Assembly: GCF_011378715.1 (NCBI RefSeq)
Contig: NZ_WTKU01000022.1
Coordinates: 1 to 64,000 of the forward strand
Direction: 5' to 3'
Origin: Psychromonas sp. SA13A
GTDB taxonomy: Bacteria > Pseudomonadota > Gammaproteobacteria > Enterobacterales > Psychromonadaceae
Length of the DNA: 64,000 nucleotides
The notes beneath the pieces are model-generated. The model saw only the letters and a list, made by a program, of their open reading frames with translations. It was not told the DNA's origin and searched no databases. A program made the position numbers and the translations under genes. Shown piece after piece: positions 1 to 64,000 of this stretch; position 1 is the first letter of the stretch, and each line of letters begins with the position of its first letter.

Positions 1-49
1 TGAACTGACCCCAAATAGTTGGACAACCAATTACTGAGGGTCTTTTTTT

Positions 50-556
50 ATGTCCAAATATAGTCGTGAGTTAAAACTCATCATCGCAAAAGAATGCCTA
101 GGTGGTAAGTCATCTAGGAAACTAGCAAATGAATTTACAATATCCTCTCGACAGATTCGATATTGGACTTCGGTTTTCGCAATTCATGGGACAAACGCAT
201 TCTTACCTACTTCTCATGGTTGTAATGCAAAAACAAAACTTCAAGCATTAAAATTAATGTGGACAAATGACTGGTCGCTCACTCACACTAGTGCTGTATT
301 AAATTTGTCTTCACCCGGCTCTCTTTCTGTATGGCTAAAAACATATAATGAGGCTGGGCTTAGAGGACTTGAATGTTCCTCACTCGGGAGACCTCCTATG
401 AAACCACAACCAAATACTCCTGCAAAGCCAAATAATGAAATGACACTTGAAGAACTAAAAGAAGAGCTTGCTTATCTACGAGCAGAGAATGCTGTTTTAA
501 AAAAGTTGGAAGAGCTGGAACAGACAAAACGCCGTCAAATAAAGAAAAAGCGTTAG
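50..556 (+). CDS. IS3-family transposase OrfA (helix-turn-helix)
   Basis: This 168-residue protein is the DNA-binding first reading frame of the insertion sequence. The N-terminal part (about residues 5-50, with GGKSSRKLANEF and SSRQIRYW) is a helix-turn-helix of the IS150 OrfA type, and a second such motif follows around residues 65-105. The C-terminal end is a coiled leucine/glutamate stretch (LEELKEELAYLRAENAVLKK) typical of the multimerisation helix. A GAGG lies upstream of the ATG. Bases 499-505 (A AAA AAG in frame) are the known IS150-type -1 frameshift signal; slipping there joins the frame to OrfB. Confidence 0.92.
   Translation: MSKYSRELKLIIAKECLGGKSSRKLANEFTISSRQIRYWTSVFAIHGTNAFLPTSHGCNAKTKLQALKLMWTNDWSLTHTSAVLNLSSPGSLSVWLKTYNEAGLRGLECSSLGRPPMKPQPNTPAKPNNEMTLEELKEELAYLRAENAVLKKLEELEQTKRRQIKKKR
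499..505 (+). other. A6G -1 ribosomal frameshift signal
   Basis: AAAAAAG is read as A-AAA-AAG in the orfA frame. Slipping back one base continues as GTT GGA AGA into the frame that contains OrfB with no stop. The family mechanism is established for IS150 and IS911; here it is inferred from motif and frame geometry. Confidence 0.8.
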
Positions 557-585
557 TTGTTTTAGCTCTCAAAGATAAGCATGCT

Positions 586-1398
586 TTGAAGCACCTCCTT
601 CAAGCCACTCACTTGGCAAAGAGTGTGTTTTATTATCAAGTTAACGCAGGCAAAAAAATGGATGCTTATAGTCTTGAATTAGATCTTATTAAGACGATTT
701 ACCATGAGCATAAAGGCCGTTATGGCTATCGTCGTATTCACCTAGCGCTTAGAAGGCAAGGAGTTATGCTAAACCATAAGACGGTACAAAGACTGATGTC
801 GCAATTAAACTTAAAATCGACAGTAAGACCCAAAAAATACAGCTCTTATAAGGGAGGTGTAGGGAAAACAGCACCTAATGTTCTTAAGCGAGACTTTAAA
901 GCAACAAGACCAGATGAAAAATGGGTAACCGATGTAACTGAATTTAAGGTTAAAGATCAGAGAGTCTATTTGTCACCAGTTGTTGACCTATTTACCCAAG
1001 AAGTAATCGCTTATAAGATCGCTAAAAATGCTCGTTTACCATTAGTCACAGATATGTTGAAAGATGCTCTCGATAATTTGAGCAAGAACTCAAAACCCAT
1101 CGTACATAGCGATCAAGGCTGGCAGTATCGGCACAAAGCATACCAAAAACAGCTTGCAGATTGTGGGCTTACACAAAGTATGTCCAGAAAAGGGAATTGC
1201 TTAGATAATGCAGTAGCTGAAAACTTTTTTGGATTATTAAAAACAGAAATGTATCATAGGCAAAACTTCAAAGATGCCGATGAACTGATAGAAAAGCTCG
1301 ACGAATATATCGAGTATTACAATAAAAAAAGGATAAAGGTCAAATTAAAAGGCCTGACTCCGATAGAGTATCGAATCCAGGCCTTACAAGCCGCCTAA
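586..1398 (+). CDS. IS3-family transposase OrfB (DDE integrase core)
   Basis: This is the catalytic frame of the transposase, with an rve integrase core. The DDE residues sit in KWVTDVTEF, VHSDQGWQY and NCLDNAVAENFFG. An HTH_21-like region (YGYRRIHLALRRQG) precedes the core. The frame carries no good start codon or ribosome site of its own (position 586 is TTG), but it is open back to base 505, immediately after the A6G slippery run. It is therefore almost certainly made as an OrfAB fusion by -1 frameshifting. The stop at 1396-1398 lies just inside the right inverted repeat. Confidence 0.93.
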   Translation: MKHLLQATHLAKSVFYYQVNAGKKMDAYSLELDLIKTIYHEHKGRYGYRRIHLALRRQGVMLNHKTVQRLMSQLNLKSTVRPKKYSSYKGGVGKTAPNVLKRDFKATRPDEKWVTDVTEFKVKDQRVYLSPVVDLFTQEVIAYKIAKNARLPLVTDMLKDALDNLSKNSKPIVHSDQGWQYRHKAYQKQLADCGLTQSMSRKGNCLDNAVAENFFGLLKTEMYHRQNFKDADELIEKLDEYIEYYNKKRIKVKLKGLTPIEYRIQALQAA

Positions 1399-1500
1399 CT
1401 AAAATGTCCAACTATTGGGGGTCAGTTCATTTTCTTTATCTATTTTATTTAAATAGTTATTTTAGTATTATTCAATACCTAGATTTAAGGCTGTTAAAGG

Positions 1501-3339
1501 CTATTTAAGTTTAGATAAATCGCGTACAGCACCTTTATCTGCTGATGTCGCCATCATCGCATACACTTTTAATGCTGCAGAAATAGGGCGGATACGATCC
1601 ACTGCTTTCCAGCCAATAACATCTTGTTTCGCACGACGCTCTGCTAATACTTCTTCAGAAACTTTTAAGTCCATCGCACGTGTTGGAATGTTGATATCGA
1701 TGATGTCACCGTTTTCAATTAAACCAATCACACCACCCGCAGCAGCTTCTGGTGAAACGTGACCAATTGACAGGCCAGAAGTACCACCAGAGAACCGACC
1801 ATCGGTAATCAATGCACACTGCTTGCCTAGTCCCATTGATTTAAGGTAAGACGTTGGGTAAAGCATTTCTTGCATGCCCGGGCCACCTTGTGGACCTTCG
1901 TAACGAATTACAACCACATCACCTGAAACAACTTTGCCACCTAGAATTGCTTCAACCGCATCATCTTGGCTTTCGTATATTTTAGCTGGACCAGTAAAGG
2001 TTAGGTTATCGTCATCAACACCCGCAGTTTTAACTACCGCGCCATCAACTGCCATATTACCGAATAATACTGCTAAACCACCTTCGGTACTGAAGGCATT
2101 CTCAAGTGAGCGGATACAACCATTTTTACGGTCGTTATCTACGGTATCCCAACGACAAGATTGGCTAAATGCTTTTACGGTGCGGATACCAGCAGGGCCT
2201 GCACGATAGAAGTCGATAATCGCTTGGTCTTTAGTTTGCATGATATCGTAATGAGCAAGCTGCTCTTTCATGGTCGGGCTTAGAATAGTAGGAATGTCGC
2301 TGTTTAATAAACCTGCTCTATCTAACTCCCCTAAAATTGCCATTACACCACCAGCGCGATGCACATCTTCCATATGGTATTCAGGTGTAGAAGGTGCAAC
2401 TTTACAAAGCTGTGGAATACGACGAGACATCTTATCCATATCAGCAACGGTAAAGTCTAATTCCGCTTCTTGTGCACAGGCTAATAAATGCAGAATAGTA
2501 TTAGTTGAACCACCCATCGCAATATCTAGAGCCATTGCATTTTCAAAAGCAGGGCGGCCAGCGATAGAACGTGGTAATACAGAGTAGTCATCTTCTTGGT
2601 AGTGACGTTTCGCAATATCAACAATACGACGACCAGCTTCAAGGAATAAGTTTTCACGGTCAGCGTGTGTTGCTAGCATTGAGCCATTACCCGGTAGTGA
2701 TAAACCTAACGCTTCAGTTAAACAGTTCATTGAGTTCGCGGTAAACATACCAGAACAAGAACCACAAGTAGGACAAGCACTACGCTCTACTTTTTCTAAA
2801 TCTTCATCAGAGACGTTTTTATCAGGTCCCATTACCATTGCATCAACAAGGTCTAGTTTGATGATTTGATCAGAAAGCTTAGTTTTACCTGCTTCCATTG
2901 GGCCGCCAGATACAAAAATAACCGGAATGTTTAAGCGTAATGCCGCCATTAACATTCCCGGAGTTATTTTGTCACAGTTAGAGATACAAACAATCGCATC
3001 TGCACAGTGAGCGTTGACCATATATTCAATTGAATCAGCGATCAAATCACGTGAAGGCAGGCTGTATAACATACCTGAGTGACCCATTGCGATACCATCA
3101 TCAATAGCAATGGTATTAAATTCTTTGGCGATACCACCGGCTTTTTCAATTTCACGAGCAACCAATTGGCCCATATCTTTTAAGTGAACGTGTCCCGGTA
3201 CAAACTGTGTAAATGAGTTTGCGATAGCAATGATCGGTTTTCCGAAGTCATCATCTTTTACACCAGTTGCGCGCCATAATGCACGAGCACCTGCCATGTT
3301 ACGACCGTGTGTTGATGTTTTTGAACGATAAACTGGCAT
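1501..3339 (-). CDS. ilvD: Dihydroxy-acid dehydratase
   Basis: The enzyme dehydrates 2,3-dihydroxy-isovalerate and 2,3-dihydroxy-3-methylvalerate to the 2-keto acids in valine and isoleucine synthesis. It is a cytoplasmic Fe-S enzyme. The protein (612 aa) matches the E. coli length class and keeps [20 protein letters not shown] at the N-terminus, the cluster cysteines in [12 protein letters not shown] and [17 protein letters not shown], and [20 protein letters not shown] near the C-terminus. I chose the ATG at 3339 (MPVYRS) over an upstream one at 3369 because AAGGA (3351-3347) lies 7 bases before it and the E. coli protein starts at the same place. It is the third gene of ilvGMD, with a 102-bp gap after ilvM. 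No ilvE lies between, and an IS begins 71 bp after its stop. Confidence 0.97.
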
Positions 3340-3441
3340 GTTAATTTCCTTAAACTGCTTGCTGGCCAAACTACTTGGCGCTGATATAAATAAGTGTTAA
3401 TAGCAGTAAAACAGATATCCTGTTACGGCACAATCTGCAAT

Positions 3442-3699
3442 TTACGCTGTTGCTTTGATATTTTTTTCTTGTCGTAGGGTTGCCACTTGCTTGACCCCTA
3501 TAATTTTTTCAATTTGCTTAGTCAATAAGCTAATGTTTCGCTCACTGACCACGGTAATAGTAATGTGTAAGGTTTGTTGCGAATTACCCGTCTCAGCATT
3601 GATGTTGGTGGTAGTAAATCCCCGATGACGACAAACGCGCAATAACCGCTCTAAAAACTCTGGGCTATTTTTAGCTTCAATAATTAATAAAGACTTCAT
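3442..3699 (-). CDS. ilvM: Acetolactate synthase II small (regulatory) subunit
   Basis: This 85-residue protein is the small ACT-domain subunit of the IlvG-type acetolactate synthase. The motif [18 protein letters not shown] matches IlvM. It starts inside the last codons of ilvG (ATGA overlap), the usual sign of coupled translation of two subunits. In enteric bacteria the isozyme II pair is not inhibited by valine; whether that holds here is inference. The tail after about residue 75 is variable. Confidence 0.92.
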
Positions 3700-5342
3700 T
3701 CGATACTCTCCATCATTTTGTCATTAGGTGCACCAGGTGGCACTAGCGGCCAAACATTCTCTGCTTCTGAGATTGAAACATGTAACAAATAAGGCCCTTC
3801 ACTTGTCAATAAGCGTTGTAATGCTTGGCTTATTTGCGACTTAGTTTCAATGGTTTCACCTGGGATATCAAAAGCACTCGCTAAGGTCACAAAATCAGGA
3901 TTATCTGTTAAAATTGTTTCGCTATAACGACCGTTAAAAAATAGCTCTTGCCATTGTCTCACCATGCCTAAACGTTGGTTATCAATCAATAGGATTTTAA
4001 TCGGTAATTTTTTACGTTTAATGGTACCTAATTCTTGTACGTTCATCATAAATGAACCATCACCGGAAATCGCAATAACCATATCATTAGGGCGAGCAAC
4101 TTGAGCGCCAACAGCGGCTGGGATACCAAATCCCATAGTCCCTAAACCTGAACTGGTGATGTGGTTTTCTGGGCGATCTACAAACATATGCTGTGCAACC
4201 CACATTTGATGTTGCCCTACATCGCTACAAATTACCGTATCACCGGGAATCGACTGAGCAAGCTGACGCAATAATGCAGGTGCAAAAATAGGCTCACCTG
4301 GATGATCATATCGACTCACATGCTTTGCTTTCATTGTCGCAATATGTTTTTTCCAGGGAGTAATATTAGGTTTAATAGTGATCGCGGGCAAAACCTGTTT
4401 CAAGTCGTCAGTCATTGAAAGCGTTACTTGGCGTAATTTATCTATTTCAGCGGCATCAACATCTAAATGGATCACCTTTGCATTAGGTGCAAACTCATCC
4501 AATTTTCCTGTCACTCGATCATCGAAACGGGCTCCAATAGCAATTAGTAAATCACATTCTTGAATCGCTAAATTAGATGCTTTACTACCGTGCATACCGA
4601 CCATTCCCATAAAGTAGGGGGAGTGATGAGGAATGCAACCGATTGCTTTCAAGGTACAAACGCTGGGTATTCTGGTTTGTTCAATAAAGTCTCGCAATTC
4701 ACCTACTGCATTGGCCATACCGACACCGCCACCAACATACAGTAGTGGTTTATTTGAGGACTCAATCATCAGTTTCGCTTGTGCAATCAGTCGGTTGTCT
4801 AAATAATTATTACTATGAACTAATTTCGCAAGAGTATGCGCAACACTGGGACCGATTTGAATATCTTTAGGTAAATCAATCAGTACTGGGCCTGGGCGGC
4901 CAGTGGTAGCGATTTCAAAGGCTTGTTCAATGATAGGCCCTAGCTGGTCTGCGCTTTGAACCATAAAACTATGTTTGGTACAGGCTAATGATAAACCAAA
5001 TACATCAATTTCTTGGAAGGCATCGGTACCAATTAAATTGGTTGGTACTTGTCCGGTGATCGCGATAATAGGAATTGAATCTAATAATGCATCTGCTAAA
5101 CCTGTGATCAGATTGGTTGCACCCGGGCCTGACGTAGCGATACATACGCCTACTTTACCCGTGGCTCTAGCATACCCGATTGCAGCCATCGCAGCACCTT
5201 GCTCATGGCGACAAAGTAAGTGTTCAACACCTCCGTCATATAGCGCATCGTAGAGCGGCATAATAGCACCGCCAGGGTAGCCAAATACCTGTGTTACGTT
5301 TTGTTCTTTTAAAGCGTGTACAACAAAGTTTGCACCATTCAT
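3696..5342 (-). CDS. ilvG: Acetolactate synthase II large (catalytic) subunit
   Basis: This thiamine-diphosphate enzyme condenses pyruvate with pyruvate or 2-ketobutyrate at the first common step of branched-chain amino acid synthesis. The 548 residues show the three-domain layout: an N-terminal Pyr domain with the catalytic glutamate in [11 protein letters not shown], a central FAD-binding domain, and a C-terminal ThDP domain with [14 protein letters not shown] and a following NQRLGMV. The frame is intact, unlike the frameshifted ilvG of E. coli K-12. A GGAAGAG ribosome site precedes the ATG. It is divergent from yifB, as in E. coli. Confidence 0.95.
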
Positions 5343-5418
5343 GCGCTCTTCCTGAATTTAATGAAGGTAATCAAAGGGCATTCAAAAACTGCCAATTTGA
5401 ATTTAAAAAAGGGTGCTC

Positions 5419-5447
5419 TTTATAGCAAAAAAGCGCTTATCAAACAA
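5419..5447 (-). promoter_or_regulatory. Candidate sigma70 promoter of ilvGMD
   Basis: On the minus strand TTGTTT (5447-5442) and TATAAA (5424-5419) are separated by 17 bases. Transcription would start near 5412, leaving an untranslated leader of about 70 bases before ilvG. That is too short for the leader-peptide attenuator found before ilvG in enteric bacteria, and I see no such leader in it. Confidence 0.5.
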
Positions 5448-5524
5448 CATTTGTCACATTTTTAAGCAAATTATTGATAGAACAATCACTTGTTCGCGTT
5501 TTGTAGCGCAACCTATTCGATACT

Positions 5525-5677
5525 GTAAATTAATAGGCGACGAGTTTTAGTGGATCATCGATTTTGATGGATGACGAGTTTTAACTAATGACTAGTTTGA
5601 TGGCTCACTCAGTTTTAATGCTAACAAAGCTTTAATGATAACCAAGTTTTAATAGTAAGCAGGTTTAGGTGATAACT
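5525..5677. repeat. Degenerate 17-bp tandem repeat, nine units, between ilvG and yifB
   Basis: Read on the minus strand, nine consecutive 17-base blocks share the core CATTAAAACT near their ends, for example GCTTACTATTAAAACTT, GGTTATCATTAAAGCTT and TGTTAGCATTAAAACTG. The register holds without insertion over 153 bases although individual units differ at several positions. A period of 17 does not fit a coding repeat. The array lies upstream of both divergent genes, between the ilvG promoter and the yifB ribosome site. Confidence 0.75.
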
Positions 5678-5699
5678 ATTGTTTAAAAAGGAGAACAAC

Positions 5700-7220
5700 A
5701 TGGCGTTAGCAAGGTTAGTTTGCCGAGCTATTTCAGGCGTAGATGCACCGGAAGTTGAGGTGGAAGTTCATCTAGGTACTGGTTTGCCTGGTTTTTCGCT
5801 GGTTGGTTTACCTGAAACCTCGGTAAAAGAAGCAAAGGATAGAGTACGAAGCGCCATTCTCAATAGCCATTATAAGTTTCCCAGTAAAAGAATTACTGTT
5901 AATTTAGCGCCCGCTAATTTACCTAAAGAAGGAGGGCGTTTCGACTTGGCGATCGCGTTAGGTATTTTAATCGCTTCTGAGCAAATTCAATGTCCCGATA
6001 TTTTGAACTATGAATGTTATGGTGAATTATCCTTGTCCGGTGAGTTACGCAGTGTTGATGGCATTATTCCTTGTGCCCTAGCCGCAAAAAAACAACAGCG
6101 ACAAGTTATAGTTTGTGCCGATAATCAGCATGAATGTGCCTTAACGGGAGCACAAGGTTTTGTTGCTCCTCACCTATTAGATGTGTGTGCTTTTTTACAA
6201 CAACAAACAACGTTACAGGCGGCACAACAAAGCGCAGCGCCAGTGAGTAAAGAGAGCGAGGTTGATTTTTCAGACGTACTAGGCCAAGAACAAGCCAAAA
6301 GAGTGTTGGAAGTCGCGGCGGCGGGATCTCATAATTTATTATTAATCGGCCCACCTGGAACCGGGAAAAGTATGCTTGCTGAGCGTTTTATGACACTTTT
6401 ACCTAATTTAGAAGAGGAGCAAGCTTTACAAACCGCTGCGGTTTATTCTGTCTGTGGCAAACGACGTGACGATTGGTTTTTGCCTCCGTATCGCGCTCCA
6501 CATCATAGCGCATCTTCTGTTGCGTTAGTTGGAGGCGGGGGGAAGCCTAAGCCGGGAGAAATTTCCTTATCACACCATGGTGTATTATTCCTCGATGAAC
6601 TACCTGAGTTCCCGAGGCAAGTGTTAGATAGTTTGCGCCAGCCCATGGAAACACATGACGTAACTATTTCAAGAGCGGCTAACCAAGTAACCTTTCCAGC
6701 GCATTTTCAATTAATTGCAGCCATGAATCCAAGCCCCTGCGGGCATATATCTGGAAATTTAAGACGCAGTACGCCAGACCAAATATTACGTTACCTGAAT
6801 CGTTTGTCTGGCCCTTTTTTAGATCGATTCTCTCTGTCGCTAATGGTGCCCTTATTACCTAAAGGTATGTTGGCTGAATCTCAACAAGGTGCGAAAAACT
6901 TAACTGAAAAGAGCTGTGATGTAAAAGAAAGGGTGTTAAAAGCAAGAAAAATTCAGCTACAACGTCAGGGCAAGTTAAACCACTATTTGTCTAGCCAGGA
7001 AATCAATAAGTTTTGTATATTAAGTCAGCAAGATGCCTTGTTTTTGGAACAAGCAATTGAAAAAATGGGGTTGTCGATTCGTGCTTGGCATAGCCTGTTA
7101 AAAGTGGCAAGAAGCATTGCCGATCTTCAAGGTCAAACTGATATTTCAAAAGCCCACTTATGCGAAGCGTTAACATATAGAGCGATGGATCGCCTATTAA
7201 AAAGCGTGGCACACGAATAA
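5700..7220 (+). CDS. comM: YifB/ComM family AAA+ ATPase (Mg chelatase-like helicase)
   Basis: This 506-residue protein has an N-terminal S5/ChlI-like domain (GLPGFSLVGLPETSVKEAKDRVRSA), a central AAA+ domain with Walker A GPPGTGKSM, Walker B LFLDELPEF and sensor AAMNPSPCG, and a C-terminal Mg-chelatase extension. In naturally transformable bacteria ComM is a hexameric branch-migration helicase; in E. coli it is called YifB. I chose the ATG at 5700 rather than 5679 because AAGGAG (5688-5693) precedes it by 6 bases and the length then equals the E. coli protein. The place beside ilvG is conserved with E. coli. Confidence 0.93.
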   Translation: MALARLVCRAISGVDAPEVEVEVHLGTGLPGFSLVGLPETSVKEAKDRVRSAILNSHYKFPSKRITVNLAPANLPKEGGRFDLAIALGILIASEQIQCPDILNYECYGELSLSGELRSVDGIIPCALAAKKQQRQVIVCADNQHECALTGAQGFVAPHLLDVCAFLQQQTTLQAAQQSAAPVSKESEVDFSDVLGQEQAKRVLEVAAAGSHNLLLIGPPGTGKSMLAERFMTLLPNLEEEQALQTAAVYSVCGKRRDDWFLPPYRAPHHSASSVALVGGGGKPKPGEISLSHHGVLFLDELPEFPRQVLDSLRQPMETHDVTISRAANQVTFPAHFQLIAAMNPSPCGHISGNLRRSTPDQILRYLNRLSGPFLDRFSLSLMVPLLPKGMLAESQQGAKNLTEKSCDVKERVLKARKIQLQRQGKLNHYLSSQEINKFCILSQQDALFLEQAIEKMGLSIRAWHSLLKVARSIADLQGQTDISKAHLCEALTYRAMDRLLKSVAHE

Positions 7221-7373
7221 TTAAGCGAAATTTATATTTTTCAATTTTAACAGTAAAAGCTAGTTCAAATTAAACACTTTAGAATCTAACTTTCCCTTTC
7301 TATATGACAGTATTGTTCATATACTTGTTACGTAAAATTTAGATTCTGCTACTCCAAAATAAGAGTAAAAATT

Positions 7374-7811
7374 ATGTATAAAAATATCCTTGTTCCTATC
7401 GATTTAAATGAAAAAGGCTTTTCAGATAAAGCTGTGCAACTCGCTATTTGGTATGGTAAAAATACCGATGCCCATATACATCTTTTAACCGTTTTACCTG
7501 GCGTGCATATGTCGATGGTTGCGACTTACTTTCCTAAAGATGCAGCACAAAAAATGAAAGCCGATATAAAAACACAGTTGGCTAAATTTGCTGAATCACA
7601 AATGAAAGAAAAAATTGATTACACAACCTATGTTGCAGAAGGTAAAGCATATAAAACGATCATCAAATATGCAGAAAAATTAAAAGTAGATCTGATCATT
7701 ATGCCTAGCCATAAACGTTCAAAAGTAGATAAGGTTATGTTAGGTTCTGTTGCGAGTAAAGTGGTACAAAACTCACCTGTGCATGTGTTAGTTGTAAAAC
7801 CACAAGGTTAA
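7374..7811 (+). CDS. Universal stress protein, UspA family
   Basis: This 145-residue single Usp domain begins YKNILVPIDLNEKG and ends with LGSVASKVVQNSPVHVLVVKP, the usual C-terminal nucleotide-loop region. The glycine-rich part before it (PSHKRSKVDKVML) is less canonical than the G-2x-G-9x-G(S/T) signature, so ATP binding is likely but not certain. The overall pattern is closest to the UspF/UspG branch. It stands alone between yifB and a LysR gene. Start ATG 7374 gives the conserved N-terminus. Confidence 0.88.
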   Translation: MYKNILVPIDLNEKGFSDKAVQLAIWYGKNTDAHIHLLTVLPGVHMSMVATYFPKDAAQKMKADIKTQLAKFAESQMKEKIDYTTYVAEGKAYKTIIKYAEKLKVDLIIMPSHKRSKVDKVMLGSVASKVVQNSPVHVLVVKPQG

Positions 7812-7932
7812 TTTCTATTGCATTAATGAGGTCGTTTATCTTTAATCAGATAGGTGAGCGGCTGAATTTTAATGCTATTTCTTCTTTATTAATTCCTCTG
7901 CCTAACATTAATTGTTCGTATGGTGAAACGTG

Positions 7933-8835
7933 ATGCTTAATGAAGCTAACTTACCCTCAATAAAAGCTTTACGAACCTTTGTTGCCGTAGCTAATAACTT
8001 GAGTTTTTCAAAAGCTGCAAAAGAGTTGTTTGTTACTCAAGGTGCTGTAAGCAAACAAATATCGGTTTTAGAGCAACAATTACAACAACCTCTATTCAGT
8101 CGACACCTTAATGGTATTAAATTATCTTCGGCGGGTGAGAGTTATCTTCCTAAAATCATTGAAGCGCTCGAAATAATTCAATATGCAACCACGAGTTTGA
8201 GCACAAAAGATCATGCGCAAGAAGTACTGACATTAAATGTAACGCCTTCATTTGCAAGCTTATGGTTAGTTCCTCGTATTGAAGCGTTCCATCATTTAAA
8301 CAACAAAATCCAAGTCAGCATTAAAACCGGTGATGGTCTAATCAATCAAACTAACGGCGATAGCGACCTTTCTATTCGTTGCCTGCCTATCTCACAACAT
8401 TATGAAAATGCGACTTTGTTACGACGTGAGCGCCTTGTATTAGTCGCTTCTGCCAAGTTAATGATGAATAATCCGATAACTTGTATTGAAGATATTAAAA
8501 AGCAAACCTTGATCCCGCATATCACTCGTCCTCACCTCTGGGAGCAATTTAAAAAATACAAAGGGTTAGTTTATAACAGTCTATATAGTGCCACTGGGTT
8601 TGAGCATTTTTATATGTCTTTAGAAGCGGCAAAAGATGGTTTAGGCCTTGCTCTCTTACCCGATTTTATGGTCGAAGGATCGTTACAAAGTGGCGATTTA
8701 GTTAATCCTCTTAATTTATCGATGCAAACCAGTTATGGTTATTACGTCTTTATACCTAGCTATAGGCTCTCTTCCAGAAAAATTTATGAATTCAGTCGGT
8801 GGTTAAACCATTGTTTGGGCAAAGATTGTAATTAA
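7933..8835 (+). CDS. LysR-type transcriptional regulator, GcvA-like
   Basis: The protein (300 aa) has an N-terminal winged helix-turn-helix (LRTFVAVANNLSFSKAAKELFVTQGAVSKQISVLEQQL) and a C-terminal LysR substrate-binding domain. PSIKALRTFVAVAN and the residues after it are of the GcvA/AmpR-like subgroup. GTG at 7930 and ATG at 7933 are adjacent in-frame starts; I prefer the ATG, but no strong ribosome site decides between them. The gene converges on the BKACE/aminotransferase pair and may control it. The effector is unknown. Confidence 0.88.
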   Translation: MLNEANLPSIKALRTFVAVANNLSFSKAAKELFVTQGAVSKQISVLEQQLQQPLFSRHLNGIKLSSAGESYLPKIIEALEIIQYATTSLSTKDHAQEVLTLNVTPSFASLWLVPRIEAFHHLNNKIQVSIKTGDGLINQTNGDSDLSIRCLPISQHYENATLLRRERLVLVASAKLMMNNPITCIEDIKKQTLIPHITRPHLWEQFKKYKGLVYNSLYSATGFEHFYMSLEAAKDGLGLALLPDFMVEGSLQSGDLVNPLNLSMQTSYGYYVFIPSYRLSSRKIYEFSRWLNHCLGKDCN

Positions 8836-8893
8836 AGCAGCTAGGCTAGGTGAAGAAAAACCAATGAAAAAGATTGCATTAAAAAGTTAAATA

Positions 8894-8940
8894 AAAAAGA
8901 AAGTGCTGAACATCAATATCAGCATCAACACTTTCTTTTT
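8894..8940. terminator. Bidirectional rho-independent terminator
   Basis: A stem AAAAAGAAAGTG / CACTTTCTTTTT, with an inner GCTGA/TCAGC pairing, has an A run on the left and a T run on the right. It sits between the convergent LysR and BKACE genes and would serve both strands. Confidence 0.8.
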
Positions 8941-8974
8941 CGACTTGAAGGTTGTGATTTTGGCGTTTTTAAGA

Positions 8975-9034
8975 GTTAAGTTGATTTAGCTTAATTCAAC
9001 TCAGTTTAACCTAACTCAACCTAAGCTAGCTTAA
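8975..9034. repeat. Degenerate 15-bp tandem repeat at the 3' end of the BKACE gene
   Basis: Four blocks in register are GTTAAGTTGATTTAG, CTTAATTCAACTCAG, TTTAACCTAACTCAA and CCTAAGCTAGCTTAA. The last block runs into the stop codon of the minus-strand BKACE gene, so the array may have contributed its final codons. The units are worn and the call rests on eye alignment. Confidence 0.45.
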
Positions 9035-9876
9035 CTCAATAAAGCTTTACGAAAGCTGTGTGCGTCATGAAGGTCTATATTCAGTAAACTTGTTAATGCT
9101 TTAATATCCGTTACTTGTTGTGCATTGCTATGTGCTTTTGCGCCATGGCTATTATGTAGGTTATTTTCAAACCCTACTCGAATATCCCCACCCATTAGCA
9201 TGGCACTTGTTAAGCACTTTTGCTCACTAGGCCCAAAGGCACAAGCAGCCCAACGTTTATCACCACTTTCCATTAATTGCTTAAAATCAGGTTGCTTTAA
9301 AAATGGCAATAAGTCCCTAGGTGAAGATAATAAATCTTTATGGTATCGGCCTAAAACAAATAATAAATGATGGTTTTTATTAGGCAAGATTCCCTGTTTA
9401 ATTAAACTAAAATAACGTGTTAAATCTTCTGCCGAATACAAAATATATTGTGCAATCATGCCGCTATCAGCAACCCAGTTGAAAAATTTTTCTGCCTCAG
9501 GTAAATAAGAGTCATCAGGAATAAGTTCATTGAGCCCAAACGAAGCAGCTTCAGGTGTTGTTTCTTTAATTAGCTGCATTTGCTGTTGCGGTGTGTATTG
9601 GCCAATAGCTTCAGTGGTTAGTTGCACTATAACACTGTCACCAACCGCGGTTTTGACTGCTTCTTGAGTTAATAGGTTATCGTCAATAGCCAAAGAATGT
9701 AGGCCATTTTTATCCCTTGCGTGTAAGTGCACCATGGCTGCGCCTGCATCTCGACATGCAATCACGTCAGCAACGATCTCTGCGGTTGTTATTGGCAAAG
9801 CAGGATGATCTTGTTTTGTTTTTCTTGCGCCATTAGGAGCAACAATAATCGCTGCTTTATTATCAATATATTGCAT
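9031..9876 (-). CDS. BKACE (DUF849) beta-keto acid cleavage enzyme
   Basis: Enzymes of this family split a beta-keto acid with acetyl-CoA into acetoacetate and a new acyl-CoA; the founding member is the Kce enzyme of lysine fermentation. The 281 residues show the zinc-binding HLHAR motif (HARDKNG), the family N-terminus IIVAPNGARKTKQDHPALPIT, and the conserved glutamate in RVGFENN. I chose ATG 9876, 2 bases after the stop of the aminotransferase and preceded by GGGGAT, over the ATG at 9888 that overlaps it. Coupling to an aminotransferase suggests that the substrate is a keto acid derived from an amino acid; its identity cannot be read from sequence. Confidence 0.9.
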   Translation of the reverse strand: MQYIDNKAAIIVAPNGARKTKQDHPALPITTAEIVADVIACRDAGAAMVHLHARDKNGLHSLAIDDNLLTQEAVKTAVGDSVIVQLTTEAIGQYTPQQQMQLIKETTPEAASFGLNELIPDDSYLPEAEKFFNWVADSGMIAQYILYSAEDLTRYFSLIKQGILPNKNHHLLFVLGRYHKDLLSSPRDLLPFLKQPDFKQLMESGDKRWAACAFGPSEQKCLTSAMLMGGDIRVGFENNLHNSHGAKAHSNAQQVTDIKALTSLLNIDLHDAHSFRKALLS

Positions 9877-9878
9877 AT

Positions 9879-11210
9879 TTATCCCCATGCCTTAGCTGCT
9901 TCAATTAAAGCTGAGGTTAGTTTAGTGACTAATTCATCCAACTGTTCATCATTAATGATAAAAGGGGGAGCAATTAAAATATGATGACCTTGTTTTCCGT
10001 CTATAGTCCCTGCCATTGGATAACACATTAAGCCATGTTGCATTGCAATATTTTTTACTTTTTTATTCGCTTCAGTACTCCTTGCTAGCGGCGTTTTTGT
10101 TAATTTATCTGCTACTAATTCAACGCCTAAAAAGAGTCCTCGTCCTCTTATATCACCGACATAAGGCAAAGGCTGAAGTGCTACTTCAAGTTTATTTTTT
10201 AGCTTTTCACCTTGTTCGGTCACTTTATCTAATAAATGTTCATTTAGAATCGTGTTGATGGTTGCTAAGGCCGATGCACATGCCATCGGGTGAGCCATAA
10301 AGGTATGGCCATGTTGAAAAAATCCACTGCCATTAGCGATAGCATCATAAATTTTACTGCTAGCAACCACTGCACCGATAGGTTGGTAACCTGCACCTAG
10401 TCCTTTGGCGATAGTTACTAAGTCAGGAATTATTTTATCTTGTTCAAATGCATAAAAGGTCCCGGTGCGGCCAATACCACACATCACTTCATCAAGAATT
10501 AAAAGTACATCATATTGGTCACAAATTTCACGTATACGTTTAAAGTAGCCTTCCGTTGCAGGCACCGCTCCCGTGGTTGCTCCGACTACTGGCTCAGCCA
10601 CAAATGCCATCACATTGTCTGCACCAACTTCAAGTATCTTTGTTTCTAGCTCATTGGCGACGCGCATTGAATAATCTAACTCTGTCTCATTGTCACCTTG
10701 GTCACGATAGGCGTAACAAGGCGAGATATGATGAACAGAGGAAAGTAAGGGTCTAAAAGGTTCCTTGCGCCATTCATTACCACCAACAGCTAGTGCTCCT
10801 AATGTATTACCATGATAACTTTGTCGTCTTGCAATGAACTGTGTTTTTTGTGGCTTTCCTATTTCAACAAAATACTGTCGAGCCATTTTTAATGCCGACT
10901 CTACAGCTTCTGAACCACCGCTAACAAAATAAACATGATTAAGAGGATCGGGTGCTAAGTCAGTTAATAACGTAGCCAGATCTTCGCTAACTTGGTTAGT
11001 AAAAAATCCTGTATGCGCAAATGGTATAGCATCGAGCTGTTGTTTAATCGCATCTTTAACAGCGGTGTGGTTATGTCCTAAATTAGATACAGCAGCACCT
11101 CCGCAACCATCTAAATATTGCTTACCTTCAGTATCAAATAAATAAACCCCTTCGCCCGAAGCAATAGAAGGAAGTTTGGCATGGCAGTGGCGATGAAATA
11201 CATGTGTCAT
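9879..11210 (-). CDS. Class III (omega-amino acid type) PLP aminotransferase
   Basis: The protein (443 aa) is a fold-type I, class III aminotransferase. Visible landmarks are the PLP-phosphate site VSGGSEAVESALKMAR, the cofactor aspartate in LILDEVMCGIGRTG, and the Schiff-base lysine in TIAKGLGAGYQPIGAVV. Family members transfer amino groups of omega- or beta-amino acids to pyruvate or 2-oxoglutarate. The first in-frame start (11240) is a TTG; the ATG at 11210 begins at the conserved MTHVFHRH and has AAGGG 10 bases upstream, so I use it. The next gene, BKACE, follows after 2 bases, so the two probably act in sequence. Confidence 0.9.
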   Translation of the reverse strand: MTHVFHRHCHAKLPSIASGEGVYLFDTEGKQYLDGCGGAAVSNLGHNHTAVKDAIKQQLDAIPFAHTGFFTNQVSEDLATLLTDLAPDPLNHVYFVSGGSEAVESALKMARQYFVEIGKPQKTQFIARRQSYHGNTLGALAVGGNEWRKEPFRPLLSSVHHISPCYAYRDQGDNETELDYSMRVANELETKILEVGADNVMAFVAEPVVGATTGAVPATEGYFKRIREICDQYDVLLILDEVMCGIGRTGTFYAFEQDKIIPDLVTIAKGLGAGYQPIGAVVASSKIYDAIANGSGFFQHGHTFMAHPMACASALATINTILNEHLLDKVTEQGEKLKNKLEVALQPLPYVGDIRGRGLFLGVELVADKLTKTPLARSTEANKKVKNIAMQHGLMCYPMAGTIDGKQGHHILIAPPFIINDEQLDELVTKLTSALIEAAKAWG

Positions 11211-11442
11211 TAGCGGATAACCCTTGTTGTATATACCCAATTACTTGAACAAGTAAGTACCCGCAAGTCGCTTGGTTATAGAAGAAAGTAATCCCGATTT
11301 TGTTCTATTTTTACTGAACAGACAAAGTAATTAAAGTGGAGGGGTATGAGCAATTGGAATAGTAAGCAGGAGAAGCTGCTATCTGGGAAAATAACTGTTA
11401 GCGATGCTTAAATTGACTCGACTATCACGATAGTTCAAAAAC

Positions 11443-11475
11443 TATAGGCTTCCAACCAGAGCATCTGAGACGAGA
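11443..11475 (-). repeat. REP-like element, degenerate copy B
   Basis: On the minus strand this reads CTCGTCTCAGATGCTCTGG followed by TTGGAAGCC. It aligns with copy A at 11708-11740 and resembles the widespread CTCGTTCCCACGCTCTGCG REP/RAYT-type palindrome, which I recognise from memory. The palindrome is worn. Confidence 0.45.
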
Positions 11476-11707
11476 TTAAACTGTAATAATACATATTGCA
11501 TTCAACCACAATAAATCAATAACTCAATGTTGATGTAAAACCTCAGCTTGGATCAGAAAACGATTCGGTGTCAGTCTCTTTTCCTCCTTTCTTTTCTGAT
11601 AAGAGAAAGGCGTGCCACCGACAGGGGGAAATCACGGCTAATAATGAGAAAACGCCACTACGAGCGAAGACGAGTTAAAACTTCAAGCGAGCTCATCAGT
11701 ACAAAAA

Positions 11708-11740
11708 TATGCATTCCCAAGCAGAGTACGTGAAACGAGA
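11708..11740 (-). repeat. REP-like element, copy A
   Basis: On the minus strand this reads CTCGTTTCACGTACTCTGC then TTGGGAATGCATA, close to the common REP/RAYT repeat. No REP transposase gene is present in the window, so this would be a non-autonomous relic. Confidence 0.5.
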
Positions 11741-11798
11741 GTGAACTAATTTTATGAGTACAACCTAATGTAGTCAAGTTGACTCAACTAAAACAAAA

Positions 11799-11828
11799 AA
11801 GCCTTGATTAGCATGCTAATCAAGGCTT
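11799..11828 (-). terminator. Perfect 30-bp palindromic terminator of the TRAP operon
   Basis: Each arm is AAGCCTTGATTAGCA and its exact reverse complement, with no unpaired base. On the minus strand it is followed by TTTTTTG. It lies 50 bases after the permease stop. Confidence 0.88.
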
Positions 11829-11878
11829 AGATTCAAGTGCAAGTAGTCAGAAAACAGGTCATAAAAATGAACTATTAC

Positions 11879-14719
11879 TTATACATTAATACTCTTTTTT
11901 TCAGGTGCTTTATCCGCTTCTAGATCTCGACGTCTACGTTGTATAACAACAATAAACCATAATAAAAGCAGTGCAGGAATATAGAACCACTCTTTACTTG
12001 GACGTTCAGCCGGAATACCTACATCAACAATAATTTGGTCAAAATCGAAGCCAGCTTTTTCAGCAGTACTATCAAATCCAACACCATCAACCATTATTGA
12101 ACCATCATCTTGAGCGAGTAACTCTAATCCATAATCCTCAATACGATCTTCGCCTGTTTCGCCTTCACCTACGATCATTAACATCGTTAATGTCACTGGA
12201 TCTCCGACGTCATTTTGGCCGTCAACTAAAATACGAAGCTCTGTGCCTGGGGCGACTTCTGCCATCGCAGATACTAATTCACTACCTGCACGCTCTTCGT
12301 ATGGAGGCACAACATAATCCATCCAGAAGCCTGGGCGGAATAATGTGAACGCAATGATAATTAGCGCAAAAGATTCCCATAATTTAGACTTCGCCATGAA
12401 GTAACCTTGTGTACCCGCAGTAAATATCAACATCGCCATGGTGGCGGTAATAAATATAAATATGCCCTGTGTAAAGTTAATATCGATTAACAATAAATCA
12501 GTATTAAAAATAAACAGGAAAGGTAACAACGCAGTACGCAGTGAATAGAAGAAGGCAATAAAGCCGGTCTTCATTGGATCCCCCCCTGACACCGCAGCAG
12601 CGGCAAAGGATGCGAGCCCTACGGGGGGAGTTACGTCGGCCATAATACCAAAGTAAAATACAAACATATGTACCGCAATTAACGGAACAATGAGTCCATT
12701 TTGTTGCCCAAGGCTAACAATAACAGGAGCAAGTAATGACGATACAACAATGTAGTTTGCTGTGGTTGGTAAGCCCATGCCTAAGATTAAACTCAGCACG
12801 GCTGTCCAAAGCAACATTAGCATAATATGGCCCATAGAGAGGTACTCTACTAGCGCTGCTAATTTCAAACCAACACCAGTTTGCGATACTGCTCCAACGA
12901 TAATACCCGCTGCTGCTGTCGCAATCGCGATACCAATCATGTTTCGCGCGCCCATGATTAAACCATCAGTTAACTCATTAAAACCAAGTTTAAATTTATT
13001 GCTTGTGTCCGCTTTACGATAGAAGGCAAACAGGAAACGTTGCGTTAGAAGAATAAATATCATTAAGGCTGTTGCATAATATGCAGAAAGCCCTGGCGAT
13101 TTACGCTCGATCATTAAACACCAGATCAACACAACAACTGGCAATAAAAAGTGTAATCCTGATTTCACAGTTGGGCCTGTTTCAGGCAATGTTAATACCG
13201 GTGAGTTCGGATCATCCATTATTAGGTCAGGATAAGCGGAACTAATTTTTGCAAGTATAAGGTAGGCAACAAGTACTAAAACAGAGACAACCCAAACCAT
13301 CATTTCTGAGTCAACATTCTCTTTTAATGTATTAATTAAAAAGAACAGTGCAAAAGCACCAATCACTATATTACCTAATACAATCGCCCCGGTTGAAATC
13401 GTTTTGGCAATTTTTTCTTCGCTGACTTTTGCTTTGACAGTTTTTAAAACACCATACTGTATTGCGATCACTGCAATCACTGCCGCAAGACGAGTTTGAG
13501 GAGTTGCGAGTAAGTGATAAAGCTCAGATAAGTAATAAGCTCCACCGGCTAATGCAATAATTGGCAGTAGTGTCATTGCCCAAGATACCAACACATCTTT
13601 AACTGACTTACCGCTATCTTCTCGAGTCAAACCTAGCATGTTTAATTTCATCGCTTCTAAATGAACGATATAAACTAAAGCAATATAAGAAATAATTGCT
13701 GGTAAAAAGGCATGTTTAACCACATCAAAATACGGAATATTGACATATTCCACCATCAAGAAGGCAGCCGCACCCATTACTGGTGGCATTATTTGACCGT
13801 TTACAGAGGAGGCGACTTCAATCGCTCCGGCTTTTTCTGAAGAGAAACCTACTCGCTTCATCATTGGAATTGTAAAGGTACCTGTTGTTACCACGTTCGC
13901 AATTGATGAGCCTGATATCAGTCCGGTCATACCAGATGCTACAACTGCAGCTTTTGCTGGTCCACCACGAAGGTGTCCCATTAATGAAAAAGCAACTTTA
14001 ATGAAGTAGTTACCTGCACCAGCACGATCTAATAAAGCGCCGAATAATACAAATAGGAATACAAGGTCGGTGGATACACCTAAAGCAATACCAAAAACAC
14101 CTTCAGAGAATAACCACTGATGATCCATTATTCCGCCAAAAGTAGACCCTTTCCAAGCAATAAGTTCAGGTGCGTAAGGACCTAAAAAGGTATAACAAAG
14201 GAAGACCATCGCAACCACCATCAGTGGTGGACCGAGGGCACGCCTTGTTGCTTCTAGTAATATCAACATTCCGACTATCGCAACGGCAATATCGAAAGGT
14301 TTCGGTGCACTAGGACGGTTACTTAAACGCATACCGAATAGACTCTCCGCTAACGAAGAGTCTGCTAAAAATGGATAAAGCGCACATAAACAACCTAAAC
14401 CTGCCAACAACCAGTCAGCCATTGGAATATGGTCACGAGGGGAGTTTTTAAAGGCTGGGTAAGCTAAGAAACCAAGAAATAAAGCAAAGCCTAAATGAAT
14501 AGAACGTGCCTCACTACTTGAGAAAACACCCCATCCAATAGTAAAGGGAAGTGGTGATGCTATCCAAATTTGAAATAGTGACCAGACGAGTGCAACGCCA
14601 GCCATTAGCTTTAATACGTTATTGTTAGTCGGATTTCGTCCGCCTGTATCGTTAGAAGCAACAAGATCTTGTAAATCTTCATCACTCATTTGTGTGTCAC
14701 TGGGACTGTGTTGATTCAT
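11879..14719 (-). CDS. TRAP transporter fused 4TM/12TM permease, TAXI type
   Basis: The protein (946 aa) is the fused small and large membrane subunit of a TAXI-class TRAP transporter, a sodium-coupled importer fed by a periplasmic binding protein. Several hydrophobic segments form the N-terminal small-subunit part up to about residue 180. The DctM-like large subunit follows (for example GPPLMVVAMVFLCYTF, SGSSIANVVTTGTFTIPMMK and GMGLPTTANYIVVSSLLAP). After about residue 820 comes a soluble acidic segment and a last membrane helix, the DUF3394-type tail found on some of these permeases. ATG 14719 has AGGA 8 bases upstream; the ATG-like upstream extension to 14794 lacks this. The binding-protein gene lies just upstream. 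Confidence 0.93.
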   Translation of the reverse strand: MNQHSPSDTQMSDEDLQDLVASNDTGGRNPTNNNVLKLMAGVALVWSLFQIWIASPLPFTIGWGVFSSSEARSIHLGFALFLGFLAYPAFKNSPRDHIPMADWLLAGLGCLCALYPFLADSSLAESLFGMRLSNRPSAPKPFDIAVAIVGMLILLEATRRALGPPLMVVAMVFLCYTFLGPYAPELIAWKGSTFGGIMDHQWLFSEGVFGIALGVSTDLVFLFVLFGALLDRAGAGNYFIKVAFSLMGHLRGGPAKAAVVASGMTGLISGSSIANVVTTGTFTIPMMKRVGFSSEKAGAIEVASSVNGQIMPPVMGAAAFLMVEYVNIPYFDVVKHAFLPAIISYIALVYIVHLEAMKLNMLGLTREDSGKSVKDVLVSWAMTLLPIIALAGGAYYLSELYHLLATPQTRLAAVIAVIAIQYGVLKTVKAKVSEEKIAKTISTGAIVLGNIVIGAFALFFLINTLKENVDSEMMVWVVSVLVLVAYLILAKISSAYPDLIMDDPNSPVLTLPETGPTVKSGLHFLLPVVVLIWCLMIERKSPGLSAYYATALMIFILLTQRFLFAFYRKADTSNKFKLGFNELTDGLIMGARNMIGIAIATAAAGIIVGAVSQTGVGLKLAALVEYLSMGHIMLMLLWTAVLSLILGMGLPTTANYIVVSSLLAPVIVSLGQQNGLIVPLIAVHMFVFYFGIMADVTPPVGLASFAAAAVSGGDPMKTGFIAFFYSLRTALLPFLFIFNTDLLLIDINFTQGIFIFITATMAMLIFTAGTQGYFMAKSKLWESFALIIIAFTLFRPGFWMDYVVPPYEERAGSELVSAMAEVAPGTELRILVDGQNDVGDPVTLTMLMIVGEGETGEDRIEDYGLELLAQDDGSIMVDGVGFDSTAEKAGFDFDQIIVDVGIPAERPSKEWFYIPALLLLWFIVVIQRRRRDLEADKAPEKKSINV

Positions 14720-14785
14720 AGTGAATGTCCTATCTAAAATACAGTGTAATGTTTGATGGTATTGTTTGTTGTTATTGTCTTTATT

Positions 14786-14854
14786 TATACCCAAACAACA
14801 TTCATTTTATTGTTTGATTAAGCTTTTTGATTAAATGAAAATGGCTTGGGTATA
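14786..14854. repeat. Imperfect inverted repeat with TATACCCAA ends
   Basis: TATACCCAA at 14786-14794 is mirrored by TTGGGTATA at 14846-14854, and about 22 bases of each arm pair with four mismatches (arms ending in ATTCATTT and AAATGAAA). The right arm lies just after the hairpin that follows the binding-protein gene in transcription order. It looks like a small miniature element or structured RNA spacer within the TRAP operon. Confidence 0.5.
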
Positions 14855-14872
14855 TTCGCTTTTAAAACGAAC

Positions 14873-14899
14873 AAAGCAGAAGTAACAAACTTCTGCTTT
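14873..14899 (-). terminator. Intercistronic hairpin between TAXI gene and permease
   Basis: AAAGCAGAAG and CTTCTGCTTT form a perfect 10-bp stem with a 7-base loop. On the minus strand it is followed by GTTCGTTTT, a weak U run. It could act as a partial terminator or an mRNA stabiliser giving more binding protein than permease. Confidence 0.6.
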
Positions 14900-14924
14900 G
14901 AGGTTACTTTATTAACTTAACGGA

Positions 14925-15890
14925 TTACATCCAACCACGTTCTTTGTAGTAACGAACAGCGCCATCATGTAAAGGTGCTGATAAGTTTTTGCTGATCATG
15001 TCACTCTCTTTTAAGTGAGCAAAAGCAGGGTGCATTTTCTTAAAGCGTTTAAAGTTTTCAAATACAGCTTTTACCATTTGGTAAATGGTTTCAGAGTCTG
15101 TTTTTGTTGAACTTACAAATGTTGCAGCAACACCAAATGTTGTTGTATCTGTATCAGTTCCTTTATACATGCCACCTGGAATAGATGTCATTGCATAGTA
15201 TGGGTTATCAGCAGCTAGTTTTTGTGCTTCTGCATTATCAACAGGGATTAAGATTGCATCACAAGAAGTAGTTGCTTCTTTGATTGAACCGTTTGGATGA
15301 CCCGCTGTAAAGATAATTGCATCAACTTTACTATCACATAAAGCTGCAGCTTGTTCTGATGATTTAAGCTCTGAAGCAACAGCAAAATCGTCCATTGTCC
15401 AACCCATTTTACCCATTAATACTTCCATTGTGCCACGTTGGCCAGAACCTGGATTACCAACATTTACTTTTTTACCTTTTAGGTCTGAAAATGTTTTGAT
15501 ACCTGAGTCTGCTCGAGCAACAACCGTGAACGGTTCTGGATGTACTGAGAATACTGCACGTAATTCTTTAAAAGCACCGTTAGGGAATTGCTCTGGCGCT
15601 GTACCATTGTAACCATGATATTGCCAATCTGATTGTGCAACACCCATATCTAAGTCACCAGAACGAAGACCATTGATATTTGTTACAGAACCACCTGTTT
15701 TATGTGTACAGTTGATTTCATGCTCAGCAGATCCTTTATTTACTAAGCGACAAATTGCTCCACCTACTTGATAATAAACGCCTGTTTGGCCGCCGGTGCC
15801 AATTACAACATGTTTAGTTTCAGCGATTGCTGATGTGGCCATTAGAGTTGCGCCAGCGATTGCTGTAAGCGCTATTTTTTTAATAAACAT
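14925..15890 (-). CDS. TAXI-family TRAP transporter solute-binding protein
   Basis: This 321-residue periplasmic protein captures the ligand for the fused permease encoded next. A signal peptide with a charged start and hydrophobic core ends at AIAETK (about residue 23). The mature part begins VVIGTGGQTGVYYQVGGAICRLVN, the TAXI (TRAP-associated extracytoplasmic immunogenic) signature. TAXI proteins are known to bind substrates such as glutamate or other small carboxylates, but the ligand cannot be assigned here. AAGGA precedes the ATG. It is probably the first gene of a two-gene operon. Confidence 0.93.
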   Translation of the reverse strand: MFIKKIALTAIAGATLMATSAIAETKHVVIGTGGQTGVYYQVGGAICRLVNKGSAEHEINCTHKTGGSVTNINGLRSGDLDMGVAQSDWQYHGYNGTAPEQFPNGAFKELRAVFSVHPEPFTVVARADSGIKTFSDLKGKKVNVGNPGSGQRGTMEVLMGKMGWTMDDFAVASELKSSEQAAALCDSKVDAIIFTAGHPNGSIKEATTSCDAILIPVDNAEAQKLAADNPYYAMTSIPGGMYKGTDTDTTTFGVAATFVSSTKTDSETIYQMVKAVFENFKRFKKMHPAFAHLKESDMISKNLSAPLHDGAVRYYKERGWM

Positions 15891-16544
15891 ATATAAGTTC
15901 CTTTGTTTAATTTATTTTAATACTTTGTTTAAGCTTGTTATGTATACAGTAAATTTATCAGTAAAACGAAACTAATACTTTAATGTGCGATCTACTTAGA
16001 AAACATCTATTTTTAATTAGAAGCAATACCATTAAAGACTGAATTTCTACTATAAAATTAACACCGTTCACTTGATTCCCAAAATACTCTTTCTATTAAC
16101 TAATAAATAAGTTGAAGCATAAACCGCTTAATATTTACGCTATTAAGTAGTTTATATCGCTGTTAGCTTCTTATTTATAATTGTTTGTAATTTACTCAAT
16201 TAATCAATAGGTTGGAAAAGTCGCTATAGTAGCCCAGGTTGCTTAAAGATCATAAATAAAAATTAAGCATAATTTGCGCCATTAACATAAATATATTTTA
16301 AAACAGTTAGATAGAAAGAATTCCACTATATGATAGTTATTTTTTATAGATAATGAAGAAATTAGGTGCATTAACTTGATATGGCGCACTTTTATGGTGC
16401 ACTGCAAGCGGATAAATTAGTCAATATATAGGATCTTAAATTCAGCCGTTAAGTACAATCCAATTTTATTGTTATTACTCTCTTGTAGTGTTTTTACTAT
16501 TACTAATGTTGTAGGGATTATCACTATTACTTATGTAGGAGTGG
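15891..16544. other. AT-rich intergenic region, 654 bp, no gene seen
   Basis: This lies between the TAXI gene start and the end of the orphan binding-protein gene. It is very AT-rich with many stops in all frames. It must contain the promoter of the TAXI/permease operon. I see no RNA gene and no convincing hairpin. Confidence 0.4.
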
Positions 16545-17438
16545 TTATAACCAAGGTATGACTGTCATTGATTGTAATGATTGCTCAGATAACAAGCTAT
16601 TATTGAGGTAGATAATTTTACGGCTGTATAAATGTAGCTTGTCGAGGCGATCCTTGTAGTAATGATCTAACAGTCTGGTTAACGTGCCATTTTCTTGTAA
16701 GCGTGTTAACCCTATTGTCAGCCTTTCAGCCAATTCGGGACGTTGTTCATTGACGAAGAAAAAGGTCAAATAGGGATAGTGTATTAATAAGCTATTTTCA
16801 ATTGCAAAGCGTGCATCCGAATGCTGAATATATTCGTCATTGATCTCATTGACGCCACGTAAGAAACAATCAAAACGTTGTTTATTTAATTGCTCAAACA
16901 ATAAAGAATATTTGTGTGTAGTACTTACTTTTAACCCATTGTTTCTTAATATTGTACTGTCTGGCCAGTCTTGGTGTTGTCCTATGGTTAAACCTTGGTC
17001 AATAAAGTCTTGTATGTCATTAATATTAGAAAACTTATATTGGTTATTTTCTTTAATCAAACATAATCGATATCCCATTAACCCGCCAAGTAGAGGAATG
17101 CGAATAGGAATTGCGTGTTTCTCTCGCTCTTTAGTCGTAGGGAAATAGGCTATATCTAGTTTGCCTTTATATTCCTTGGATAATCTTTTAACGGCTCGCC
17201 CTTGTTCCATTTGCATGGAGGGAATAATTTCATAGTCGCCATATTCATCACGGGTAATATCAAGTGCTCTTGTTAATGTGTCCATGATGATCGCAGAAGG
17301 ATTATCGATGGTATGACGCCAAACAATAATTTTTTCAGGAGGGAGTTGATGTCGTTGATCTTGGGCACTAACAAATGAAGGAAAAATCCCCAATAACAAC
17401 ATCAATATAGACAGCATAAAATGTTTTAGGTTGTGCAT
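16545..17438 (-). CDS. Periplasmic substrate-binding-like protein (PBP2 fold)
   Basis: The protein (297 aa) has a signal peptide (hydrophobic SILMLLLGIFPSFVSA, cleavage near residue 25). The mature part reads like stand-alone bacterial extracellular solute-binding family 3-type proteins, with KIIVWRHTIDNPSAIIMDTLTRAL at its start and ERLTIGLTRLQENGTLTRLLDHYYKDRL near its end. No permease or ATPase gene adjoins it, so it may be a sensor or an orphan. The ligand is unknown. It is set off from neighbours by about 650 bp upstream of the TAXI gene and 350 bp before valS's end. Confidence 0.65.
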   Translation of the reverse strand: MHNLKHFMLSILMLLLGIFPSFVSAQDQRHQLPPEKIIVWRHTIDNPSAIIMDTLTRALDITRDEYGDYEIIPSMQMEQGRAVKRLSKEYKGKLDIAYFPTTKEREKHAIPIRIPLLGGLMGYRLCLIKENNQYKFSNINDIQDFIDQGLTIGQHQDWPDSTILRNNGLKVSTTHKYSLLFEQLNKQRFDCFLRGVNEINDEYIQHSDARFAIENSLLIHYPYLTFFFVNEQRPELAERLTIGLTRLQENGTLTRLLDHYYKDRLDKLHLYSRKIIYLNNSLLSEQSLQSMTVIPWL

Positions 17439-17719
17439 AAAAATATCATTAAAATTCTAGTTGAGGTGCTCAAGGAAGAAGCAGTGTAGGGGAATTTTTA
17501 TAGTTGAGCTTTATATATTTAATGGTTTGTTAAATAAATGCTAAGGTTTTGATTGGGTTTCTTTTATTTGTTATTTTGATGATGAATATTATGTTTTTTA
17601 TGGTGTTGTATAAGACAATCTCAATCATAAAACGCCAAGATAATTTATAACTCTAGATAGACAAATCTGTTTGAAAAAGTGCTGCATAAATAAGGATTGC
17701 TATTAAAAATAGCGACATA

Positions 17720-17750
17720 AAAAAGGGAGCTTATTCCAAGCTCCCTTTTT
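17720..17750. terminator. Rho-independent terminator after valS
   Basis: The stem AAAAAGGGAGCTT / AAGCTCCCTTTTT has a 5-base loop and flanking A and T runs, so it can work both ways. It lies about 45 bp after the valS stop, and the rest of 17439-17794 shows no gene. Confidence 0.9.
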
Positions 17751-17794
17751 ATTATTTATGTTGAACCAATATCATAGGATGATAGCGATTAGTA

Positions 17795-20656
17795 TTACAA
17801 TGCTTTAATTATCTCAATTTGTGCATTCAACTTGTCACAGGTTGTTTGGTATTCAGACTGCTTTGCTTTTTCTTTAATAATAACCGCTTCAGGTGCATTA
17901 CTAACGAAACGCTCGTTACTGAGTTTGCCTGATACTTTATCTAACTCTTTTTTCGCTTTTTCGAGCTGCTTCGCTAGACGTGCTAGCTCAGCTTCAGCAT
18001 CAATCAAACCAGCCATCGGGATCAATAATTCTAATTCACCCACTAGTGCAGTAACGGAAGCCGGTGTTTCTTTGCCTTCCGCAACAAAGGTAACGGTTTC
18101 TAATTTTGCTAATGCACCCAAGAAAGCTTCGTTATCAGCAAAGCGACGCGTATCTTCTGCACTTGCATTTTTCACTAACACGTTAAGTGGCACTTTCGGG
18201 CTAATATCCATTTCACCACGAATGTTACGAACCGCATCAATCACTTTCTTAACCCACTCAAGATCAGCAACAGCTTGTTCATCAACCTGTGCGGCATCAT
18301 ATTCTGGGTAAGCTTCAAGCATGATGGTATCACCACCTTGTCCGGTGATTGCTTTAACTCGTTGCCAAATCTCTTCGGTCATAAACGGTAGCATTGGGTG
18401 TGCAACACGTAATAACGTTTCTAATACATTGATTAATGTATTACGTGTACCACGTTGCTCCTCTTCACTTCCTTTGAATAAAACAGGTTTGGTTAATTCT
18501 AAATACCAACCACAGAATTCATTCCAGATAAAATCGTATAAAATATTGGCTGCAATATCGAAACGATAAGTATCTAATGCTTGACGGAATTCTTTGATCA
18601 TATTTTGTAATTGACCTTGGATCCAACGATCTGCAAGGCTAAATTGCATTGCTTTGTTATCACCAAAACCAAAGTCTTGCTCTTCTGCATCCATTAATAC
18701 ATAACGGCTTGCATTCCATAACTTGTTACAGAAATTACGGTAACCTTCAAGACGATTCATATCCCAGTTGATATCACGACCCGTTGATGCCATTGCTGCT
18801 AGTGTGAAACGTAGTGCATCGGTACCGTGTGCCTCAATACCATTAGCGAAGGTTTTACGAGTGTCTTTTTCGATTTTCTTTGCAAGTTGTGGTTGCATCA
18901 TGTTACCAGTACGTTTAGTCACTAAGCTTTCAAGATCTAACCCATCAATCATATCTAAAGGATCTAATACATTACCTTTAGATTTAGACATTTTATCGCC
19001 ATTTTCATCACGGATAAGCCCGGTCACATAAACGGTTTTGAATGGTACCTGTGGCGTACCATCTTCATTCTTCATAAAGTGCATGGTCATCATGATCATA
19101 CGCGCAACCCAGAAGAAAATAATATCAAAACCCGTTACCAATACATCAGTAGAGTGGAAGGTTTTGAGATCCATGGTTTGGTTTGGCCAACCTAGTGTAG
19201 AGAACGTCCATAAACCAGAAGAGAACCAAGTATCTAACACATCGTCATCTTGGCTTAATACAACGCTATCATCTAAATTATGTTCTGCACGAACTGCAGC
19301 TTCATCATGGCCAACATAAACTTTACCTGCTTCATCGTACCAAGCTGGAATGCGGTGACCCCACCATAGTTGACGAGAGATACACCAGTCATTAAGGTCA
19401 TTCATCCATGAGTTGTACATATTCTCATATTGTTGTGGAACAAATTTAATATCACCGTTTGCTACTGCTTCAGTAGCTGTTTTAGCCAGCGGAGCAACAC
19501 GTACATACCATTGATCTGTTAACATTGGTTCAATCACTACACCGCCACGGTCGCCGTAAGGTACTGTTAAATCGTGATCTTTAACTTCTTCTAATAAACC
19601 TAATGCATCTAACTCACTAACGACTAATTTACGGGCAGCTTCACGGGTTAAACCTTGGAATTGTGCTGGTAAATCACTTGGGTAATCATCACTCTTTTCA
19701 CCGTTGGTATTAAATACTTCAGCGCTTTCACGAATACATGCATCAAAGGTCAATACGTTGATCATAGGTAGTTTGTTACGTTTACCCACTTCATAGTCAT
19801 TAAAGTCATGTGCAGGTGTAATTTTTACACAGCCTGTACCTTTATCCATATCGGCATGTTCATCGCCTAGAATTGGAATTTCACGGTTAACAAAAGGTAA
19901 TAGAATCGTTTTACCAATGAGATTTTTGTAACGAGGATCTTCTGGATTAACGGCAACACCGGTATCACCTAATACTGTTTCAGGACGAGTAGTCGCCACA
20001 ACAATGTAATCTTTACCATCTGCTGTTTTTACACCGTTTGCTAATGGATAACGGAAATGCCACATAAAACCTTTAACATCTTTGTTTTCTACTTCTAGAT
20101 CAGAAATCGCAGTATGTAATTTAGGATCCCAGTTAACTAAGCGCTTACCACGGTAGATCAAATCGTCATTGTATAAATCAACAAAGGTTTTTTTAACCGC
20201 TTCAGAAAGGCCATCATCCATGGTAAAACGTTCACGGTCCCAATCCACAGAAGTTCCTAAACGGCGCATTTGACGCGAAATATTGCCACCTGACTCTGCT
20301 TTCCAATCCCAGATTTTATCGATAAATGTTTCACGACCTAACTCTTTACGTGTTTGGCCTGTTTCTGCAAAAAGTTTACGCTCAACGACCATTTGCGTCG
20401 CAATACCTGCGTGGTCCGTTCCCATTTGCCAAAGTGTATTTTTACCTTGCATACGTTGGTAACGGATCAATGTGTCCATGATCGTATCTTGGAAAGCATG
20501 TCCCATGTGTAAACTACCCGTAACATTTGGGGGCGGGATCATGATACAGAAACTCTCTTTATCAGTATCACCATGTGGTTTGAAATAACCTTTTTCTTCC
20601 CATGTTTGGTAATTTTTTTGCTCAATCGCACTCGGGTTGTATGTCTTTTCCATCAT
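17795..20656 (-). CDS. valS: Valyl-tRNA synthetase
   Basis: This class I aminoacyl-tRNA synthetase charges tRNA-Val. The 953 residues show the HIGH motif as HMGH ([15 protein letters not shown]), the editing-domain region, [10 protein letters not shown], the KMSKS loop in [13 protein letters not shown], and the C-terminal coiled-coil arm from about residue 885. The start ATG at 20656 overlaps the holC stop as ATGA; a second ATG follows directly. The order pepA-holC-valS is the same as in E. coli. Confidence 0.97.
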
Positions 20657-21141
20657 TTATCTTCTGTCTGGTTAGTGGACTCTTGAGATGTGTTTAACAC
20701 ATCTTGAGTAGATAGGGTGTGGCCTAATTTTTTATAAGCACTATAGCGCACTCGCGCATTAATTTTTAACTGCTCTTGTGCTGGCACAAAATCAATAATT
20801 TGTTGGAAGTTTAGATTAAACTCCGGAATGTTTTGGCTGAGATTAATCAATACAGCACGCGGGTGCTGTGGTGCCAGCCAACTAATTTCGACAGGTGAAC
20901 CATAACGTGGTCCTTCACCTATCAAATTATGTGGCACAAAACTATCGCCATCAAATTGCCACAAATATTCATCAACAGTAAATGCATCCTGCTGGTTTTC
21001 AGTATAAATAAATACTTTTTTATTTTGCTGATAATAATAAGCCGCGAGCTGGCAAGCTTGCGCAAAATGTGCTGGCAAACTTGCATCAGTTATCGCCGTC
21101 GGGCCATCTTCTGCATGTATATAAAAGAGGACTTGGCTCAT
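20653..21141 (-). CDS. holC: DNA polymerase III chi subunit
   Basis: This 162-residue protein belongs to the clamp-loader-associated chi family, which links the polymerase III holoenzyme to single-strand binding protein. Recognisable parts are [48 protein letters not shown] and the PVEISW segment. The C-terminal tail (after about residue 140) is Ser/Thr/Gln-rich and variable. It overlaps valS by 4 bases and lies 32 bp after pepA. Confidence 0.93.
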
Positions 21142-21173
21142 TATAGACCCATGCTTTTTTTTATCATGTGCAT

Positions 21174-22688
21174 TTACGCGTCGAGTTCCGCTGATTCTTG
21201 TTCACTACGATTGATCACAAACTGCGTAAGTAATGAAACAGGGCGACCGGTAGCCCCTTTGTTAGCACCTGAACGCCACGCTGTACCCGCGATATCCAAA
21301 TGTGCCCAAGTGTAAGCCTTAGTAAAGCGCGATAAGAAGCAAGCGGCAGTAATTGAACCTGCAGGACGACCACCAATATTAGCCATATCTGCAAATGGAC
21401 TATCTAACTGCTTTTGGTACTCATCATCCATTGGTAGTTGCCAAGCTTTATCGGCAGATTGGTTGGAAGCACTTAATATCTCATGCACCAAGCCTTTATG
21501 AGGGCTCATTAATGCACTGATGTTATGACCTAAGGCCATGATACATGCACCAGTTAAGGTCGCAATATCCACAACACATTCAGGATTAAAGCGTTCAACA
21601 TAGGTTAATGCATCACACAATACTAAACGGCCTTCGGCATCGGTATTTAATACTTCAACAGTTTGTCCCGACATGGTGGTTAAGATATCACCAGGGCGGT
21701 AAGCTTTACTTGATGGCATATTTTCAGCACCAGCAATCACACCAATGACATTAATCGGAAGATCCAACTGTGCGATAGCCTGTAGTGCACCAAATACTGA
21801 TGCTGCGCCGCCCATATCGTATTTCATTTCATCCATGCCTGCGCCTGGTTTTAATGAAATACCGCCTGAGTCAAAGGTTAACCCTTTACCGACTAAGACA
21901 ATAGGCTTTTGGTCTGTAGGACCGCCTTGGTAATTAATCACTGACATATAAGCAGGGTTCGCAGAACCTTGTGCTACAGCCAAATAACTATTCATGCCCA
22001 ACGCTTGCATTTGCTCAGTATCAACAACGTCGGTAGTGATTTTGTCAAAACGTTGATCCAACTCTTGTGCTTGTTGGCTTAAATATAAAGGAGTACAAAT
22101 ATTAGGAGGCATGTTAGCTAAATCTTTACATAGCTTCATACCAGCAGCAACGGCCATTCCATGTTGTAATGCAAGTTCGGCACGCGCTAATTCTTTGCGA
22201 CTTGGAATATTAAAGGTCAGTTTACGTAATGGACGACGCGCACTGTCTTTAGTCGTTTTGAATTGGTCAAAGCTGTATAAACTATCTTGTGTTGCTTCTA
22301 CTGCCTGACGAACCGCCCAATAGCTATCGCGGCCTTTGATATGTAACTCTGATAAGAAACAAACCGCTTCTAATGCACCTGTATCATTTAAAGTAGTGAT
22401 GGTTTTTTCTATAATTTGCTTGTATTGCGTTTCAGTTAGCTCTCGTTCTTTACCGCAGCCAACTAATAAGACGCGCTCACTTAATACATTAGGGACATGG
22501 TGTAAAAATAACACTTGTCCTACTTTACCTTCGATGTCACCACGGCGTAATAATGCACTTAAATAACCTTCGCTGATTTCATCTAATACTTCAGCAGCGT
22601 GTGATAAACGACGAGGTTCGAAGACACCAACAACAATGCATGCACTGCGTTGTTTTTCTGGGCTACCACTTTTAACTAGAAATTCCAT
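21174..22688 (-). CDS. pepA: Leucyl aminopeptidase (M17)
   Basis: This cytoplasmic, hexameric, two-metal aminopeptidase (504 aa) removes N-terminal residues from peptides. The C-terminal catalytic half contains [18 protein letters not shown], the metal-site signature [16 protein letters not shown] and [13 protein letters not shown]. In E. coli PepA also acts as a DNA-binding architectural protein at carAB and in Xer recombination. It starts a pepA-holC-valS operon divergent from lptFG. Confidence 0.95.
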
Positions 22689-22874
22689 ATGTATCCTTAA
22701 AACGATTATATTGAGATTAACTGTGCTATTTTCGTAAAAATGCAGTTATCATAAGCCATTGTGGATCTTGAAACGTAATATAAACTTACTAAAATAGCAA
22801 TTTTACCGAAATTGATTGCTTAATCCACTATTTTACCGTCTTTTGTAGCATCTTATTTTACACTGGAGATCAGC

Positions 22875-23987
22875 TTGATAATTCTTCGTTATTTAATGTT
22901 AGAAACATTTAAAAGCCAAGTTGGCGTCCTCTTTGTTTTAATCTTAATATTCGTCAGTCAAAAATTTATTACTATTCTCGCTCAAGCCATCAATGGCGTG
23001 ATCCCGGCAGACTTAGTTTTAACTGTTTTATATTTGAATTTACCCACGTTAGGCACTTTGATGTTGCCGATCAGCTTTTATCTCGCGATCCTATTTGCAC
23101 ATGGCCGCTTACACAGCGAAAGTGAAATGGTGGCGCTAACTTCTTGCGGATATAGTCCTAACAAAGTACTCAAAGCAACATTAGCGTTATCATTGTTAAC
23201 CTTTGTTTTTGCAAGTTTCAATAGTTTATATTTAGCACCCACAGCTGAAGATCAAATGATGACAGTGATCGAAGAAGCTGAGTCTAATGCTGGCACTGCA
23301 ACCTTAATCGAAGGGCGTTTTCATAAATCGTCTGGCAACGGTGGTGTTGTGTATGTTGAAAAATATGCAGAAGGTAAAAATTTAATTAATGTGTTTGCTG
23401 CCCACTGGCCAAAAGAAAACGACATATCGCCATCTGTGATCACTGCCAAAACAGGGCAAGTGGAAGATAAAAAAGATGGCACTTGGTTAACCTTAAAAAA
23501 TGGTCAGCGTTATGCGGGTATCGTTGGTGATAACGAATTTGAAAATACACAATTCTCAACTTACCAAGTACATATTGTGAATGCGGAAGTTGAAAGTAAA
23601 AAACGTGGTGTAGAAGCGTTACCTACTAGTCAACTAATTGGTATGAAAGATGCGCGCTCACAAGCTGAATTACAATGGCGTATTGCTATTCCTGTCTCTA
23701 TTCTACTAATCACTTTCATGGCAGTACCGATGGCTAAGGTTAATCCTCGCCAAGGACGTTATGCAAAACTATTGCCTGCATTAGCATTATACTTAACCTT
23801 CTTCTTATTATTAAGTGCAGCCAAAAGTATGATCGAAGAAGGTACCATTCCTTACTTTGGCATATGGGCCGTACAAATTCTGTTCTTCGCTATTGGGGTT
23901 GTGTTGCATTTACAAACAATAGGTAAATTCAATATTAAGCCTAAAAAAACGAAAGCGATTAAGTTAACACAGCAGGCGGATAAATAA
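22875..23987 (+). CDS. lptF: LPS export ABC transporter permease LptF
   Basis: This inner-membrane subunit of the LptB2FG lipopolysaccharide extractor (370 aa) has three N-terminal helices, a periplasmic beta-jellyroll domain (about residues 125-260) and three C-terminal helices, with VNPRQGRYAKLLPAL near the last group. The start is TTG, read as MIILRYLMLE, which matches the E. coli N-terminus; GGAG stands 6 bases upstream. No other start gives the conserved first residues. lptG follows without a gap. Confidence 0.94.
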   Translation: MIILRYLMLETFKSQVGVLFVLILIFVSQKFITILAQAINGVIPADLVLTVLYLNLPTLGTLMLPISFYLAILFAHGRLHSESEMVALTSCGYSPNKVLKATLALSLLTFVFASFNSLYLAPTAEDQMMTVIEEAESNAGTATLIEGRFHKSSGNGGVVYVEKYAEGKNLINVFAAHWPKENDISPSVITAKTGQVEDKKDGTWLTLKNGQRYAGIVGDNEFENTQFSTYQVHIVNAEVESKKRGVEALPTSQLIGMKDARSQAELQWRIAIPVSILLITFMAVPMAKVNPRQGRYAKLLPALALYLTFFLLLSAAKSMIEEGTIPYFGIWAVQILFFAIGVVLHLQTIGKFNIKPKKTKAIKLTQQADK

Positions 23988-25052
23988 ATGGGCATTTTAG
24001 ATAGATACATTGGTCGGACTATTTTTGCAGCGACATTTTTAAGCTTATTTGTATTAATCGGTTTAAGTAGCATCATCAAATTTGTTGAGCAGATGAAAAG
24101 CGTCGGCAAAGGTGATTACGATGTCCTTTCTGCAGCTTATTTTGTGTTACTAAAAATGCCAGTAGAAATTGCCCTATTTTTCCCGATGGCAGCATTAATT
24201 GGCGCCTTAATTGGTTTAGGCTCTTTAGCTAGTAGTAGTGAGCTGGTGGTTATGCAAGCTGCGGGTATGTCTAAGTTTAGAATCGCATCATCGGTATTAA
24301 AAACTGCAATCCCAATGGTTATTGCGGTCATGCTCTTGGGAGAGTTTGTCGCGCCTAAAACCGATAAAGAAGCTTATTTTATGCGCGACCAGTTAAGAAA
24401 TGGCTCCGAGCGAGTAGAAAATAAATATGGTATCTGGGCGAAAGATGCAGACTCATTTGTCAGTATTGGGCGAATGAATAGCAAAGCTGAGTTATATAAC
24501 GTGCAACTGTATTTTTTCACTAAAGATTTAACCCTCGACTATGCCATCCTGGCTAACAGAGCGTTTTATCAACAGGGATCTTGGTTATTACAAGGCGTTA
24601 GTAAAACTAACTTTTTTGACGATAAAACAACAGTTGAAAAGTTGGTCGCTTATATTTGGGAAACGGATTTAACACCTAAAAAATTAGAGGTTATTATTAG
24701 TGAGCCCGATAAAATGTCGATGCAAGATATCTATAGTTATATCAACTATCTAGAAACCAATGAGCAAGATGCAAGCCGCTACTGGCTTACTTTTTGGCGT
24801 AAAGCTGTATTACCATTTACCGTCGTGGTGATGATGTTATTGTCAGTCTCGTTTATTTTTGGTGGGTTAAGAACCGTTGCCATGGGGACTCGTTTAATAT
24901 TTGGCATTGCCAGCGGCTTTGCATTCCATGTTTCTGGCGAGTTATTTGGACCCGCTAGCTTAGTATTTGGCCTGCCACCTATTCTAGGCGCGCTGTTACC
25001 TAGTATATTAGTATTAACCATTGCGATGTATTTATTACGAAAACAAAGTTAA
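23988..25052 (+). CDS. lptG: LPS export ABC transporter permease LptG
   Basis: The partner of LptF (354 aa) has the same 3 + 3 helix layout with a periplasmic domain in between. Recognisable segments are MGILDRYIGRTIF, GSLASSSELVVMQAAGMS and the late FGLPPILGALLPS. Its ATG follows the lptF stop codon directly, so translation is likely coupled. Confidence 0.94.
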   Translation: MGILDRYIGRTIFAATFLSLFVLIGLSSIIKFVEQMKSVGKGDYDVLSAAYFVLLKMPVEIALFFPMAALIGALIGLGSLASSSELVVMQAAGMSKFRIASSVLKTAIPMVIAVMLLGEFVAPKTDKEAYFMRDQLRNGSERVENKYGIWAKDADSFVSIGRMNSKAELYNVQLYFFTKDLTLDYAILANRAFYQQGSWLLQGVSKTNFFDDKTTVEKLVAYIWETDLTPKKLEVIISEPDKMSMQDIYSYINYLETNEQDASRYWLTFWRKAVLPFTVVVMMLLSVSFIFGGLRTVAMGTRLIFGIASGFAFHVSGELFGPASLVFGLPPILGALLPSILVLTIAMYLLRKQS

Positions 25053-25443
25053 CCATTAATGTAAGCGCTCTTTTATCGCCTATGCCTATGATCTGTATCT
25101 ATGAGCTATAAGTGAAAATATTTTTAGAGTTATGATTTTTATTTGAACCTAAGGTTTAATTTATCGATCTAAAATAGGCATCGTTATAGGCTTCGGGTTC
25201 AATAGAGGTAATCAAATTAGCTCTTAAGTAGCTATTTTACAAGTGATTTTTTAAGTGTTACTTGTTAATATAATAGTCGGTTAAAAGGTTATACGATTCA
25301 GTTTGAGCTCCGTTTTTACTTTGGTGATCTTCTTCAGCATTGCTGGTTAGCTACTTGTTTTTTTGAATAGTATTGCAGATACGAACTTTAAATAAACATG
25401 TTGTTTAACTAAAGTTCGTTGTAATCGAGGTGGTTTAGAAAAG
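25053..25443. other. Intergenic region of about 390 bp, nothing recognised
   Basis: This lies between the convergent lptG and RDD genes. It is AT-rich, with no open frame with a ribosome site and no strong hairpin that I could find. Confidence 0.4.
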
Positions 25444-26004
25444 CTATTTTGACTCTTCTTTCTCATCCATAAAGGCCATGCCTTTAAAACCTTTCCAATT
25501 ATTTAATTCTTTACTAAGTGTGACTACTTCACATTCTGCCCATAAGTCTTGGAAAGCATTACGATCTTTTAGCAATGCCATGATATTGCCTAAACCAAAA
25601 GCAGAAGTAGATAATCTGATCACAGATTGCGTGAAACTGATATTGCTACCGTCACTATTTTGGACTCGTAAACGCCAAGCTTTCATGCCAATGGTTTGAC
25701 CAGCCTGACTCCAAAAATAACAATAAAATCCGATAATAACCGCACTCAAATAAGCCAGAAAAATCATGCTATGACCTAAATAATCAGCCGTATCTTGATA
25801 TAAACTTAAATCAATCAATGCTAATTTATTAGCGACTACTACAGCTAGCAGAGCTATCACCGTCGCTAACATTAATACTGCAGCAAGTGCAAAAAGATCA
25901 TAAAGGTAAGCACCAAAACGTTTAAAGAACGATGCGCGTTCACAAGCTTGATATTGCTCAGCTAAACTCAACTGCGGTGACTTTTTATGATTACCCTTGG
26001 CCAT
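25444..26004 (-). CDS. RDD-family integral membrane protein
   Basis: The protein (186 aa) has three or four hydrophobic helices, with the first charged signature FFKRFGAYLYDLFALAAVL and the later GQTIGMKAWRLRVQNSDGS. These are typical of the RDD family, though the arginine-aspartate pair is reduced to R..AYLYD. The function of the family is largely unknown; some members carry ions or small molecules. ATG 26004 has AAGGAG 6 bases upstream and is preferred over the longer frame from 26061. Confidence 0.85.
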   Translation of the reverse strand: MAKGNHKKSPQLSLAEQYQACERASFFKRFGAYLYDLFALAAVLMLATVIALLAVVVANKLALIDLSLYQDTADYLGHSMIFLAYLSAVIIGFYCYFWSQAGQTIGMKAWRLRVQNSDGSNISFTQSVIRLSTSAFGLGNIMALLKDRNAFQDLWAECEVVTLSKELNNWKGFKGMAFMDEKEESK

Positions 26005-26320
26005 GATGTTCTCCTTAACGATGTGAAAAAAGAGTGTATCAAATGACTCATCGCTTGGCATTTTATTTATTTAACCTGCTTAGTGCTGAAATAACATAAT
26101 GTAATTTAATATCAGTAAGTTAAAGTATCAGGTTCTTTTTACTACTTTGGAAAAACCTCAATTGAAGCGGTAAATGTAAATGAATGCGGATCTGATTGGA
26201 ATTAGGGCTTATTTTTAGACATTGATGGAGATTAGAAGAGGCTTTTTGATTCTATCCTAAGGTATTTAGCATTGAATTGATTGGTTTTTGAGCGCTTGCA
26301 CCTTTTACGAATGAAAATGC

Positions 26321-26348
26321 TTGTTTGTGGATAATGCACAGGTATAAT
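26321..26348 (+). promoter_or_regulatory. Promoter of tRNA-Leu
   Basis: TTGTTT (26321-26326) and a perfect TATAAT (26343-26348) are 16 bases apart. The predicted start, near 26355, is 8 bases before the mature tRNA 5' end. The remaining sequence from 26005 to 26320 shows no gene. Confidence 0.7.
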
Positions 26349-26362
26349 CCTTTCTCAACTCA

Positions 26363-26447
26363 GCCCGAGTGGTGAAATTGGTAGACGCGACGGATTCAAA
26401 ATCCGTTTCCGAGAGGAGTGACGGTTCAAGTCCGTCCTCGGGCACCA
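26363..26447 (+). tRNA. tRNA-Leu (anticodon CAA)
   Basis: The 85-base cloverleaf has an acceptor stem GCCCGAG/CTCGGGC, discriminator A and an encoded CCA. The anticodon arm is ACGGA-TTCAAAA-TCCGT, giving CAA at positions 34-36. A long variable arm (class II, CCGAGAGG region) fits leucine. The TTC arm GGTTCAAGTCC is intact. In E. coli the equivalent gene, leuX, is a known integration hot spot, and integrase remains follow here. Confidence 0.96.
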
Positions 26448-26558
26448 TTTCTTTTCCTAGTCTAGTCAACTAGTTAAAGATAAGTTACAAGTCAACATAG
26501 TTTTGTTTCCTGATATTCAGTTACGTTTTTGGCGTAATTTGGCGTAAAAGGAAATACA

Positions 26559-27032
26559 ATGGCAACTCTTCAAGCTCGTAAGGGCAAAAAAAATACAACT
26601 TATCGCGTAGAGTTTATGCGAGAAGGTAAACGTATATCTAAATCATTCAAAATAAAAAAAGATGCTCAAAAATTTGAAGCGTTATTGCTGGTGGATAATG
26701 ATCTTGCTAATAGTTTAACAAATCATATTTTAACCACTTTAATTTTTTCTGAAGCTGTTACAAAACTCCTAGATCAAGATACCGGAAAAGACCCAAGTAA
26801 ACAGCAACGTTTAAAGTATTGGACTTCTATATTTGGTGACAAGCCTGTTGGTAAAGTTACACGCCAACAAATTAAAGAAGAGCTAAAGGCTCTATCTAAC
26901 GAAAAGGCTCCTGCAACATTGAATAGATATAAAGCTGCGATAGGCTCTTTGTATGCCTATTTGTCTGATGAATTTGATATAGATTACAATCCCGTAAAAG
27001 GCATTCATATTATATTTGTTTATGGTTCGTGA
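26559..27032 (+). pseudogene. Tyrosine integrase fragment (N-terminal half)
   Basis: This 157-codon frame starts 111 bp after the tRNA. It has an arm-binding beta-sheet part (TYRVEFMREGKRISKSFKIKKDAQKFE) and a core-binding helical domain (KVTRQQIKEELKALS...APATLNRYKAAIGSLYAYLSDEFDIDYNPVKGI). The frame then ends in HIIFVYGS. Catalytic-domain residues (R, HxxR, Y) are absent, and I did not find them in any frame of the next 600 bases. The usual length is near 330-400 residues, so this is a 3'-truncated integrase of an element that entered at the tRNA. Confidence 0.8.
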
Positions 27033-27616
27033 TTGTATTCAGAATCTATCTGATATGGCAATGAATCTAAATCAGAAGCTACAATATTATTAGCTAGAAA
27101 AAGGTACATTGAGCGGGACCTTAATACGCAAAAAATACCGGCCTATAGACTAAAGTCAATGATACTTTTGATATCTCCCTCCTTATTTTGCTAAAAGGCT
27201 TGGCTGACTTGCTTATCTGCGCTTAATTCGTGGATGTCCATTTTTCTTTTTCTATTTTTTTGAATTCTCTTCTTTGGTAAGTGTCGAAAATTTTAACACT
27301 GTATAGGGCTTTCTTTTATCTCCATAATAACTCGCGATTCTGAATGAGAATAAAAGCCTCTTTTTATGTAATTCATTGATTGTATAGGGAAGGGAGGGGG
27401 TGAGAACTGCGAGTACTTTTATTATGTAAATTCGAAACTAATCCATCAGCTATTTAAATAAAATGTTAGGTGTCAATAAATGTGTCAGTAAATTTTGCAC
27501 TTTCAAATGATGATATGAGAAAATTCAAATAAATGGCTATTAAAATAATGGATTACATGCTTGGCATGACTGTTGCTGTTACCTTTATAACTATTACAGA
27601 TAGAAGGAAATATATT
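27033..27616. other. Non-coding remnant region between integrase fragment and PEP-CTERM gene
   Basis: About 580 bases of island DNA. Short broken frames occur (for example one reading VRDCIQNLSDMAMNLNQKLQYY around 27020-27092) but none has a start site or a family I recognise. No intact att repeat of the tRNA end was found. Confidence 0.4.
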
Positions 27617-28171
27617 ATGAAAAAATTTTTGGTGTTATTTGTTTTCTTGTTTGCAGGAGCAGCTCATGCAGATTTGATTACTTTAAATGGGATTCAAAAC
27701 CAGACTGTTGATGGCCAAGATTTCAATTTTAATTTTACTGGCCTATCTGCTTCAGATGGAACGGGTGCTAGCTTTGTTCTTCATGCTCAAGGGGATTTTG
27801 ATGGTGGAACCAATGAGACTCTTGCATGGAATGTTGATAATGTTGTTTCTATATCGGAAGTTGGTGGCTTTGTCAATGCCTCTAATGGTGTAGGTGGACC
27901 GTTTGATTTTGTTAACTTATTTCAGGCTTTAGGAAATATAGAATTCCAAAAAACTTACGCTCTTAGTTCCGCTTCATTAGATGCTATTTTAGCTGATGGT
28001 GCAGCGAATATCTTTGTTGATTTGGCGGGAAGCGTAGGTCTTTTTGGCGTTCCAAACTATGTGGAAGTGACACTATCATACAATACTGCGGCTGTTCCAG
28101 AGCCTGCGTCTATAGCATTACTTGGTCTCGCTCTTGCTGGATTTTGCTTTAGTCGTCGTCAAAAATCTTGA
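27617..28171 (+). CDS. Secreted PEP-CTERM protein
   Basis: The protein (184 aa) has a signal peptide (MKKFLVLFVFLFAGAAHA) and a C-terminal PEP-CTERM sorting tag: VPEPASIALLGLALAGFCF followed by the basic end SRRQKS. The PEP motif, membrane helix and basic tail are the signal read by exosortase systems. The middle is Gly/Asn/Asp-rich, beta-rich and of no family I recognise. AAGGA precedes ATG 27617, preferred over 27533. It sits inside the decayed island. Confidence 0.85.
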   Translation: MKKFLVLFVFLFAGAAHADLITLNGIQNQTVDGQDFNFNFTGLSASDGTGASFVLHAQGDFDGGTNETLAWNVDNVVSISEVGGFVNASNGVGGPFDFVNLFQALGNIEFQKTYALSSASLDAILADGAANIFVDLAGSVGLFGVPNYVEVTLSYNTAAVPEPASIALLGLALAGFCFSRRQKS

Positions 28172-28298
28172 TTAACTTTTAGATTGGTTATTAACTATAT
28201 TTAGTAGCCAATATTCCCTTCCATCTCGCATCTCCCGTAACCACCTCATCTTCAAGCAGATATTAATAAATTATCTTATTCATTTGAGGTAATCCACC

Positions 28299-29516
28299 AT
28301 GCAAACCAAACTAAAACTCACCACAGCAAACATCAAACAAATCCCACCCAATGATAAAAAATCCCCATCAACAGAAAAAGAATACTCCGATACAGAAGTT
28401 ACAGGCTTAAAGCTATTATCAGGTAAGAATGGCTCTAAGCGATTCCTCCTACGCTATCGGTTCCAAGGTAAGAAAGCATCAATTGCAATAGGCGCTTTTC
28501 CTGATATCGACCTATCAACAGCTAGAAAAATAGCACGCAAGTATAAAACTCAACTTGCAGAGGGTATCAACCCAAAAGTTGAACGTAATGCCAAAGTATT
28601 ATTGCCCACAGTATCTGAGTTCTTCAACAATACGTACCTACCTCTGGCTAAAAAACGCAAGCGTACATGGAATGACGATTTATCGCGGTTTAATAACCAC
28701 TGCGGAAGTATTAAAAATATCCCTTACGATGAATTATCTACTCATCAGGTAATGCAATTGCACCTCAATATGAGCGAGACATTGAACCAATGTAATAAGC
28801 GAAAAGTATATTCAGCAGCGACCTGTAACCGCGTATTAGCGCTTATTTAAACCATCGGTAAGCTTGCAAATAAATTGCTCGATATTCCTAACGTATCTGA
28901 AAAAGTATCATTACTGCCGGAGAATAATGCACGTACTAGATAATGCGATATTGAAGAAACTAAACGCATTATTGATGCCGCGCTGCAATATGAGAATACT
29001 TACACGGGTTCATTCATTGCTTTGCTATTTCTACTTGGTTGCCGTGAATCAGAGCTTAGAGAGCGTAAATGGGATGACTTAGATATTATTAATAAAACAC
29101 TGAAAATACCGCGTACTAAGAATGGCACCTATCACATATTATATTTATCAGAATTAATGATGGATATAATCAAAAAGCTACCTAGGCTTTCAGATAATCC
29201 TTATATCTTTATCGGCCGGTTTAAAAATCGATGTATTGGTAGACCCCATCATGCATTCGATATCATTAAGAAAGTCGCTCACATCGATACACCTGAGTTA
29301 GTGCTTTTACATACAGCACTACATTCTGTAGCAAGTAACTTGATCTCGAATGGCGTTGATATTAGTTCCGTACAGAAGTTGCTTAATCATCGAAGCATTG
29401 AAAGTACGTTGCGTTATGCCAAGTTATCGGAAGGGAAACAGCGTGAAACCTCCGCACGTATTTCAAATATGATAACCGCAGAGTCATTAAGCTCTGTATC
29501 ATCATTACCGAAATAA
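28299..29516 (+). pseudogene. P4-type tyrosine integrase with two nonsense codons
   Basis: One reading frame runs from ATG 28299 to 29516 with TAA codons at 28848-28850 and near 28941-28943. Without them it would encode about 405 residues. The N-terminus has the DUF4102 arm-binding domain (YSDTEVTGLKLLSGKNGSKRFLLRYRF, IAIGAFPDIDLSTARKIARKY), then the core-binding domain and the catalytic domain (GCRESELRERKWDDL). The HxLRH motif is changed to HTALHS, losing the second catalytic arginine. The final tyrosine is present in STLRYAKL. Two stops plus a lost catalytic residue argue for a dead gene. Confidence 0.88.
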
Positions 29517-29573
29517 TGAAGTTAATAAGTAGATATTAATAGAAGGTAATCCATTAACCATACCCTCAATAAT

Positions 29574-29608
29574 AAAGCCCTTATGCAGGAGTTTTTAGTT
29601 GGGGCTTT
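29574..29608 (+). terminator. Weak terminator-like hairpin after integrase pseudogene
   Basis: AAAGCCC and GGGCTTT form a 7-bp stem with a long loop, followed by GTTATTTC. The U run is poor, so termination is uncertain. Confidence 0.35.
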
Positions 29609-30088
29609 GTTATTTCTATGACTTTATTAATATTTCCCTCAACATTTCTTTCAGTTTTTATAATCCCTATTACTACTTTTCTAATCTACATTACTGACCG
29701 GTATTTTTTATGAGGCTAGCACTCAGTAATAAAATCAGTTTAATAACGCCTACTATTCTTCATTAAATATTTCTCTAGAGAATTGACTTTTGTTCGTGTT
29801 TTCAATTTAGCATTCACAATCTATCAGATAAATAATCGTTCTGTGATGTGGAGTATTGGGCTTTCAGCCATTCAAGGCATTAATAATAATTAATGAAGAT
29901 GTTAATAATAACTAAAATTTTTTAAATTAGAGGCTTGGGTTTTATAAGAGGTTCAAGATATTTTTCGAAGTCAAGAGTTAGGTGTGATGTTTGAAGGCTA
30001 TTGTAAAAGCCTGCTCAGCAGGGATGCGTATCATTGAAAGCTGGTATTACAATAAAAAATTCAGCGTCAAGAGAGTAAGTCAGATAAT
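29609..30088. other. AT-rich island tail, no recognised gene
   Basis: About 480 bases with stops in every frame. A frame near 29992-30110 reads LKAIVKACSAGMRIIESWYYNKKFSVKR from a TTG but has no ribosome site and no known relative, so I do not call it. Confidence 0.35.
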
Positions 30089-30108
30089 AATCGAGCAATT
30101 GCTCGATT
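30089..30108 (-). terminator. Palindromic hairpin at the end of the small membrane gene
   Basis: AATCGAGCAATTGCTCGATT is a perfect 20-base palindrome that overlaps the stop codon of the 34-residue gene. On the minus strand TTATTATC follows. It can form an 8-bp stem with an AATT loop, a plausible though weak terminator. Confidence 0.5.
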
Positions 30109-30211
30109 AAATCCAAGTTGTTATTTGTAATAAAACAACGGCTGCGGCAGCTGTAAACATTAGAAATATTCCAGCAATTTCTCGAGCAGTATTAATAATT
30201 TTTTGTTTCAT
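30107..30211 (-). CDS. Small single-pass membrane protein, 34 aa
   Basis: The reading frame begins MKQKIINTAREIAGIFLMF and ends LLQITTWI. A short basic amphipathic N-terminus leads into a hydrophobic helix of about 20 residues (IAGIFLMFTAAAAVVLL), as in small membrane subunits or regulators of larger complexes. The ATG has GGAG 8 bases upstream. A perfect TATAAT lies at 30250-30245 and a perfect CRP-type palindrome at 30280-30295, and a palindrome closes the gene. These signals together make a real gene likely despite its size. I do not recognise the family; partner and function are unknown. Confidence 0.6.
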   Translation of the reverse strand: MKQKIINTAREIAGIFLMFTAAAAVVLLQITTWI

Positions 30212-30244
30212 GTTAATTCTCCAATAAATGTGATTTACATCATC

Positions 30245-30250
30245 ATTATA
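30245..30250 (-). promoter_or_regulatory. -10 element (TATAAT) of the small membrane gene
   Basis: TATAAT on the minus strand, with TTGTTG-like -35 sequence 19 bases upstream. The start would be near 30238, about 27 bases before the ATG. Confidence 0.5.
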
Positions 30251-30279
30251 TTGGTTGAGAATGAAAAAACAACAATAAA

Positions 30280-30295
30280 TGTGATTTGAATCACA
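30280..30295 (-). promoter_or_regulatory. CRP/FNR-family operator, perfect TGTGA-N6-TCACA
   Basis: TGTGATTTGAATCACA is an exact match to the CRP half-sites, extended by AAA/TTT flanks to a 22-base near-palindrome. Its centre is about 49 bases before the predicted start of the 34-residue gene. A second, weaker copy (TGTGATTTACATCATC, 30229-30244) overlaps the predicted start. The core GTGAT-N4-ATCAC also resembles an FNR box, so the regulator may be CRP or a relative. Confidence 0.65.
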
Positions 30296-30299
30296 TTTT

Positions 30300-30757
30300 T
30301 ATGGTGGAGTGATTTGTTTATTAAATAGATAAAATGGTACTTCAATATTGAATCTGCTTGAACCTAAGTCCGATGGGTAAGTTTTTAATAAAAAATAATC
30401 ATTTATAAAGAATAATTTATAAATGGGTTACCAAGAGCAATAGGTCCAAAATTTTATTTATAACTGCATTGAGATTGAAAGTAGCGTTAATGCTAAATGT
30501 TATTAATAGAATAAAAACTTTTTAAATTTAAGGTTAATTTAAATATGTGACTTAACTCCGTATTCAATAATCATCTATTTCGTATTATGCCATTGTTAGC
30601 AAAATGTATTGTTAATTTATCATTCATTTTGATATAAAAACAATACAAAACAATAGGCTATACCTTGAGTCACGCTATGATTCATACCCCGATTAGTCCA
30701 TTGATGCTGACACAAAAGAAAATGAGTTTGGATGAGTTGAGTACAGGAGCGTTAGTT
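30300..30757. other. Upstream region of the 88-residue membrane gene
   Basis: About 450 AT-rich bases with no recognised gene. The frame of the following gene is open back to a TTG at 30665, but the ribosome site at 30745 argues for the later start. Confidence 0.35.
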
Positions 30758-31024
30758 ATGTCGGCTAAAAAGCACAAACGTAAAACAGTAAAACATCAGC
30801 AATACCTTGGTTCAGCGACTAGAAAACATAATGTTTCTCTTTTAGGTCGTTATCCAAGGTTATTTTTAACTGTTGGAGTGGGGTTAGTTGTTATTGGCAT
30901 TTTATTATTAACGGTTGGTTATATTAGCCATGCTAGAGTTGGATTATCTATGCTGTCTTTATTCTTTGGTGCTGGTTTAATTATCTTTGCTAATTTTTCT
31001 TTACCCAAAAAATTAAAAGTATGA
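30758..31024 (+). CDS. Small membrane protein with two helices, unknown function
   Basis: The protein (88 aa) starts with a very basic stretch (MSAKKHKRKTVKHQQYLGSATRKH) and then has two hydrophobic helices, LFLTVGVGLVVIGILLLTVGYI and LSMLSLFFGAGLIIFANF, before a basic end. AGGAG at 30745-30749, 8 bases before ATG 30758, decides the start; a longer version from TTG 30665 would add 31 residues. I recognise no family. It follows the decayed integrase island. Confidence 0.6.
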   Translation: MSAKKHKRKTVKHQQYLGSATRKHNVSLLGRYPRLFLTVGVGLVVIGILLLTVGYISHARVGLSMLSLFFGAGLIIFANFSLPKKLKV

Positions 31025-31291
31025 TTTTTTAATGAAGCGACTTGGATCTTCAATCAATCTGATAACTGTCTGAGGGCTTGGCTCATACTCTGTGAAAGTA
31101 TATCCATGTACAGGAGTGTTGGACATTAAGGTGTTGAATTCACTTTCGCCAGTCTAATATGCATTCTTAATCATTATGTTCGTTGCCTGAGAACCGTTAT
31201 TCTATACACACTGCCAATCAATAGTAATTTTAAATTGAAACGACAGTGGGTATAGGTTATTAAACATTATTAGTAAGTTAAGCTGTGGCTG

Positions 31292-32296
31292 CTATTGATC
31301 TAAAGTGGTTAAAGTTGCAGCTTCCCAATTGGTTAATAATTTCATTATCTGTTCTGAGTCTTGTGGTGTTGCAGCTGGCCATTGCAGATTTTTATGGCCT
31401 TTCTCTAAAGCTTCACGAATTAATCTGACTTGATATAAAAAACCGTTCCCGTCTGCTTCGACGCTGATAACTTCACTTTCTTGTTCATATTTTGTTATTG
31501 CAAAGCTATTACCTTTAGCATCAGGCAACCATGGGTTAGAGTTTAATACTAAGCTGCCTTCACTACCAAGTACGGTAAATGCAGCATGTAACCCATAATT
31601 TTCAGCGGTGTGTAATTGGCAAGTAATGCCATTTGAATATTGAATGGTTGCAGCTGATTCACAAACGTTGCCATCACTGCCTCGCTTTCCGAAAGCGTTT
31701 ATCTGATAGTTATCGCTAACTTCACTAGTAAATTGTTGTTTGATTAATAAATGCATTAAAGATGCAGGGTAACAGCCTAAATTATAAAGAGCACCTTTAC
31801 TATTAGGATTAACAAATTGTTCAATAGCAGCGCAGTATTGAGCACTAATCGATTTTATTTCTCCGATTGCTCCCTCTTTAATAGTTTCTGCAATCGCACG
31901 AGTAAAAGGGTGTGTCAGGTACATCAGGCCTTCAACAAAAAACGTATTATTTTCACTCACTGCAGCCAGCGCAGCGTGTGTTTTTTCCATATCAATTGAT
32001 AATGACTTTTCACACAATACCGCTTTGCCTGCATTTGCCGCTTTTATAACGTATTCATGATGTAGGTGATTAGGTAGGGCGATATAAATAATATCAACTT
32101 GTGGATCATTAATCAGCGCATCAAAATCGGTGAATGTATTTTTAATATCATATTTATTTGCAAATTCATTCAATGTTGCAACGGAGCGACCTGCAACGGA
32201 ATAAAGGCGAGTATGACCTTCTTTAATGATGGCATCAGCCATTTCTGCAGAAATAAAGCTAGTGCCTAACATTCCCCAGTTGAGTGTTTTTTTCAT
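31292..32296 (-). CDS. Gfo/Idh/MocA-family NAD(P)-dependent oxidoreductase
   Basis: The protein (334 aa) has an N-terminal Rossmann fold (NWGMLGTSFISAEMADAI, then VAGRSVATLNEFANKY), the conserved DIIYIALPNHLHHEYVIKAANAGKAVLCEKSLS segment with the catalytic-region lysine, and the C-terminal alpha/beta domain. Members oxidise or reduce sugars, inositols or related compounds; the substrate here is unknown. It follows the monooxygenase gene by 2 bases, so the two form an operon divergent from a LysR gene. Confidence 0.88.
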   Translation of the reverse strand: MKKTLNWGMLGTSFISAEMADAIIKEGHTRLYSVAGRSVATLNEFANKYDIKNTFTDFDALINDPQVDIIYIALPNHLHHEYVIKAANAGKAVLCEKSLSIDMEKTHAALAAVSENNTFFVEGLMYLTHPFTRAIAETIKEGAIGEIKSISAQYCAAIEQFVNPNSKGALYNLGCYPASLMHLLIKQQFTSEVSDNYQINAFGKRGSDGNVCESAATIQYSNGITCQLHTAENYGLHAAFTVLGSEGSLVLNSNPWLPDAKGNSFAITKYEQESEVISVEADGNGFLYQVRLIREALEKGHKNLQWPAATPQDSEQIMKLLTNWEAATLTTLDQ

Positions 32297-32298
32297 GG

Positions 32299-32601
32299 TT
32301 ATTTCTCCGTTGTTAATAATTTGCTTTCAAAAGCTTGCACTAACTCAGTTAATCCTGATTGAATAAATTCTTGAGTATGCTTGGCATTAAAATGTTGCTC
32401 AAAAGCTTGTTGGTGGTCATAGCGTTCCCAAAAAATATAACGACGAGGATCTTCTTTATCTTGTAATGCAACTGCCATTGAGCACCCTGGCTCGCTATTC
32501 ATACCTTCACAAAAAGTATGAATCGCCGTGATGGCAGTATTGAGATCGCTTTCGTCTTTAATGCGCAACTCCGCTGTAATGAACAAACCTTGCTTAAACA
32601 T
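32299..32601 (-). CDS. Antibiotic biosynthesis monooxygenase (ABM) domain protein
   Basis: This 100-residue protein is a single dimeric ferredoxin-like ABM domain: FITAELRIKDESDLNTAITAI, EPGCSMAVALQDKEDPRRYIFWERYDHQQAFEQHFNAKHTQEF. Relatives include YgiN-type quinol monooxygenases and enzymes of unknown role. It is the first gene of a pair with the oxidoreductase. Confidence 0.85.
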   Translation of the reverse strand: MFKQGLFITAELRIKDESDLNTAITAIHTFCEGMNSEPGCSMAVALQDKEDPRRYIFWERYDHQQAFEQHFNAKHTQEFIQSGLTELVQAFESKLLTTEK

Positions 32602-32708
32602 AAGGTACTCCTAATCAATGAGGGAAATAATACAATTAATAATAATTGACTATTTCAGGTTGATAAACGACCATTCGGTTTGTTGTTTGCTAACTATAGG
32701 TTGTTAAT

Positions 32709-33590
32709 GTGGATAGATTAAAGAGTATGCAAGTATTTGTTTATGTTGCCCAACACGGTAGTTTTGCAGCAGCAGCGGTTAATTTTTCTGTAACGGCGAC
32801 GATGATCGGTAAACATATTAAGTATTTGGAGCAACATTTAGGTACTAAACTGCTTAATCGAACAACTCGTAGGCAATCTCTTACCGAGGCCGGACAAATT
32901 TATTATTTAGAATGTACTCGTATTTTGGATGATATTGCGGAAGCTGAAAATAGTTTGCAACGATTAGAGAATAAACCCAAAGGCACGGTGCGAATTAATT
33001 CACCAGTTACTTTTGGCAATATCATCTTAGCACCTATCCTTGCGGATTTTTTGCAGGTATATCCTGATATTAATATTGAGCTGATGTTAGACAATCGTTT
33101 AATTGATCCATTACACGAGCAAGTAGATGTAGTTATTCGTATCGGTGAACTTGTTAATTCCTCACTTATTGCACGAAAAATAGCAGATTATCAATTGCTC
33201 TACTGTGCTTCTCCTAAGTATCTTGCTAAACATCAGGTACCTCAATGTTTAGGTGATCTCATTAATCATCAATGTTTAGGTTTTAGTTATGATCATATTC
33301 AAGCAAATGTTGCCTTAAGAATAGATACACAGGCTTTTGATCGACAACATACTCGTTTGACTTCGAACAGCGGACTAGCACTAAAAGTAGCTGCCTTAAA
33401 AGGAACTGGGATTCTGTTACAGCCAATGTTGCTATTACAGGACGAGTTAGCCAGCGGTGAGTTAATTGAGATTTTAAAAGATCATATACCGCCGACAATG
33501 GCTGTTAATGTTTTATATAAGAGTAAATCCCCCTCATTAAAGATACGCACAATGATTGAATTTATTTTAGCATCGATGAAAAAAACATAA
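32709..33590 (+). CDS. LysR-type transcriptional regulator
   Basis: The protein (293 aa) has the N-terminal helix-turn-helix (MQVFVYVAQHGSFAAAAVNFSVTATMIGKHIKYLEQHLGTKLLNRTTRRQ) and the substrate-binding domain of the CrgA/AaeR-like group. The start is a GTG (MDRLKSM), as usual for this subgroup; no strong ribosome site is seen. It is divergent from the ABM/oxidoreductase pair across a 107-bp gap and probably controls that pair. Confidence 0.9.
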   Translation: MDRLKSMQVFVYVAQHGSFAAAAVNFSVTATMIGKHIKYLEQHLGTKLLNRTTRRQSLTEAGQIYYLECTRILDDIAEAENSLQRLENKPKGTVRINSPVTFGNIILAPILADFLQVYPDINIELMLDNRLIDPLHEQVDVVIRIGELVNSSLIARKIADYQLLYCASPKYLAKHQVPQCLGDLINHQCLGFSYDHIQANVALRIDTQAFDRQHTRLTSNSGLALKVAALKGTGILLQPMLLLQDELASGELIEILKDHIPPTMAVNVLYKSKSPSLKIRTMIEFILASMKKT

Positions 33591-33858
33591 GCGTAATAAT
33601 CTTACCACCCTCAATGCTGGGTATCTCCGGCTTATTTAAAGCAATATTCGTCGTCTTAATACAATGCCATTGCTAGTTATAGACTTACCTTGGCAATAAA
33701 TACAGACTTTGAAAAAACAATGTATAAAGGGCATACGGCCTTGCTAAGGTATTGTAATGATCTATAATGCGACTGAAATATAATCAAAAATGAGTATAAG
33801 GTCATTTCTTATCAATACGTAAAAGTAATTAAAGGATTGGTTTTAAAAAGGAGAATAA

Positions 33859-34542
33859 ATGAAACATATTTTTACTAAGTTAACAGCTGCTGGTGCTTTA
33901 CTTTCTGCAAGCTGCCTTATTAATGTTGCTAACGCAGGCGTTATTTTTTCTGAAGATTTCAGCGGTGGTAGTTCGTCACTGATTAATTCTACTAATGTTA
34001 CTTGGTCAGACACAAGTGGTAATGGTTTTGAAGTGTATCAATCACAAAGTGCTTCTCCTCGTGGGATGAGTGGCACCTATGATCATGATAATGATGCAAC
34101 AACAGCAGAAATTAATATCCCTGGTGCTATTGAAGTTAATGATGACCAAGGTAATGTGACTTTAACTGCTACATTTACTTTAGATTCAGCGATAACAGCA
34201 GATCAAGAAGGTTTGTTGACGTTTTTTGGCGGCGCTCGTAAAAGTTCAGATGGTGCAAGTGTAGAAGTGTTTAACGTAACACAAAACACAACTTTATCAG
34301 GTGTACTTGAGTCTGTATTAACAACCGAAGAATGGACATTTAACAGCTTTGCGTTCAATACAACGGCTGCAGCGGCTGGTGATGAACTACAAGTTCGTTG
34401 GATTGGTGGTGGTACTAGTTCTGCAAATGGACAAGAAGTAGCTTTAGTTAACTTCTCTGTTGTAGATGTTCCTGCACCCGCAACTTCAGCAATTCTAGCG
34501 CTTGGATTATTAGGTTTTGGCGTACGTCGCTTTAAAAAATAA
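33859..34542 (+). CDS. Secreted PEP-CTERM-type protein
   Basis: The protein (227 aa) has a signal peptide (MKHIFTKLTAAGALLSASC...NVANA) and a C-terminal sorting tag of the PEP-CTERM form VPAPATSAILALGLLGFGV then RRFKK. The body is Asp/Asn/Thr-rich and beta-rich, of jelly-roll appearance, with no family I can name. AAGGAG precedes the ATG. It is monocistronic and followed by its own terminator. Confidence 0.82.
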   Translation: MKHIFTKLTAAGALLSASCLINVANAGVIFSEDFSGGSSSLINSTNVTWSDTSGNGFEVYQSQSASPRGMSGTYDHDNDATTAEINIPGAIEVNDDQGNVTLTATFTLDSAITADQEGLLTFFGGARKSSDGASVEVFNVTQNTTLSGVLESVLTTEEWTFNSFAFNTTAAAAGDELQVRWIGGGTSSANGQEVALVNFSVVDVPAPATSAILALGLLGFGVRRFKK

Positions 34543-34573
34543 TTTAAACCGTTAAAGTTTATATATTTAGAGA

Positions 34574-34604
34574 AACACTATAGCTTGCCTATGGTGTTTT
34601 TTTT
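34574..34604 (+). terminator. Rho-independent terminator of PEP-CTERM gene
   Basis: AACACTATAG and CTATGGTGTT pair with one G-T, loop CTTGC, followed by eight T. It lies about 30 bp after the stop. Confidence 0.88.
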
Positions 34605-34919
34605 GCTCTACTTTTTATCCTACATAATCCTCTACTTTTAGTCTGTCTATGCATTGCTAAAGTCATAGTGTAAAAAGTGAGCTGAGTCATTTGAATCTAA
34701 TCGACTTAATATCTCCTTCTTATTAGGTTAACCTTTCCCCTTATTGTATTAACGACCCTGTTAAAACGAGACCATTCGATTAAGTCTAAGGTATATATTA
34801 CTTCGTTTAGGTTAAGTAAAAGCAACTTATATTTGATCATAATTTAAGCATTATTGAGTAAGTGAATCGAGTGTCAGCAGTTTGTGTATGAAATATATGA
34901 ATTTGCTATTAATCATTAA

Positions 34920-34948
34920 TTGCTTTAGACGTCTAGATGGCTTAGTAT
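34920..34948 (+). promoter_or_regulatory. metN promoter with two MetJ boxes in the spacer
   Basis: TTGCTT (34920-34925) and TAGTAT (34943-34948) are 17 bases apart. Two adjacent 8-base met boxes, AGACGTCT (34927-34934, perfect) and AGATGGCT (34935-34942), fill the spacer exactly. MetJ with S-adenosylmethionine bound there would block the polymerase. The bases from 34605 to 34919 show no gene. Confidence 0.85.
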
Positions 34949-35026
34949 GCACTGGTAATTACGATGTAGATCACAGTCTCTATTGATCCAACAAAACGTA
35001 ACACCCGATTAATTTCAGGAAATCTG

Positions 35027-36061
35027 ATGATAGAAATAAAAAATGTAAACAAGGTATTTTATCAAGGCAACAAGGCGATTAACGCACTGTCTGATATTAA
35101 TCTCACCATAGAACAAGGTACTATTTTTGGTGTAATAGGCTCATCTGGCGCAGGTAAAAGTACTCTAATACGCTGTGTGAACTTGTTAGAGCGTCCAACT
35201 TCAGGGCAAGTTATTGTTGATGGCGTCGATTTAACGACTTTATCTGAGCAAGAGTTGACACAAACTCGTCGTAAAATAGGTATGATTTTCCAGCACTTTA
35301 ACTTGCTTTCATCTCGTACTGTTTTTAATAATGTTGCGTTGCCACTTGAGCTGGCTGGTGTAGCAAAAAGTACAATTAAAAGTAAAGTTGAAGATTTATT
35401 AGAGCTTGTTGGCTTGGCAGATAAACGTGATGTTTACCCCGCGAACTTAAGTGGTGGCCAAAAACAGCGTGTTGCAATTGCCAGAGCGTTGGCTTCTGAT
35501 CCGAAAGTATTGCTATGTGATGAAGCAACTAGTGCCTTAGATCCTGCTACAACGATTTCTATTTTAGAGTTATTACGCAAAATTAATGAAGAATTAAACC
35601 TAACTATTTTGCTGATCACCCACGAAATGGCCGTAGTAAAAGGTATTTGCCAAGAAGTGGCAATTATTGGTGATGGTAAATTAGTTGAAAACGGTACTGT
35701 AGGTGACATCTTTGCACACCCAAAAACAGACCTTGCACGTGACTTTATTCGTTCAACATTAGACTTATCAATACCTGCTGATTACGAAGCGCGCTTACAG
35801 GCTACACGCACTGAAAATAGCTACCCATTGATTCGTTTAGAATTTACAGGTGCTTCCGTCGATGCTCCAGTAATAAGCCATGTTGCACGAGAGTTTGATA
35901 TTGATATTAGTATCTTAAGCTCAAATATGGATTACGTTGGTGGGGTTAAGTTTGGTCTTATGTTAGCGGAATTCATTGGCCCTGAAGCTTGTGCGAATAA
36001 AGCAATCGAATATTTAAAAGAACAAAAAATTGAACTAGAGGTGTTAGGTTATGTCATTTAA
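35027..36061 (+). CDS. metN: D/L-methionine ABC transporter ATP-binding protein
   Basis: This 344-residue ATPase powers methionine uptake through MetI. Walker A is GSSGAGKST, the Q-loop is FQHFNLL, the signature is [15 protein letters not shown], and Walker B is [12 protein letters not shown]. The C-terminal NIL/ACT-like domain (about residues 260-344) senses methionine in the E. coli protein. AGGAA precedes the ATG. metI starts within its last codons. Confidence 0.95.
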
Positions 36062-36737
36062 TGCAGTGATAACATGGTGGACAGAAAACACCCGTTTAAT
36101 TGAGTTATTAGTGGACTCTTTATGGGAAACCATAGTGATGGTATTTACCTCTGGTTTCATTGGTTTTGCTGTGGGTATTCCGCTAGGTGTGCTATTACAC
36201 TTAAGTAAAAAGAACGGTTTGTTAGAAAATACCACCATGAATAAAATTTTAGGCATAGTGGTTAATATTGGCCGTTCTATTCCATTTATTATTCTATTGG
36301 TTGCGCTTATTCCGGTAACTCGTTTTATAGTTGGTTCATCGATTGGTACTGCTGCAGCGATTGTGCCATTGACTATCGGTGCCATTCCTTTTATTGCTCG
36401 TCTGGTTGAAGGTGCGCTATTAGAAGTGCCATCAGGTCTAGTTGAGGCTGCTCAAGCGATGGGCGCAAAACCGATGCAAATCATTAAAAAGGTATTATTG
36501 CCAGAAGCATTACCCGGCATCATAAATGCCGTCACTATCACGCTAGTAACCTTAGTGGGTTACTCGGCAATGGCTGGTACCGTTGGTGGTGGTGGTCTTG
36601 GTGATGTAGGTATTCGTTATGGCTATCAACGTTTTGATGCGACGGTAATGATGATCACCATTGTTATCTTAGTTATCTTGGTACAAATGATTCAATCACT
36701 GGGCGATCATCTTGTTAAGCGTGTTGATCATCGTTAA
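36051..36737 (+). CDS. metI: Methionine ABC transporter permease
   Basis: The protein (228 aa) has five hydrophobic helices and the ABC-permease coupling loop [27 protein letters not shown]. It overlaps metN by 11 bases, so translation is coupled. Confidence 0.95.
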
Positions 36738-36792
36738 ATTTTTATTCTTAACTATTAACTCTAAAAAGTAAGTTACATTCAAAGGAAAATAT

Positions 36793-37611
36793 ATGAATTT
36801 TAATATCAAAAAAGTATTAGCCGTTTTAGGTTTTGCATCAATCTTTGCATTAGCAGGTTGTGGAGAAAAAGAAGTCGTCGCAGTTGATAATGATAAAATT
36901 ACTATCGGTGTTATTGCTGGTGCAGAAGCACAGGTAGCCGAGGTTGCCGCTAAAGTAGCTAAAGAAAAGTTTGGTCTAGAAGTTAAGTTAGTCACTTTCT
37001 CTGACTACATTACGCCAAATGCAGCACTAGAAGAAGGTTCAATTGATGTGAATGCATTCCAACACAAGCCTTACTTGGATCAACAAATCACTGACCGTGG
37101 TTACAAGTTTGCTGTTGCAGGAAATACATTAGTTTATCCAATCGCTGGTTACTCAAACAAAATCAAATCATTAGACGAATTAAAAGATGGTGACCAAATT
37201 GCAGTGCCAAGTGATCCAACTAACCTAGGTCGCTCTTTAATCTTATTAGAGAAGCAAGGTTTGTTAACACTTAAAGAAGGTGTTGGCCTGAAAGCAACAG
37301 TATTGGATATTGTTAGTAGTGAAAAAAATCTACAAATAATTGAGTTAGAAGCTGCGCAATTACCACGCTCATTGGATGATGTTAGCCTTGCTATCATCAA
37401 CACAACTTACGCTAGCTCGATCGACCTTTCTCCTGAGCATGATGGTCTTTTTGTTGAAGATAAAGACTCTCCATACGTAAACTTGATTGTTGCACGTGCT
37501 GATAATGTTCAATCAGAGAATGTACAAAATTTTGTTAAAGCATATCAAACAGATGTTGTATTTGATGCGGCAACTGAAATCTTTAAAGGTGGCGCTGTTA
37601 AAGGTTGGTAA
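36793..37611 (+). CDS. metQ: Methionine-binding lipoprotein
   Basis: This 272-residue protein is the periplasmic receptor of the transporter. A lipoprotein signal peptide ends at the lipobox LAGC (cysteine near residue 23). The mature part has [37 protein letters not shown] and NAFQHKPYLD, typical of the NlpA/MetQ family. It ends an operon metNIQ with a strong terminator 30 bp on. Confidence 0.95.
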   Translation: MNFNIKKVLAVLGFASIFALAGCGEKEVVAVDNDKITIGVIAGAEAQVAEVAAKVAKEKFGLEVKLVTFSDYITPNAALEEGSIDVNAFQHKPYLDQQITDRGYKFAVAGNTLVYPIAGYSNKIKSLDELKDGDQIAVPSDPTNLGRSLILLEKQGLLTLKEGVGLKATVLDIVSSEKNLQIIELEAAQLPRSLDDVSLAIINTTYASSIDLSPEHDGLFVEDKDSPYVNLIVARADNVQSENVQNFVKAYQTDVVFDAATEIFKGGAVKGW

Positions 37612-37642
37612 TCACTTTTTATAGCCTATTCGTAAATTGATT

Positions 37643-37677
37643 AAAAAGGTATTAAGCCCAGCTTAATACCTTTTTTT
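37643..37677 (+). terminator. Rho-independent terminator of metNIQ
   Basis: A 15-bp perfect stem AAAAAGGTATTAAGC / GCTTAATACCTTTTT with a CCA loop, ending in seven T. Confidence 0.92.
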
Positions 37678-37902
37678 ATATCCGCTATTCACATTTTTCC
37701 TATATCCTGCTTGTATCTTCTCCATTTAAAATAAAAACCGAAAGTGTGAATATAGGATACATTTAAGTATTATATTTGATTACTTTTGTTGATCTTGAAT
37801 TCAAGTAATAAGAACAAAACTCAATTGATTAAATTCGTTTTAGCACATTTAATATATGCTGTTCGATATGTCATACGAAGAAAGACCGAAGGAATTAATA
37901 AG

Positions 37903-39141
37903 ATGAAAAAAAGCGTTGTGTTTCTCTGCTTTATCGCCGCTTCAGCAGTTTCATTCACGGTGCAGGCTGACTGGAAAGAATCTGTCGCCAATGGCTGGGA
38001 CTCTGTGAAAAATACTAGTACAACGCTTTATGCAGATGTAATGGGAGGTGATGATGACAATAATGGTAGCAATAATGGTAACAATGACTTATTGAGTCTT
38101 CCTGCCGCTAAGCAAAAAGCCATCACATCATGGGATAAAGTTGAAGATAGGTTTGTTGATATTATTGAAGTTAAAGAAGAGAAGTCTTCGGCGCCGGAAA
38201 GTGCTTTCTTTAAAAAGAACAAAGCAGCTTATCAAGAAGATATTGATCAGTTATTACATGATGTTTATGGCATATTAAATGACGATATAGTGTTGGATGC
38301 GAATAACAATATTGCTGATATTGATGCCTCTATTTTAGCGCTTCAAGAAAAAGCTTCTGAGCAAAAATCAAAAGCTATTATCTTAATTGGAACAGAGAAA
38401 AAAGACGCATTACAAAAACAGCAACAATATGAAGATGAGATACAAGAGTACCAACAAAATAGAGAGAAAATGATTGAAACGGTACAATCTCGTCTTGAAA
38501 AATTTGGGACTGAGCTTTCATTGCAGCAGGTTGAGGCACTATTAGTACGTGTCAATGCAGATGATATTTTAGCAATGACCACCATTTTCCCTGTAGTGGC
38601 TGAAATGGCGAGCTCTTTTGCTAAGATAACTGCAAACTCAGGTGAAGATCTGAATCATGCTAAAAAATATTACAGCATGTATGTGGTGTTATTAGAGTTA
38701 CAACTTTATATTCAGGAACGTTATATTGCCGATTTAAAATACAAGTATATTCCACGTATCGATGAGCTACAAAACAAGCAAAATAGCCTGATAAAAACCA
38801 CTAAAAAACAGCTAAATAATGCCTCTTCAACGCACAAGAAAATGTATGCTTTAAATTTAAAAAGCCAGAATACAACGTTACAGGCAATCAAATTATATAA
38901 GCGCAGTATGCAAGGTGATGTCAATAATATGTCTCGAGCACATAGCTTGTTGATGGAGGATTATACGCTAGCGGTTAATACTTTAAATACTGTCACTATG
39001 TCATCTCAAGTTAGCAATTTCATTAACGACAGCAGTCAGTTATTCGATAAAATAATGGCGATGCAAGCACCTGAGTTAGTGCCATTTAATAATATTCAAA
39101 TGCAAAAAGAGTTTTCTGCTTTAACAGATAAAATTAAATAA
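37903..39141 (+). CDS. Secreted coiled-coil protein of unknown function
   Basis: The protein (412 aa) has a signal peptide (MKKSVVFLCFIAASAVSFTVQA, then DWKES) and no later membrane helix, so it is probably periplasmic or exported. A low-complexity Asp/Asn segment (GGDDDNNGSNNGNN) follows near residues 45-60. The rest is helical, with long charged heptad-like stretches (KKDALQKQQQYEDEIQEYQQNREKMIETVQSRLEKF) that predict coiled coil. ATG 37903 with AAGGA upstream is preferred over 37786, which lacks a signal peptide. I recognise no family. It is monocistronic or paired with the GNAT gene 48 bp on. Confidence 0.7.
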   Translation: MKKSVVFLCFIAASAVSFTVQADWKESVANGWDSVKNTSTTLYADVMGGDDDNNGSNNGNNDLLSLPAAKQKAITSWDKVEDRFVDIIEVKEEKSSAPESAFFKKNKAAYQEDIDQLLHDVYGILNDDIVLDANNNIADIDASILALQEKASEQKSKAIILIGTEKKDALQKQQQYEDEIQEYQQNREKMIETVQSRLEKFGTELSLQQVEALLVRVNADDILAMTTIFPVVAEMASSFAKITANSGEDLNHAKKYYSMYVVLLELQLYIQERYIADLKYKYIPRIDELQNKQNSLIKTTKKQLNNASSTHKKMYALNLKSQNTTLQAIKLYKRSMQGDVNNMSRAHSLLMEDYTLAVNTLNTVTMSSQVSNFINDSSQLFDKIMAMQAPELVPFNNIQMQKEFSALTDKIK

Positions 39142-39189
39142 CCGTAATGGTGTTGAGTCGTTGGTTTTTATTTCCTATTAGGAGGCTTT

Positions 39190-39669
39190 ATGAAAGTTAG
39201 ATTAATGGAAAAAACAGATTTAGAAAATGCCGCTGAGATCCATAGATTAACCTTTGTAAGGCAACAAAATTCATTGCAATGGATACAGTGTAATTTCAAT
39301 GCGTTTCCTCGACTCTTAAATTTTGTGGCAGAAAAAGAGGGTAAAATCCTCGGGTATATTATTTGGATTCAAAAAAGTGGTTTTCGCCCGCAAGCCGTTA
39401 TTGAACTTGAGCAATTAGCTGTTTCACCTAACTTTCAAAATCAAGGGGTTGGTCGTCAATTAATTACTGAGTCACTTGCTTTAGTAAATAACCATCTTTC
39501 ATTAAATGGCTCAACCTTAAAGCATATTTTAGTGACAACGCGTGCCGATAATTTTGCACAGCAGCTGTATAAAAGTATCTTAGGAGCAGAAATTGAAACT
39601 ACGATTACAAACTTATATTCCGATGATGAAGTATTAATGATTGCTAGAAACGTGAATACCAAGAAGTAG
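39190..39669 (+). CDS. GNAT-family N-acetyltransferase
   Basis: This 159-residue single GNAT domain carries the acetyl-CoA loop LEQLAVSPNFQNQGVGRQLI (Q-x-x-G-V-G). AGGAGG lies 5 bases before the ATG. The substrate is unknown. Confidence 0.85.
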   Translation: MKVRLMEKTDLENAAEIHRLTFVRQQNSLQWIQCNFNAFPRLLNFVAEKEGKILGYIIWIQKSGFRPQAVIELEQLAVSPNFQNQGVGRQLITESLALVNNHLSLNGSTLKHILVTTRADNFAQQLYKSILGAEIETTITNLYSDDEVLMIARNVNTKK

Positions 39670-39969
39670 TGCATTATTATTTAATCGCTATCAAATTTCA
39701 GATTTGATAGCGACACGGTAGGCATCAACATCAACTTTGATCAAGTTGACTCGTTGGTGCATGCATTTGATACATTCTCAATAACAGGTGTCATTGATTT
39801 ACAAGGCCCACACCATGGAACACTAAAAACAGCAATGAATACTCATGTTCTGATAATCGCTGCTCAAGATCATCGCTAGCTGTTAGTTATTTCATGGTTA
39901 ATCTTCATGGTTAAAGTCTCGCTTAAGATGTTAGTAATTGCTCTTATTATGCGAATCTAGGAGAGAATA
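39670..39969. other. Intergenic region of 300 bp, nothing recognised
   Basis: This lies between convergent GNAT and YHS genes. There is a GATAGCGA/ATCAAATTTCAGATTTGAT-type short inverted repeat near 39687-39708 but no clear terminator U run. Confidence 0.35.
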
Positions 39970-40455
39970 TTATTCGTTTATTTTTTCTATTTGCTCTTCT
40001 GTTAAGCCTTTAATACCAGTCCAATTCACTTGAGCTGTTTCAAGGAATCCTGGTACATCTTTTAACCATTGTTTTTGAACGTCTTTGTTAAGGTTTAAAT
40101 ATAATTTATCGCCTTTGATATGCCATGCCGTTGGGTCAGTATCAAACTTCTGATTCATGGCAACACCCATCGCACAAAAGCCACCATATTGTGGAGCATA
40201 CTTAGCAGGTGTGGCTTTAAATAGGTCTCGATTATCGGCACTTGAGAAATGATAGATAGCGCCATTGTAAGCCGCTGTATATTTATCTGAGCCTTTAGTG
40301 GGAGAGCCATCAGTAAAGTACGAGACAGTGTCATACCCCTTTATAGCAAGGTCATTATTGTTTGCATTCACTTCAATGTTTGCTGCAAAACTTAGGCTGC
40401 TTACTAATAACGCAGAGCTTACTAGTGTTGATTTGATTAGTGATGAAAGTGTCAT
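39970..40455 (-). CDS. Secreted YHS-domain protein
   Basis: The protein (161 aa) has a signal peptide (SALLVSSLSFAANI) and one YHS domain, a small metal-linked fold: AIKGYDTVSYFTDGSPTKGSDKYTAAYNGAIYHFSSADNRDLFKATPAKYAPQYGGFCAMGV. Family members are thought to bind metal or occur in metal-handling proteins; no function is set. It is divergent from the AraC gene. Confidence 0.88.
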   Translation of the reverse strand: MTLSSLIKSTLVSSALLVSSLSFAANIEVNANNNDLAIKGYDTVSYFTDGSPTKGSDKYTAAYNGAIYHFSSADNRDLFKATPAKYAPQYGGFCAMGVAMNQKFDTDPTAWHIKGDKLYLNLNKDVQKQWLKDVPGFLETAQVNWTGIKGLTEEQIEKINE

Positions 40456-40605
40456 TTTATTTCTCCATTTTATAATAACAAGCTGGTGTTAAGTCAGGAT
40501 TCAATCTGGCTTGGCAAATAATATAAGGCTTTTAATCTAATCAAAGGGATGACATAGTCCATGTTTTGCCCCCAATCGTCCAAAATGGTCGCGGAGAGAA
40601 TCAAC

Positions 40606-41427
40606 ATGGATCAGCTTTCAATCATATTGAAACGATTTTCGATGAATACAGAAGTCTTTTTTACTGGAAATTTGTGTGGTATTAGTCATTTCGATAAACA
40701 ATTAAATCAAGGCCATTTACATCTTCTACAATCCGGGGAGTTAACCCTTATTGATGAACAAGGAAAGTCACTGCGCTTTAATAAGCCAACTGTGCTCTTT
40801 ATTCCTTCTCCGCATACTCATCGCATAGTTGGTGATCCCGATAACCCTCCAAAATTGGTGTGTGCCAATGTTATTTATAATGAAGCAACATCTAATCCGA
40901 TAGCCGAAGCCTTGCCTACATTGCTGCATTTTAATCTCGATGACTGCCCAAAAATAAAACAGACTTCATTAGGGTTATTTGAAGAGGCGTTTGAAAACAG
41001 ATGTGGGCGATTACCGATGATCAATGCCCTGACAGATATTTTTATTATCTATATTCTTAGGCATGTATTGAGCAATAATATAATGGATCATGGCTTGTTA
41101 GCTGGATTGTCTCATCCACACTTATCTAAAGTGATCCTCGCAATTCAAGAAGCGCCAGAACGACAATGGGGGTTAGATGAGATGGCGGAAATGGCATTAA
41201 TGTCCCGCTCTAAGTTTTCTGAGTTATTTAAACGTATTGTTGGCCAGAGTCCTGGAGACTATGTAATTGATTGGCGAATTATTGTTGCTAAAACATTATT
41301 AAAGCAAAATAAGTCTGTTGCCTTAGTCGCTAATGCGGTGGGTTATGAGGATGGTTCTGCACTTGCACGTGTGTTTAGGAAAAAGCAGGGGATGTCTCCC
41401 AAACAATGGCTTGAGCAAAGGAAATGA
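40606..41427 (+). CDS. AraC-family transcriptional regulator with cupin domain
   Basis: The protein (273 aa) has an N-terminal cupin-like sensor (FDKQLNQGHLHLLQSGELTLIDEQGK, VLFIPSPHTHRI) and a C-terminal double helix-turn-helix (DEMAEMALMSRSKFSELFKRIVGQSPGDYV and LVANAVGYEDGSALARVFRKKQGMSPKQW). ATG 40606 has GGAGAG 8 bases upstream and is preferred over the first ATG at 40561. It may control the divergent YHS gene. Confidence 0.87.
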   Translation: MDQLSIILKRFSMNTEVFFTGNLCGISHFDKQLNQGHLHLLQSGELTLIDEQGKSLRFNKPTVLFIPSPHTHRIVGDPDNPPKLVCANVIYNEATSNPIAEALPTLLHFNLDDCPKIKQTSLGLFEEAFENRCGRLPMINALTDIFIIYILRHVLSNNIMDHGLLAGLSHPHLSKVILAIQEAPERQWGLDEMAEMALMSRSKFSELFKRIVGQSPGDYVIDWRIIVAKTLLKQNKSVALVANAVGYEDGSALARVFRKKQGMSPKQWLEQRK

Positions 41428-41436
41428 TTGTTAGGA

Positions 41437-41521
41437 TGAAAAGTAGAGTTGTGGAAACTAAATAGAGTGTGAAAAATAGTGGAGTGTAGGAAATAGTAGA
41501 ATGTAAAAAAAATAGAGTAAC
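41437..41521. repeat. Degenerate 17-bp tandem repeat, five units
   Basis: Five consecutive 17-base blocks follow the AraC stop: for example GAAACTAAATAGAGTGT, GAAAAATAGTGGAGTGT and AGGAAATAGTAGAATGT. They share the core TAGAGTGT in fixed register. The last block supplies the left arm of the terminator. Confidence 0.65.
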
Positions 41522-41541
41522 CTCAGGCTACTCTATTTTTT
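41507..41541. terminator. Bidirectional terminator between AraC and PEP-CTERM genes
   Basis: AAAAAATAGAGTA pairs with TACTCTATTTTTT around a CCTCAGG-containing loop. Confidence 0.88.
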
Positions 41542-41544
41542 AAT

Positions 41545-41604
41545 AACAATTACTTAATAAAAACTACTTAAATAACAGTTGCTTAATAGCAATCGTTTTA
41601 TAGA
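41545..41604. repeat. Degenerate 15-bp tandem repeat, four units
   Basis: AACAATTACTTAATA, AAAACTACTTAAATA, ACAGTTGCTTAATAG and a weaker fourth unit follow one another between the terminator and the 3' end of the PEP-CTERM gene. Confidence 0.5.
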
Positions 41605-41633
41605 AACGACGTTATAAAAGCTATTTTAGTAAA

Positions 41634-42215
41634 TTAGGCTTTACGACGACGCGCAGCAACTAAGCTAAGTAAGCCTAAACCCAATAATGCCATTGCACCT
41701 GGAGCTGGAACTGAAGCAATTTTTGCTACTTCAGTTGCTTGTGTGCCACTTCTTAACACACCGTAAGTGAGTAGAGTCGCTGCACCATAGTTTTCCCAGA
41801 ACAACAAATCAAAGGATACTAAACCAGTATCTGCGAAACTAATCAATCCACTGTCTCTTTTACCTGTATTTGCATTGTAGCTATAGACTGCATTACCCGC
41901 TAGACTAACTGTCATGCCATCATCGTGGAAAAACTGCAGCGCAGAATATAAAGAAGTATCAAGAAAACCTGTTGCTGTTAATACAAAAGTTTCGTTATGA
42001 CCATTATCAAATCCAGGTGCGCCATGTGCTGCAGCATCGCTGTAAAAAATATTCTCACTTTCAAATGAATAAGTTGGAGCGGTTGAGCTATTAATAACTG
42101 TTTCAGATTGTGCAATATTATTTAAACTCGAATTTGTCTCATAGATGTTAATAAGGGCTGCATTTGCGTTTAAAGCCATTAGTGAAGCAACGGCTGCTAT
42201 GATGATTTTTTTCAT
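41634..42215 (-). CDS. Secreted PEP-CTERM-type protein
   Basis: The protein (193 aa) has a signal peptide (MKKIIIAAVASLMALNANA) and the C-terminal tag VPAPGAMALLGLGLLSLVA then ARRRKA. The body has Asn/Ser/Tyr-rich beta segments and no family I can name. ATG 42215 has AAAGGA 8 bases upstream; the ATG at 42233 overlaps that site and is rejected. It is the third such protein in the window. Confidence 0.82.
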   Translation of the reverse strand: MKKIIIAAVASLMALNANAALINIYETNSSLNNIAQSETVINSSTAPTYSFESENIFYSDAAAHGAPGFDNGHNETFVLTATGFLDTSLYSALQFFHDDGMTVSLAGNAVYSYNANTGKRDSGLISFADTGLVSFDLLFWENYGAATLLTYGVLRSGTQATEVAKIASVPAPGAMALLGLGLLSLVAARRRKA

Positions 42216-42557
42216 GATACTGATTCCTTTCATTGTTAGGTTACTTTTATAATACTCATTAGTGATTAATCAATATTGAGTATATTTTATATTATTAAGC
42301 AGTAATCATGCCAATATAAAAATGTTTTTTAATTCAGTCTCTTACTGATTTTCTGTATGTTCTATATTTTAATGTGTAAATTTTTTCGTCACACATGTTT
42401 GTTTTTATACCGTGGCCTCTGTTTCATTTATCACGGATATTTCCGATGATAAGAAATTTTACGATACAAAGGTGTTGATCAAAAAACACAGGTGAAGTGT
42501 CTGGTGATGCCAACACTCGTATTATTAAGCATAAAACATAGGCTTTATATTGACTGT

Positions 42558-42571
42558 TTGACCTGTATCAA
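42558..42571 (+). promoter_or_regulatory. Candidate FNR box before the cobalamin operon
   Basis: TTGACCTGTATCAA matches the FNR consensus TTGAT-N4-ATCAA at 9 of 10 positions. Its centre is about 42 bases before the start predicted from the -10 at 42595, the classic position for activation by FNR. The rest of 42216-42557 shows no gene. Confidence 0.6.
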
Positions 42572-42594
42572 GTTATTGTTCGCGCTCCTCTGGA

Positions 42595-42600
42595 TATAGT
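42595..42600 (+). promoter_or_regulatory. -10 element of the cobalamin operon promoter
   Basis: TATAGT, with a poor -35 (TTATTG, 16 bases upstream) as is usual for activator-dependent promoters. The start would be near 42607, just before the riboswitch. Confidence 0.45.
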
Positions 42601-42624
42601 CTTAAAAACTATGCATTTATGTTT

Positions 42625-42735
42625 TATACCGCGTAGATGTTTGGGAACTTGGTTAAATGCCAAGGCTGCCCCCGCAACGGTAGAGCAATGTTAATTTATT
42701 GTTGCTGAGCCCGGATACCAAACCTTTGGATGCTA
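42625..42735 (+). ncRNA. Cobalamin riboswitch (aptamer)
   Basis: Conserved core parts are visible in order: TTGGGAAC, then TGGTTAAATGCCAAGGCTGCC, CCCGCAACGGTA, and the B12-box region GAGCCCGGATACCAAAC. The long-range pair TTTGG / CCAAA closes the aptamer. It lies 150 bp upstream of the cobalt uptake and cobalamin genes and should switch them off when adenosyl- or hydroxocobalamin is plentiful. Confidence 0.93.
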
Positions 42736-42753
42736 CTTGTTGTTGAAGCAAGT

Positions 42754-42794
42754 ACCGTGGTGTTGCGGAGGGCTTCACCGGCTGGTTTGTTTTT
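42754..42794 (+). terminator. Terminator-like hairpin, riboswitch expression platform
   Basis: ACCGTGGTG pairs imperfectly with CACCGGCTGGT, followed by TTGTTTTTG. The position just after the aptamer fits a transcription-terminating platform. Confidence 0.55.
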
Positions 42795-42887
42795 GTTAAG
42801 AAGATAGCTGAGGTTATTTGTTCTTATTAAAGGTGTGCCATCTCCTCCACAACTTCGCCTGTTCATTAATCAGACGGAGATTTTTCT

Positions 42888-43706
42888 GTGTTAACTCTTA
42901 AAAAACTAAAACAATTTTCTAGCCCATTCTTAATTGCCTTAAGCTGTATGACTTCATTGTCAGCCAATGCGCACTTCCAAATGCTTTATACGCCTGAGTT
43001 GTTACATGCAAAAGGTGGCGAAGTTAGCTTTAAAATGCCCTTCACTCATCCCGCTGCAAGTGGTCACGTTATGGCGGTCGACAAACCTGAAGCATTTTAT
43101 ATGATTAAAAAAGGTAAAAAAACTGACCTGATCGATACGGTAAAGGATATTGAATGGCAGAGCGCGGTTGATAAAGGTCATGCTTATCAAGCCGACGTTA
43201 AGTTACGTGGTTTAGGTGATTATGTTTTTATTGCACAACCATCGCCGTATTTTGAAGCGGAAGAAGATACTTATATCCAGCAGATCACTAAAACTATTGT
43301 TAATGTGGGTAACCTACCAACCGATTGGAATAAAGATTTGGGACTAACCGCTGAGATTGTACCGCTGACAAAACCCTATGCGATTTATGAAGGTGGTATT
43401 TTTAGTGCCGTTGTAAAGTCTAAAGGACAACCAGTACCATTTGCGGCTGTGGAAGTTGAATTTATTAATTATGTGCCGAATATGCAAAATAATCACTTTG
43501 CAAAAGAGCCTATCATGACTCCCCCTTCAGATATTTTTGTAACACAAACTATCTATGCTGATGCCAATGGAACTTTCCACTTTTCATTATTAAAAGCAGG
43601 GCAGTGGGGATTTGCCGCATTAGGCATAGGAGAAGATAAAATGTATAAAGGCAAAACTCTTTCTCAAGATGCAGTTATATGGGCACAGGCGACTAAGCTT
43701 CCTTAG
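42888..43706 (+). CDS. DUF4198 periplasmic protein of the cobalt uptake locus
   Basis: The protein (272 aa) has a signal peptide (FLIALSCMTSLSANA) and begins its mature part AHFQMLYTPE. It then shows the DUF4198 pattern LGDYVFIAQPSPYFEAEEDTYIQQITKTIVNVG and a C-terminal Ig-like part (GTFHFSLLKAGQWGFAALG). Such proteins often sit beside nickel/cobalt ECF transporters and may bind metal, but no activity is proven. The start is a GTG at 42888 with GGAGA 7 bases upstream. It is the first gene after the riboswitch. Confidence 0.85.
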   Translation: MLTLKKLKQFSSPFLIALSCMTSLSANAHFQMLYTPELLHAKGGEVSFKMPFTHPAASGHVMAVDKPEAFYMIKKGKKTDLIDTVKDIEWQSAVDKGHAYQADVKLRGLGDYVFIAQPSPYFEAEEDTYIQQITKTIVNVGNLPTDWNKDLGLTAEIVPLTKPYAIYEGGIFSAVVKSKGQPVPFAAVEVEFINYVPNMQNNHFAKEPIMTPPSDIFVTQTIYADANGTFHFSLLKAGQWGFAALGIGEDKMYKGKTLSQDAVIWAQATKLP

Positions 43707-43796
43707 TTCAAGCATTACCGTTACCCTTTCTTGATATTTGAATATTCAAATAGTTTAAGCTTGGAGCGGGTAGCGGTTATTTAAAACGGATAAATT

Positions 43797-44405
43797 ATGC
43801 ATATTGTCGATGGTGCTCTTTCAGTACCGGTATTAGTAAGTGGTGCAGTGTTAGCGGTTGTAGGTGTTTTTATTGGCCTTAAAAAAATGGACTATGACCA
43901 TTTACCATTGGTAGGTGTATTGGCTTCTGTATTTTTTATTGCTTCTTATATTCATCTACCCCTCGGCTTTTCTAGTGTGCATTTAATTATGAATGGTTTG
44001 TTGGGTATTATTCTCGGTTGGGTTGCCTTCCCTGCATTATTGGTAGCCTTGTTATTACAGGTTATTTTCTTTGGCTTTGGTGGTTTATTGGTATTAGGTG
44101 TTAATACCGTCAATATTGCTTTACCTGCGGTAATTATTTATTACCTTTGTTATAAAGGCATACGTCATGAAAGTGCTAAAGTCGCGGCTATTTGGGGCGC
44201 GATTGGCGGGGCAGGGGCGATTATTATTACCTCGGTGATGGTTGCTTTCTCTTTAGCATTATCGGGGGAATCATTTGTATTAGCGGCAAAAGCGGTATTA
44301 CCCGCACATATTCCTATTATGATAGTGGAGGGATTTGTTTCCTATGCCGCGGTATATTTAATTCACACGGTAAAACCAGAGTTTATTACTAAGGAAAAAA
44401 GTTAA
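43797..44405 (+). CDS. cbiM: Cobalt ECF transporter substrate-specific component CbiM
   Basis: This integral membrane protein (202 aa) selects Co2+. The N-terminus MHIVDGALS carries the invariant His2 that ligates the metal in this family. Six or so hydrophobic helices follow, with SSVHLIMNGLLGIILGWVAFPALLVALLLQ. Its stop overlaps the next start as TAATG. Confidence 0.9.
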   Translation: MHIVDGALSVPVLVSGAVLAVVGVFIGLKKMDYDHLPLVGVLASVFFIASYIHLPLGFSSVHLIMNGLLGIILGWVAFPALLVALLLQVIFFGFGGLLVLGVNTVNIALPAVIIYYLCYKGIRHESAKVAAIWGAIGGAGAIIITSVMVAFSLALSGESFVLAAKAVLPAHIPIMIVEGFVSYAAVYLIHTVKPEFITKEKS

Positions 44406-45007
44406 TGAAAGCCCTTTATTCATTATTTATTTTGGTGTGCTTTTTATTGTCCTTTACAAGCCCAGCTTTAGCGCACAATGTAGTCGGTGGGGTTTACGTT
44501 AATGGCTTTGATATTGAAGGTGAAGCTGGATTTTCAAATGGTGCCATGGCAAATGCTGGCACAGTAGTTAAAGTCTCTGATGTTTCCGGTATACCATTGG
44601 GTGAAGTAGTCACCGATGATCAAGGCTATTTTGTATTTACGGCTAAAAAACGTATTACCCATGTCTTTGAGATTAATATGGGCGCAGGGCATACTTTGAA
44701 AATGCAATTACCCGCAGAAGAGTTACCTGATAGTTTAGATTCATCAACCACGTTAAGTGCTAATTCTGTGTCATCTGCGAATCAGACAACTAAAAAAGTG
44801 GATCCGCAAATTGTCACTAACAATCAAATAACCGCATTGATGTTAGAGAAAGCGATTGCCAAACAGATAAAACCGCTGCGTAAAGAGATACAAGCTTTAA
44901 AAGAAAAATCAGGTATTCGCGATATTATTGGTGGAATTGGTTATATCTTTGGTTTGCTCGGGGTAGTCGCTCTTTTACGTGAACGTAGATTAAAGGCTAA
45001 AAAATAA
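44405..45007 (+). CDS. CbiL/NikL-like auxiliary protein of the cobalt transporter
   Basis: The protein (200 aa) has a signal peptide (SLFILVCFLLSFTSPALA), an extracytoplasmic Ig-like carboxypeptidase-regulatory domain (AHNVVGGVYVNGFDIEGEAGFSNG, GIPLGEVVTDDQGYFVFTA), a helical linker and one C-terminal membrane helix preceded by RDIIGGIGYIFGLLG. This layout matches the NikL/CbiL auxiliary subunits that replace CbiN in some systems. No separate cbiN is present. The next gene starts with TAATG overlap. Confidence 0.82.
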   Translation: MKALYSLFILVCFLLSFTSPALAHNVVGGVYVNGFDIEGEAGFSNGAMANAGTVVKVSDVSGIPLGEVVTDDQGYFVFTAKKRITHVFEINMGAGHTLKMQLPAEELPDSLDSSTTLSANSVSSANQTTKKVDPQIVTNNQITALMLEKAIAKQIKPLRKEIQALKEKSGIRDIIGGIGYIFGLLGVVALLRERRLKAKK

Positions 45008-45801
45008 TGTCACAGGGGCTAGAGCATAGTTTGACGTCATGGTCAGGACAAGCACTAAAACATCAAGCATCCTGGATCGATGCTATTGACGCCAGAGTGC
45101 GTGTGGTTTGCTCTGGGTTATTTGCGCTAGTTGTGGTGCTTAGTAGTCAATTTGCTCCTACGTTGTTAGGGTTAATCGCTGCATTTGTATTAGTAAAATC
45201 AAGCAAACTTAATATAAAGCGCACATTAAGACGTGTGATTGCGATGGATTTATTTATGCTTACACTGATCTGTATTTTGCCTTTTACCACGCCTGGTGAT
45301 GTGATGTTTAGCGTATTTGGTTTAGCTGCTAGTTGGCAAGGTTTATCGCATGCGTTATTAATCACTATTAAAGCGAATGCGGTGTTATTGGTTTTGTTCT
45401 CGTTAGTCGCGACCATGAGCGCTTCAACATTAGGGCATGCCTTAGCCCACTTGAAAGTACCTGATAAATTAGTTCATCTTATGTTATTTATGGTGCGTTA
45501 TTTAGATGTGATCAGCCAAGAATACAAAAAAATGCGCCGTGCAATGCAAGCACGTGCTTTTGTATTGCGTACCAATCGACATACTTGGAAAAGTATTGGT
45601 TATCTATTTGGCATGTTACTGATCCGTTCTGTGGAGCGTGCCGAACGTATATCCGATGCAATGAAGTGCCGCGGATTTTGCGGTCGTTATTACCTTAACG
45701 ATGATATGAAAATGGGCCGTATAGATATTATTTTTGGCGTGTGTGTTATGTGTTTCTTAATACTGTTAATAGGGCTCAATATTGATGACTTATTCAAATA
45801 A
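45007..45801 (+). CDS. cbiQ: Cobalt ECF transporter transmembrane component CbiQ
   Basis: The T-component (264 aa) couples the ATPase to CbiM. It has an N-terminal DARVRVVCSGLFALVVVL helix, several further helices, and the cytoplasmic coupling region MVRYLDVISQEYKKMRRAMQARAF with ERISDAMKCRGF. Confidence 0.93.
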   Translation: MSQGLEHSLTSWSGQALKHQASWIDAIDARVRVVCSGLFALVVVLSSQFAPTLLGLIAAFVLVKSSKLNIKRTLRRVIAMDLFMLTLICILPFTTPGDVMFSVFGLAASWQGLSHALLITIKANAVLLVLFSLVATMSASTLGHALAHLKVPDKLVHLMLFMVRYLDVISQEYKKMRRAMQARAFVLRTNRHTWKSIGYLFGMLLIRSVERAERISDAMKCRGFCGRYYLNDDMKMGRIDIIFGVCVMCFLILLIGLNIDDLFK

Positions 45802-46474
45802 TCCACTGATTAAAATAGAAAATCTCAGTTATGCTTACCCAAGACGTGGGGCGGTATTAAAAAGTATTAACTTTACCTTACACAGTAATGAACGTGTTGT
45901 AATCAATGGTGATAACGGCGCCGGAAAAACTACATTATTACATTTAATCGTCGGTCTAAAAAAAGCCAAACAAGGTGACATTATTGGTTTTGGTGAACCT
46001 TGTAAAACAGAAAAGCAGTTCAATCAACTACGCGCTAGAGCAGGCTTACTCTTTCAAGACCCCGATGATCAATTGTTCTGTCCAACGGTATTGGAAGATG
46101 TCATGTTTGGGCCTCTGAATTTAGGTTTTACTAAGCAACAAGCGATCGATAAATCATTACAGACGTTGAAAAAGTTAGGTATGCAAGGTTTTGAATCTCG
46201 TATTACTCATCAACTTTCTGGAGGCGAGAAGCGAATGATCACCTTAGCCAGCGTATTGGTGATGGAGCCGCAGGTGTTGATTTTAGATGAGCCAACTAAT
46301 GCTTTAGATGAAAAAGCAAAAATGCGTCTTTTAAATGTGTTGCAAGGGTTACCACAAGCGATGATTATTATTTCCCATGATAGAGCCTTTTCAGATCAAT
46401 TAGCGACCAGACAATTACATTTACAAGATGGATTGTTAACCGAACCATCAAAATCAACGGTCGCTGTGGCTTAG
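45785..46474 (+). CDS. cbiO: Cobalt ECF transporter ATPase CbiO
   Basis: The protein (229 aa) shows Walker A NGDNGAGKTT, Q-loop LFQDPDDQLFCPTVLEDVMFGPLNLG (characteristic of ECF ATPases), signature LSGGEKRMITLA and Walker B VLILDEPTNALD. I chose ATG 45785 rather than the TTG codon just before it. It overlaps cbiQ by 17 bases. Confidence 0.93.
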   Translation: MTYSNNPLIKIENLSYAYPRRGAVLKSINFTLHSNERVVINGDNGAGKTTLLHLIVGLKKAKQGDIIGFGEPCKTEKQFNQLRARAGLLFQDPDDQLFCPTVLEDVMFGPLNLGFTKQQAIDKSLQTLKKLGMQGFESRITHQLSGGEKRMITLASVLVMEPQVLILDEPTNALDEKAKMRLLNVLQGLPQAMIIISHDRAFSDQLATRQLHLQDGLLTEPSKSTVAVA

Positions 46475-46494
46475 TGCATAGGAGATAGAAGAAA

Positions 46495-48360
46495 ATGAAC
46501 AGCCACACACATAATTATATTGAGCAATCACAACAAGCTATATTTCCTTTTAGTGCGGTGCAGGGGCAGCCCTTGTTTAAACTGGCGTTATTATTAGCCA
46601 CGGTTAACCCATTGATTGGTGGTGTGTTAATTTCAGGCCCGCGTGGTTGTGCAAAATCAACGCTAGCTCGTGCCGTGTCAGACCTATTGCCGGTTAAAGA
46701 TGGACAGACTCCAGAATTTGTCACCTTACCCTTAGGGGCGAGTGAAGAGATGTTGATAGGTACATTGGACTTGGACCATGTACTAAAAGACAAACAAGTT
46801 AAATTCTCACCTGGTTTATTAAAAAAAGCACATAACGGCATATTGTATGTGGATGAAGTTAATTTATTGCCGGATCATTTAGTAGATCAATTATTAGATG
46901 TTGCTAGTAGCGGCGTTAATGTTGTCGAGCGTGATGGTATTAGTCACCGCCATGATGCGCGTTTTACTTTAATTGGCACCATGAACCCAGATGAGGGGGA
47001 ATTACGCCCACAATTAAAAGATCGTTTTGGTTTGATGGTTGAATTAGATAACGCCTATAGTATTAATGAGCGTGTTAATATCGTTAAAACACGACAACGC
47101 TTTGAGCTTGATAAAATTGCTTTCTGTGACGATTACCAAACTGAGCAGATTTTTTTACAACAACAAATAAGCGATGCGCAGAAATTACTATCCAGTGTGC
47201 AATGTAGCGATGATTGTTTAATCGAGATAGCTACGCGTTGCCAACAGGCTAATGTTGATGGTTTACGTGCGGATATCATGATGCATCATGCGAGCTTAAC
47301 CCATGCTGCATGGTGTGGCCGAAAAGCGGTTAGTTTTGATGATATCGCACAGGTTGCGCCCCTTGTTTTATCACATCGTATGCAACATGGTGGCTCACCT
47401 CCGCCGTCATCTTCATCTTCAGGAATGCCAGAAAACCCACCAACATCGGATAATAAAAAAACATCTGCGAGCGATAATAGTGGTGGTTTTTCGCGCCCTC
47501 AAGCTCCACAGCAAAAAAATGAGCAAGATGCACTAAATTCTGATTCGAGCAATCATCCTGACCCTGCTAATGGTTCTAATAATGAGGGTGGCAGTCAAGG
47601 TAATTCTGGAGAATGGGGGGCAATGCCCGCTCAATCGGGAGAAGCTCAAAAAACGAATACTATAGCTCATATCGCATTACCAAAATTAGAAAAAAGTACC
47701 TTACAAGCACCGTTTAAACCCAGTTTGTTAACTGAGCAATATAGTAAAAACAAACAGGGAAATACTACAAAAGGTGAGAAAAAATCTCCCATAAATAGCC
47801 ATAAACCCGATTGGTTTAAAACCTTAGCAAATAGTTTAGGGCAATGGCCACCAGCGCAATTTTCCTTTAAAAAAGTAGCCACTGGCGAACAAAACTTACA
47901 TTTGATTCTATTGGATACTTCAGCATCAACGTTAAGTGAGAGCTTATCGTCGATCGCGAAATCGGTGGTGATGAATATTACTGATAATGCTTATCTACAG
48001 CGTGATAAAATTAGCTTGTTAGGATTTGGTAATAACCAAGTTGAAACGATCATTAAAGCAGGACGAGCACCTAAACAGGTCACTCGCTTATTAGACGATA
48101 TCACTGCACTAGGTGGGACGCCTTTGCGACTAATTCTAGAAAAAGCATCACACAGCATTAAACAACTGACGCAACAATATCCAGGATTATCGCTTTTTTG
48201 TTACTTGATCACCGATGGTCGAAGTCGTGTGGATATCGATGATTTAAAACTAAATGTTCCCACTTTATTAATTGATATTGAAAAAGCGCAGATCAAGCGT
48301 GGCCGTGGCAAAATATTAGCACAGCAGCTTAATGCACAATATTTTGCAGTGACAGCCTAA
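46495..48360 (+). CDS. Fused ChlI/ChlD-type chelatase ATPase (CobN partner)
   Basis: This 621-residue protein joins the AAA+ motor and the integrin-like subunit of Mg/Co chelatases in one chain. Residues 10-290 are AAA+: Walker A SGPRGCAKST, Walker B GILYVDEVNLLPDHLVDQLL, arginine-finger region TMNPDEGELRPQLKDRFG. Residues 295-430 are a Ser/Pro/Asn/Gly-rich linker. The C-terminal VWA domain (from about 450) has the metal-ion site LILLDTSASTLSESLSS and ALGGTPLRLIL. With CobN downstream it probably forms the ATP-dependent large cobaltochelatase; in other bacteria these parts are separate (CobS/CobT or ChlI/ChlD). Confidence 0.85.
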   Translation: MNSHTHNYIEQSQQAIFPFSAVQGQPLFKLALLLATVNPLIGGVLISGPRGCAKSTLARAVSDLLPVKDGQTPEFVTLPLGASEEMLIGTLDLDHVLKDKQVKFSPGLLKKAHNGILYVDEVNLLPDHLVDQLLDVASSGVNVVERDGISHRHDARFTLIGTMNPDEGELRPQLKDRFGLMVELDNAYSINERVNIVKTRQRFELDKIAFCDDYQTEQIFLQQQISDAQKLLSSVQCSDDCLIEIATRCQQANVDGLRADIMMHHASLTHAAWCGRKAVSFDDIAQVAPLVLSHRMQHGGSPPPSSSSSGMPENPPTSDNKKTSASDNSGGFSRPQAPQQKNEQDALNSDSSNHPDPANGSNNEGGSQGNSGEWGAMPAQSGEAQKTNTIAHIALPKLEKSTLQAPFKPSLLTEQYSKNKQGNTTKGEKKSPINSHKPDWFKTLANSLGQWPPAQFSFKKVATGEQNLHLILLDTSASTLSESLSSIAKSVVMNITDNAYLQRDKISLLGFGNNQVETIIKAGRAPKQVTRLLDDITALGGTPLRLILEKASHSIKQLTQQYPGLSLFCYLITDGRSRVDIDDLKLNVPTLLIDIEKAQIKRGRGKILAQQLNAQYFAVTA

Positions 48361-48380
48361 AACAGGAAGAGACAAAGTTG

Positions 48381-49820
48381 ATGATAAAAAAAGCAAGTTG
48401 TCCGGCGCTATTTTTAGCCGCACCAGCATCAGGCCAAGGCAAAACCACCATCACTTCAGCGATGGCACGTTATTTTACAGAGCAAGGCAAAAAGGTGCGG
48501 GTATTCAAAACTGGACCTGATTACCTGGACCCGCAAATTTTAGCGCAAGCTTCACATGCACATGTTGAACAGTTAGACATGTGGATGGCAGGTGAACACT
48601 ATTGTCAGCAAAAACTCTTTGAAGCAGCCTCCGAAGCGGATCTTATTTTAGTTGAAGGTGCCATGGGCCTGTTTGACGGCGAACCATCAAGCGCAGATTT
48701 AGCGGCGCGTTTTAATATACCGGTCGCTATTGTGATGGATGTAAAAGGCATGGCACAAACGGCGGCAGCGGTAGCAATCGGCTTAGCCAACTTTCGCGAT
48801 GATTATACTTGCCATGGTTTGATTGCAAACAACTGCAGCAGTGAGCGCCATGCGCAATTAATAAGGGACGCATTAGGAGAACAATTACCTCTGTTAGCTT
48901 GTCTTAAAAAAGATCCTGAAGTGGCATTACCTGAACGTCATTTAGGTCTAGTGCAAGCAAGCGAAGTATTTGATGAGTTAGAAACTAAGTTTACCTTAGG
49001 ATGCGAATGGTTAGTGGACGGAGTAAAACGTGCAGATGCCAATAGCCCATTATTAGCATTGCCAAAAAGTGTCGATTTTTATTCAGCTGCACAACCAAAA
49101 GTTGAGCCATTATTAGCAGGTAAAAGGATTGCTATTGCACAGGATCTTGCATTCAGTTTTATCTATCAAGCTAATACGCGTTTGTTGCAAGAGATGGGCG
49201 CGACATTACATTACTTCTCTCCGTTAAAAGGGGATAATTTACCTGAGGCGGATGCGTTATGGTTGCCCGGTGGTTATCCTGAATTGTATGCTGCGCAGTT
49301 AGCTGAAAACACCGTATTACAGACTCAAATTGCTGAATTTAATCAAGTAGGGAAACCTATCTTAGCGGAATGTGGCGGTTTCTTATATTGCCTAAATGAG
49401 CTGGTGGATTTGGATCAAAAACATCATAAAATGCTAGGTTTATTAGATGGCTTCGGCAGTATGTCTGGAAAGCGAGGCTGTCAGGGAATGCAAAAAGCAA
49501 TCTTACCTGAAGGTGAAATTCATGGGCATGCTCACCATAGATCGCGTGCGATTATGCAGATGCAACCTATCGGTTATGGGCAACGTCAACGTCATCCTGC
49601 ACCCGGAGAAGCGATTTATCGTAGCGAGAATTTAACCGCAAGTTATCTGCATCTATTTTTCCCCTCTAATCCTGCGCTAGTTGCGGATCTTTTTATGGGT
49701 AAATTACAAGCGGTTGACCAACAAAAGTTAGTCGCGTGGGAAAACTACCATACCCAAGCTGTAACGAGTGCGGTTAGCAAAGAGACTCAACAGCAAGCTG
49801 CAATGCAAGCACAACAATAG
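48381..49820 (+). CDS. cbiA: Cobyrinic acid a,c-diamide synthase
   Basis: The enzyme amidates the a and c side chains of cobyrinate using glutamine and ATP. The N-terminal P-loop (AAPASGQGKTTITSAMARYF) and VEGAMGLFDG belong to the dethiobiotin-synthetase-like domain. The C-terminal class I glutaminase-like domain has ALWLPGGYPELYA and the nucleophile cysteine in ILAECGGFLYC. A TTG (48378) directly precedes the ATG; AGGAAG stands 8 bases before the TTG and 11 before the ATG, so the start is uncertain by one codon. Length 479 aa. Confidence 0.92.
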   Translation: MIKKASCPALFLAAPASGQGKTTITSAMARYFTEQGKKVRVFKTGPDYLDPQILAQASHAHVEQLDMWMAGEHYCQQKLFEAASEADLILVEGAMGLFDGEPSSADLAARFNIPVAIVMDVKGMAQTAAAVAIGLANFRDDYTCHGLIANNCSSERHAQLIRDALGEQLPLLACLKKDPEVALPERHLGLVQASEVFDELETKFTLGCEWLVDGVKRADANSPLLALPKSVDFYSAAQPKVEPLLAGKRIAIAQDLAFSFIYQANTRLLQEMGATLHYFSPLKGDNLPEADALWLPGGYPELYAAQLAENTVLQTQIAEFNQVGKPILAECGGFLYCLNELVDLDQKHHKMLGLLDGFGSMSGKRGCQGMQKAILPEGEIHGHAHHRSRAIMQMQPIGYGQRQRHPAPGEAIYRSENLTASYLHLFFPSNPALVADLFMGKLQAVDQQKLVAWENYHTQAVTSAVSKETQQQAAMQAQQ

Positions 49821-49833
49821 AGTAACCTGAATT

Positions 49834-51000
49834 ATGTGGCCGGAATCGAGTGAAACAGAGCAACCATTACGTAATGGTTTAACCACGGGAAGTTGTGCAA
49901 CAGCTTGCTGTGTGGCTGCTGTGCGCGCGTTATTAGCCCATAAGCAACCAGCGAGCGTTGAGATAACGTTGCCGCGTGGTGAAGTGGTTAATCTGGATAT
50001 CATTAATTATCAAGCTATTGAGCAAGGGATACGTACCAGTACTATTAAAGATGCTGGTGATGACCCTGATGCCACACACGGTGCGACTTTATTTGTTGAA
50101 CTACGTTTAGTGCCTGAGCAAGGTATTAAGTTTAAAGCCGCTGAAGGGGTCGGTACGGTTACTCGTGACGGATTAGTGCTAGCAATTGGTGAACCTGCAA
50201 TCAATCCTGTGCCGCGTAAAATGATGACAAGCCATCTTGAACATTACGCGCAAGCTTATCAATATACTGAAGGCTTTGAAGTTTCAGTGGGTGTTGAAAA
50301 TGGAGAGCAGATCGCAACCAATACCATGAATAGTCGCTTAGGTATTATTGGTGGTTTATCCATTTTAGGTACAACGGGCATTGTGCGTCCCTATTCTTGC
50401 GCTGCTTACATTGCTTCTATTCATCAAGGCATTGATGTCGCTCGCGCTAATCACTTCAGGCACCTTGCCGCTTCAACAGGCATTGCCAGCGAACATGCCA
50501 TTAAAGAATACTATCAAATGGACGAAGTGAGCTTGATTGAGATGGGCGATTTTGTGGGTGCTATGTTGAAATATTTACGTCGTGAAAAAATCGATCCTAA
50601 ATCAGGAAATCGCATTCAAAAACTCAGTATTAGTGCGGGTTTTGGTAAGTTAACTAAGCTGGCGAATGGGCATTTAGATCTTAATAGCCGCCAATCGAGT
50701 ATCGATTTTGAACAGTTAGCGAATATCGCAAAAAATCTAGGCGCTAGTACTGAATTACAACAACAAATATTAATGGCTAATACGACTATTCAAGTCCTTA
50801 ATATGACTAAAGAAGCTGGAATAGATATTGCCACTGTAGTCTGTGTTGACGCTTTAAAGTTTGCTAAAAGTATTGTTCACACATCTATTGAGGTAGAAGT
50901 GTGGGCTGTTAATAGAAAAGGTTTGTTTGTTGCTAATAGCCATCAAGATAAATTTGATTCAAAAGGTCAAGTGATCGCTCAAAGTAAGGTTAATTTGTGA
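49834..51000 (+). CDS. cbiD: Cobalt-precorrin-5B C1-methyltransferase
   Basis: The protein (388 aa) carries the family start LRNGLTTGSCATACCVAAVRALL, DAGDDPDATHGA, GVGTVTRDGL and SRLGIIGGLSILGTTGIVRPYS. CbiD belongs to the anaerobic route, where cobalt is already in the ring. Its TGA overlaps the GTG of the next gene. Confidence 0.94.
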   Translation: MWPESSETEQPLRNGLTTGSCATACCVAAVRALLAHKQPASVEITLPRGEVVNLDIINYQAIEQGIRTSTIKDAGDDPDATHGATLFVELRLVPEQGIKFKAAEGVGTVTRDGLVLAIGEPAINPVPRKMMTSHLEHYAQAYQYTEGFEVSVGVENGEQIATNTMNSRLGIIGGLSILGTTGIVRPYSCAAYIASIHQGIDVARANHFRHLAASTGIASEHAIKEYYQMDEVSLIEMGDFVGAMLKYLRREKIDPKSGNRIQKLSISAGFGKLTKLANGHLDLNSRQSSIDFEQLANIAKNLGASTELQQQILMANTTIQVLNMTKEAGIDIATVVCVDALKFAKSIVHTSIEVEVWAVNRKGLFVANSHQDKFDSKGQVIAQSKVNL

Positions 51001-51827
51001 GAATATTAGTCGTTGGTGGTACTGCTGATGGGCGTAAGTTAGCCACTGAATTACATCGATTAGGGTTTGATGTTATTTATAGTATCGCAGGTATTGTGCG
51101 CAAGGCGACTGTGCCTTGTGAGTCTATTAGTGGTGGATTCTGTCAGTTTGGCGGCCTAGCAAAATATGTAACTGAGCATGTAATTACACATGTTATCGAT
51201 GCGACTCACCCCTTTGCACAAACCATGAGTAATACGATTGCTCAAGTCAGCAATGAACTGTCTATTATCTCGTTTCGTTTCCATCGTCAGCAATGGCAGA
51301 AAACTGACCAAGACAATTGGATTGAAGTTTCTGATTGGCCAACATTGATTGAGAAAGTAGCGCAACATCGTTGTTTATTTGTTACCGCGGGTCAAGTTTC
51401 ACAAGCCGTGATTGATGCTTTATCAGCTCAAGCTGAGCAAGTCTTATTACGTACTGCAATGCCCGCAAAAATTATATTGCCTGTTAATGTGACTTGGTTA
51501 AAAGCAATTGGCCCATTTCATCTTGAAGACGAAATGCAATTACTACAAACCTATAATATTGATGCCGTGATCAGTAAAAACAGTGGTGGAGATGCCACTT
51601 ATGCGAAAATTATAGCTGCTAGAGCAGCAAGTATTCCGGTGTATCAATTTAAGCGTCCAGATCTTCAACCCTTACAATACCAATTTGATAATGCAGCTAA
51701 TTGTATCGCGTTATTAAAAGAGTCATTGCTCTCAACTGGAGCTGACAATACACACCGCAACACATTAAATAAAAAATTAAATAAAACATTCAATAACATA
51801 GCAATTGAGCCTAAAGATGAAATTTGA
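50997..51827 (+). CDS. cbiJ: (Cobalt-)precorrin-6A reductase
   Basis: This NAD(P)H enzyme reduces the macrocycle. The N-terminal RILVVGGTADGRKLATELHRLGFDV, THVIDATHPFAQTMSNTIAQV and DAVISKNSGGDATYAKIIAAR are diagnostic of CbiJ/CobK. Start GTG overlaps the cbiD stop (GTGA). The last 30 residues (Asn/Lys-rich) extend past the usual end. Length 276 aa. Confidence 0.9.
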   Translation: MRILVVGGTADGRKLATELHRLGFDVIYSIAGIVRKATVPCESISGGFCQFGGLAKYVTEHVITHVIDATHPFAQTMSNTIAQVSNELSIISFRFHRQQWQKTDQDNWIEVSDWPTLIEKVAQHRCLFVTAGQVSQAVIDALSAQAEQVLLRTAMPAKIILPVNVTWLKAIGPFHLEDEMQLLQTYNIDAVISKNSGGDATYAKIIAARAASIPVYQFKRPDLQPLQYQFDNAANCIALLKESLLSTGADNTHRNTLNKKLNKTFNNIAIEPKDEI

Positions 51828-52458
51828 CTATATTCACGATCCAACATTAATTGAACAAGAGAGTTTTCGCCAAATAAGAGCGTTAACGGATCTGGAACAC
51901 TTATCAATGCAGGCGCAACAAGTCGTGATGCGAGTGGTGCACAGTGTCGGGATCCCCGCCGTAGCTGCACAGGTTAGATTAAGTGAACATGCCTGTGAGT
52001 CAGGTATGAAGGCATTACAAAAAGGCGCTGCAATCCTATGTGATGTGGAGATGGTAAAGCAGGGCATTACAAAACGCATGATTAAAACCGACCCATTGTG
52101 CTTTTTAAACGCAGATGGCGTGCCACAGCGGGCAAAAGAAACTGGCGAAACCAGAACCATGGCAGCATTGACTGCATGGTTACCCTATTTAGAAGGCAGT
52201 GTTGTGGTGATTGGTAATGCACCGACAGCATTGTTTCGTTTATTAGAAATGATTGACCAAGGCGCACCAAAACCCGCCTTAATTATTGGCATGCCGGTTG
52301 GATTTGTTGGTGCCGCTGAGTCAAAACAAGCATTATGGGATGTTCACCAAGAGTTAGGCATAGAATGTATTACTTTATTAGGACGCGAAGGTGGTAGTGC
52401 GGTGTCCAGTGCAAGTTGCAATGCCTTATTACGTTGTATCAAAGGAGAGTTGTATTAA
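51817..52458 (+). CDS. cbiC: (Cobalt-)precorrin-8 methylmutase
   Basis: The enzyme moves the C11 methyl group to C12. The protein (213 aa) shows RVVHSVGIPAVAAQVRLSEHA, with the catalytic histidine in MRVVHS, then DVEMVKQGIT and IIGMPVGFVGAAESKQAL. I chose ATG 51817, which overlaps cbiJ by 11 bases, over the TTG at 51805. Confidence 0.93.
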   Translation: MKFDYIHDPTLIEQESFRQIRALTDLEHLSMQAQQVVMRVVHSVGIPAVAAQVRLSEHACESGMKALQKGAAILCDVEMVKQGITKRMIKTDPLCFLNADGVPQRAKETGETRTMAALTAWLPYLEGSVVVIGNAPTALFRLLEMIDQGAPKPALIIGMPVGFVGAAESKQALWDVHQELGIECITLLGREGGSAVSSASCNALLRCIKGELY

Positions 52459-53897
52459 TGAAGTTCTTTAAAAAATTAATGAATGTGTTTTCAGTTAAGC
52501 TTGCAGACAGTGCGAAAGCATCTAACAAGCCAACGCGCGAAATAGCTGTAATTGGACTCGGTGTCACTGAAAATGCAATGCTCAGTGAACAAGCTTTATT
52601 AGCGTTACAGTCAGCCGATTTGGTCATTGGATCTGAGCGTCAATTATTGACTTTAGAAAAACAATTAGCCTTTCAGCCTAAGGTCGAGGCTCTGACTGAA
52701 GGTGAGCAACAACAGGTTGAACCAAAAGCTGAGGTGTTACCGCCACGCACTGAAATTATTCCAAAATTAAAACAGCTAAAAGCATTAATAGAAACAGAAC
52801 AAAAAGTCGTAGTGTTAGGCTCGGGCGATCCACTTTATTACGGTATTGGCACTTGGATCAGCAAGAACTTTCACGATGCCGCAGTGCGCTTTTTCCCTGC
52901 AGTTTCTAGTATTACCCAAGCTTGTCATAGCCTGTCGATAGCACAGCAAGATGTTAATGTAGTGAGTTTACATGGTCGTCCTTTAGCAAAACTGAAAGTA
53001 GAATTAAAGGCACAGCAAACATTATTACTATTGACTGATAAAGACAGTATGCCACAGCACATCGCAGCTATTTGTGAACAAACAGGATTTACGCAAGCAG
53101 AGATCATAGTGTGTGAACGTTTAGGATATAGCCAACAAAAAATATCACGTTTTAGCGTCTCTGAATTATTAACCGCTGAATCTGAGGGCAATCTACAAAC
53201 CTTCGATGCTTTACATGTTTCCTTTGTTATTTGTGGTGCAAATAAAGGTTATTTACCGGAATTTCCAGGCATTAAAGATACTGATTTTGAAACCGGTGAA
53301 TTAGGTAGTAAAGGCATGATCAGTAAGCGTGAAGTACGTTTAGCTATATTGTCATTATTACAACCAAGTAAAAATGACATCATTTGGGATATCGGTGCAG
53401 GATGTGGTGGCGTTGCCGTTGAATTAGCCTATTGGCAACCACAGGCAAAAATATATGCCATCGAACATAATCAAGCTCGCTTTGATTGTTTATTACAAAA
53501 CCAACAAAAATTTGGGGTCGTTAATAACTTATCAACACAGTTCGGGCGTGCACCTGAAGTCCTTTCAAAGCCTCCTTTTTCTGAACAGCCTGCTGCAAAA
53601 AAAATATTTATCGGTGGCAGTGATGGTGCATTACCAATGCTACTTGAAACGCTTTGGGATAAATTACCAGAAGGTGGTCAAATAGTTGTCTCGGCAGTGA
53701 TGGAAAGAACTAAATCGCAGTTATTCGATTTTTATAGCATTCGCGACAAAGTTGCCGATAGTGAACTTGAGACACTACAAGTGGCCGTAAATAAAAGTAG
53801 AACCTTAGGCGGTCAACTCGCTTATAAACCTGCTTTAAGTGTTAGTTTATTTAGTTTCACTAAAAATACTCAGCAAAACCAAGAAAAGGAACAATAA
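52458..53897 (+). CDS. cbiET: Fused precorrin-6Y/7 methyltransferase CbiE-CbiT
   Basis: This bifunctional enzyme (479 aa) methylates C5 and C15 and decarboxylates the C12 acetate. The CbiE half (about residues 28-255) has IAVIGLGV and VVLGSGDPLYYGIGTW. The CbiT half (from about 275) has DIIWDIGAGCGGVAVELAYW, the SAM-binding loop, and FIGGSDGALPMLLETLW. ATG 52458 overlaps the cbiC stop (TAATG) with AAAGGAG upstream. A basic, hydrophobic N-terminal extension of about 28 residues (MKFFKKLMNVFSVKL...) precedes the conserved start and is unusual. A charged insert follows near residues 75-100. Confidence 0.92.
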   Translation: MKFFKKLMNVFSVKLADSAKASNKPTREIAVIGLGVTENAMLSEQALLALQSADLVIGSERQLLTLEKQLAFQPKVEALTEGEQQQVEPKAEVLPPRTEIIPKLKQLKALIETEQKVVVLGSGDPLYYGIGTWISKNFHDAAVRFFPAVSSITQACHSLSIAQQDVNVVSLHGRPLAKLKVELKAQQTLLLLTDKDSMPQHIAAICEQTGFTQAEIIVCERLGYSQQKISRFSVSELLTAESEGNLQTFDALHVSFVICGANKGYLPEFPGIKDTDFETGELGSKGMISKREVRLAILSLLQPSKNDIIWDIGAGCGGVAVELAYWQPQAKIYAIEHNQARFDCLLQNQQKFGVVNNLSTQFGRAPEVLSKPPFSEQPAAKKIFIGGSDGALPMLLETLWDKLPEGGQIVVSAVMERTKSQLFDFYSIRDKVADSELETLQVAVNKSRTLGGQLAYKPALSVSLFSFTKNTQQNQEKEQ

Positions 53898-53898
53898 A

Positions 53899-54627
53899 GT
53901 GGTATTAGCGTTACAAAGTGGCACTTTTATTGGCGTTGGTGTAGGCCCTGGGGACCCTGAGTTATTAACATTAAAAGCGTATCGAGCCATTCAAGCTGCC
54001 GATGTTGTGTGTTATTTAGAAAATGAGGCTGGGCAGTCGCAATCACTTGATATCGCAGTTGAAGCTCTCAAAAAACCAATTAAACAACAGCTACATTTAG
54101 GTATTCGTTTTGCAATGTCTCGTCAGCGAGTGGCGGCAAATTTAGCCTATGATAAAGCCATCACACAGATACAAGTACATCTGAAACAAGGTAAAACCGT
54201 GGTGTTTTTATGTGAAGGTGATCCTTTGTTCTTTGGATCTTTCACTTATCTATTAGAACGCTTGGAAAGTCAGTACCCGTCACAAGTCATTCCTGGGGTA
54301 CCTGCCTTTGTTGCTGCGACGGCTGAATTACAAATTCCGTTAACTGTATTAAAACAATCTTTTGCGGTGATCACTGGGCGCCATAGTGATGCAAAAATTA
54401 AAGCTGCATTATTAGATCATGATGCCGTCGTTATCATGAAAGCGGGGATTGAGCGTCCACGTTTAATTGCTTTGTTGAAAGAGACTCAGCGATTTGATGA
54501 TGCTAACTATTTGGAATATATCAGTCGTGACCAACAGAGAATAATTCGAGATTTAAATCAGCTAGACAATGTCGCAGGGCCTTACTTCTCTTTATTTGTG
54601 ATCACCAGAGAGGAACTCACCGCGTGA
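53899..54627 (+). CDS. cbiL: (Cobalt-)precorrin-2 C20-methyltransferase
   Basis: This SAM-dependent tetrapyrrole methylase (242 aa) has GTFIGVGVGPGDPELLTLKAYRAIQ, VVFLCEGDPLFFGSFTYL and VIPGVPAFVAATA. The start is GTG 53899, one base after the CbiET stop, with AGGA 8 bases upstream; the longer frame from 53839 overlaps CbiET and lacks a site. It should not be confused with the transporter protein also called CbiL. Confidence 0.93.
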   Translation: MVLALQSGTFIGVGVGPGDPELLTLKAYRAIQAADVVCYLENEAGQSQSLDIAVEALKKPIKQQLHLGIRFAMSRQRVAANLAYDKAITQIQVHLKQGKTVVFLCEGDPLFFGSFTYLLERLESQYPSQVIPGVPAFVAATAELQIPLTVLKQSFAVITGRHSDAKIKAALLDHDAVVIMKAGIERPRLIALLKETQRFDDANYLEYISRDQQRIIRDLNQLDNVAGPYFSLFVITREELTA

Positions 54628-55400
54628 TTCGAATTATCTGTTTAACAGAAGTCGGGCAGCAGTTAGCAAGGCGTTTACAGTATCTTTTAAATAGCGTTTC
54701 GACACCAATAAACTGTGAAGTTAGCTTTAAACCCATGCCTTTTAAGGATGTTGTACAAGGCTACTTTACACAGGGTGAAACACTTATCTTTATTTGTGCC
54801 ACTGGCATTGTGATGCGAACCCTAGCACCGGTAATAAATGATAAATATAGCGATCCAGCGGTGTTGGTCTTGGATGAACAAGGGCAGTTTGTGATCCCGT
54901 TTTTATCAGGACACGAAGGTGGTGCTAATGAGTTAGCAAGACAAGTCACTGAGTTGCTGCAAAACCAATTAGTATTAACCACCGCTAATAGCTACTTAAA
55001 ACCTAAATATGTCGTTGGTATGGGGTGTGAACGCCATTGTACAGAGCAGGTTTTACTGGGTTTATTAGAGGAATGTCTAGGTAAAGCTGGGCTGACCATT
55101 GATGATATTAGTGCTATTACAAGCATTGATATTAAAAGTGATGAAGTTGGTTTAATTGCGTTAGCGAAGACCTTACAAAAACCATATTTAACCTTTGATG
55201 CTAAGACCTTAAGTTTGATGGAAGATCGTCTTTCCACTAAGTCTGATTATATTTTAAAAACCGTTGGCGTATATGGCGTGGCAGAGTCTGCTGCCTTATA
55301 TCAGGCCCAACAGTTAACCAATAATGGTAGTGAATTACTACTTAACAAACATAAAAACAAACAAGCTACCTGCGCCATTGCCAGAAGTTATAGCCTGTAG
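54624..55400 (+). CDS. cbiG: Cobalt-precorrin-5A hydrolase, short form
   Basis: CbiG opens the ring-A lactone and releases acetaldehyde, a step unique to the anaerobic route. The 258 residues contain the N-terminal domain (FICATGIVMRTLAPVINDKYSDPAVLVLDE, FLSGHEGGANELA) and the C-terminal domain (YVVGMGCERHCTEQVLLGLLEECL, TFDAKTLS, GVYGVAESAAL). The middle domain present in the roughly 350-residue Salmonella protein seems to be missing. The start is a GTG overlapping the cbiL stop. Confidence 0.9.
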   Translation: MIRIICLTEVGQQLARRLQYLLNSVSTPINCEVSFKPMPFKDVVQGYFTQGETLIFICATGIVMRTLAPVINDKYSDPAVLVLDEQGQFVIPFLSGHEGGANELARQVTELLQNQLVLTTANSYLKPKYVVGMGCERHCTEQVLLGLLEECLGKAGLTIDDISAITSIDIKSDEVGLIALAKTLQKPYLTFDAKTLSLMEDRLSTKSDYILKTVGVYGVAESAALYQAQQLTNNGSELLLNKHKNKQATCAIARSYSL

Positions 55401-55423
55401 ATAATTAAAAACTAGGAAATAAA

Positions 55424-56209
55424 ATGAGTTTAAAAAAACAACTTTTTGTTGTAGGTATGGGACCGGGAAATGCAGATTTAGTGGCACCAAAAGCATTAAA
55501 AGCGGTTCAGCAAAGTACTGATTTAGTCGCTTACGGACTGTATTTAGACTTGTTAGGGGCACCTTGTAATAACAAAGTACACCATGATTTACCTTTAGGG
55601 GAAGAGATTGGTCGTGCGCGCCTTGCATTAGATCTAGCGGCAAGTGGTAAAACCACCTCACTTATTTCAAGTGGTGATATCGGCATTTACGCGATGGCAA
55701 CATTAGTGTTTGAATTGTTGGATAGACAACTTCAAGGCCTTGAAGATCATCCTGAATGGTTAGAGGTTGAAATTGATGTTGTACCAGGCATTTCAGCAAT
55801 GCAAGCTGGCGCAAGCCGTATAGGTGCGATGTTAGGGCATGACTTTTGTACTGTCAGCTTATCGGACTTATTGACTCCGTGGGAAACCATTAATAAACGA
55901 ATTCATAGCGCAGGTGAAGGGGATTTTGTTATTTCATTCTATAACCCTGTGTCGAAAAAGCGTGATTGGCAGCTTAACCATGCCCGCGACGTATTATTGA
56001 AATACCGTCCCGCATCAACACCCGTTTTACTAGGTCGTCAGTTGACTCGTGAAGATGAAACTATCCGTATTATTCGTTTAGATGAACTCGATGCTAAAGA
56101 CGTTGATATGTTCACTTTGGTAAGTGTGGGTAATAGTGAGTCACGCCATATCATTAACGGCGATAAACATTGGGTATATACACCTCGCGGCTACAAGAAA
56201 AAATTATAA
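55424..56209 (+). CDS. cbiH: (Cobalt-)precorrin-3 C17-methyltransferase
   Basis: The protein (261 aa) makes the ring-contracted precorrin-4. It has LFVVGMGPGNADLVAPKALKAVQ, SGDIGIYAMATLVFELL, VPGISAMQAGASRIGAMLGHDFCTVSLSDLLTPW and FYNPVSKKRDWQLNHARDVLLKYR, all typical of CbiH/CobJ. A 250-bp gap with a direct repeat separates it from cbiF, the longest break within the ring genes. Confidence 0.94.
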   Translation: MSLKKQLFVVGMGPGNADLVAPKALKAVQQSTDLVAYGLYLDLLGAPCNNKVHHDLPLGEEIGRARLALDLAASGKTTSLISSGDIGIYAMATLVFELLDRQLQGLEDHPEWLEVEIDVVPGISAMQAGASRIGAMLGHDFCTVSLSDLLTPWETINKRIHSAGEGDFVISFYNPVSKKRDWQLNHARDVLLKYRPASTPVLLGRQLTREDETIRIIRLDELDAKDVDMFTLVSVGNSESRHIINGDKHWVYTPRGYKKKL

Positions 56210-56245
56210 CCATAGCGTTGAAATTCAAACAATTTCTGCGTTGGT

Positions 56246-56401
56246 AGTGCTCACTTGGCAAGCCAAGCTCCGCGCTTCCGCCTTGAACTAGCATGAATTA
56301 CTTAGCTATGAATAATTTTAGTTATTGTGGAAAAGGAAAGTACTCACTTGGTAAACCAAGCTCCGTGCTTTCGCCTTTAACTAGCGTGAATTGCTTAGCC
56401 A
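56246..56401. repeat. Two direct repeats of about 63 bp between cbiH and cbiF
   Basis: Copy 1 (56246-56308, beginning AGTGCTCACTTGGCAAGCC) and copy 2 (56339-56401, beginning AGTACTCACTTGGTAAACC) differ at 9 of 63 positions. Each holds the core AAGCTCCGCGCTT or AAGCTCCGTGCTT and CTAGC(A/G)TGAATT. They are spaced 93 bases start to start. The bases around them show no gene. Confidence 0.8.
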
Positions 56402-56460
56402 TAATTTATTTTGTGATAGTGAGTTAAAAAGCTAAAAGTATTAATTAAGAAGGATTCTAC

Positions 56461-57267
56461 ATGAAAGTTTATTTTATTGGCGCAGGGCCCGGTGATCCTG
56501 AATTAATGACGATTAAAGGGGCACGCTTGTTAAAACAGTGTCCAGTCGTTTTGTATGCAGGATCGTTAATTCCCCGTCAAACATTACAAGATGTTGAAGA
56601 CTCAGCTGAGCTGATTGTTGATACTGCGAAGATCAACCTTGATGAGATGGAAGCGTATTTTGTTGAAGCTTCAAAAGCAGGTAAAGATGTAGCACGTTTA
56701 CAATGTGGTGATCCTGCTTTATATGGCGCGATAGCTGAACAGATCCGTCGTTTAGAAAAATATGGTATTGACTATGAAGTGATTCCGGGAGTGAGTGCGA
56801 CGGCTGCATCTGCTGCTTATTTAGGTAAAGAGTTAACCCTTTCTGGTGTATCACAAACCGTGATCATGACTCGTTACGAAGGTAAAACACCTTTTCCTGA
56901 GCGTGAACGTTTACCGCAGCTTGCACAAAGTGGTGCAACTTTAGCGATTCATTTAGGTATTACTAAGATCCGTAAAATCGTGGCCGAGTTAATTCCACAT
57001 TATGGTGAAGATTGTCCTGTGGCTGTTTGTTATCGTAGTTCTTGGCCGGACCAAGATAAAGTCACGGGCACATTGGCGGATATTGCGGAAAAAGTAGAAG
57101 CGAAAGGCTTCAAATTAACGGCATTGATTCTGGTTGGCCATGTATTAGATACCACCAATTTTGAAGATTCATACCTGTATAAAAAAGATAAACCGAATAT
57201 TTTCCGTCGTCGTAAAAATACACTTTCTATTGAAGAATTAGAGGCTAAAGATGTCAACAATAAATAA
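56461..57267 (+). CDS. cbiF: (Cobalt-)precorrin-4 C11-methyltransferase
   Basis: The protein (268 aa) shows VYFIGAGPGDPELMTIKGARLL, VLYAGSLIP, RLQCGDPALYGAIAEQIRRL, VIPGVSATAASAAYLGKELT and VCYRSSWPDQDKVTGTL, diagnostic of CbiF/CobM. AGAAGGA precedes the ATG. It overlaps cobW by 17 bases. Confidence 0.95.
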   Translation: MKVYFIGAGPGDPELMTIKGARLLKQCPVVLYAGSLIPRQTLQDVEDSAELIVDTAKINLDEMEAYFVEASKAGKDVARLQCGDPALYGAIAEQIRRLEKYGIDYEVIPGVSATAASAAYLGKELTLSGVSQTVIMTRYEGKTPFPERERLPQLAQSGATLAIHLGITKIRKIVAELIPHYGEDCPVAVCYRSSWPDQDKVTGTLADIAEKVEAKGFKLTALILVGHVLDTTNFEDSYLYKKDKPNIFRRRKNTLSIEELEAKDVNNK

Positions 57268-58351
57268 CATGTCGTTAAACAAAATTCCAACTACCGTTGT
57301 AACGGGGTTTCTTGGAAGCGGTAAAACTACTTTATTAGCTAACTTGCTTAAAAAAGCCAAAGGCAAACGTATTGCCGTGATCATGAATGAGTTTGGTGAG
57401 TTAGATATCGATTCAGAACTGTTACGTACCTGTCCGCTAGAGTGTGACGATGAAGATGAAGCTGCGGTATTAGTCGGTGGAGATGACGGTATTTACGAAC
57501 TCGCTAATGGTTGTATCTGTTGTACGGTAGAAGAAGAGTTCTTACCTGTGATGGAAAAACTAGTGGCTCGTCGTGATCAAATTGACCATATTCTAATTGA
57601 AACATCAGGTCTTGCATTACCAAAGCCGTTAGTGCAAGCATTCAACTGGCCGGGTATCAAAGAATATTGCACCGTAGATGCAGTTATTACATTAGTTGAT
57701 GGCCCTGCGATTGCCGCTGGCCGTTTTGCCGATGATGAAGATAAAGTAAAAGAGCAACGTGCACTAGATGAAAGTTTAGATCATGACCCAAGCTTACAAG
57801 AGTTATTAGATGATCAACTTAACTCTGCTGATTTAGTGGTAGTGAGTAAAAGTGATTTATTAAACGAAGAAGAGCAAGCGCGCGTTAAGGCAGTAATAGA
57901 AAAACGCGTACCAAGTTCAGTTAAAACAGCTTATATCAACAATGGTGATGTACCACTTGAAGTATTAATTGGTATTAATGCTGGCACTGAAAAAACCATT
58001 GATAAAGTACATAACCATCACGACCATCATCATGCTCATGGTGCCCATCATGATCACGCACATGACCATTTTGATTCAATGGTGATCAGCTTGGGAACGG
58101 TTGATGCCGATAAACTGAAACTAAGTGTTGAAAAGCTATTAAACGAATTTAACTTATTCCGTATTAAAGGGTTTGCGGCAGTTGAAAACAAACCAATGCG
58201 TCAAGTATTACAGGCTGTTGGTAAACGTTTAGAAGTTCATTTTGATCGTTTGTGGGAAGCCGGTGAAAGCCAAAAAACCGAATTAGTATTAATCGGTAAA
58301 GGCTTAGATGAAGCTGCGGTTATCGCTATTTTAAAAAGCGCTGAGGTTTAA
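57251..58351 (+). CDS. cobW: CobW-family metallochaperone GTPase
   Basis: This 366-residue G3E GTPase is thought to deliver cobalt for cobalamin synthesis. Walker A is VTGFLGSGKTTLL, the metal motif is GCICCTVEEE (CxCC), the G-domain shows ILIETSGLALPKPL and VVSKSDLLN, and a His-rich loop (HNHHDHHHAHGAHHDHAHDH) lies at about residues 255-275 before the C-terminal CobW_C domain. ATG 57251 has GAGG 7 bases upstream; the ATG at 57269 does not. Confidence 0.93.
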   Translation: MSTINNMSLNKIPTTVVTGFLGSGKTTLLANLLKKAKGKRIAVIMNEFGELDIDSELLRTCPLECDDEDEAAVLVGGDDGIYELANGCICCTVEEEFLPVMEKLVARRDQIDHILIETSGLALPKPLVQAFNWPGIKEYCTVDAVITLVDGPAIAAGRFADDEDKVKEQRALDESLDHDPSLQELLDDQLNSADLVVVSKSDLLNEEEQARVKAVIEKRVPSSVKTAYINNGDVPLEVLIGINAGTEKTIDKVHNHHDHHHAHGAHHDHAHDHFDSMVISLGTVDADKLKLSVEKLLNEFNLFRIKGFAAVENKPMRQVLQAVGKRLEVHFDRLWEAGESQKTELVLIGKGLDEAAVIAILKSAEV

Positions 58352-58357
58352 TACGCA

Positions 58358-61300
58358 ATGCATCTATTAGCGGCACAACCGGGTGGGTTTGTTGAACAAG
58401 AAGGCATTGTTGATTTAGCGCAATCGCCTGCGCCTTTGGTTGTATTTAGTGCCGCCGATAGCCAATTAACTGCGCTATCAGCGGGTTTTAAACAAGCCAA
58501 TGATATGTATAGGCTTGTTGAAACTCGCTTGGTTAATTGGACTAACTTATTAAAACCTGCTGCTTTTGACCTTTATGAAGATAAAGTGCTAGAGCAAGCA
58601 GAGGTCGTGGTGGTGTCGCTATTAGGTGGCAAAGCTTATTGGCAGTATGGCGTGGAAGGATTAATTCGTTGGTCGAAAGCAAAACCCAATCGCACCCTTA
58701 TTTTGGTACCCGGCGATGATAATGTTGACCCTGAGTTAATTGAGTTATCAACCGTGCCTGAGAAAACGCAATATCAAGTGTGGCGTTATTTACGCAGTGG
58801 TGGGCTTGATAATAGCGCACAACTTTTTGCTTATTTAAATCAGTTATATTTTGAGTTAAATGTTGAATGCAATGAGGCGGTATTTTTACCCGTGGCGCAG
58901 TTCTATAATCAACAACAAATTCAAGCTAACTGGCAAGCTGAACAAAAAACGGTGGCGTTAATTTTTTATCGTAGCCACTTACAATCTGCTAACTGTGAGA
59001 TGTTTGACCAATTTATTGATCTGATGGTGTTAAGTGGTTTAAACCCGTTACCAATAGTGATTAGTTCGTTAAAAGATGAACAAGCCATGCGTGTCGTTAA
59101 TGAATTATTAGTGGAGCACGATTGTCGTTTAATACTCAATAGTACTGGTTTTGCCGCAAATACGGTTAGTAGCCCGGGTTTAAGCTCACAGCCGAATAGC
59201 TTTAAGCGTTTATTTGCTGTTGATATCCCCATCCTACAACTAGTGCTTTCAAGCAGTACTCTACAAGATTGGACTGATTACAAACAAGGTTTACGTAGCC
59301 GTGATATTGCTATGCAGGTGGTATTACCTGAAATGGATGGCAAAGTATTAACCCGTGCTATTAGCTTTAAAACCGAAGTCTTTTTTGATCAGGCAACTCA
59401 AATTTCCTTAGTCCAATATCAATTGCATTCTGAACGTGCTCAGTTTGTCATTGAGTTAGCTAAAAAATATATTCAGCTCTCTCAAACCGATAATAAAGAT
59501 AAACGCATTGCGCTGATTTTAGCTAACTATCCGACCAAAGATGGCCGTATTGGTAATGGTGTAGGATTGGACACGCCAAATTCAACAGTGAATATATTAA
59601 CTACCTTAAAAGACGCGGGTTATCCCATTGAGTCAATACCTGAAAACGGCAATCAGTTAATTGAAACACTATTAGAGTCGGTTACCAACAATCCAAATAC
59701 CTTACATCATTTAGCCTGTTGGCAAAGCTTGTCATTAGTTGATTATAAAAAAGCCTTTGCTTCGTTACCGCTAGTTAGCCAACAAGCGATCACAGAACGT
59801 TGGGGTAAACCTGAAGATGATATTAAATGTCGTGAAGGGCGGTTGATGATATCCGGTATCCGTTTAGGTGAAACCTTCGTCGGCATTCAGCCTGCACGTG
59901 GTTTTAATATCGATTTATTAGCAAATTATCATGATCCTGATTTAGTGCCGCCGCACAATTATTTAGCGTTCTATTTTTGGCTACGTTTAACTTACCAAGT
60001 CAATGCGATTATTCACGTCGGTAAGCACGGTAATTTAGAATGGCTACCGGGCAAAGGGCTCGCGCTGTCTAATGAATGTTGGCCAGATGCCGTATTAGGT
60101 CCTATGCCGCACTTTTATCCTTTTATTGTTAACGACCCCGGTGAAGGAGCACAGGCGAAACGACGTACCCAAGCGGTTATTATTGACCACTTAATGCCAC
60201 CGATGACACGTGCAGAAACCTATGGTGAACTGGCTGAATTAGAAGGGCTGGTGGATGAGTATTATCAAGCTCAAGGTTTAGATCTGCGCCGCGAAGTCTG
60301 GTTACGCGAGCAAATTTTAGCAAAAGTACAAGAAACCAATATTTTAGATGAATTAAATGCTGCTTCTCGAGAAGATGATAACCAAGTATTAGAAGAGTTA
60401 GATACTTACCTTTGTGACATCAAAGAAGCGCAGATCCGCCATGGTTTGCATATTCTCGGGCAACTGCCTGAGCCGCATAAAGTCGCTAATACCTTAATCG
60501 CTTTATTACGTTTACCGCGTGGTGAAGGTGCGATTAATCAAGGTATTTTACATTGCTTGGTGAGCGATTTTTCATTAACGGTGAACGATCAACCTTTTGA
60601 TCCTTTAGCCGCTGGGCGCGATGTCTGGTTAGGTGATAAACCCACATTATTAGAAAAAATCACTGATGCTACATGGCGAACGCATGCAGATACACGTGAA
60701 CGTTTAGAGTTGTTGGCTTTGCAATGGGTTGAGCACTTTTTACTTAACGATAACGATCTTATTGAGCTTAATCATTACCCCGCAACACAAGCATTATTGG
60801 TATATGCACAATCAACAATTCAAACGGCACTAAATCAAAGTGTTGAAAATGAATTAAGTGCAATTATTGATGGTTTGAATGGGAAATTTATTGAAGCAGG
60901 GCCAAGTGGCGCACCAACCCGTGGCCGATTAGATACCTTACCAACAGGGCGTAACTTTTACTCCGTAGATAACCGTGCAATCCCTTCTAAGGCGGCTTGG
61001 GTATTGGGGCAAGAGTCGGCGCAAGCGTTAATTCATCGACATTTACAAGAACAGGGTGATTACCCTAAACAACTTGGTTTATCGGTGTGGGGAACGGCAA
61101 CCATGCGTACTGGCGGTGATGATATTGCTCAAGCCTTTGCGCTGATGGGGGTAAAACCTATCTGGGCTCAAGCTAGTAACCGAGTGGTTGATTTTGAAAT
61201 TATTCCATTCCAATTATTGAATCGTCCAAGAGTCGATGTGACGCTGCGTGTATCTGGCTTTTTCCGAGATGCTTTTGCTAATGTTATGGCGTTATTTGAT

Positions 61301-62155
61301 GCCGCGGTGGTGGCAATAAGCGAACTTGAAGAGCCGGGCAATAGTAATCTCATTAAACAAAATATTAAACAGCGTGAAGCGCAGCTGATCGCTGATGGTA
61401 TGACAATTAGCGAAGCTAAACGTGAAGCCAGTTATCGCGTGTTTGGATCTAAACCCGGTGCCTATGGCGCAGGGCTACAAGGGTTAATTGATGAGCGTTG
61501 CTGGGAACAAAAAAGCGACTTAGCAGAAGCCTATTTAAATTGGGGGGGGTACGCCTACGGCAATAGTGAAAAAGATGGCGTACAAGCTAAAGACGCTTTT
61601 TTACATCAACTCAGCAATATTGAAGTTGTGGTGCAAAATCAAGATAACCGAGAGCATGATTTATTAGATTCCGATGATTATTATCAGTTCCAAGGAGGCA
61701 TGAGTAACGCCGCGCAGGTTTACTCTGGTAAAGCGCCGACTATTTATCACAGTGACCATAGTAATCCAAGTAAGCCGGTTATTCGTACTTTGAAGGAAGA
61801 ATTAAACCGAGTTATACGTTCACGTGTTTTAAATCCTAAATGGATTGAAGGTATGCGTGAACATGGTTATAAAGGTGCCTTTGAAATGGGAGCAACTGTG
61901 GATTATCTTTTTGCATATGATGCAACGACTGACTTGATAGCGGATTATCAATATCAGCAAGTCACTGATACCTTGCTCTTTGATGACGTTAATCAGCAGT
62001 TTTTGAAAGATAATAATCCGCAAATTTTGGAAGAAATGGCTGAACGTTTAATGGAAGCGACGCAACGTGGTTTGTGGCAAGCACCCGATGCCTACCGAGA
62101 AAAACTACAAGATCTGTTATTACAGTGTGATGAAATGCAAGAGAGTAAATCATGA
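58358..62155 (+). CDS. cobN: Cobaltochelatase large subunit CobN
   Basis: This 1265-residue catalytic subunit inserts Co2+ into the corrin ring with ATP hydrolysed by its partner ATPase. Segments typical of CobN/ChlH are RIALILANYPTKDGRIGNGVGLDTPNST, IQPARGFNIDLLANYHDPDLVPPHNYLAFYFWL, IIHVGKHGNLEWLPGKGLALSNECWPDAVLGPMPHFYPFIVNDPGEGAQAKRR, and GFFRDAFANVMALFDAAV. The length is right for the family. It starts 6 bp after cobW. In aerobic organisms CobN acts late on hydrogenobyrinate a,c-diamide; its presence among anaerobic-route genes is odd. Confidence 0.93.
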   Translation: MHLLAAQPGGFVEQEGIVDLAQSPAPLVVFSAADSQLTALSAGFKQANDMYRLVETRLVNWTNLLKPAAFDLYEDKVLEQAEVVVVSLLGGKAYWQYGVEGLIRWSKAKPNRTLILVPGDDNVDPELIELSTVPEKTQYQVWRYLRSGGLDNSAQLFAYLNQLYFELNVECNEAVFLPVAQFYNQQQIQANWQAEQKTVALIFYRSHLQSANCEMFDQFIDLMVLSGLNPLPIVISSLKDEQAMRVVNELLVEHDCRLILNSTGFAANTVSSPGLSSQPNSFKRLFAVDIPILQLVLSSSTLQDWTDYKQGLRSRDIAMQVVLPEMDGKVLTRAISFKTEVFFDQATQISLVQYQLHSERAQFVIELAKKYIQLSQTDNKDKRIALILANYPTKDGRIGNGVGLDTPNSTVNILTTLKDAGYPIESIPENGNQLIETLLESVTNNPNTLHHLACWQSLSLVDYKKAFASLPLVSQQAITERWGKPEDDIKCREGRLMISGIRLGETFVGIQPARGFNIDLLANYHDPDLVPPHNYLAFYFWLRLTYQVNAIIHVGKHGNLEWLPGKGLALSNECWPDAVLGPMPHFYPFIVNDPGEGAQAKRRTQAVIIDHLMPPMTRAETYGELAELEGLVDEYYQAQGLDLRREVWLREQILAKVQETNILDELNAASREDDNQVLEELDTYLCDIKEAQIRHGLHILGQLPEPHKVANTLIALLRLPRGEGAINQGILHCLVSDFSLTVNDQPFDPLAAGRDVWLGDKPTLLEKITDATWRTHADTRERLELLALQWVEHFLLNDNDLIELNHYPATQALLVYAQSTIQTALNQSVENELSAIIDGLNGKFIEAGPSGAPTRGRLDTLPTGRNFYSVDNRAIPSKAAWVLGQESAQALIHRHLQEQGDYPKQLGLSVWGTATMRTGGDDIAQAFALMGVKPIWAQASNRVVDFEIIPFQLLNRPRVDVTLRVSGFFRDAFANVMALFDAAVVAISELEEPGNSNLIKQNIKQREAQLIADGMTISEAKREASYRVFGSKPGAYGAGLQGLIDERCWEQKSDLAEAYLNWGGYAYGNSEKDGVQAKDAFLHQLSNIEVVVQNQDNREHDLLDSDDYYQFQGGMSNAAQVYSGKAPTIYHSDHSNPSKPVIRTLKEELNRVIRSRVLNPKWIEGMREHGYKGAFEMGATVDYLFAYDATTDLIADYQYQQVTDTLLFDDVNQQFLKDNNPQILEEMAERLMEATQRGLWQAPDAYREKLQDLLLQCDEMQESKS

Positions 62156-62805
62156 AGAGTCTGCATAGTTATAAAGACAGTGAAAAGCAGGCTATTTATA
62201 AAGTAATTAAAGAGCGTCGCGATATGCGTCACTTTAATAATCAACCACTTGAACAAGGTTTATTAACACGCTTGTTAACCGTCGCAAACCAAGCACCGAG
62301 CGTTGGTTTAATGCAACCTTGGCGGTTTATTCGTATTACGGATAATAAACTAAAAACATCGATAAAAACGCTAGTAGAAACAGAGCGTAATATAACCGCT
62401 GACCTATTAAATCAACGTAAAAGTGATTTTTTAAAGCTCAAAGTGGAAGGCATTTCAGAATGTGCCGAATTGATCATTGTGGCCCTGCCCGAAGGTCGAG
62501 AAAAGCATGTATTTGGTCGTCGTACCATGCCAGATATGGACTTAGCTTCTGTCTCTTGTGCTATTCAAAATATGTGGTTAGCGGCTCGTGCTGAAGGCAT
62601 TGGCCTTGGTTGGGTCTCATTATTTGACCCAATTAAATTAGCTGCTTTGCTTAATATGCCGACAGATAGCCGACCGATCGCAATATTGTGTATCGGTCAT
62701 GTTGAAAAATTTTATGAAAAACCTATGTTGATTGAACAAAATTGGGCTCAGGCCGCTGAAATTGAGACTTTTTTGTTTGAGAATACATGGCCTGAAAAAC
62801 CTTAA
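62152..62805 (+). CDS. bluB: 5,6-Dimethylbenzimidazole synthase
   Basis: BluB cuts reduced FMN with oxygen to make the lower ligand of cobalamin. The protein (217 aa) has the nitroreductase-like fold with ERRDMRHFNNQPL, ANQAPSVGLMQPWRFI, and WLAARAEGIGLGWVSLFDP. It overlaps the cobN stop as ATGA. The reaction needs oxygen, unlike the ring route encoded upstream. Confidence 0.93.
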   Translation: MKSLHSYKDSEKQAIYKVIKERRDMRHFNNQPLEQGLLTRLLTVANQAPSVGLMQPWRFIRITDNKLKTSIKTLVETERNITADLLNQRKSDFLKLKVEGISECAELIIVALPEGREKHVFGRRTMPDMDLASVSCAIQNMWLAARAEGIGLGWVSLFDPIKLAALLNMPTDSRPIAILCIGHVEKFYEKPMLIEQNWAQAAEIETFLFENTWPEKP

Positions 62806-62988
62806 ATATTTTCAAAATTTAAAAGATAAACGCTTAAATGGAGTGTTTACACTCGTGTCATGCTCCGCGATCGAATGAAAAAGCATTAACACTCAATATT
62901 GTTAAGCTTAAAAAGAAAAAATAATAGTTAATTAGAATATCGAAAATAGCGTGAAAAATACTCAAATCAAAATAAGAAAGAGATTTAA

Positions 62989-64000
62989 ATGACTAATAAA
63001 GCAGTAAAAAAAGGCATCATGGTATGTGGTCACGGTAGCCGTGATAAAGACGCCGAAATGGAATTCTCATTGGTTGCTGAAGGACTAAAAAAACGTTTTC
63101 CAGACCTACCGGTTGAATACGGTTTTTTAGAATATTCAGCACCTAATATTCATATGGGACTAAATAACCTGATCGACCAAGGTGTTGAACATATTTATGC
63201 CGTGCCAGGCATGTTATTTGCGGCTACTCATGCAAAAAATGATATTCCTTCAGTATTAACAACCTTTGAAGAAAAAAATGAAGGTTTGCAAGTTAGCTAC
63301 GGTAAAGAATTAGGTTTACAAGAGCCTATGATTAATGCATTTCAAGCTCGTATTTATGAGTCATTAGGGTTAGATGCGAATAATCCACCTGCTGAATTAT
63401 ACGATACTATGTTAGTTGTGGTTGGGCGTGGTACATCGGACACACAAGCGAATGCTGAAGCTGCTAAATTGACACGTATTGTTAGTGAAAATATGGGCTT
63501 TGGTTGGGCAGATACTGTTTATTCTGGCGTGACTTATCCATCGGTTGGTGTTGGTCTTGAAAAGCTAGTTAAACTTGATTATAAGCGTATTGTCGTTGCG
63601 CCTTATTTCTTATTTACGGGCCGATTAATCAAACGTATTTCTGGTTATGTCGATAAAGTGGCAAAAGAAAATCCAGGGGTTGAATTCATCAATACACCTT
63701 ACTTACGTGACCACGAAAAAGTGATCGATGCTTTTGAGGTGCGTGTTCGTGACATCATGGATAATACACAATCGAGTGAAGAAGATTTAATGGCTATATT
63801 TAAACGTCGTTTAGCCGCGGGTGAAATTGATGTTCATCATCACCATGCTGAATATCAAGATCCAGAGGCGCATAGTCACGATCATAGTGACAGTAAAGAA
63901 CACAGCCACGATCATGCTCACGACCATAGCCATTCACATGACGACTCTCATAAACATGATGGTCATAGTCATTCACACGATCATTCGCATAGCCACTCAC
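62989..64000 (+). CDS. cbiX: Sirohydrochlorin cobaltochelatase CbiX, 3' end outside window
   Basis: The frame is open from ATG 62989 to the last base (337 codons). Two CbiX domains are seen: the first with IMVCGHGSRDKDAEMEFS and PGMLFAATHAKNDIP (metal-binding histidines), the second with VVVGRGTSDTQANAEAAKL and APYFLFTGRLIKRISGY. From about residue 283 a His/Asp/Ser-rich tail (HHHHAEYQ, then repeated HDHSHSH units) runs to the edge. CbiX inserts Co2+ into sirohydrochlorin at the start of the anaerobic route. A 183-bp gap separates it from bluB. Confidence 0.9.
   Translation, partial: MTNKAVKKGIMVCGHGSRDKDAEMEFSLVAEGLKKRFPDLPVEYGFLEYSAPNIHMGLNNLIDQGVEHIYAVPGMLFAATHAKNDIPSVLTTFEEKNEGLQVSYGKELGLQEPMINAFQARIYESLGLDANNPPAELYDTMLVVVGRGTSDTQANAEAAKLTRIVSENMGFGWADTVYSGVTYPSVGVGLEKLVKLDYKRIVVAPYFLFTGRLIKRISGYVDKVAKENPGVEFINTPYLRDHEKVIDAFEVRVRDIMDNTQSSEEDLMAIFKRRLAAGEIDVHHHHAEYQDPEAHSHDHSDSKEHSHDHAHDHSHSHDDSHKHDGHSHSHDHSHSHS

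Follow-up and report, generated by a model that had tools for sequence, protein, structure and literature searches.

The cobalamin cluster of Psychromonas sp. SA13A carries two cobalt chelatase systems of different classes, CbiX and CobN with its partners, in a single run of genes behind a riboswitch. The reading preferred here, held tentatively at a probability of about 0.45, is that this is a cobalt-early B12 pathway with largely Cob-type ring enzymes, in which CobN, ChlID and CobW provide a conserved second cobalt entry for cobalt-free corrinoids. It draws on observed gene content, conservation, purifying selection, enzyme lineage and conserved residues.

Organization of the cluster

The window, the whole stretch of 64,000 nucleotides that was analysed, holds most of the run, which lies on the + strand from a cobalamin riboswitch (RF00174, 42605–42740; 51.8 bits, gathering threshold 31.5) to position 67264, past the window end. 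Cobalt uptake genes follow the riboswitch. These encode a DUF4198 protein (42888–43706; PF10670, 159.4 bits) that may, from its position, be a nickel/cobalt-uptake accessory, the cobalt transporter subunit CbiM (43797–44405; NF004905, 269.7 bits, cut-off 173), a NikL-family nickel/cobalt ECF transporter subunit (44405–45007; NF058648, 176.7 bits, cut-off 100), the transporter subunit CbiQ (45007–45801; TIGR02454, 140.2 bits, cut-off 111.8) and a transporter ATPase (45782–46474) called CbiO-like by position, its TIGR01166 score of 166.9 bits being below the cut-off of 211.8.

The biosynthetic genes begin with chlID (46495–48360), followed by those for the CbiA/CobB a,c-diamide synthase (48378–49820; NF002204, 396.9, cut-off 254), the C1 methyltransferase CbiD (49834–51000; NF000849, 478.4 bits, cut-off 348) and the putative precorrin-6A reductase CbiJ/CobK (50997–51827), which scores below the cut-offs of both NF005968 (192.4 against 231) and TIGR00715 (123.6 against 129.85). 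Next are the methylmutase CbiC/CobH (51805–52458), the CobL-like fusion CbiET (52416–53897), the C20 methyltransferase CbiL/CobI (53839–54627), CbiG with both its N and C domains (54624–55400; PF11760, 110.6 bits, and PF01890, 107.4 bits), a short, 261 aa form of CbiH/CobJ (55424–56209) and CbiF/CobM (56461–57267). The cobalt metallochaperone GTPase CobW (57251–58351; TIGR02475, 451.9, cut-off 332.1), CobN (58358–62155), the DMB synthase BluB (62152–62805; TIGR02476, 241.7, cut-off 150) and CbiX (62989–64000) complete the window, and cobC, cbiB and cobD lie beyond it. The run is longer than the first-pass annotation had it. That annotation was right that CbiD, CbiG, CobN, a fused ChlI/ChlD-type ATPase, BluB and CbiX are all present; each is intact and on the + strand, CbiX being whole in the contig, and profile scores bear out the presence of two chelatase classes.

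CobN, ChlID and CobW

CobN is the only PF02514 protein found in the window genome, and a genome-wide search found neither a second CobN nor a BchH. It passes the curated class I cobaltochelatase cut-off (TIGR02257, 1572.8 against 822.05 bits). The active-site histidine of the KHG motif and a glutamate have a described role (PMC12583661); H557 and E596 are kept in 79 of 80 aligned rows, that of the window included, and we read E596 as the counterpart of Glu-577 of HmuS. Among solved chains the protein is nearer to CobN (9uk9, 1169 bits) than to HmuS (9d26, 348.8 bits). In sequence and conserved residues it is thus an ordinary CobN, with no visible change of substrate.

ChlID joins an AAA+ (ChlI-like) and a VWA (ChlD-like) part in one chain of 621 aa, with intact Walker A and Walker B motifs and ChlI as its nearest solved kin. 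TIGR02442 is the best of the nine families listed and has the same architecture, although the score (455.1) is below its curated cut-off of 779.45. A programmed frameshift in chlID that would give a ChlI-size product, an idea modelled on the fs-chlD genes (PMC9227772), was rejected, as slippery sites are no more frequent than chance. The linkers of the window gene, L135, L136 and L138 contain sites with an immediate -1 stop, but in-frame slippery sites of every kind are missing from 10 of the 19 linkers. Out of 500 codon shuffles per linker, between 89 and 461 contained a slippery site; the figure for the window linker was 451.

Purifying selection acts on CobN, ChlID, CobW and CbiX, with dN/dS of 0.02–0.12 where computable; these values come from a simple counting method, with dS of 0.62 to 3.22 and 3 of 48 values not computable.

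CbiX and its C-terminal tail

The complete cbiX is an ORF of 405 aa (L002:5990-7207) that reaches 64206 in window numbering; its product matches PF01903 with 168.6 bits. Like CbiXL it has two CbiX domains, the first holding the two catalytic histidines, H15 and H81. The second half has R147 and R212 instead, and the histidine pair is conserved in all 47 CbiX rows. The His-rich tail, ending GPRTMIGEGICCCFMSQFP..., does not carry the MXCXXC [4Fe-4S] motif at its C-terminus and has CxCFM in its place. Across the 47 rows there are 24 MXCXXC tails, 18 CxCFM tails and 5 with neither, at least one of the last (L164) apparently truncated where its contig stops. The tail region of CbiXL has been reported as without effect on cobalt insertion (PMC7689651).

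In the tree, 16 of the 18 CobN-less rows lie outside the subfamily of the window CbiX, and the CxCFM tails have one origin. All 18 come from genomes with CobN, among rows mostly picked for having CobN. In a sample of 321 gammaproteobacterial genomes the tail has a strong match in three, all with CobN and two of the same genus; a fourth match (G320, E 0.009, 18 bits, in a 48 aa frame) was taken as noise. A link between the tail and CobN is suggestive only.

Among solved chains, CbiX is nearest to sirohydrochlorin ferrochelatases (5zt7, 108.4 bits). A CbiX that serves sirohaem, the case that the first-pass annotation named as fatal to its own reading, was set aside as unlikely: a full-length CysG encoded in the genome (636.8 bits, cut-off 400) can make sirohaem, and CbiX keeps the CbiXL histidine pair. 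The CysG cut-off is passed in 24 of the 27 genomes scanned, the window genome among them. Three relatives (G016, G018 and G062) are below it, therefore the CysG argument fails for some of them.

Lineage of the ring enzymes and the search for CobG and CobZ

In five trees, CbiL, CbiF, CbiC, CbiH and CbiET cluster with their Cob counterparts from cobalt-late organisms (Pseudomonas and alphaproteobacteria), and not with the cobalt-early gammaproteobacterial lineage. The best solved chain for CbiC is CobH (3e7d, 192.9 bits; NF006136 is below cut-off, 239.5 against 276), and CbiF is closer to 3ndc (229.8 bits) than to 1cbf (198.7). The others pass their profile cut-offs: CbiET with TIGR02467 (146.3) and TIGR02469 (101.4), CbiL with TIGR01467 (196.3, cut-off 163.25) and CbiH with TIGR01466 (281.4, cut-off 246.35). 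The label 'anaerobic-type', given to the cluster in the first-pass annotation, is therefore misleading. CbiD, CbiG and CbiX had been offered as markers of the early route. The early chelatase CbiX is indeed there, along with CbiD and CbiG, but CbiG is not strictly such a marker, since all five Pseudomonas genomes with CobN and CobG, and without CbiX, carry CbiG_N. The trees are a warning that CbiG, CbiX or CobN alone is insufficient to label a cluster anaerobic or aerobic.

CobG or CobZ would be expected of an aerobic route, and neither was found in genome-wide searches of the window genome. The absence of CobG, as previously noted for the cluster, holds for the whole genome: the best match, a 584 aa ORF taken as sulfite reductase, scores 52.2 bits, where the cut-off is 234.8. 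There was no CobZ match at E 1e-10, and no NirA-like protein exceeds the CobG cut-off.

The CobG cut-off is passed in 12 of 37 genomes of a first set, and the proteins of 10 of these, all except Devosia and Leptolyngbya, were scanned. CobG is the best-matching family for those of five Pseudomonas, a Rhizobium and HdN1, leaving aside the methylmutase domain fused to the HdN1 protein. The Leucothrix arctica protein passes both the CobG and the NirA cut-off and scores higher as NirA. The Anabaena and Nostoc proteins also score higher as NirA, yet pass the CobG cut-off only, and are therefore taken as probably CobG-like; in Anabaena subtropica (L118) this protein is fused to a precorrin-8X methylmutase, in a genome that has CobN, CbiG_N and a short CbiX. 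In another scan of 37 genomes, only L120, which had already passed in the first, L192 and L193 have a match over the CobG cut-off, and all three pass the NirA cut-off with a higher score. Two of 26 genomes exceed the CobZ cut-off, both with TcuA, and a match below it in G331 is TcuA as well. NirA-like proteins in Leucothrix arctica and in G331 may yet prove to be CobG.

Distribution across genomes

The first-pass annotation had called for a survey of co-occurrence. cbiD, cbiG, cbiX and cobN are found in one run at 13 of the 80 CobN loci kept, namely all nine Psychromonas CobN loci fetched and four other gammaproteobacterial loci, which argues that the pairing is not chance. Many of the named CobN carriers are marine genera. 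CobN over its cut-off occurs together with CbiG_N in nine of the 321 gammaproteobacterial genomes. A two-domain CbiX is found in all nine of these, in none of the six with CobN and no CbiG_N, and in 18 of the 20 with CbiG_N and no CobN. CbiX therefore goes with CbiG regardless of CobN. CbiX and CbiG also persist in two CobN-less genomes that share the ring-enzyme lineage of the window (G104 and G235, 99 and 100% complete); early insertion thus appears to be enough. In several related genomes cobN is separate from cbiX, and a close partnership of the two chelatases is therefore not general.

The possession of both chelatases, presented earlier as an oddity, is genuine, and conserved among marine relatives, but it is not new. 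Of 14 control genomes, 4 combine CobN with CbiX and CbiG_N, both chelatases being present in cyanobacterial, methanogen and haloarchaeal controls, and mixtures of early and late features have been described (PMC6461909; PMC8305020).

A proposed second cobalt entry and its alternatives

In the preferred reading, CbiX would put cobalt into sirohydrochlorin in an obligatory early insertion. With cobalt bound, the ring would then be contracted, its lactone opened and C1 methylated by CbiH, CbiG and CbiD. Contraction is assigned to the cobalt-bound ring since the searches turned up neither CobG nor CobZ, either of which could have contracted a cobalt-free one, and cobalt is reported to be required ahead of the CbiG step (PMC8305020). 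CobN, with ChlID as ATPase and CobW as cobalt chaperone, would form a second, energy-driven and cobalt-specific entry point. Its substrates would be cobalt-free corrinoids of the hydrogenobyrinic a,c-diamide type, arriving by uptake from outside or left by failed early insertion at low cobalt. CobNST is described as cobalt-specific, class II chelatases taking several metals (PMC7689651), and CobW/CobNST as working by a GTP-driven gradient that CbiK lacks (PMC10206600). Support from the genomes comes from the pairing of CbiX with CbiG with or without CobN, the two CobN-less genomes, the purifying selection and CysG. The reaction order is our inference, and the substrate and working conditions of CobN even more so. 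The job of CobN in cobalt-early organisms is an acknowledged question (PMC8305020). A salvage or alternative-entry role, suggested for CobN in the first-pass annotation, stays the best guess, and salvage is a proposal already published for haloarchaea. An ordinary CobN and Cob-lineage ring enzymes would be equally compatible with a late route, which counts against a second entry, as does the separation of cobN from cbiX in several relatives.

Such a late route would be one of two full routes in a doubtful, though still sizeable, possibility: with oxygen, an unrecognised substitute for CobG or CobZ, the Cob-type enzymes and late CobN, and without oxygen, early CbiX. The lineage of the five ring enzymes and the retention of CobN, CobW and BluB are consistent with this, and CobG can hide among NirA-family proteins, as it appears to in Anabaena subtropica. 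In Pseudomonas aeruginosa, cobN was reported as required aerobically and not anaerobically (PMC5962746). The searches of the window genome argue against two routes, as do the relatives, where the CobG matches of L120 and L193 are better as NirA and the CobZ matches are TcuA; the ORF list of the run also has no unassigned + strand ORF of at least 180 aa between chlID and cbiX. A rather unlikely third arrangement of B12 synthesis would have Cob-type enzymes able to handle rings with and without cobalt, two chelatases used according to oxygen and cobalt supply, a new contraction enzyme in the cobalt-free branch, and the CbiX tail (HPxGPRTM...CxCFM) as a cobalt relay.

Quality control is unlikely. 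Here a multi-metal class II CbiX would be backed by CobN, ChlID and CobW, which would later correct wrongly metalated or empty rings. The metal specificities above are in keeping with this, and HmuS, a CobN relative, removes metal (PMC12583661), but the window protein is far closer to CobN than to HmuS. To our knowledge, dechelation by CobN proper has no precedent. It is very unlikely that CobN has shifted to the early step, inserting cobalt into sirohydrochlorin when cobalt is scarce and leaving plentiful cobalt to CbiX. The marine genera of many carriers would fit such a shift, and the ordinary CobN sequence argues against it. CobW is reported to boost cobalt supply at low cobalt (PMC10206600; PMC7689651), which would also favour a shift. 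Least probable is that one system is idle or makes another product, CbiX serving sirohaem or CobN another ring or metal. The ferrochelatase kinship of CbiX points that way; CysG, purifying selection on CobN and CbiX, the place of both systems behind a B12 riboswitch and the single CobN all point away from it. The cluster brings CbiX and CobN, the chaperone CobW, the cobalt transporter and the ring enzymes together in one riboswitch-led run, in a genus with cultured marine members.

Comparison with known systems

The cobalt-late pathway of Pseudomonas shares with the window the CobW-CobN pair, ring enzymes of common lineage and the CbiG_N domain. It differs in having CobG (5 of 5 genomes), no CbiX (0 of 5), and ChlI and ChlD parts that are mostly separate ORFs. 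The Bacillus megaterium CbiXL resembles the window CbiX as a two-domain class II enzyme whose catalytic histidines are N-terminal and whose tail is rich in His (PMC7689651); the window tail, in contrast, is without MXCXXC and ends in CxCFM.

Cyanobacteria such as the control Synechococcus elongatus likewise have both chelatases and CbiG_N in one genome. At all 20 cyanobacterial CobN loci, however, none of the other window genes was detected by the window proteins in the fetched stretch (score over 40). Cyanobacterial CobN is presumed to draw on the ChlI and ChlD subunits of Mg-chelatase (PMC9227772), and Anabaena subtropica and Nostoc parmelioides (L119), unlike the window genome, have a CobG-like protein.

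The haloarchaeal pathway is also cobalt-early, with CbiX and CbiG alongside CobN-ChlID, as in Haloferax volcanii (cobN HVO_B0051, chlID HVO_B0050, cbiX1 HVO_B0054), where salvage has been proposed for CobN-ChlID (PMC8305020). Unlike this archaeal system, the window cluster adds CobW, BluB, ring enzymes of Cob lineage and a CbiXL with a different tail.

Cluster layout and the two chelatase systems

The contig has 76,780 bases, of which the window takes up the first 64,000; the genome is 4.57 Mb in size, with a completeness given as 99.98%. The B12 gene cluster is headed by a cobalamin riboswitch (42605–42740, + strand, 51.8 bits), followed on the same strand by cobalt uptake genes, chlID, cbiA, cbiD, cbiJ, cbiC, cbiET, cbiL, cbiG, cbiH, cbiF, cobW, cobN, bluB and cbiX; cobC, cbiB and cobD continue the run, also on the + strand, past the window end. 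Most genes overlap or abut their neighbours. The larger gaps, 251 bases 5' of cbiF and 183 bases 5' of cbiX, contain no + strand terminator-like sites, and it is plausible from this layout that the run is one transcript. A promoter-like site 5' of cbiF was given no weight, since such sites are rarer in the region than in shuffled sequences. Upstream of the cluster are metN, metI and metQ for methionine uptake (35027–37611). A member of a YHS-domain (seleno)protein family is found at 39970–40455 (NF041384, 156.7 bits), and a small secreted-looking protein with, by eye, a PEP-CTERM-like C-terminal signal adjoins the riboswitch (41634–42233, - strand).

CobN scores far above its curated family cut-off, and its nearest solved chain is CobN 9uk9 (1169 bits), followed by ChlH (415) and HmuS (349). 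The KHG histidine H557 and E596, residues whose importance is taken from passages of PMC12583661, are kept, as in 79 of the 80 aligned CobN rows. ChlID combines a ChlI-like and a ChlD-like part in one chain of 621 aa, and its Walker motifs are intact; TIGR02442 is its best family, yet it scores below the cut-off of that family. It is likely to be the ATPase partner of CobN. No second CobN or BchH was found in a search of the whole genome. CbiX has two domains, the first carrying the catalytic His15 and His81 as in the long form, CbiXL, and both histidines are kept in all 47 two-domain rows examined. Where computable, dN/dS is 0.03–0.06 for CobN, 0.02–0.06 for the CbiX core and 0.07–0.12 for ChlID. 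The two chelatase systems that the first-pass annotation placed in one cluster are both present, intact and under purifying selection. Its proviso that CbiX might serve sirohaem instead is unlikely to apply, as a full-length CysG (C3:65307–66635, 636.8 bits, cut-off 400) can provide for sirohaem synthesis and CbiX is not needed for it.

The CbiX tail

While CbiXL has an MXCXXC motif, the window CbiX lacks it and has a GPRTM...CxCFM motif instead, in a C-terminal tail at 64042–64203 in window numbering (7043–7204 of L002, the locus holding the whole gene). The C-terminus has a His-rich stretch, then HGVYKHIAHPLGPRTMIGEGICCCFMSQFP, then some 24 more residues. Twelve aligned tails were preselected by a pattern requiring YxHxxHPxGPRTM and CxCFM, making those residues constant by construction; four positions outside the pattern do not vary either, namely a first H, a Q, a P and an E. 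HPxGPRTM...CxCFM is found in 118 of the 120 best protein matches to the whole CbiX, the other two being off by one residue. Named organisms among these include Marinomonas, Amphritea balenae and a Neptuniibacter. The latter two have CobN matches on records whose longest contig is of the same length as for CbiX (661,672 and 408,675 bases), which suggests, short of proof, that cobN and cbiX share a contig. No Marinomonas CobN was among the 120 CobN matches listed. In the CbiX tree the CxCFM tail is a single clade of one origin, with all 18 rows from CobN genomes. That the tail is a cobalt relay is a guess.

Distribution of CobN, CbiX and CbiG

Comparison of 80 CobN loci kept from 432 matched, from which the records closest to the window genome may be missing, places nine Psychromonas loci closest (83–91% identity over nearly the full protein). 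The first-pass annotation proposed surveying cbiX, cbiD, cbiG and cobN for co-occurrence; they share one run in 13 of the 80 loci, some of which end at contig edges. These are the nine Psychromonas, 'uncultured Vibrio', Motiliproteus, Marinobacterium jannaschii and Oceanospirillum maris. The locus titled uncultured Vibrio (L018) groups in cluster and sequences among Psychromonas rows, and may be a genome with the wrong label or a case of transfer.

Two-domain CbiX and the CbiG N domain (CbiG_N) accompany CobN in 19 of 19 genomes picked for having CobN, a biased set. In a less biased, evenly drawn sample of 321 gammaproteobacterial genomes, CobN is above cut-off in 15, CbiG_N in 29 and both in 9 (6 genera). 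CobN-model matches below cut-off in G046, G233 and G237 (G233 having CbiG_N) are perhaps BchH, and these genomes were counted as CobN-less. All 9 genomes with both have two-domain CbiX, and so do 18 of the 20 with CbiG_N only; it was found in none of the 6 with CobN only, one of which (G231) is only 58% complete. Within this sample CbiX goes with CbiG, and CobN is an add-on that never replaces CbiX where CbiG_N is present. Outside it, CobN has replaced CbiX beside CbiG_N in Pseudomonas, where five of five genomes have CobN, CobG and CbiG_N without CbiX.

In G092 and G193 (L229, L205; L230, L204) cobN lies on a different contig from cbiX and most cbi genes, therefore the Psychromonas arrangement is not the sole one. 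The genome of L212 (G181) has CobN and split ChlI/ChlD but lacks CbiG_N and any strong match to CobG or CobZ; judged by eye, BtuF/BtuC-type uptake genes and a CobO-like gene lie a few genes from cobN, a context that would fit salvage.

Lineage of the ring enzymes and a proposed role of CobN

CobG was absent according to the first-pass annotation, and the genome-wide profile search likewise found neither CobG nor CobZ. We know of no other enzyme that contracts the cobalt-free ring. Early cobalt insertion by CbiX would for these reasons be obligatory, so that CobN, ChlID and CobW would need either a different substrate or cobalt-free corrinoids, whether taken up from outside or made in a branch not visible here. 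An obligatory CbiX step with CobN-ChlID-CobW as an entry point for cobalt-free corrinoids is the tentative reading, at a probability of about 0.45. Passages of PMC8305020 reach the same point for haloarchaea and speculate on salvage. From buffered assays, PMC10206600 argues for a GTP-driven supply of cobalt to the late chelatase through CobW, one that the early chelatase (CbiK) is argued not to need; low cobalt would therefore be a natural condition for CobN.

A full oxygen-dependent late route via CobN beside the early CbiX route is less likely, although the ancestry of the ring enzymes would fit it. In trees built by a quick method, with few outgroup rows and SH-aLRT as the sole support measure, window-clade CbiC, CbiL, CbiET and CbiH fall on one side with a cobalt-late set (Pseudomonas, Rhizobium, Devosia, Pelagibacterium, HdN1 and the gammaproteobacteria G308 and G315), at 97, 99, 99 and 99. 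Eight or nine cobalt-early gammaproteobacteria, a clostridial row and, where present, an archaeal row form the other side. The CbiH tree has one cyanobacterial row inside the window side. Across the trees, the window-clade rows do not always form a single group within their side (2–3 changes). CobN and CobG were the grounds for naming the set cobalt-late. CobG is scan-confirmed in five Pseudomonas, Rhizobium and HdN1, above cut-off on the genome search alone in Devosia, and below cut-off in Pelagibacterium, G308 and G315, although in the latter two it is the sole model matched by the protein scanned. Among the rows listed, window-clade CbiF adjoins Pseudomonas CobM. Raw scores concur without overlap for CbiL, CbiF and CbiC, except in HdN1 for CbiET, and less clearly for CbiH. 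The nearest solved chain to CbiF is 3ndc, a precorrin-4 C(11)-methyltransferase (229.8 bits, against 198.7 for the cobalt-precorrin-4 enzyme 1cbf), and that to CbiC is CobH (192.9 bits); the best for CbiL, at 90 bits, does not settle its lineage. The CbiX tree splits into two subfamilies at 98. One side has 16 CobN-less rows of the cobalt-early kind and a Leptolyngbya row on a long branch; the window side has 28 rows from CobN genomes plus the CobN-less G104 and G235. As these two keep window-lineage CbiL, CbiC, CbiET and CbiX, and CbiG, without CobN, they suggest that the early cobalt step suffices.

The CobG cut-off (TIGR02435) is passed by proteins of L120, L192 and L193 that score higher as NirA, and the CobZ cut-off (TIGR02485) by proteins of L217 and L218 that score higher as TcuA, which can mislead surveys of the aerobic pathway. 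In Anabaena subtropica a 720-aa protein (L118:1450–3609) has a NirA/CobG-like part fused to precorrin-8X methylmutase and is above the CobG and below the NirA cut-off, hence the CobG role in this CobN-bearing cyanobacterium may fall to a NirA-like protein.

Comparison with known systems

No treatment of the Psychromonas arrangement was found by title or abstract in the open-licence literature. The CxCFM tail of CbiX may be a new detail. CobN, CbiX and CbiG_N were matched together by profile searches in 4 of 14 control genomes (Synechococcus elongatus, Methanocaldococcus jannaschii, Haloferax volcanii and Methanosarcina acetivorans). PMC8620254 describes a Chlorobium whose genome carries cobN as well as an anaerobic gene set that includes cbiK.
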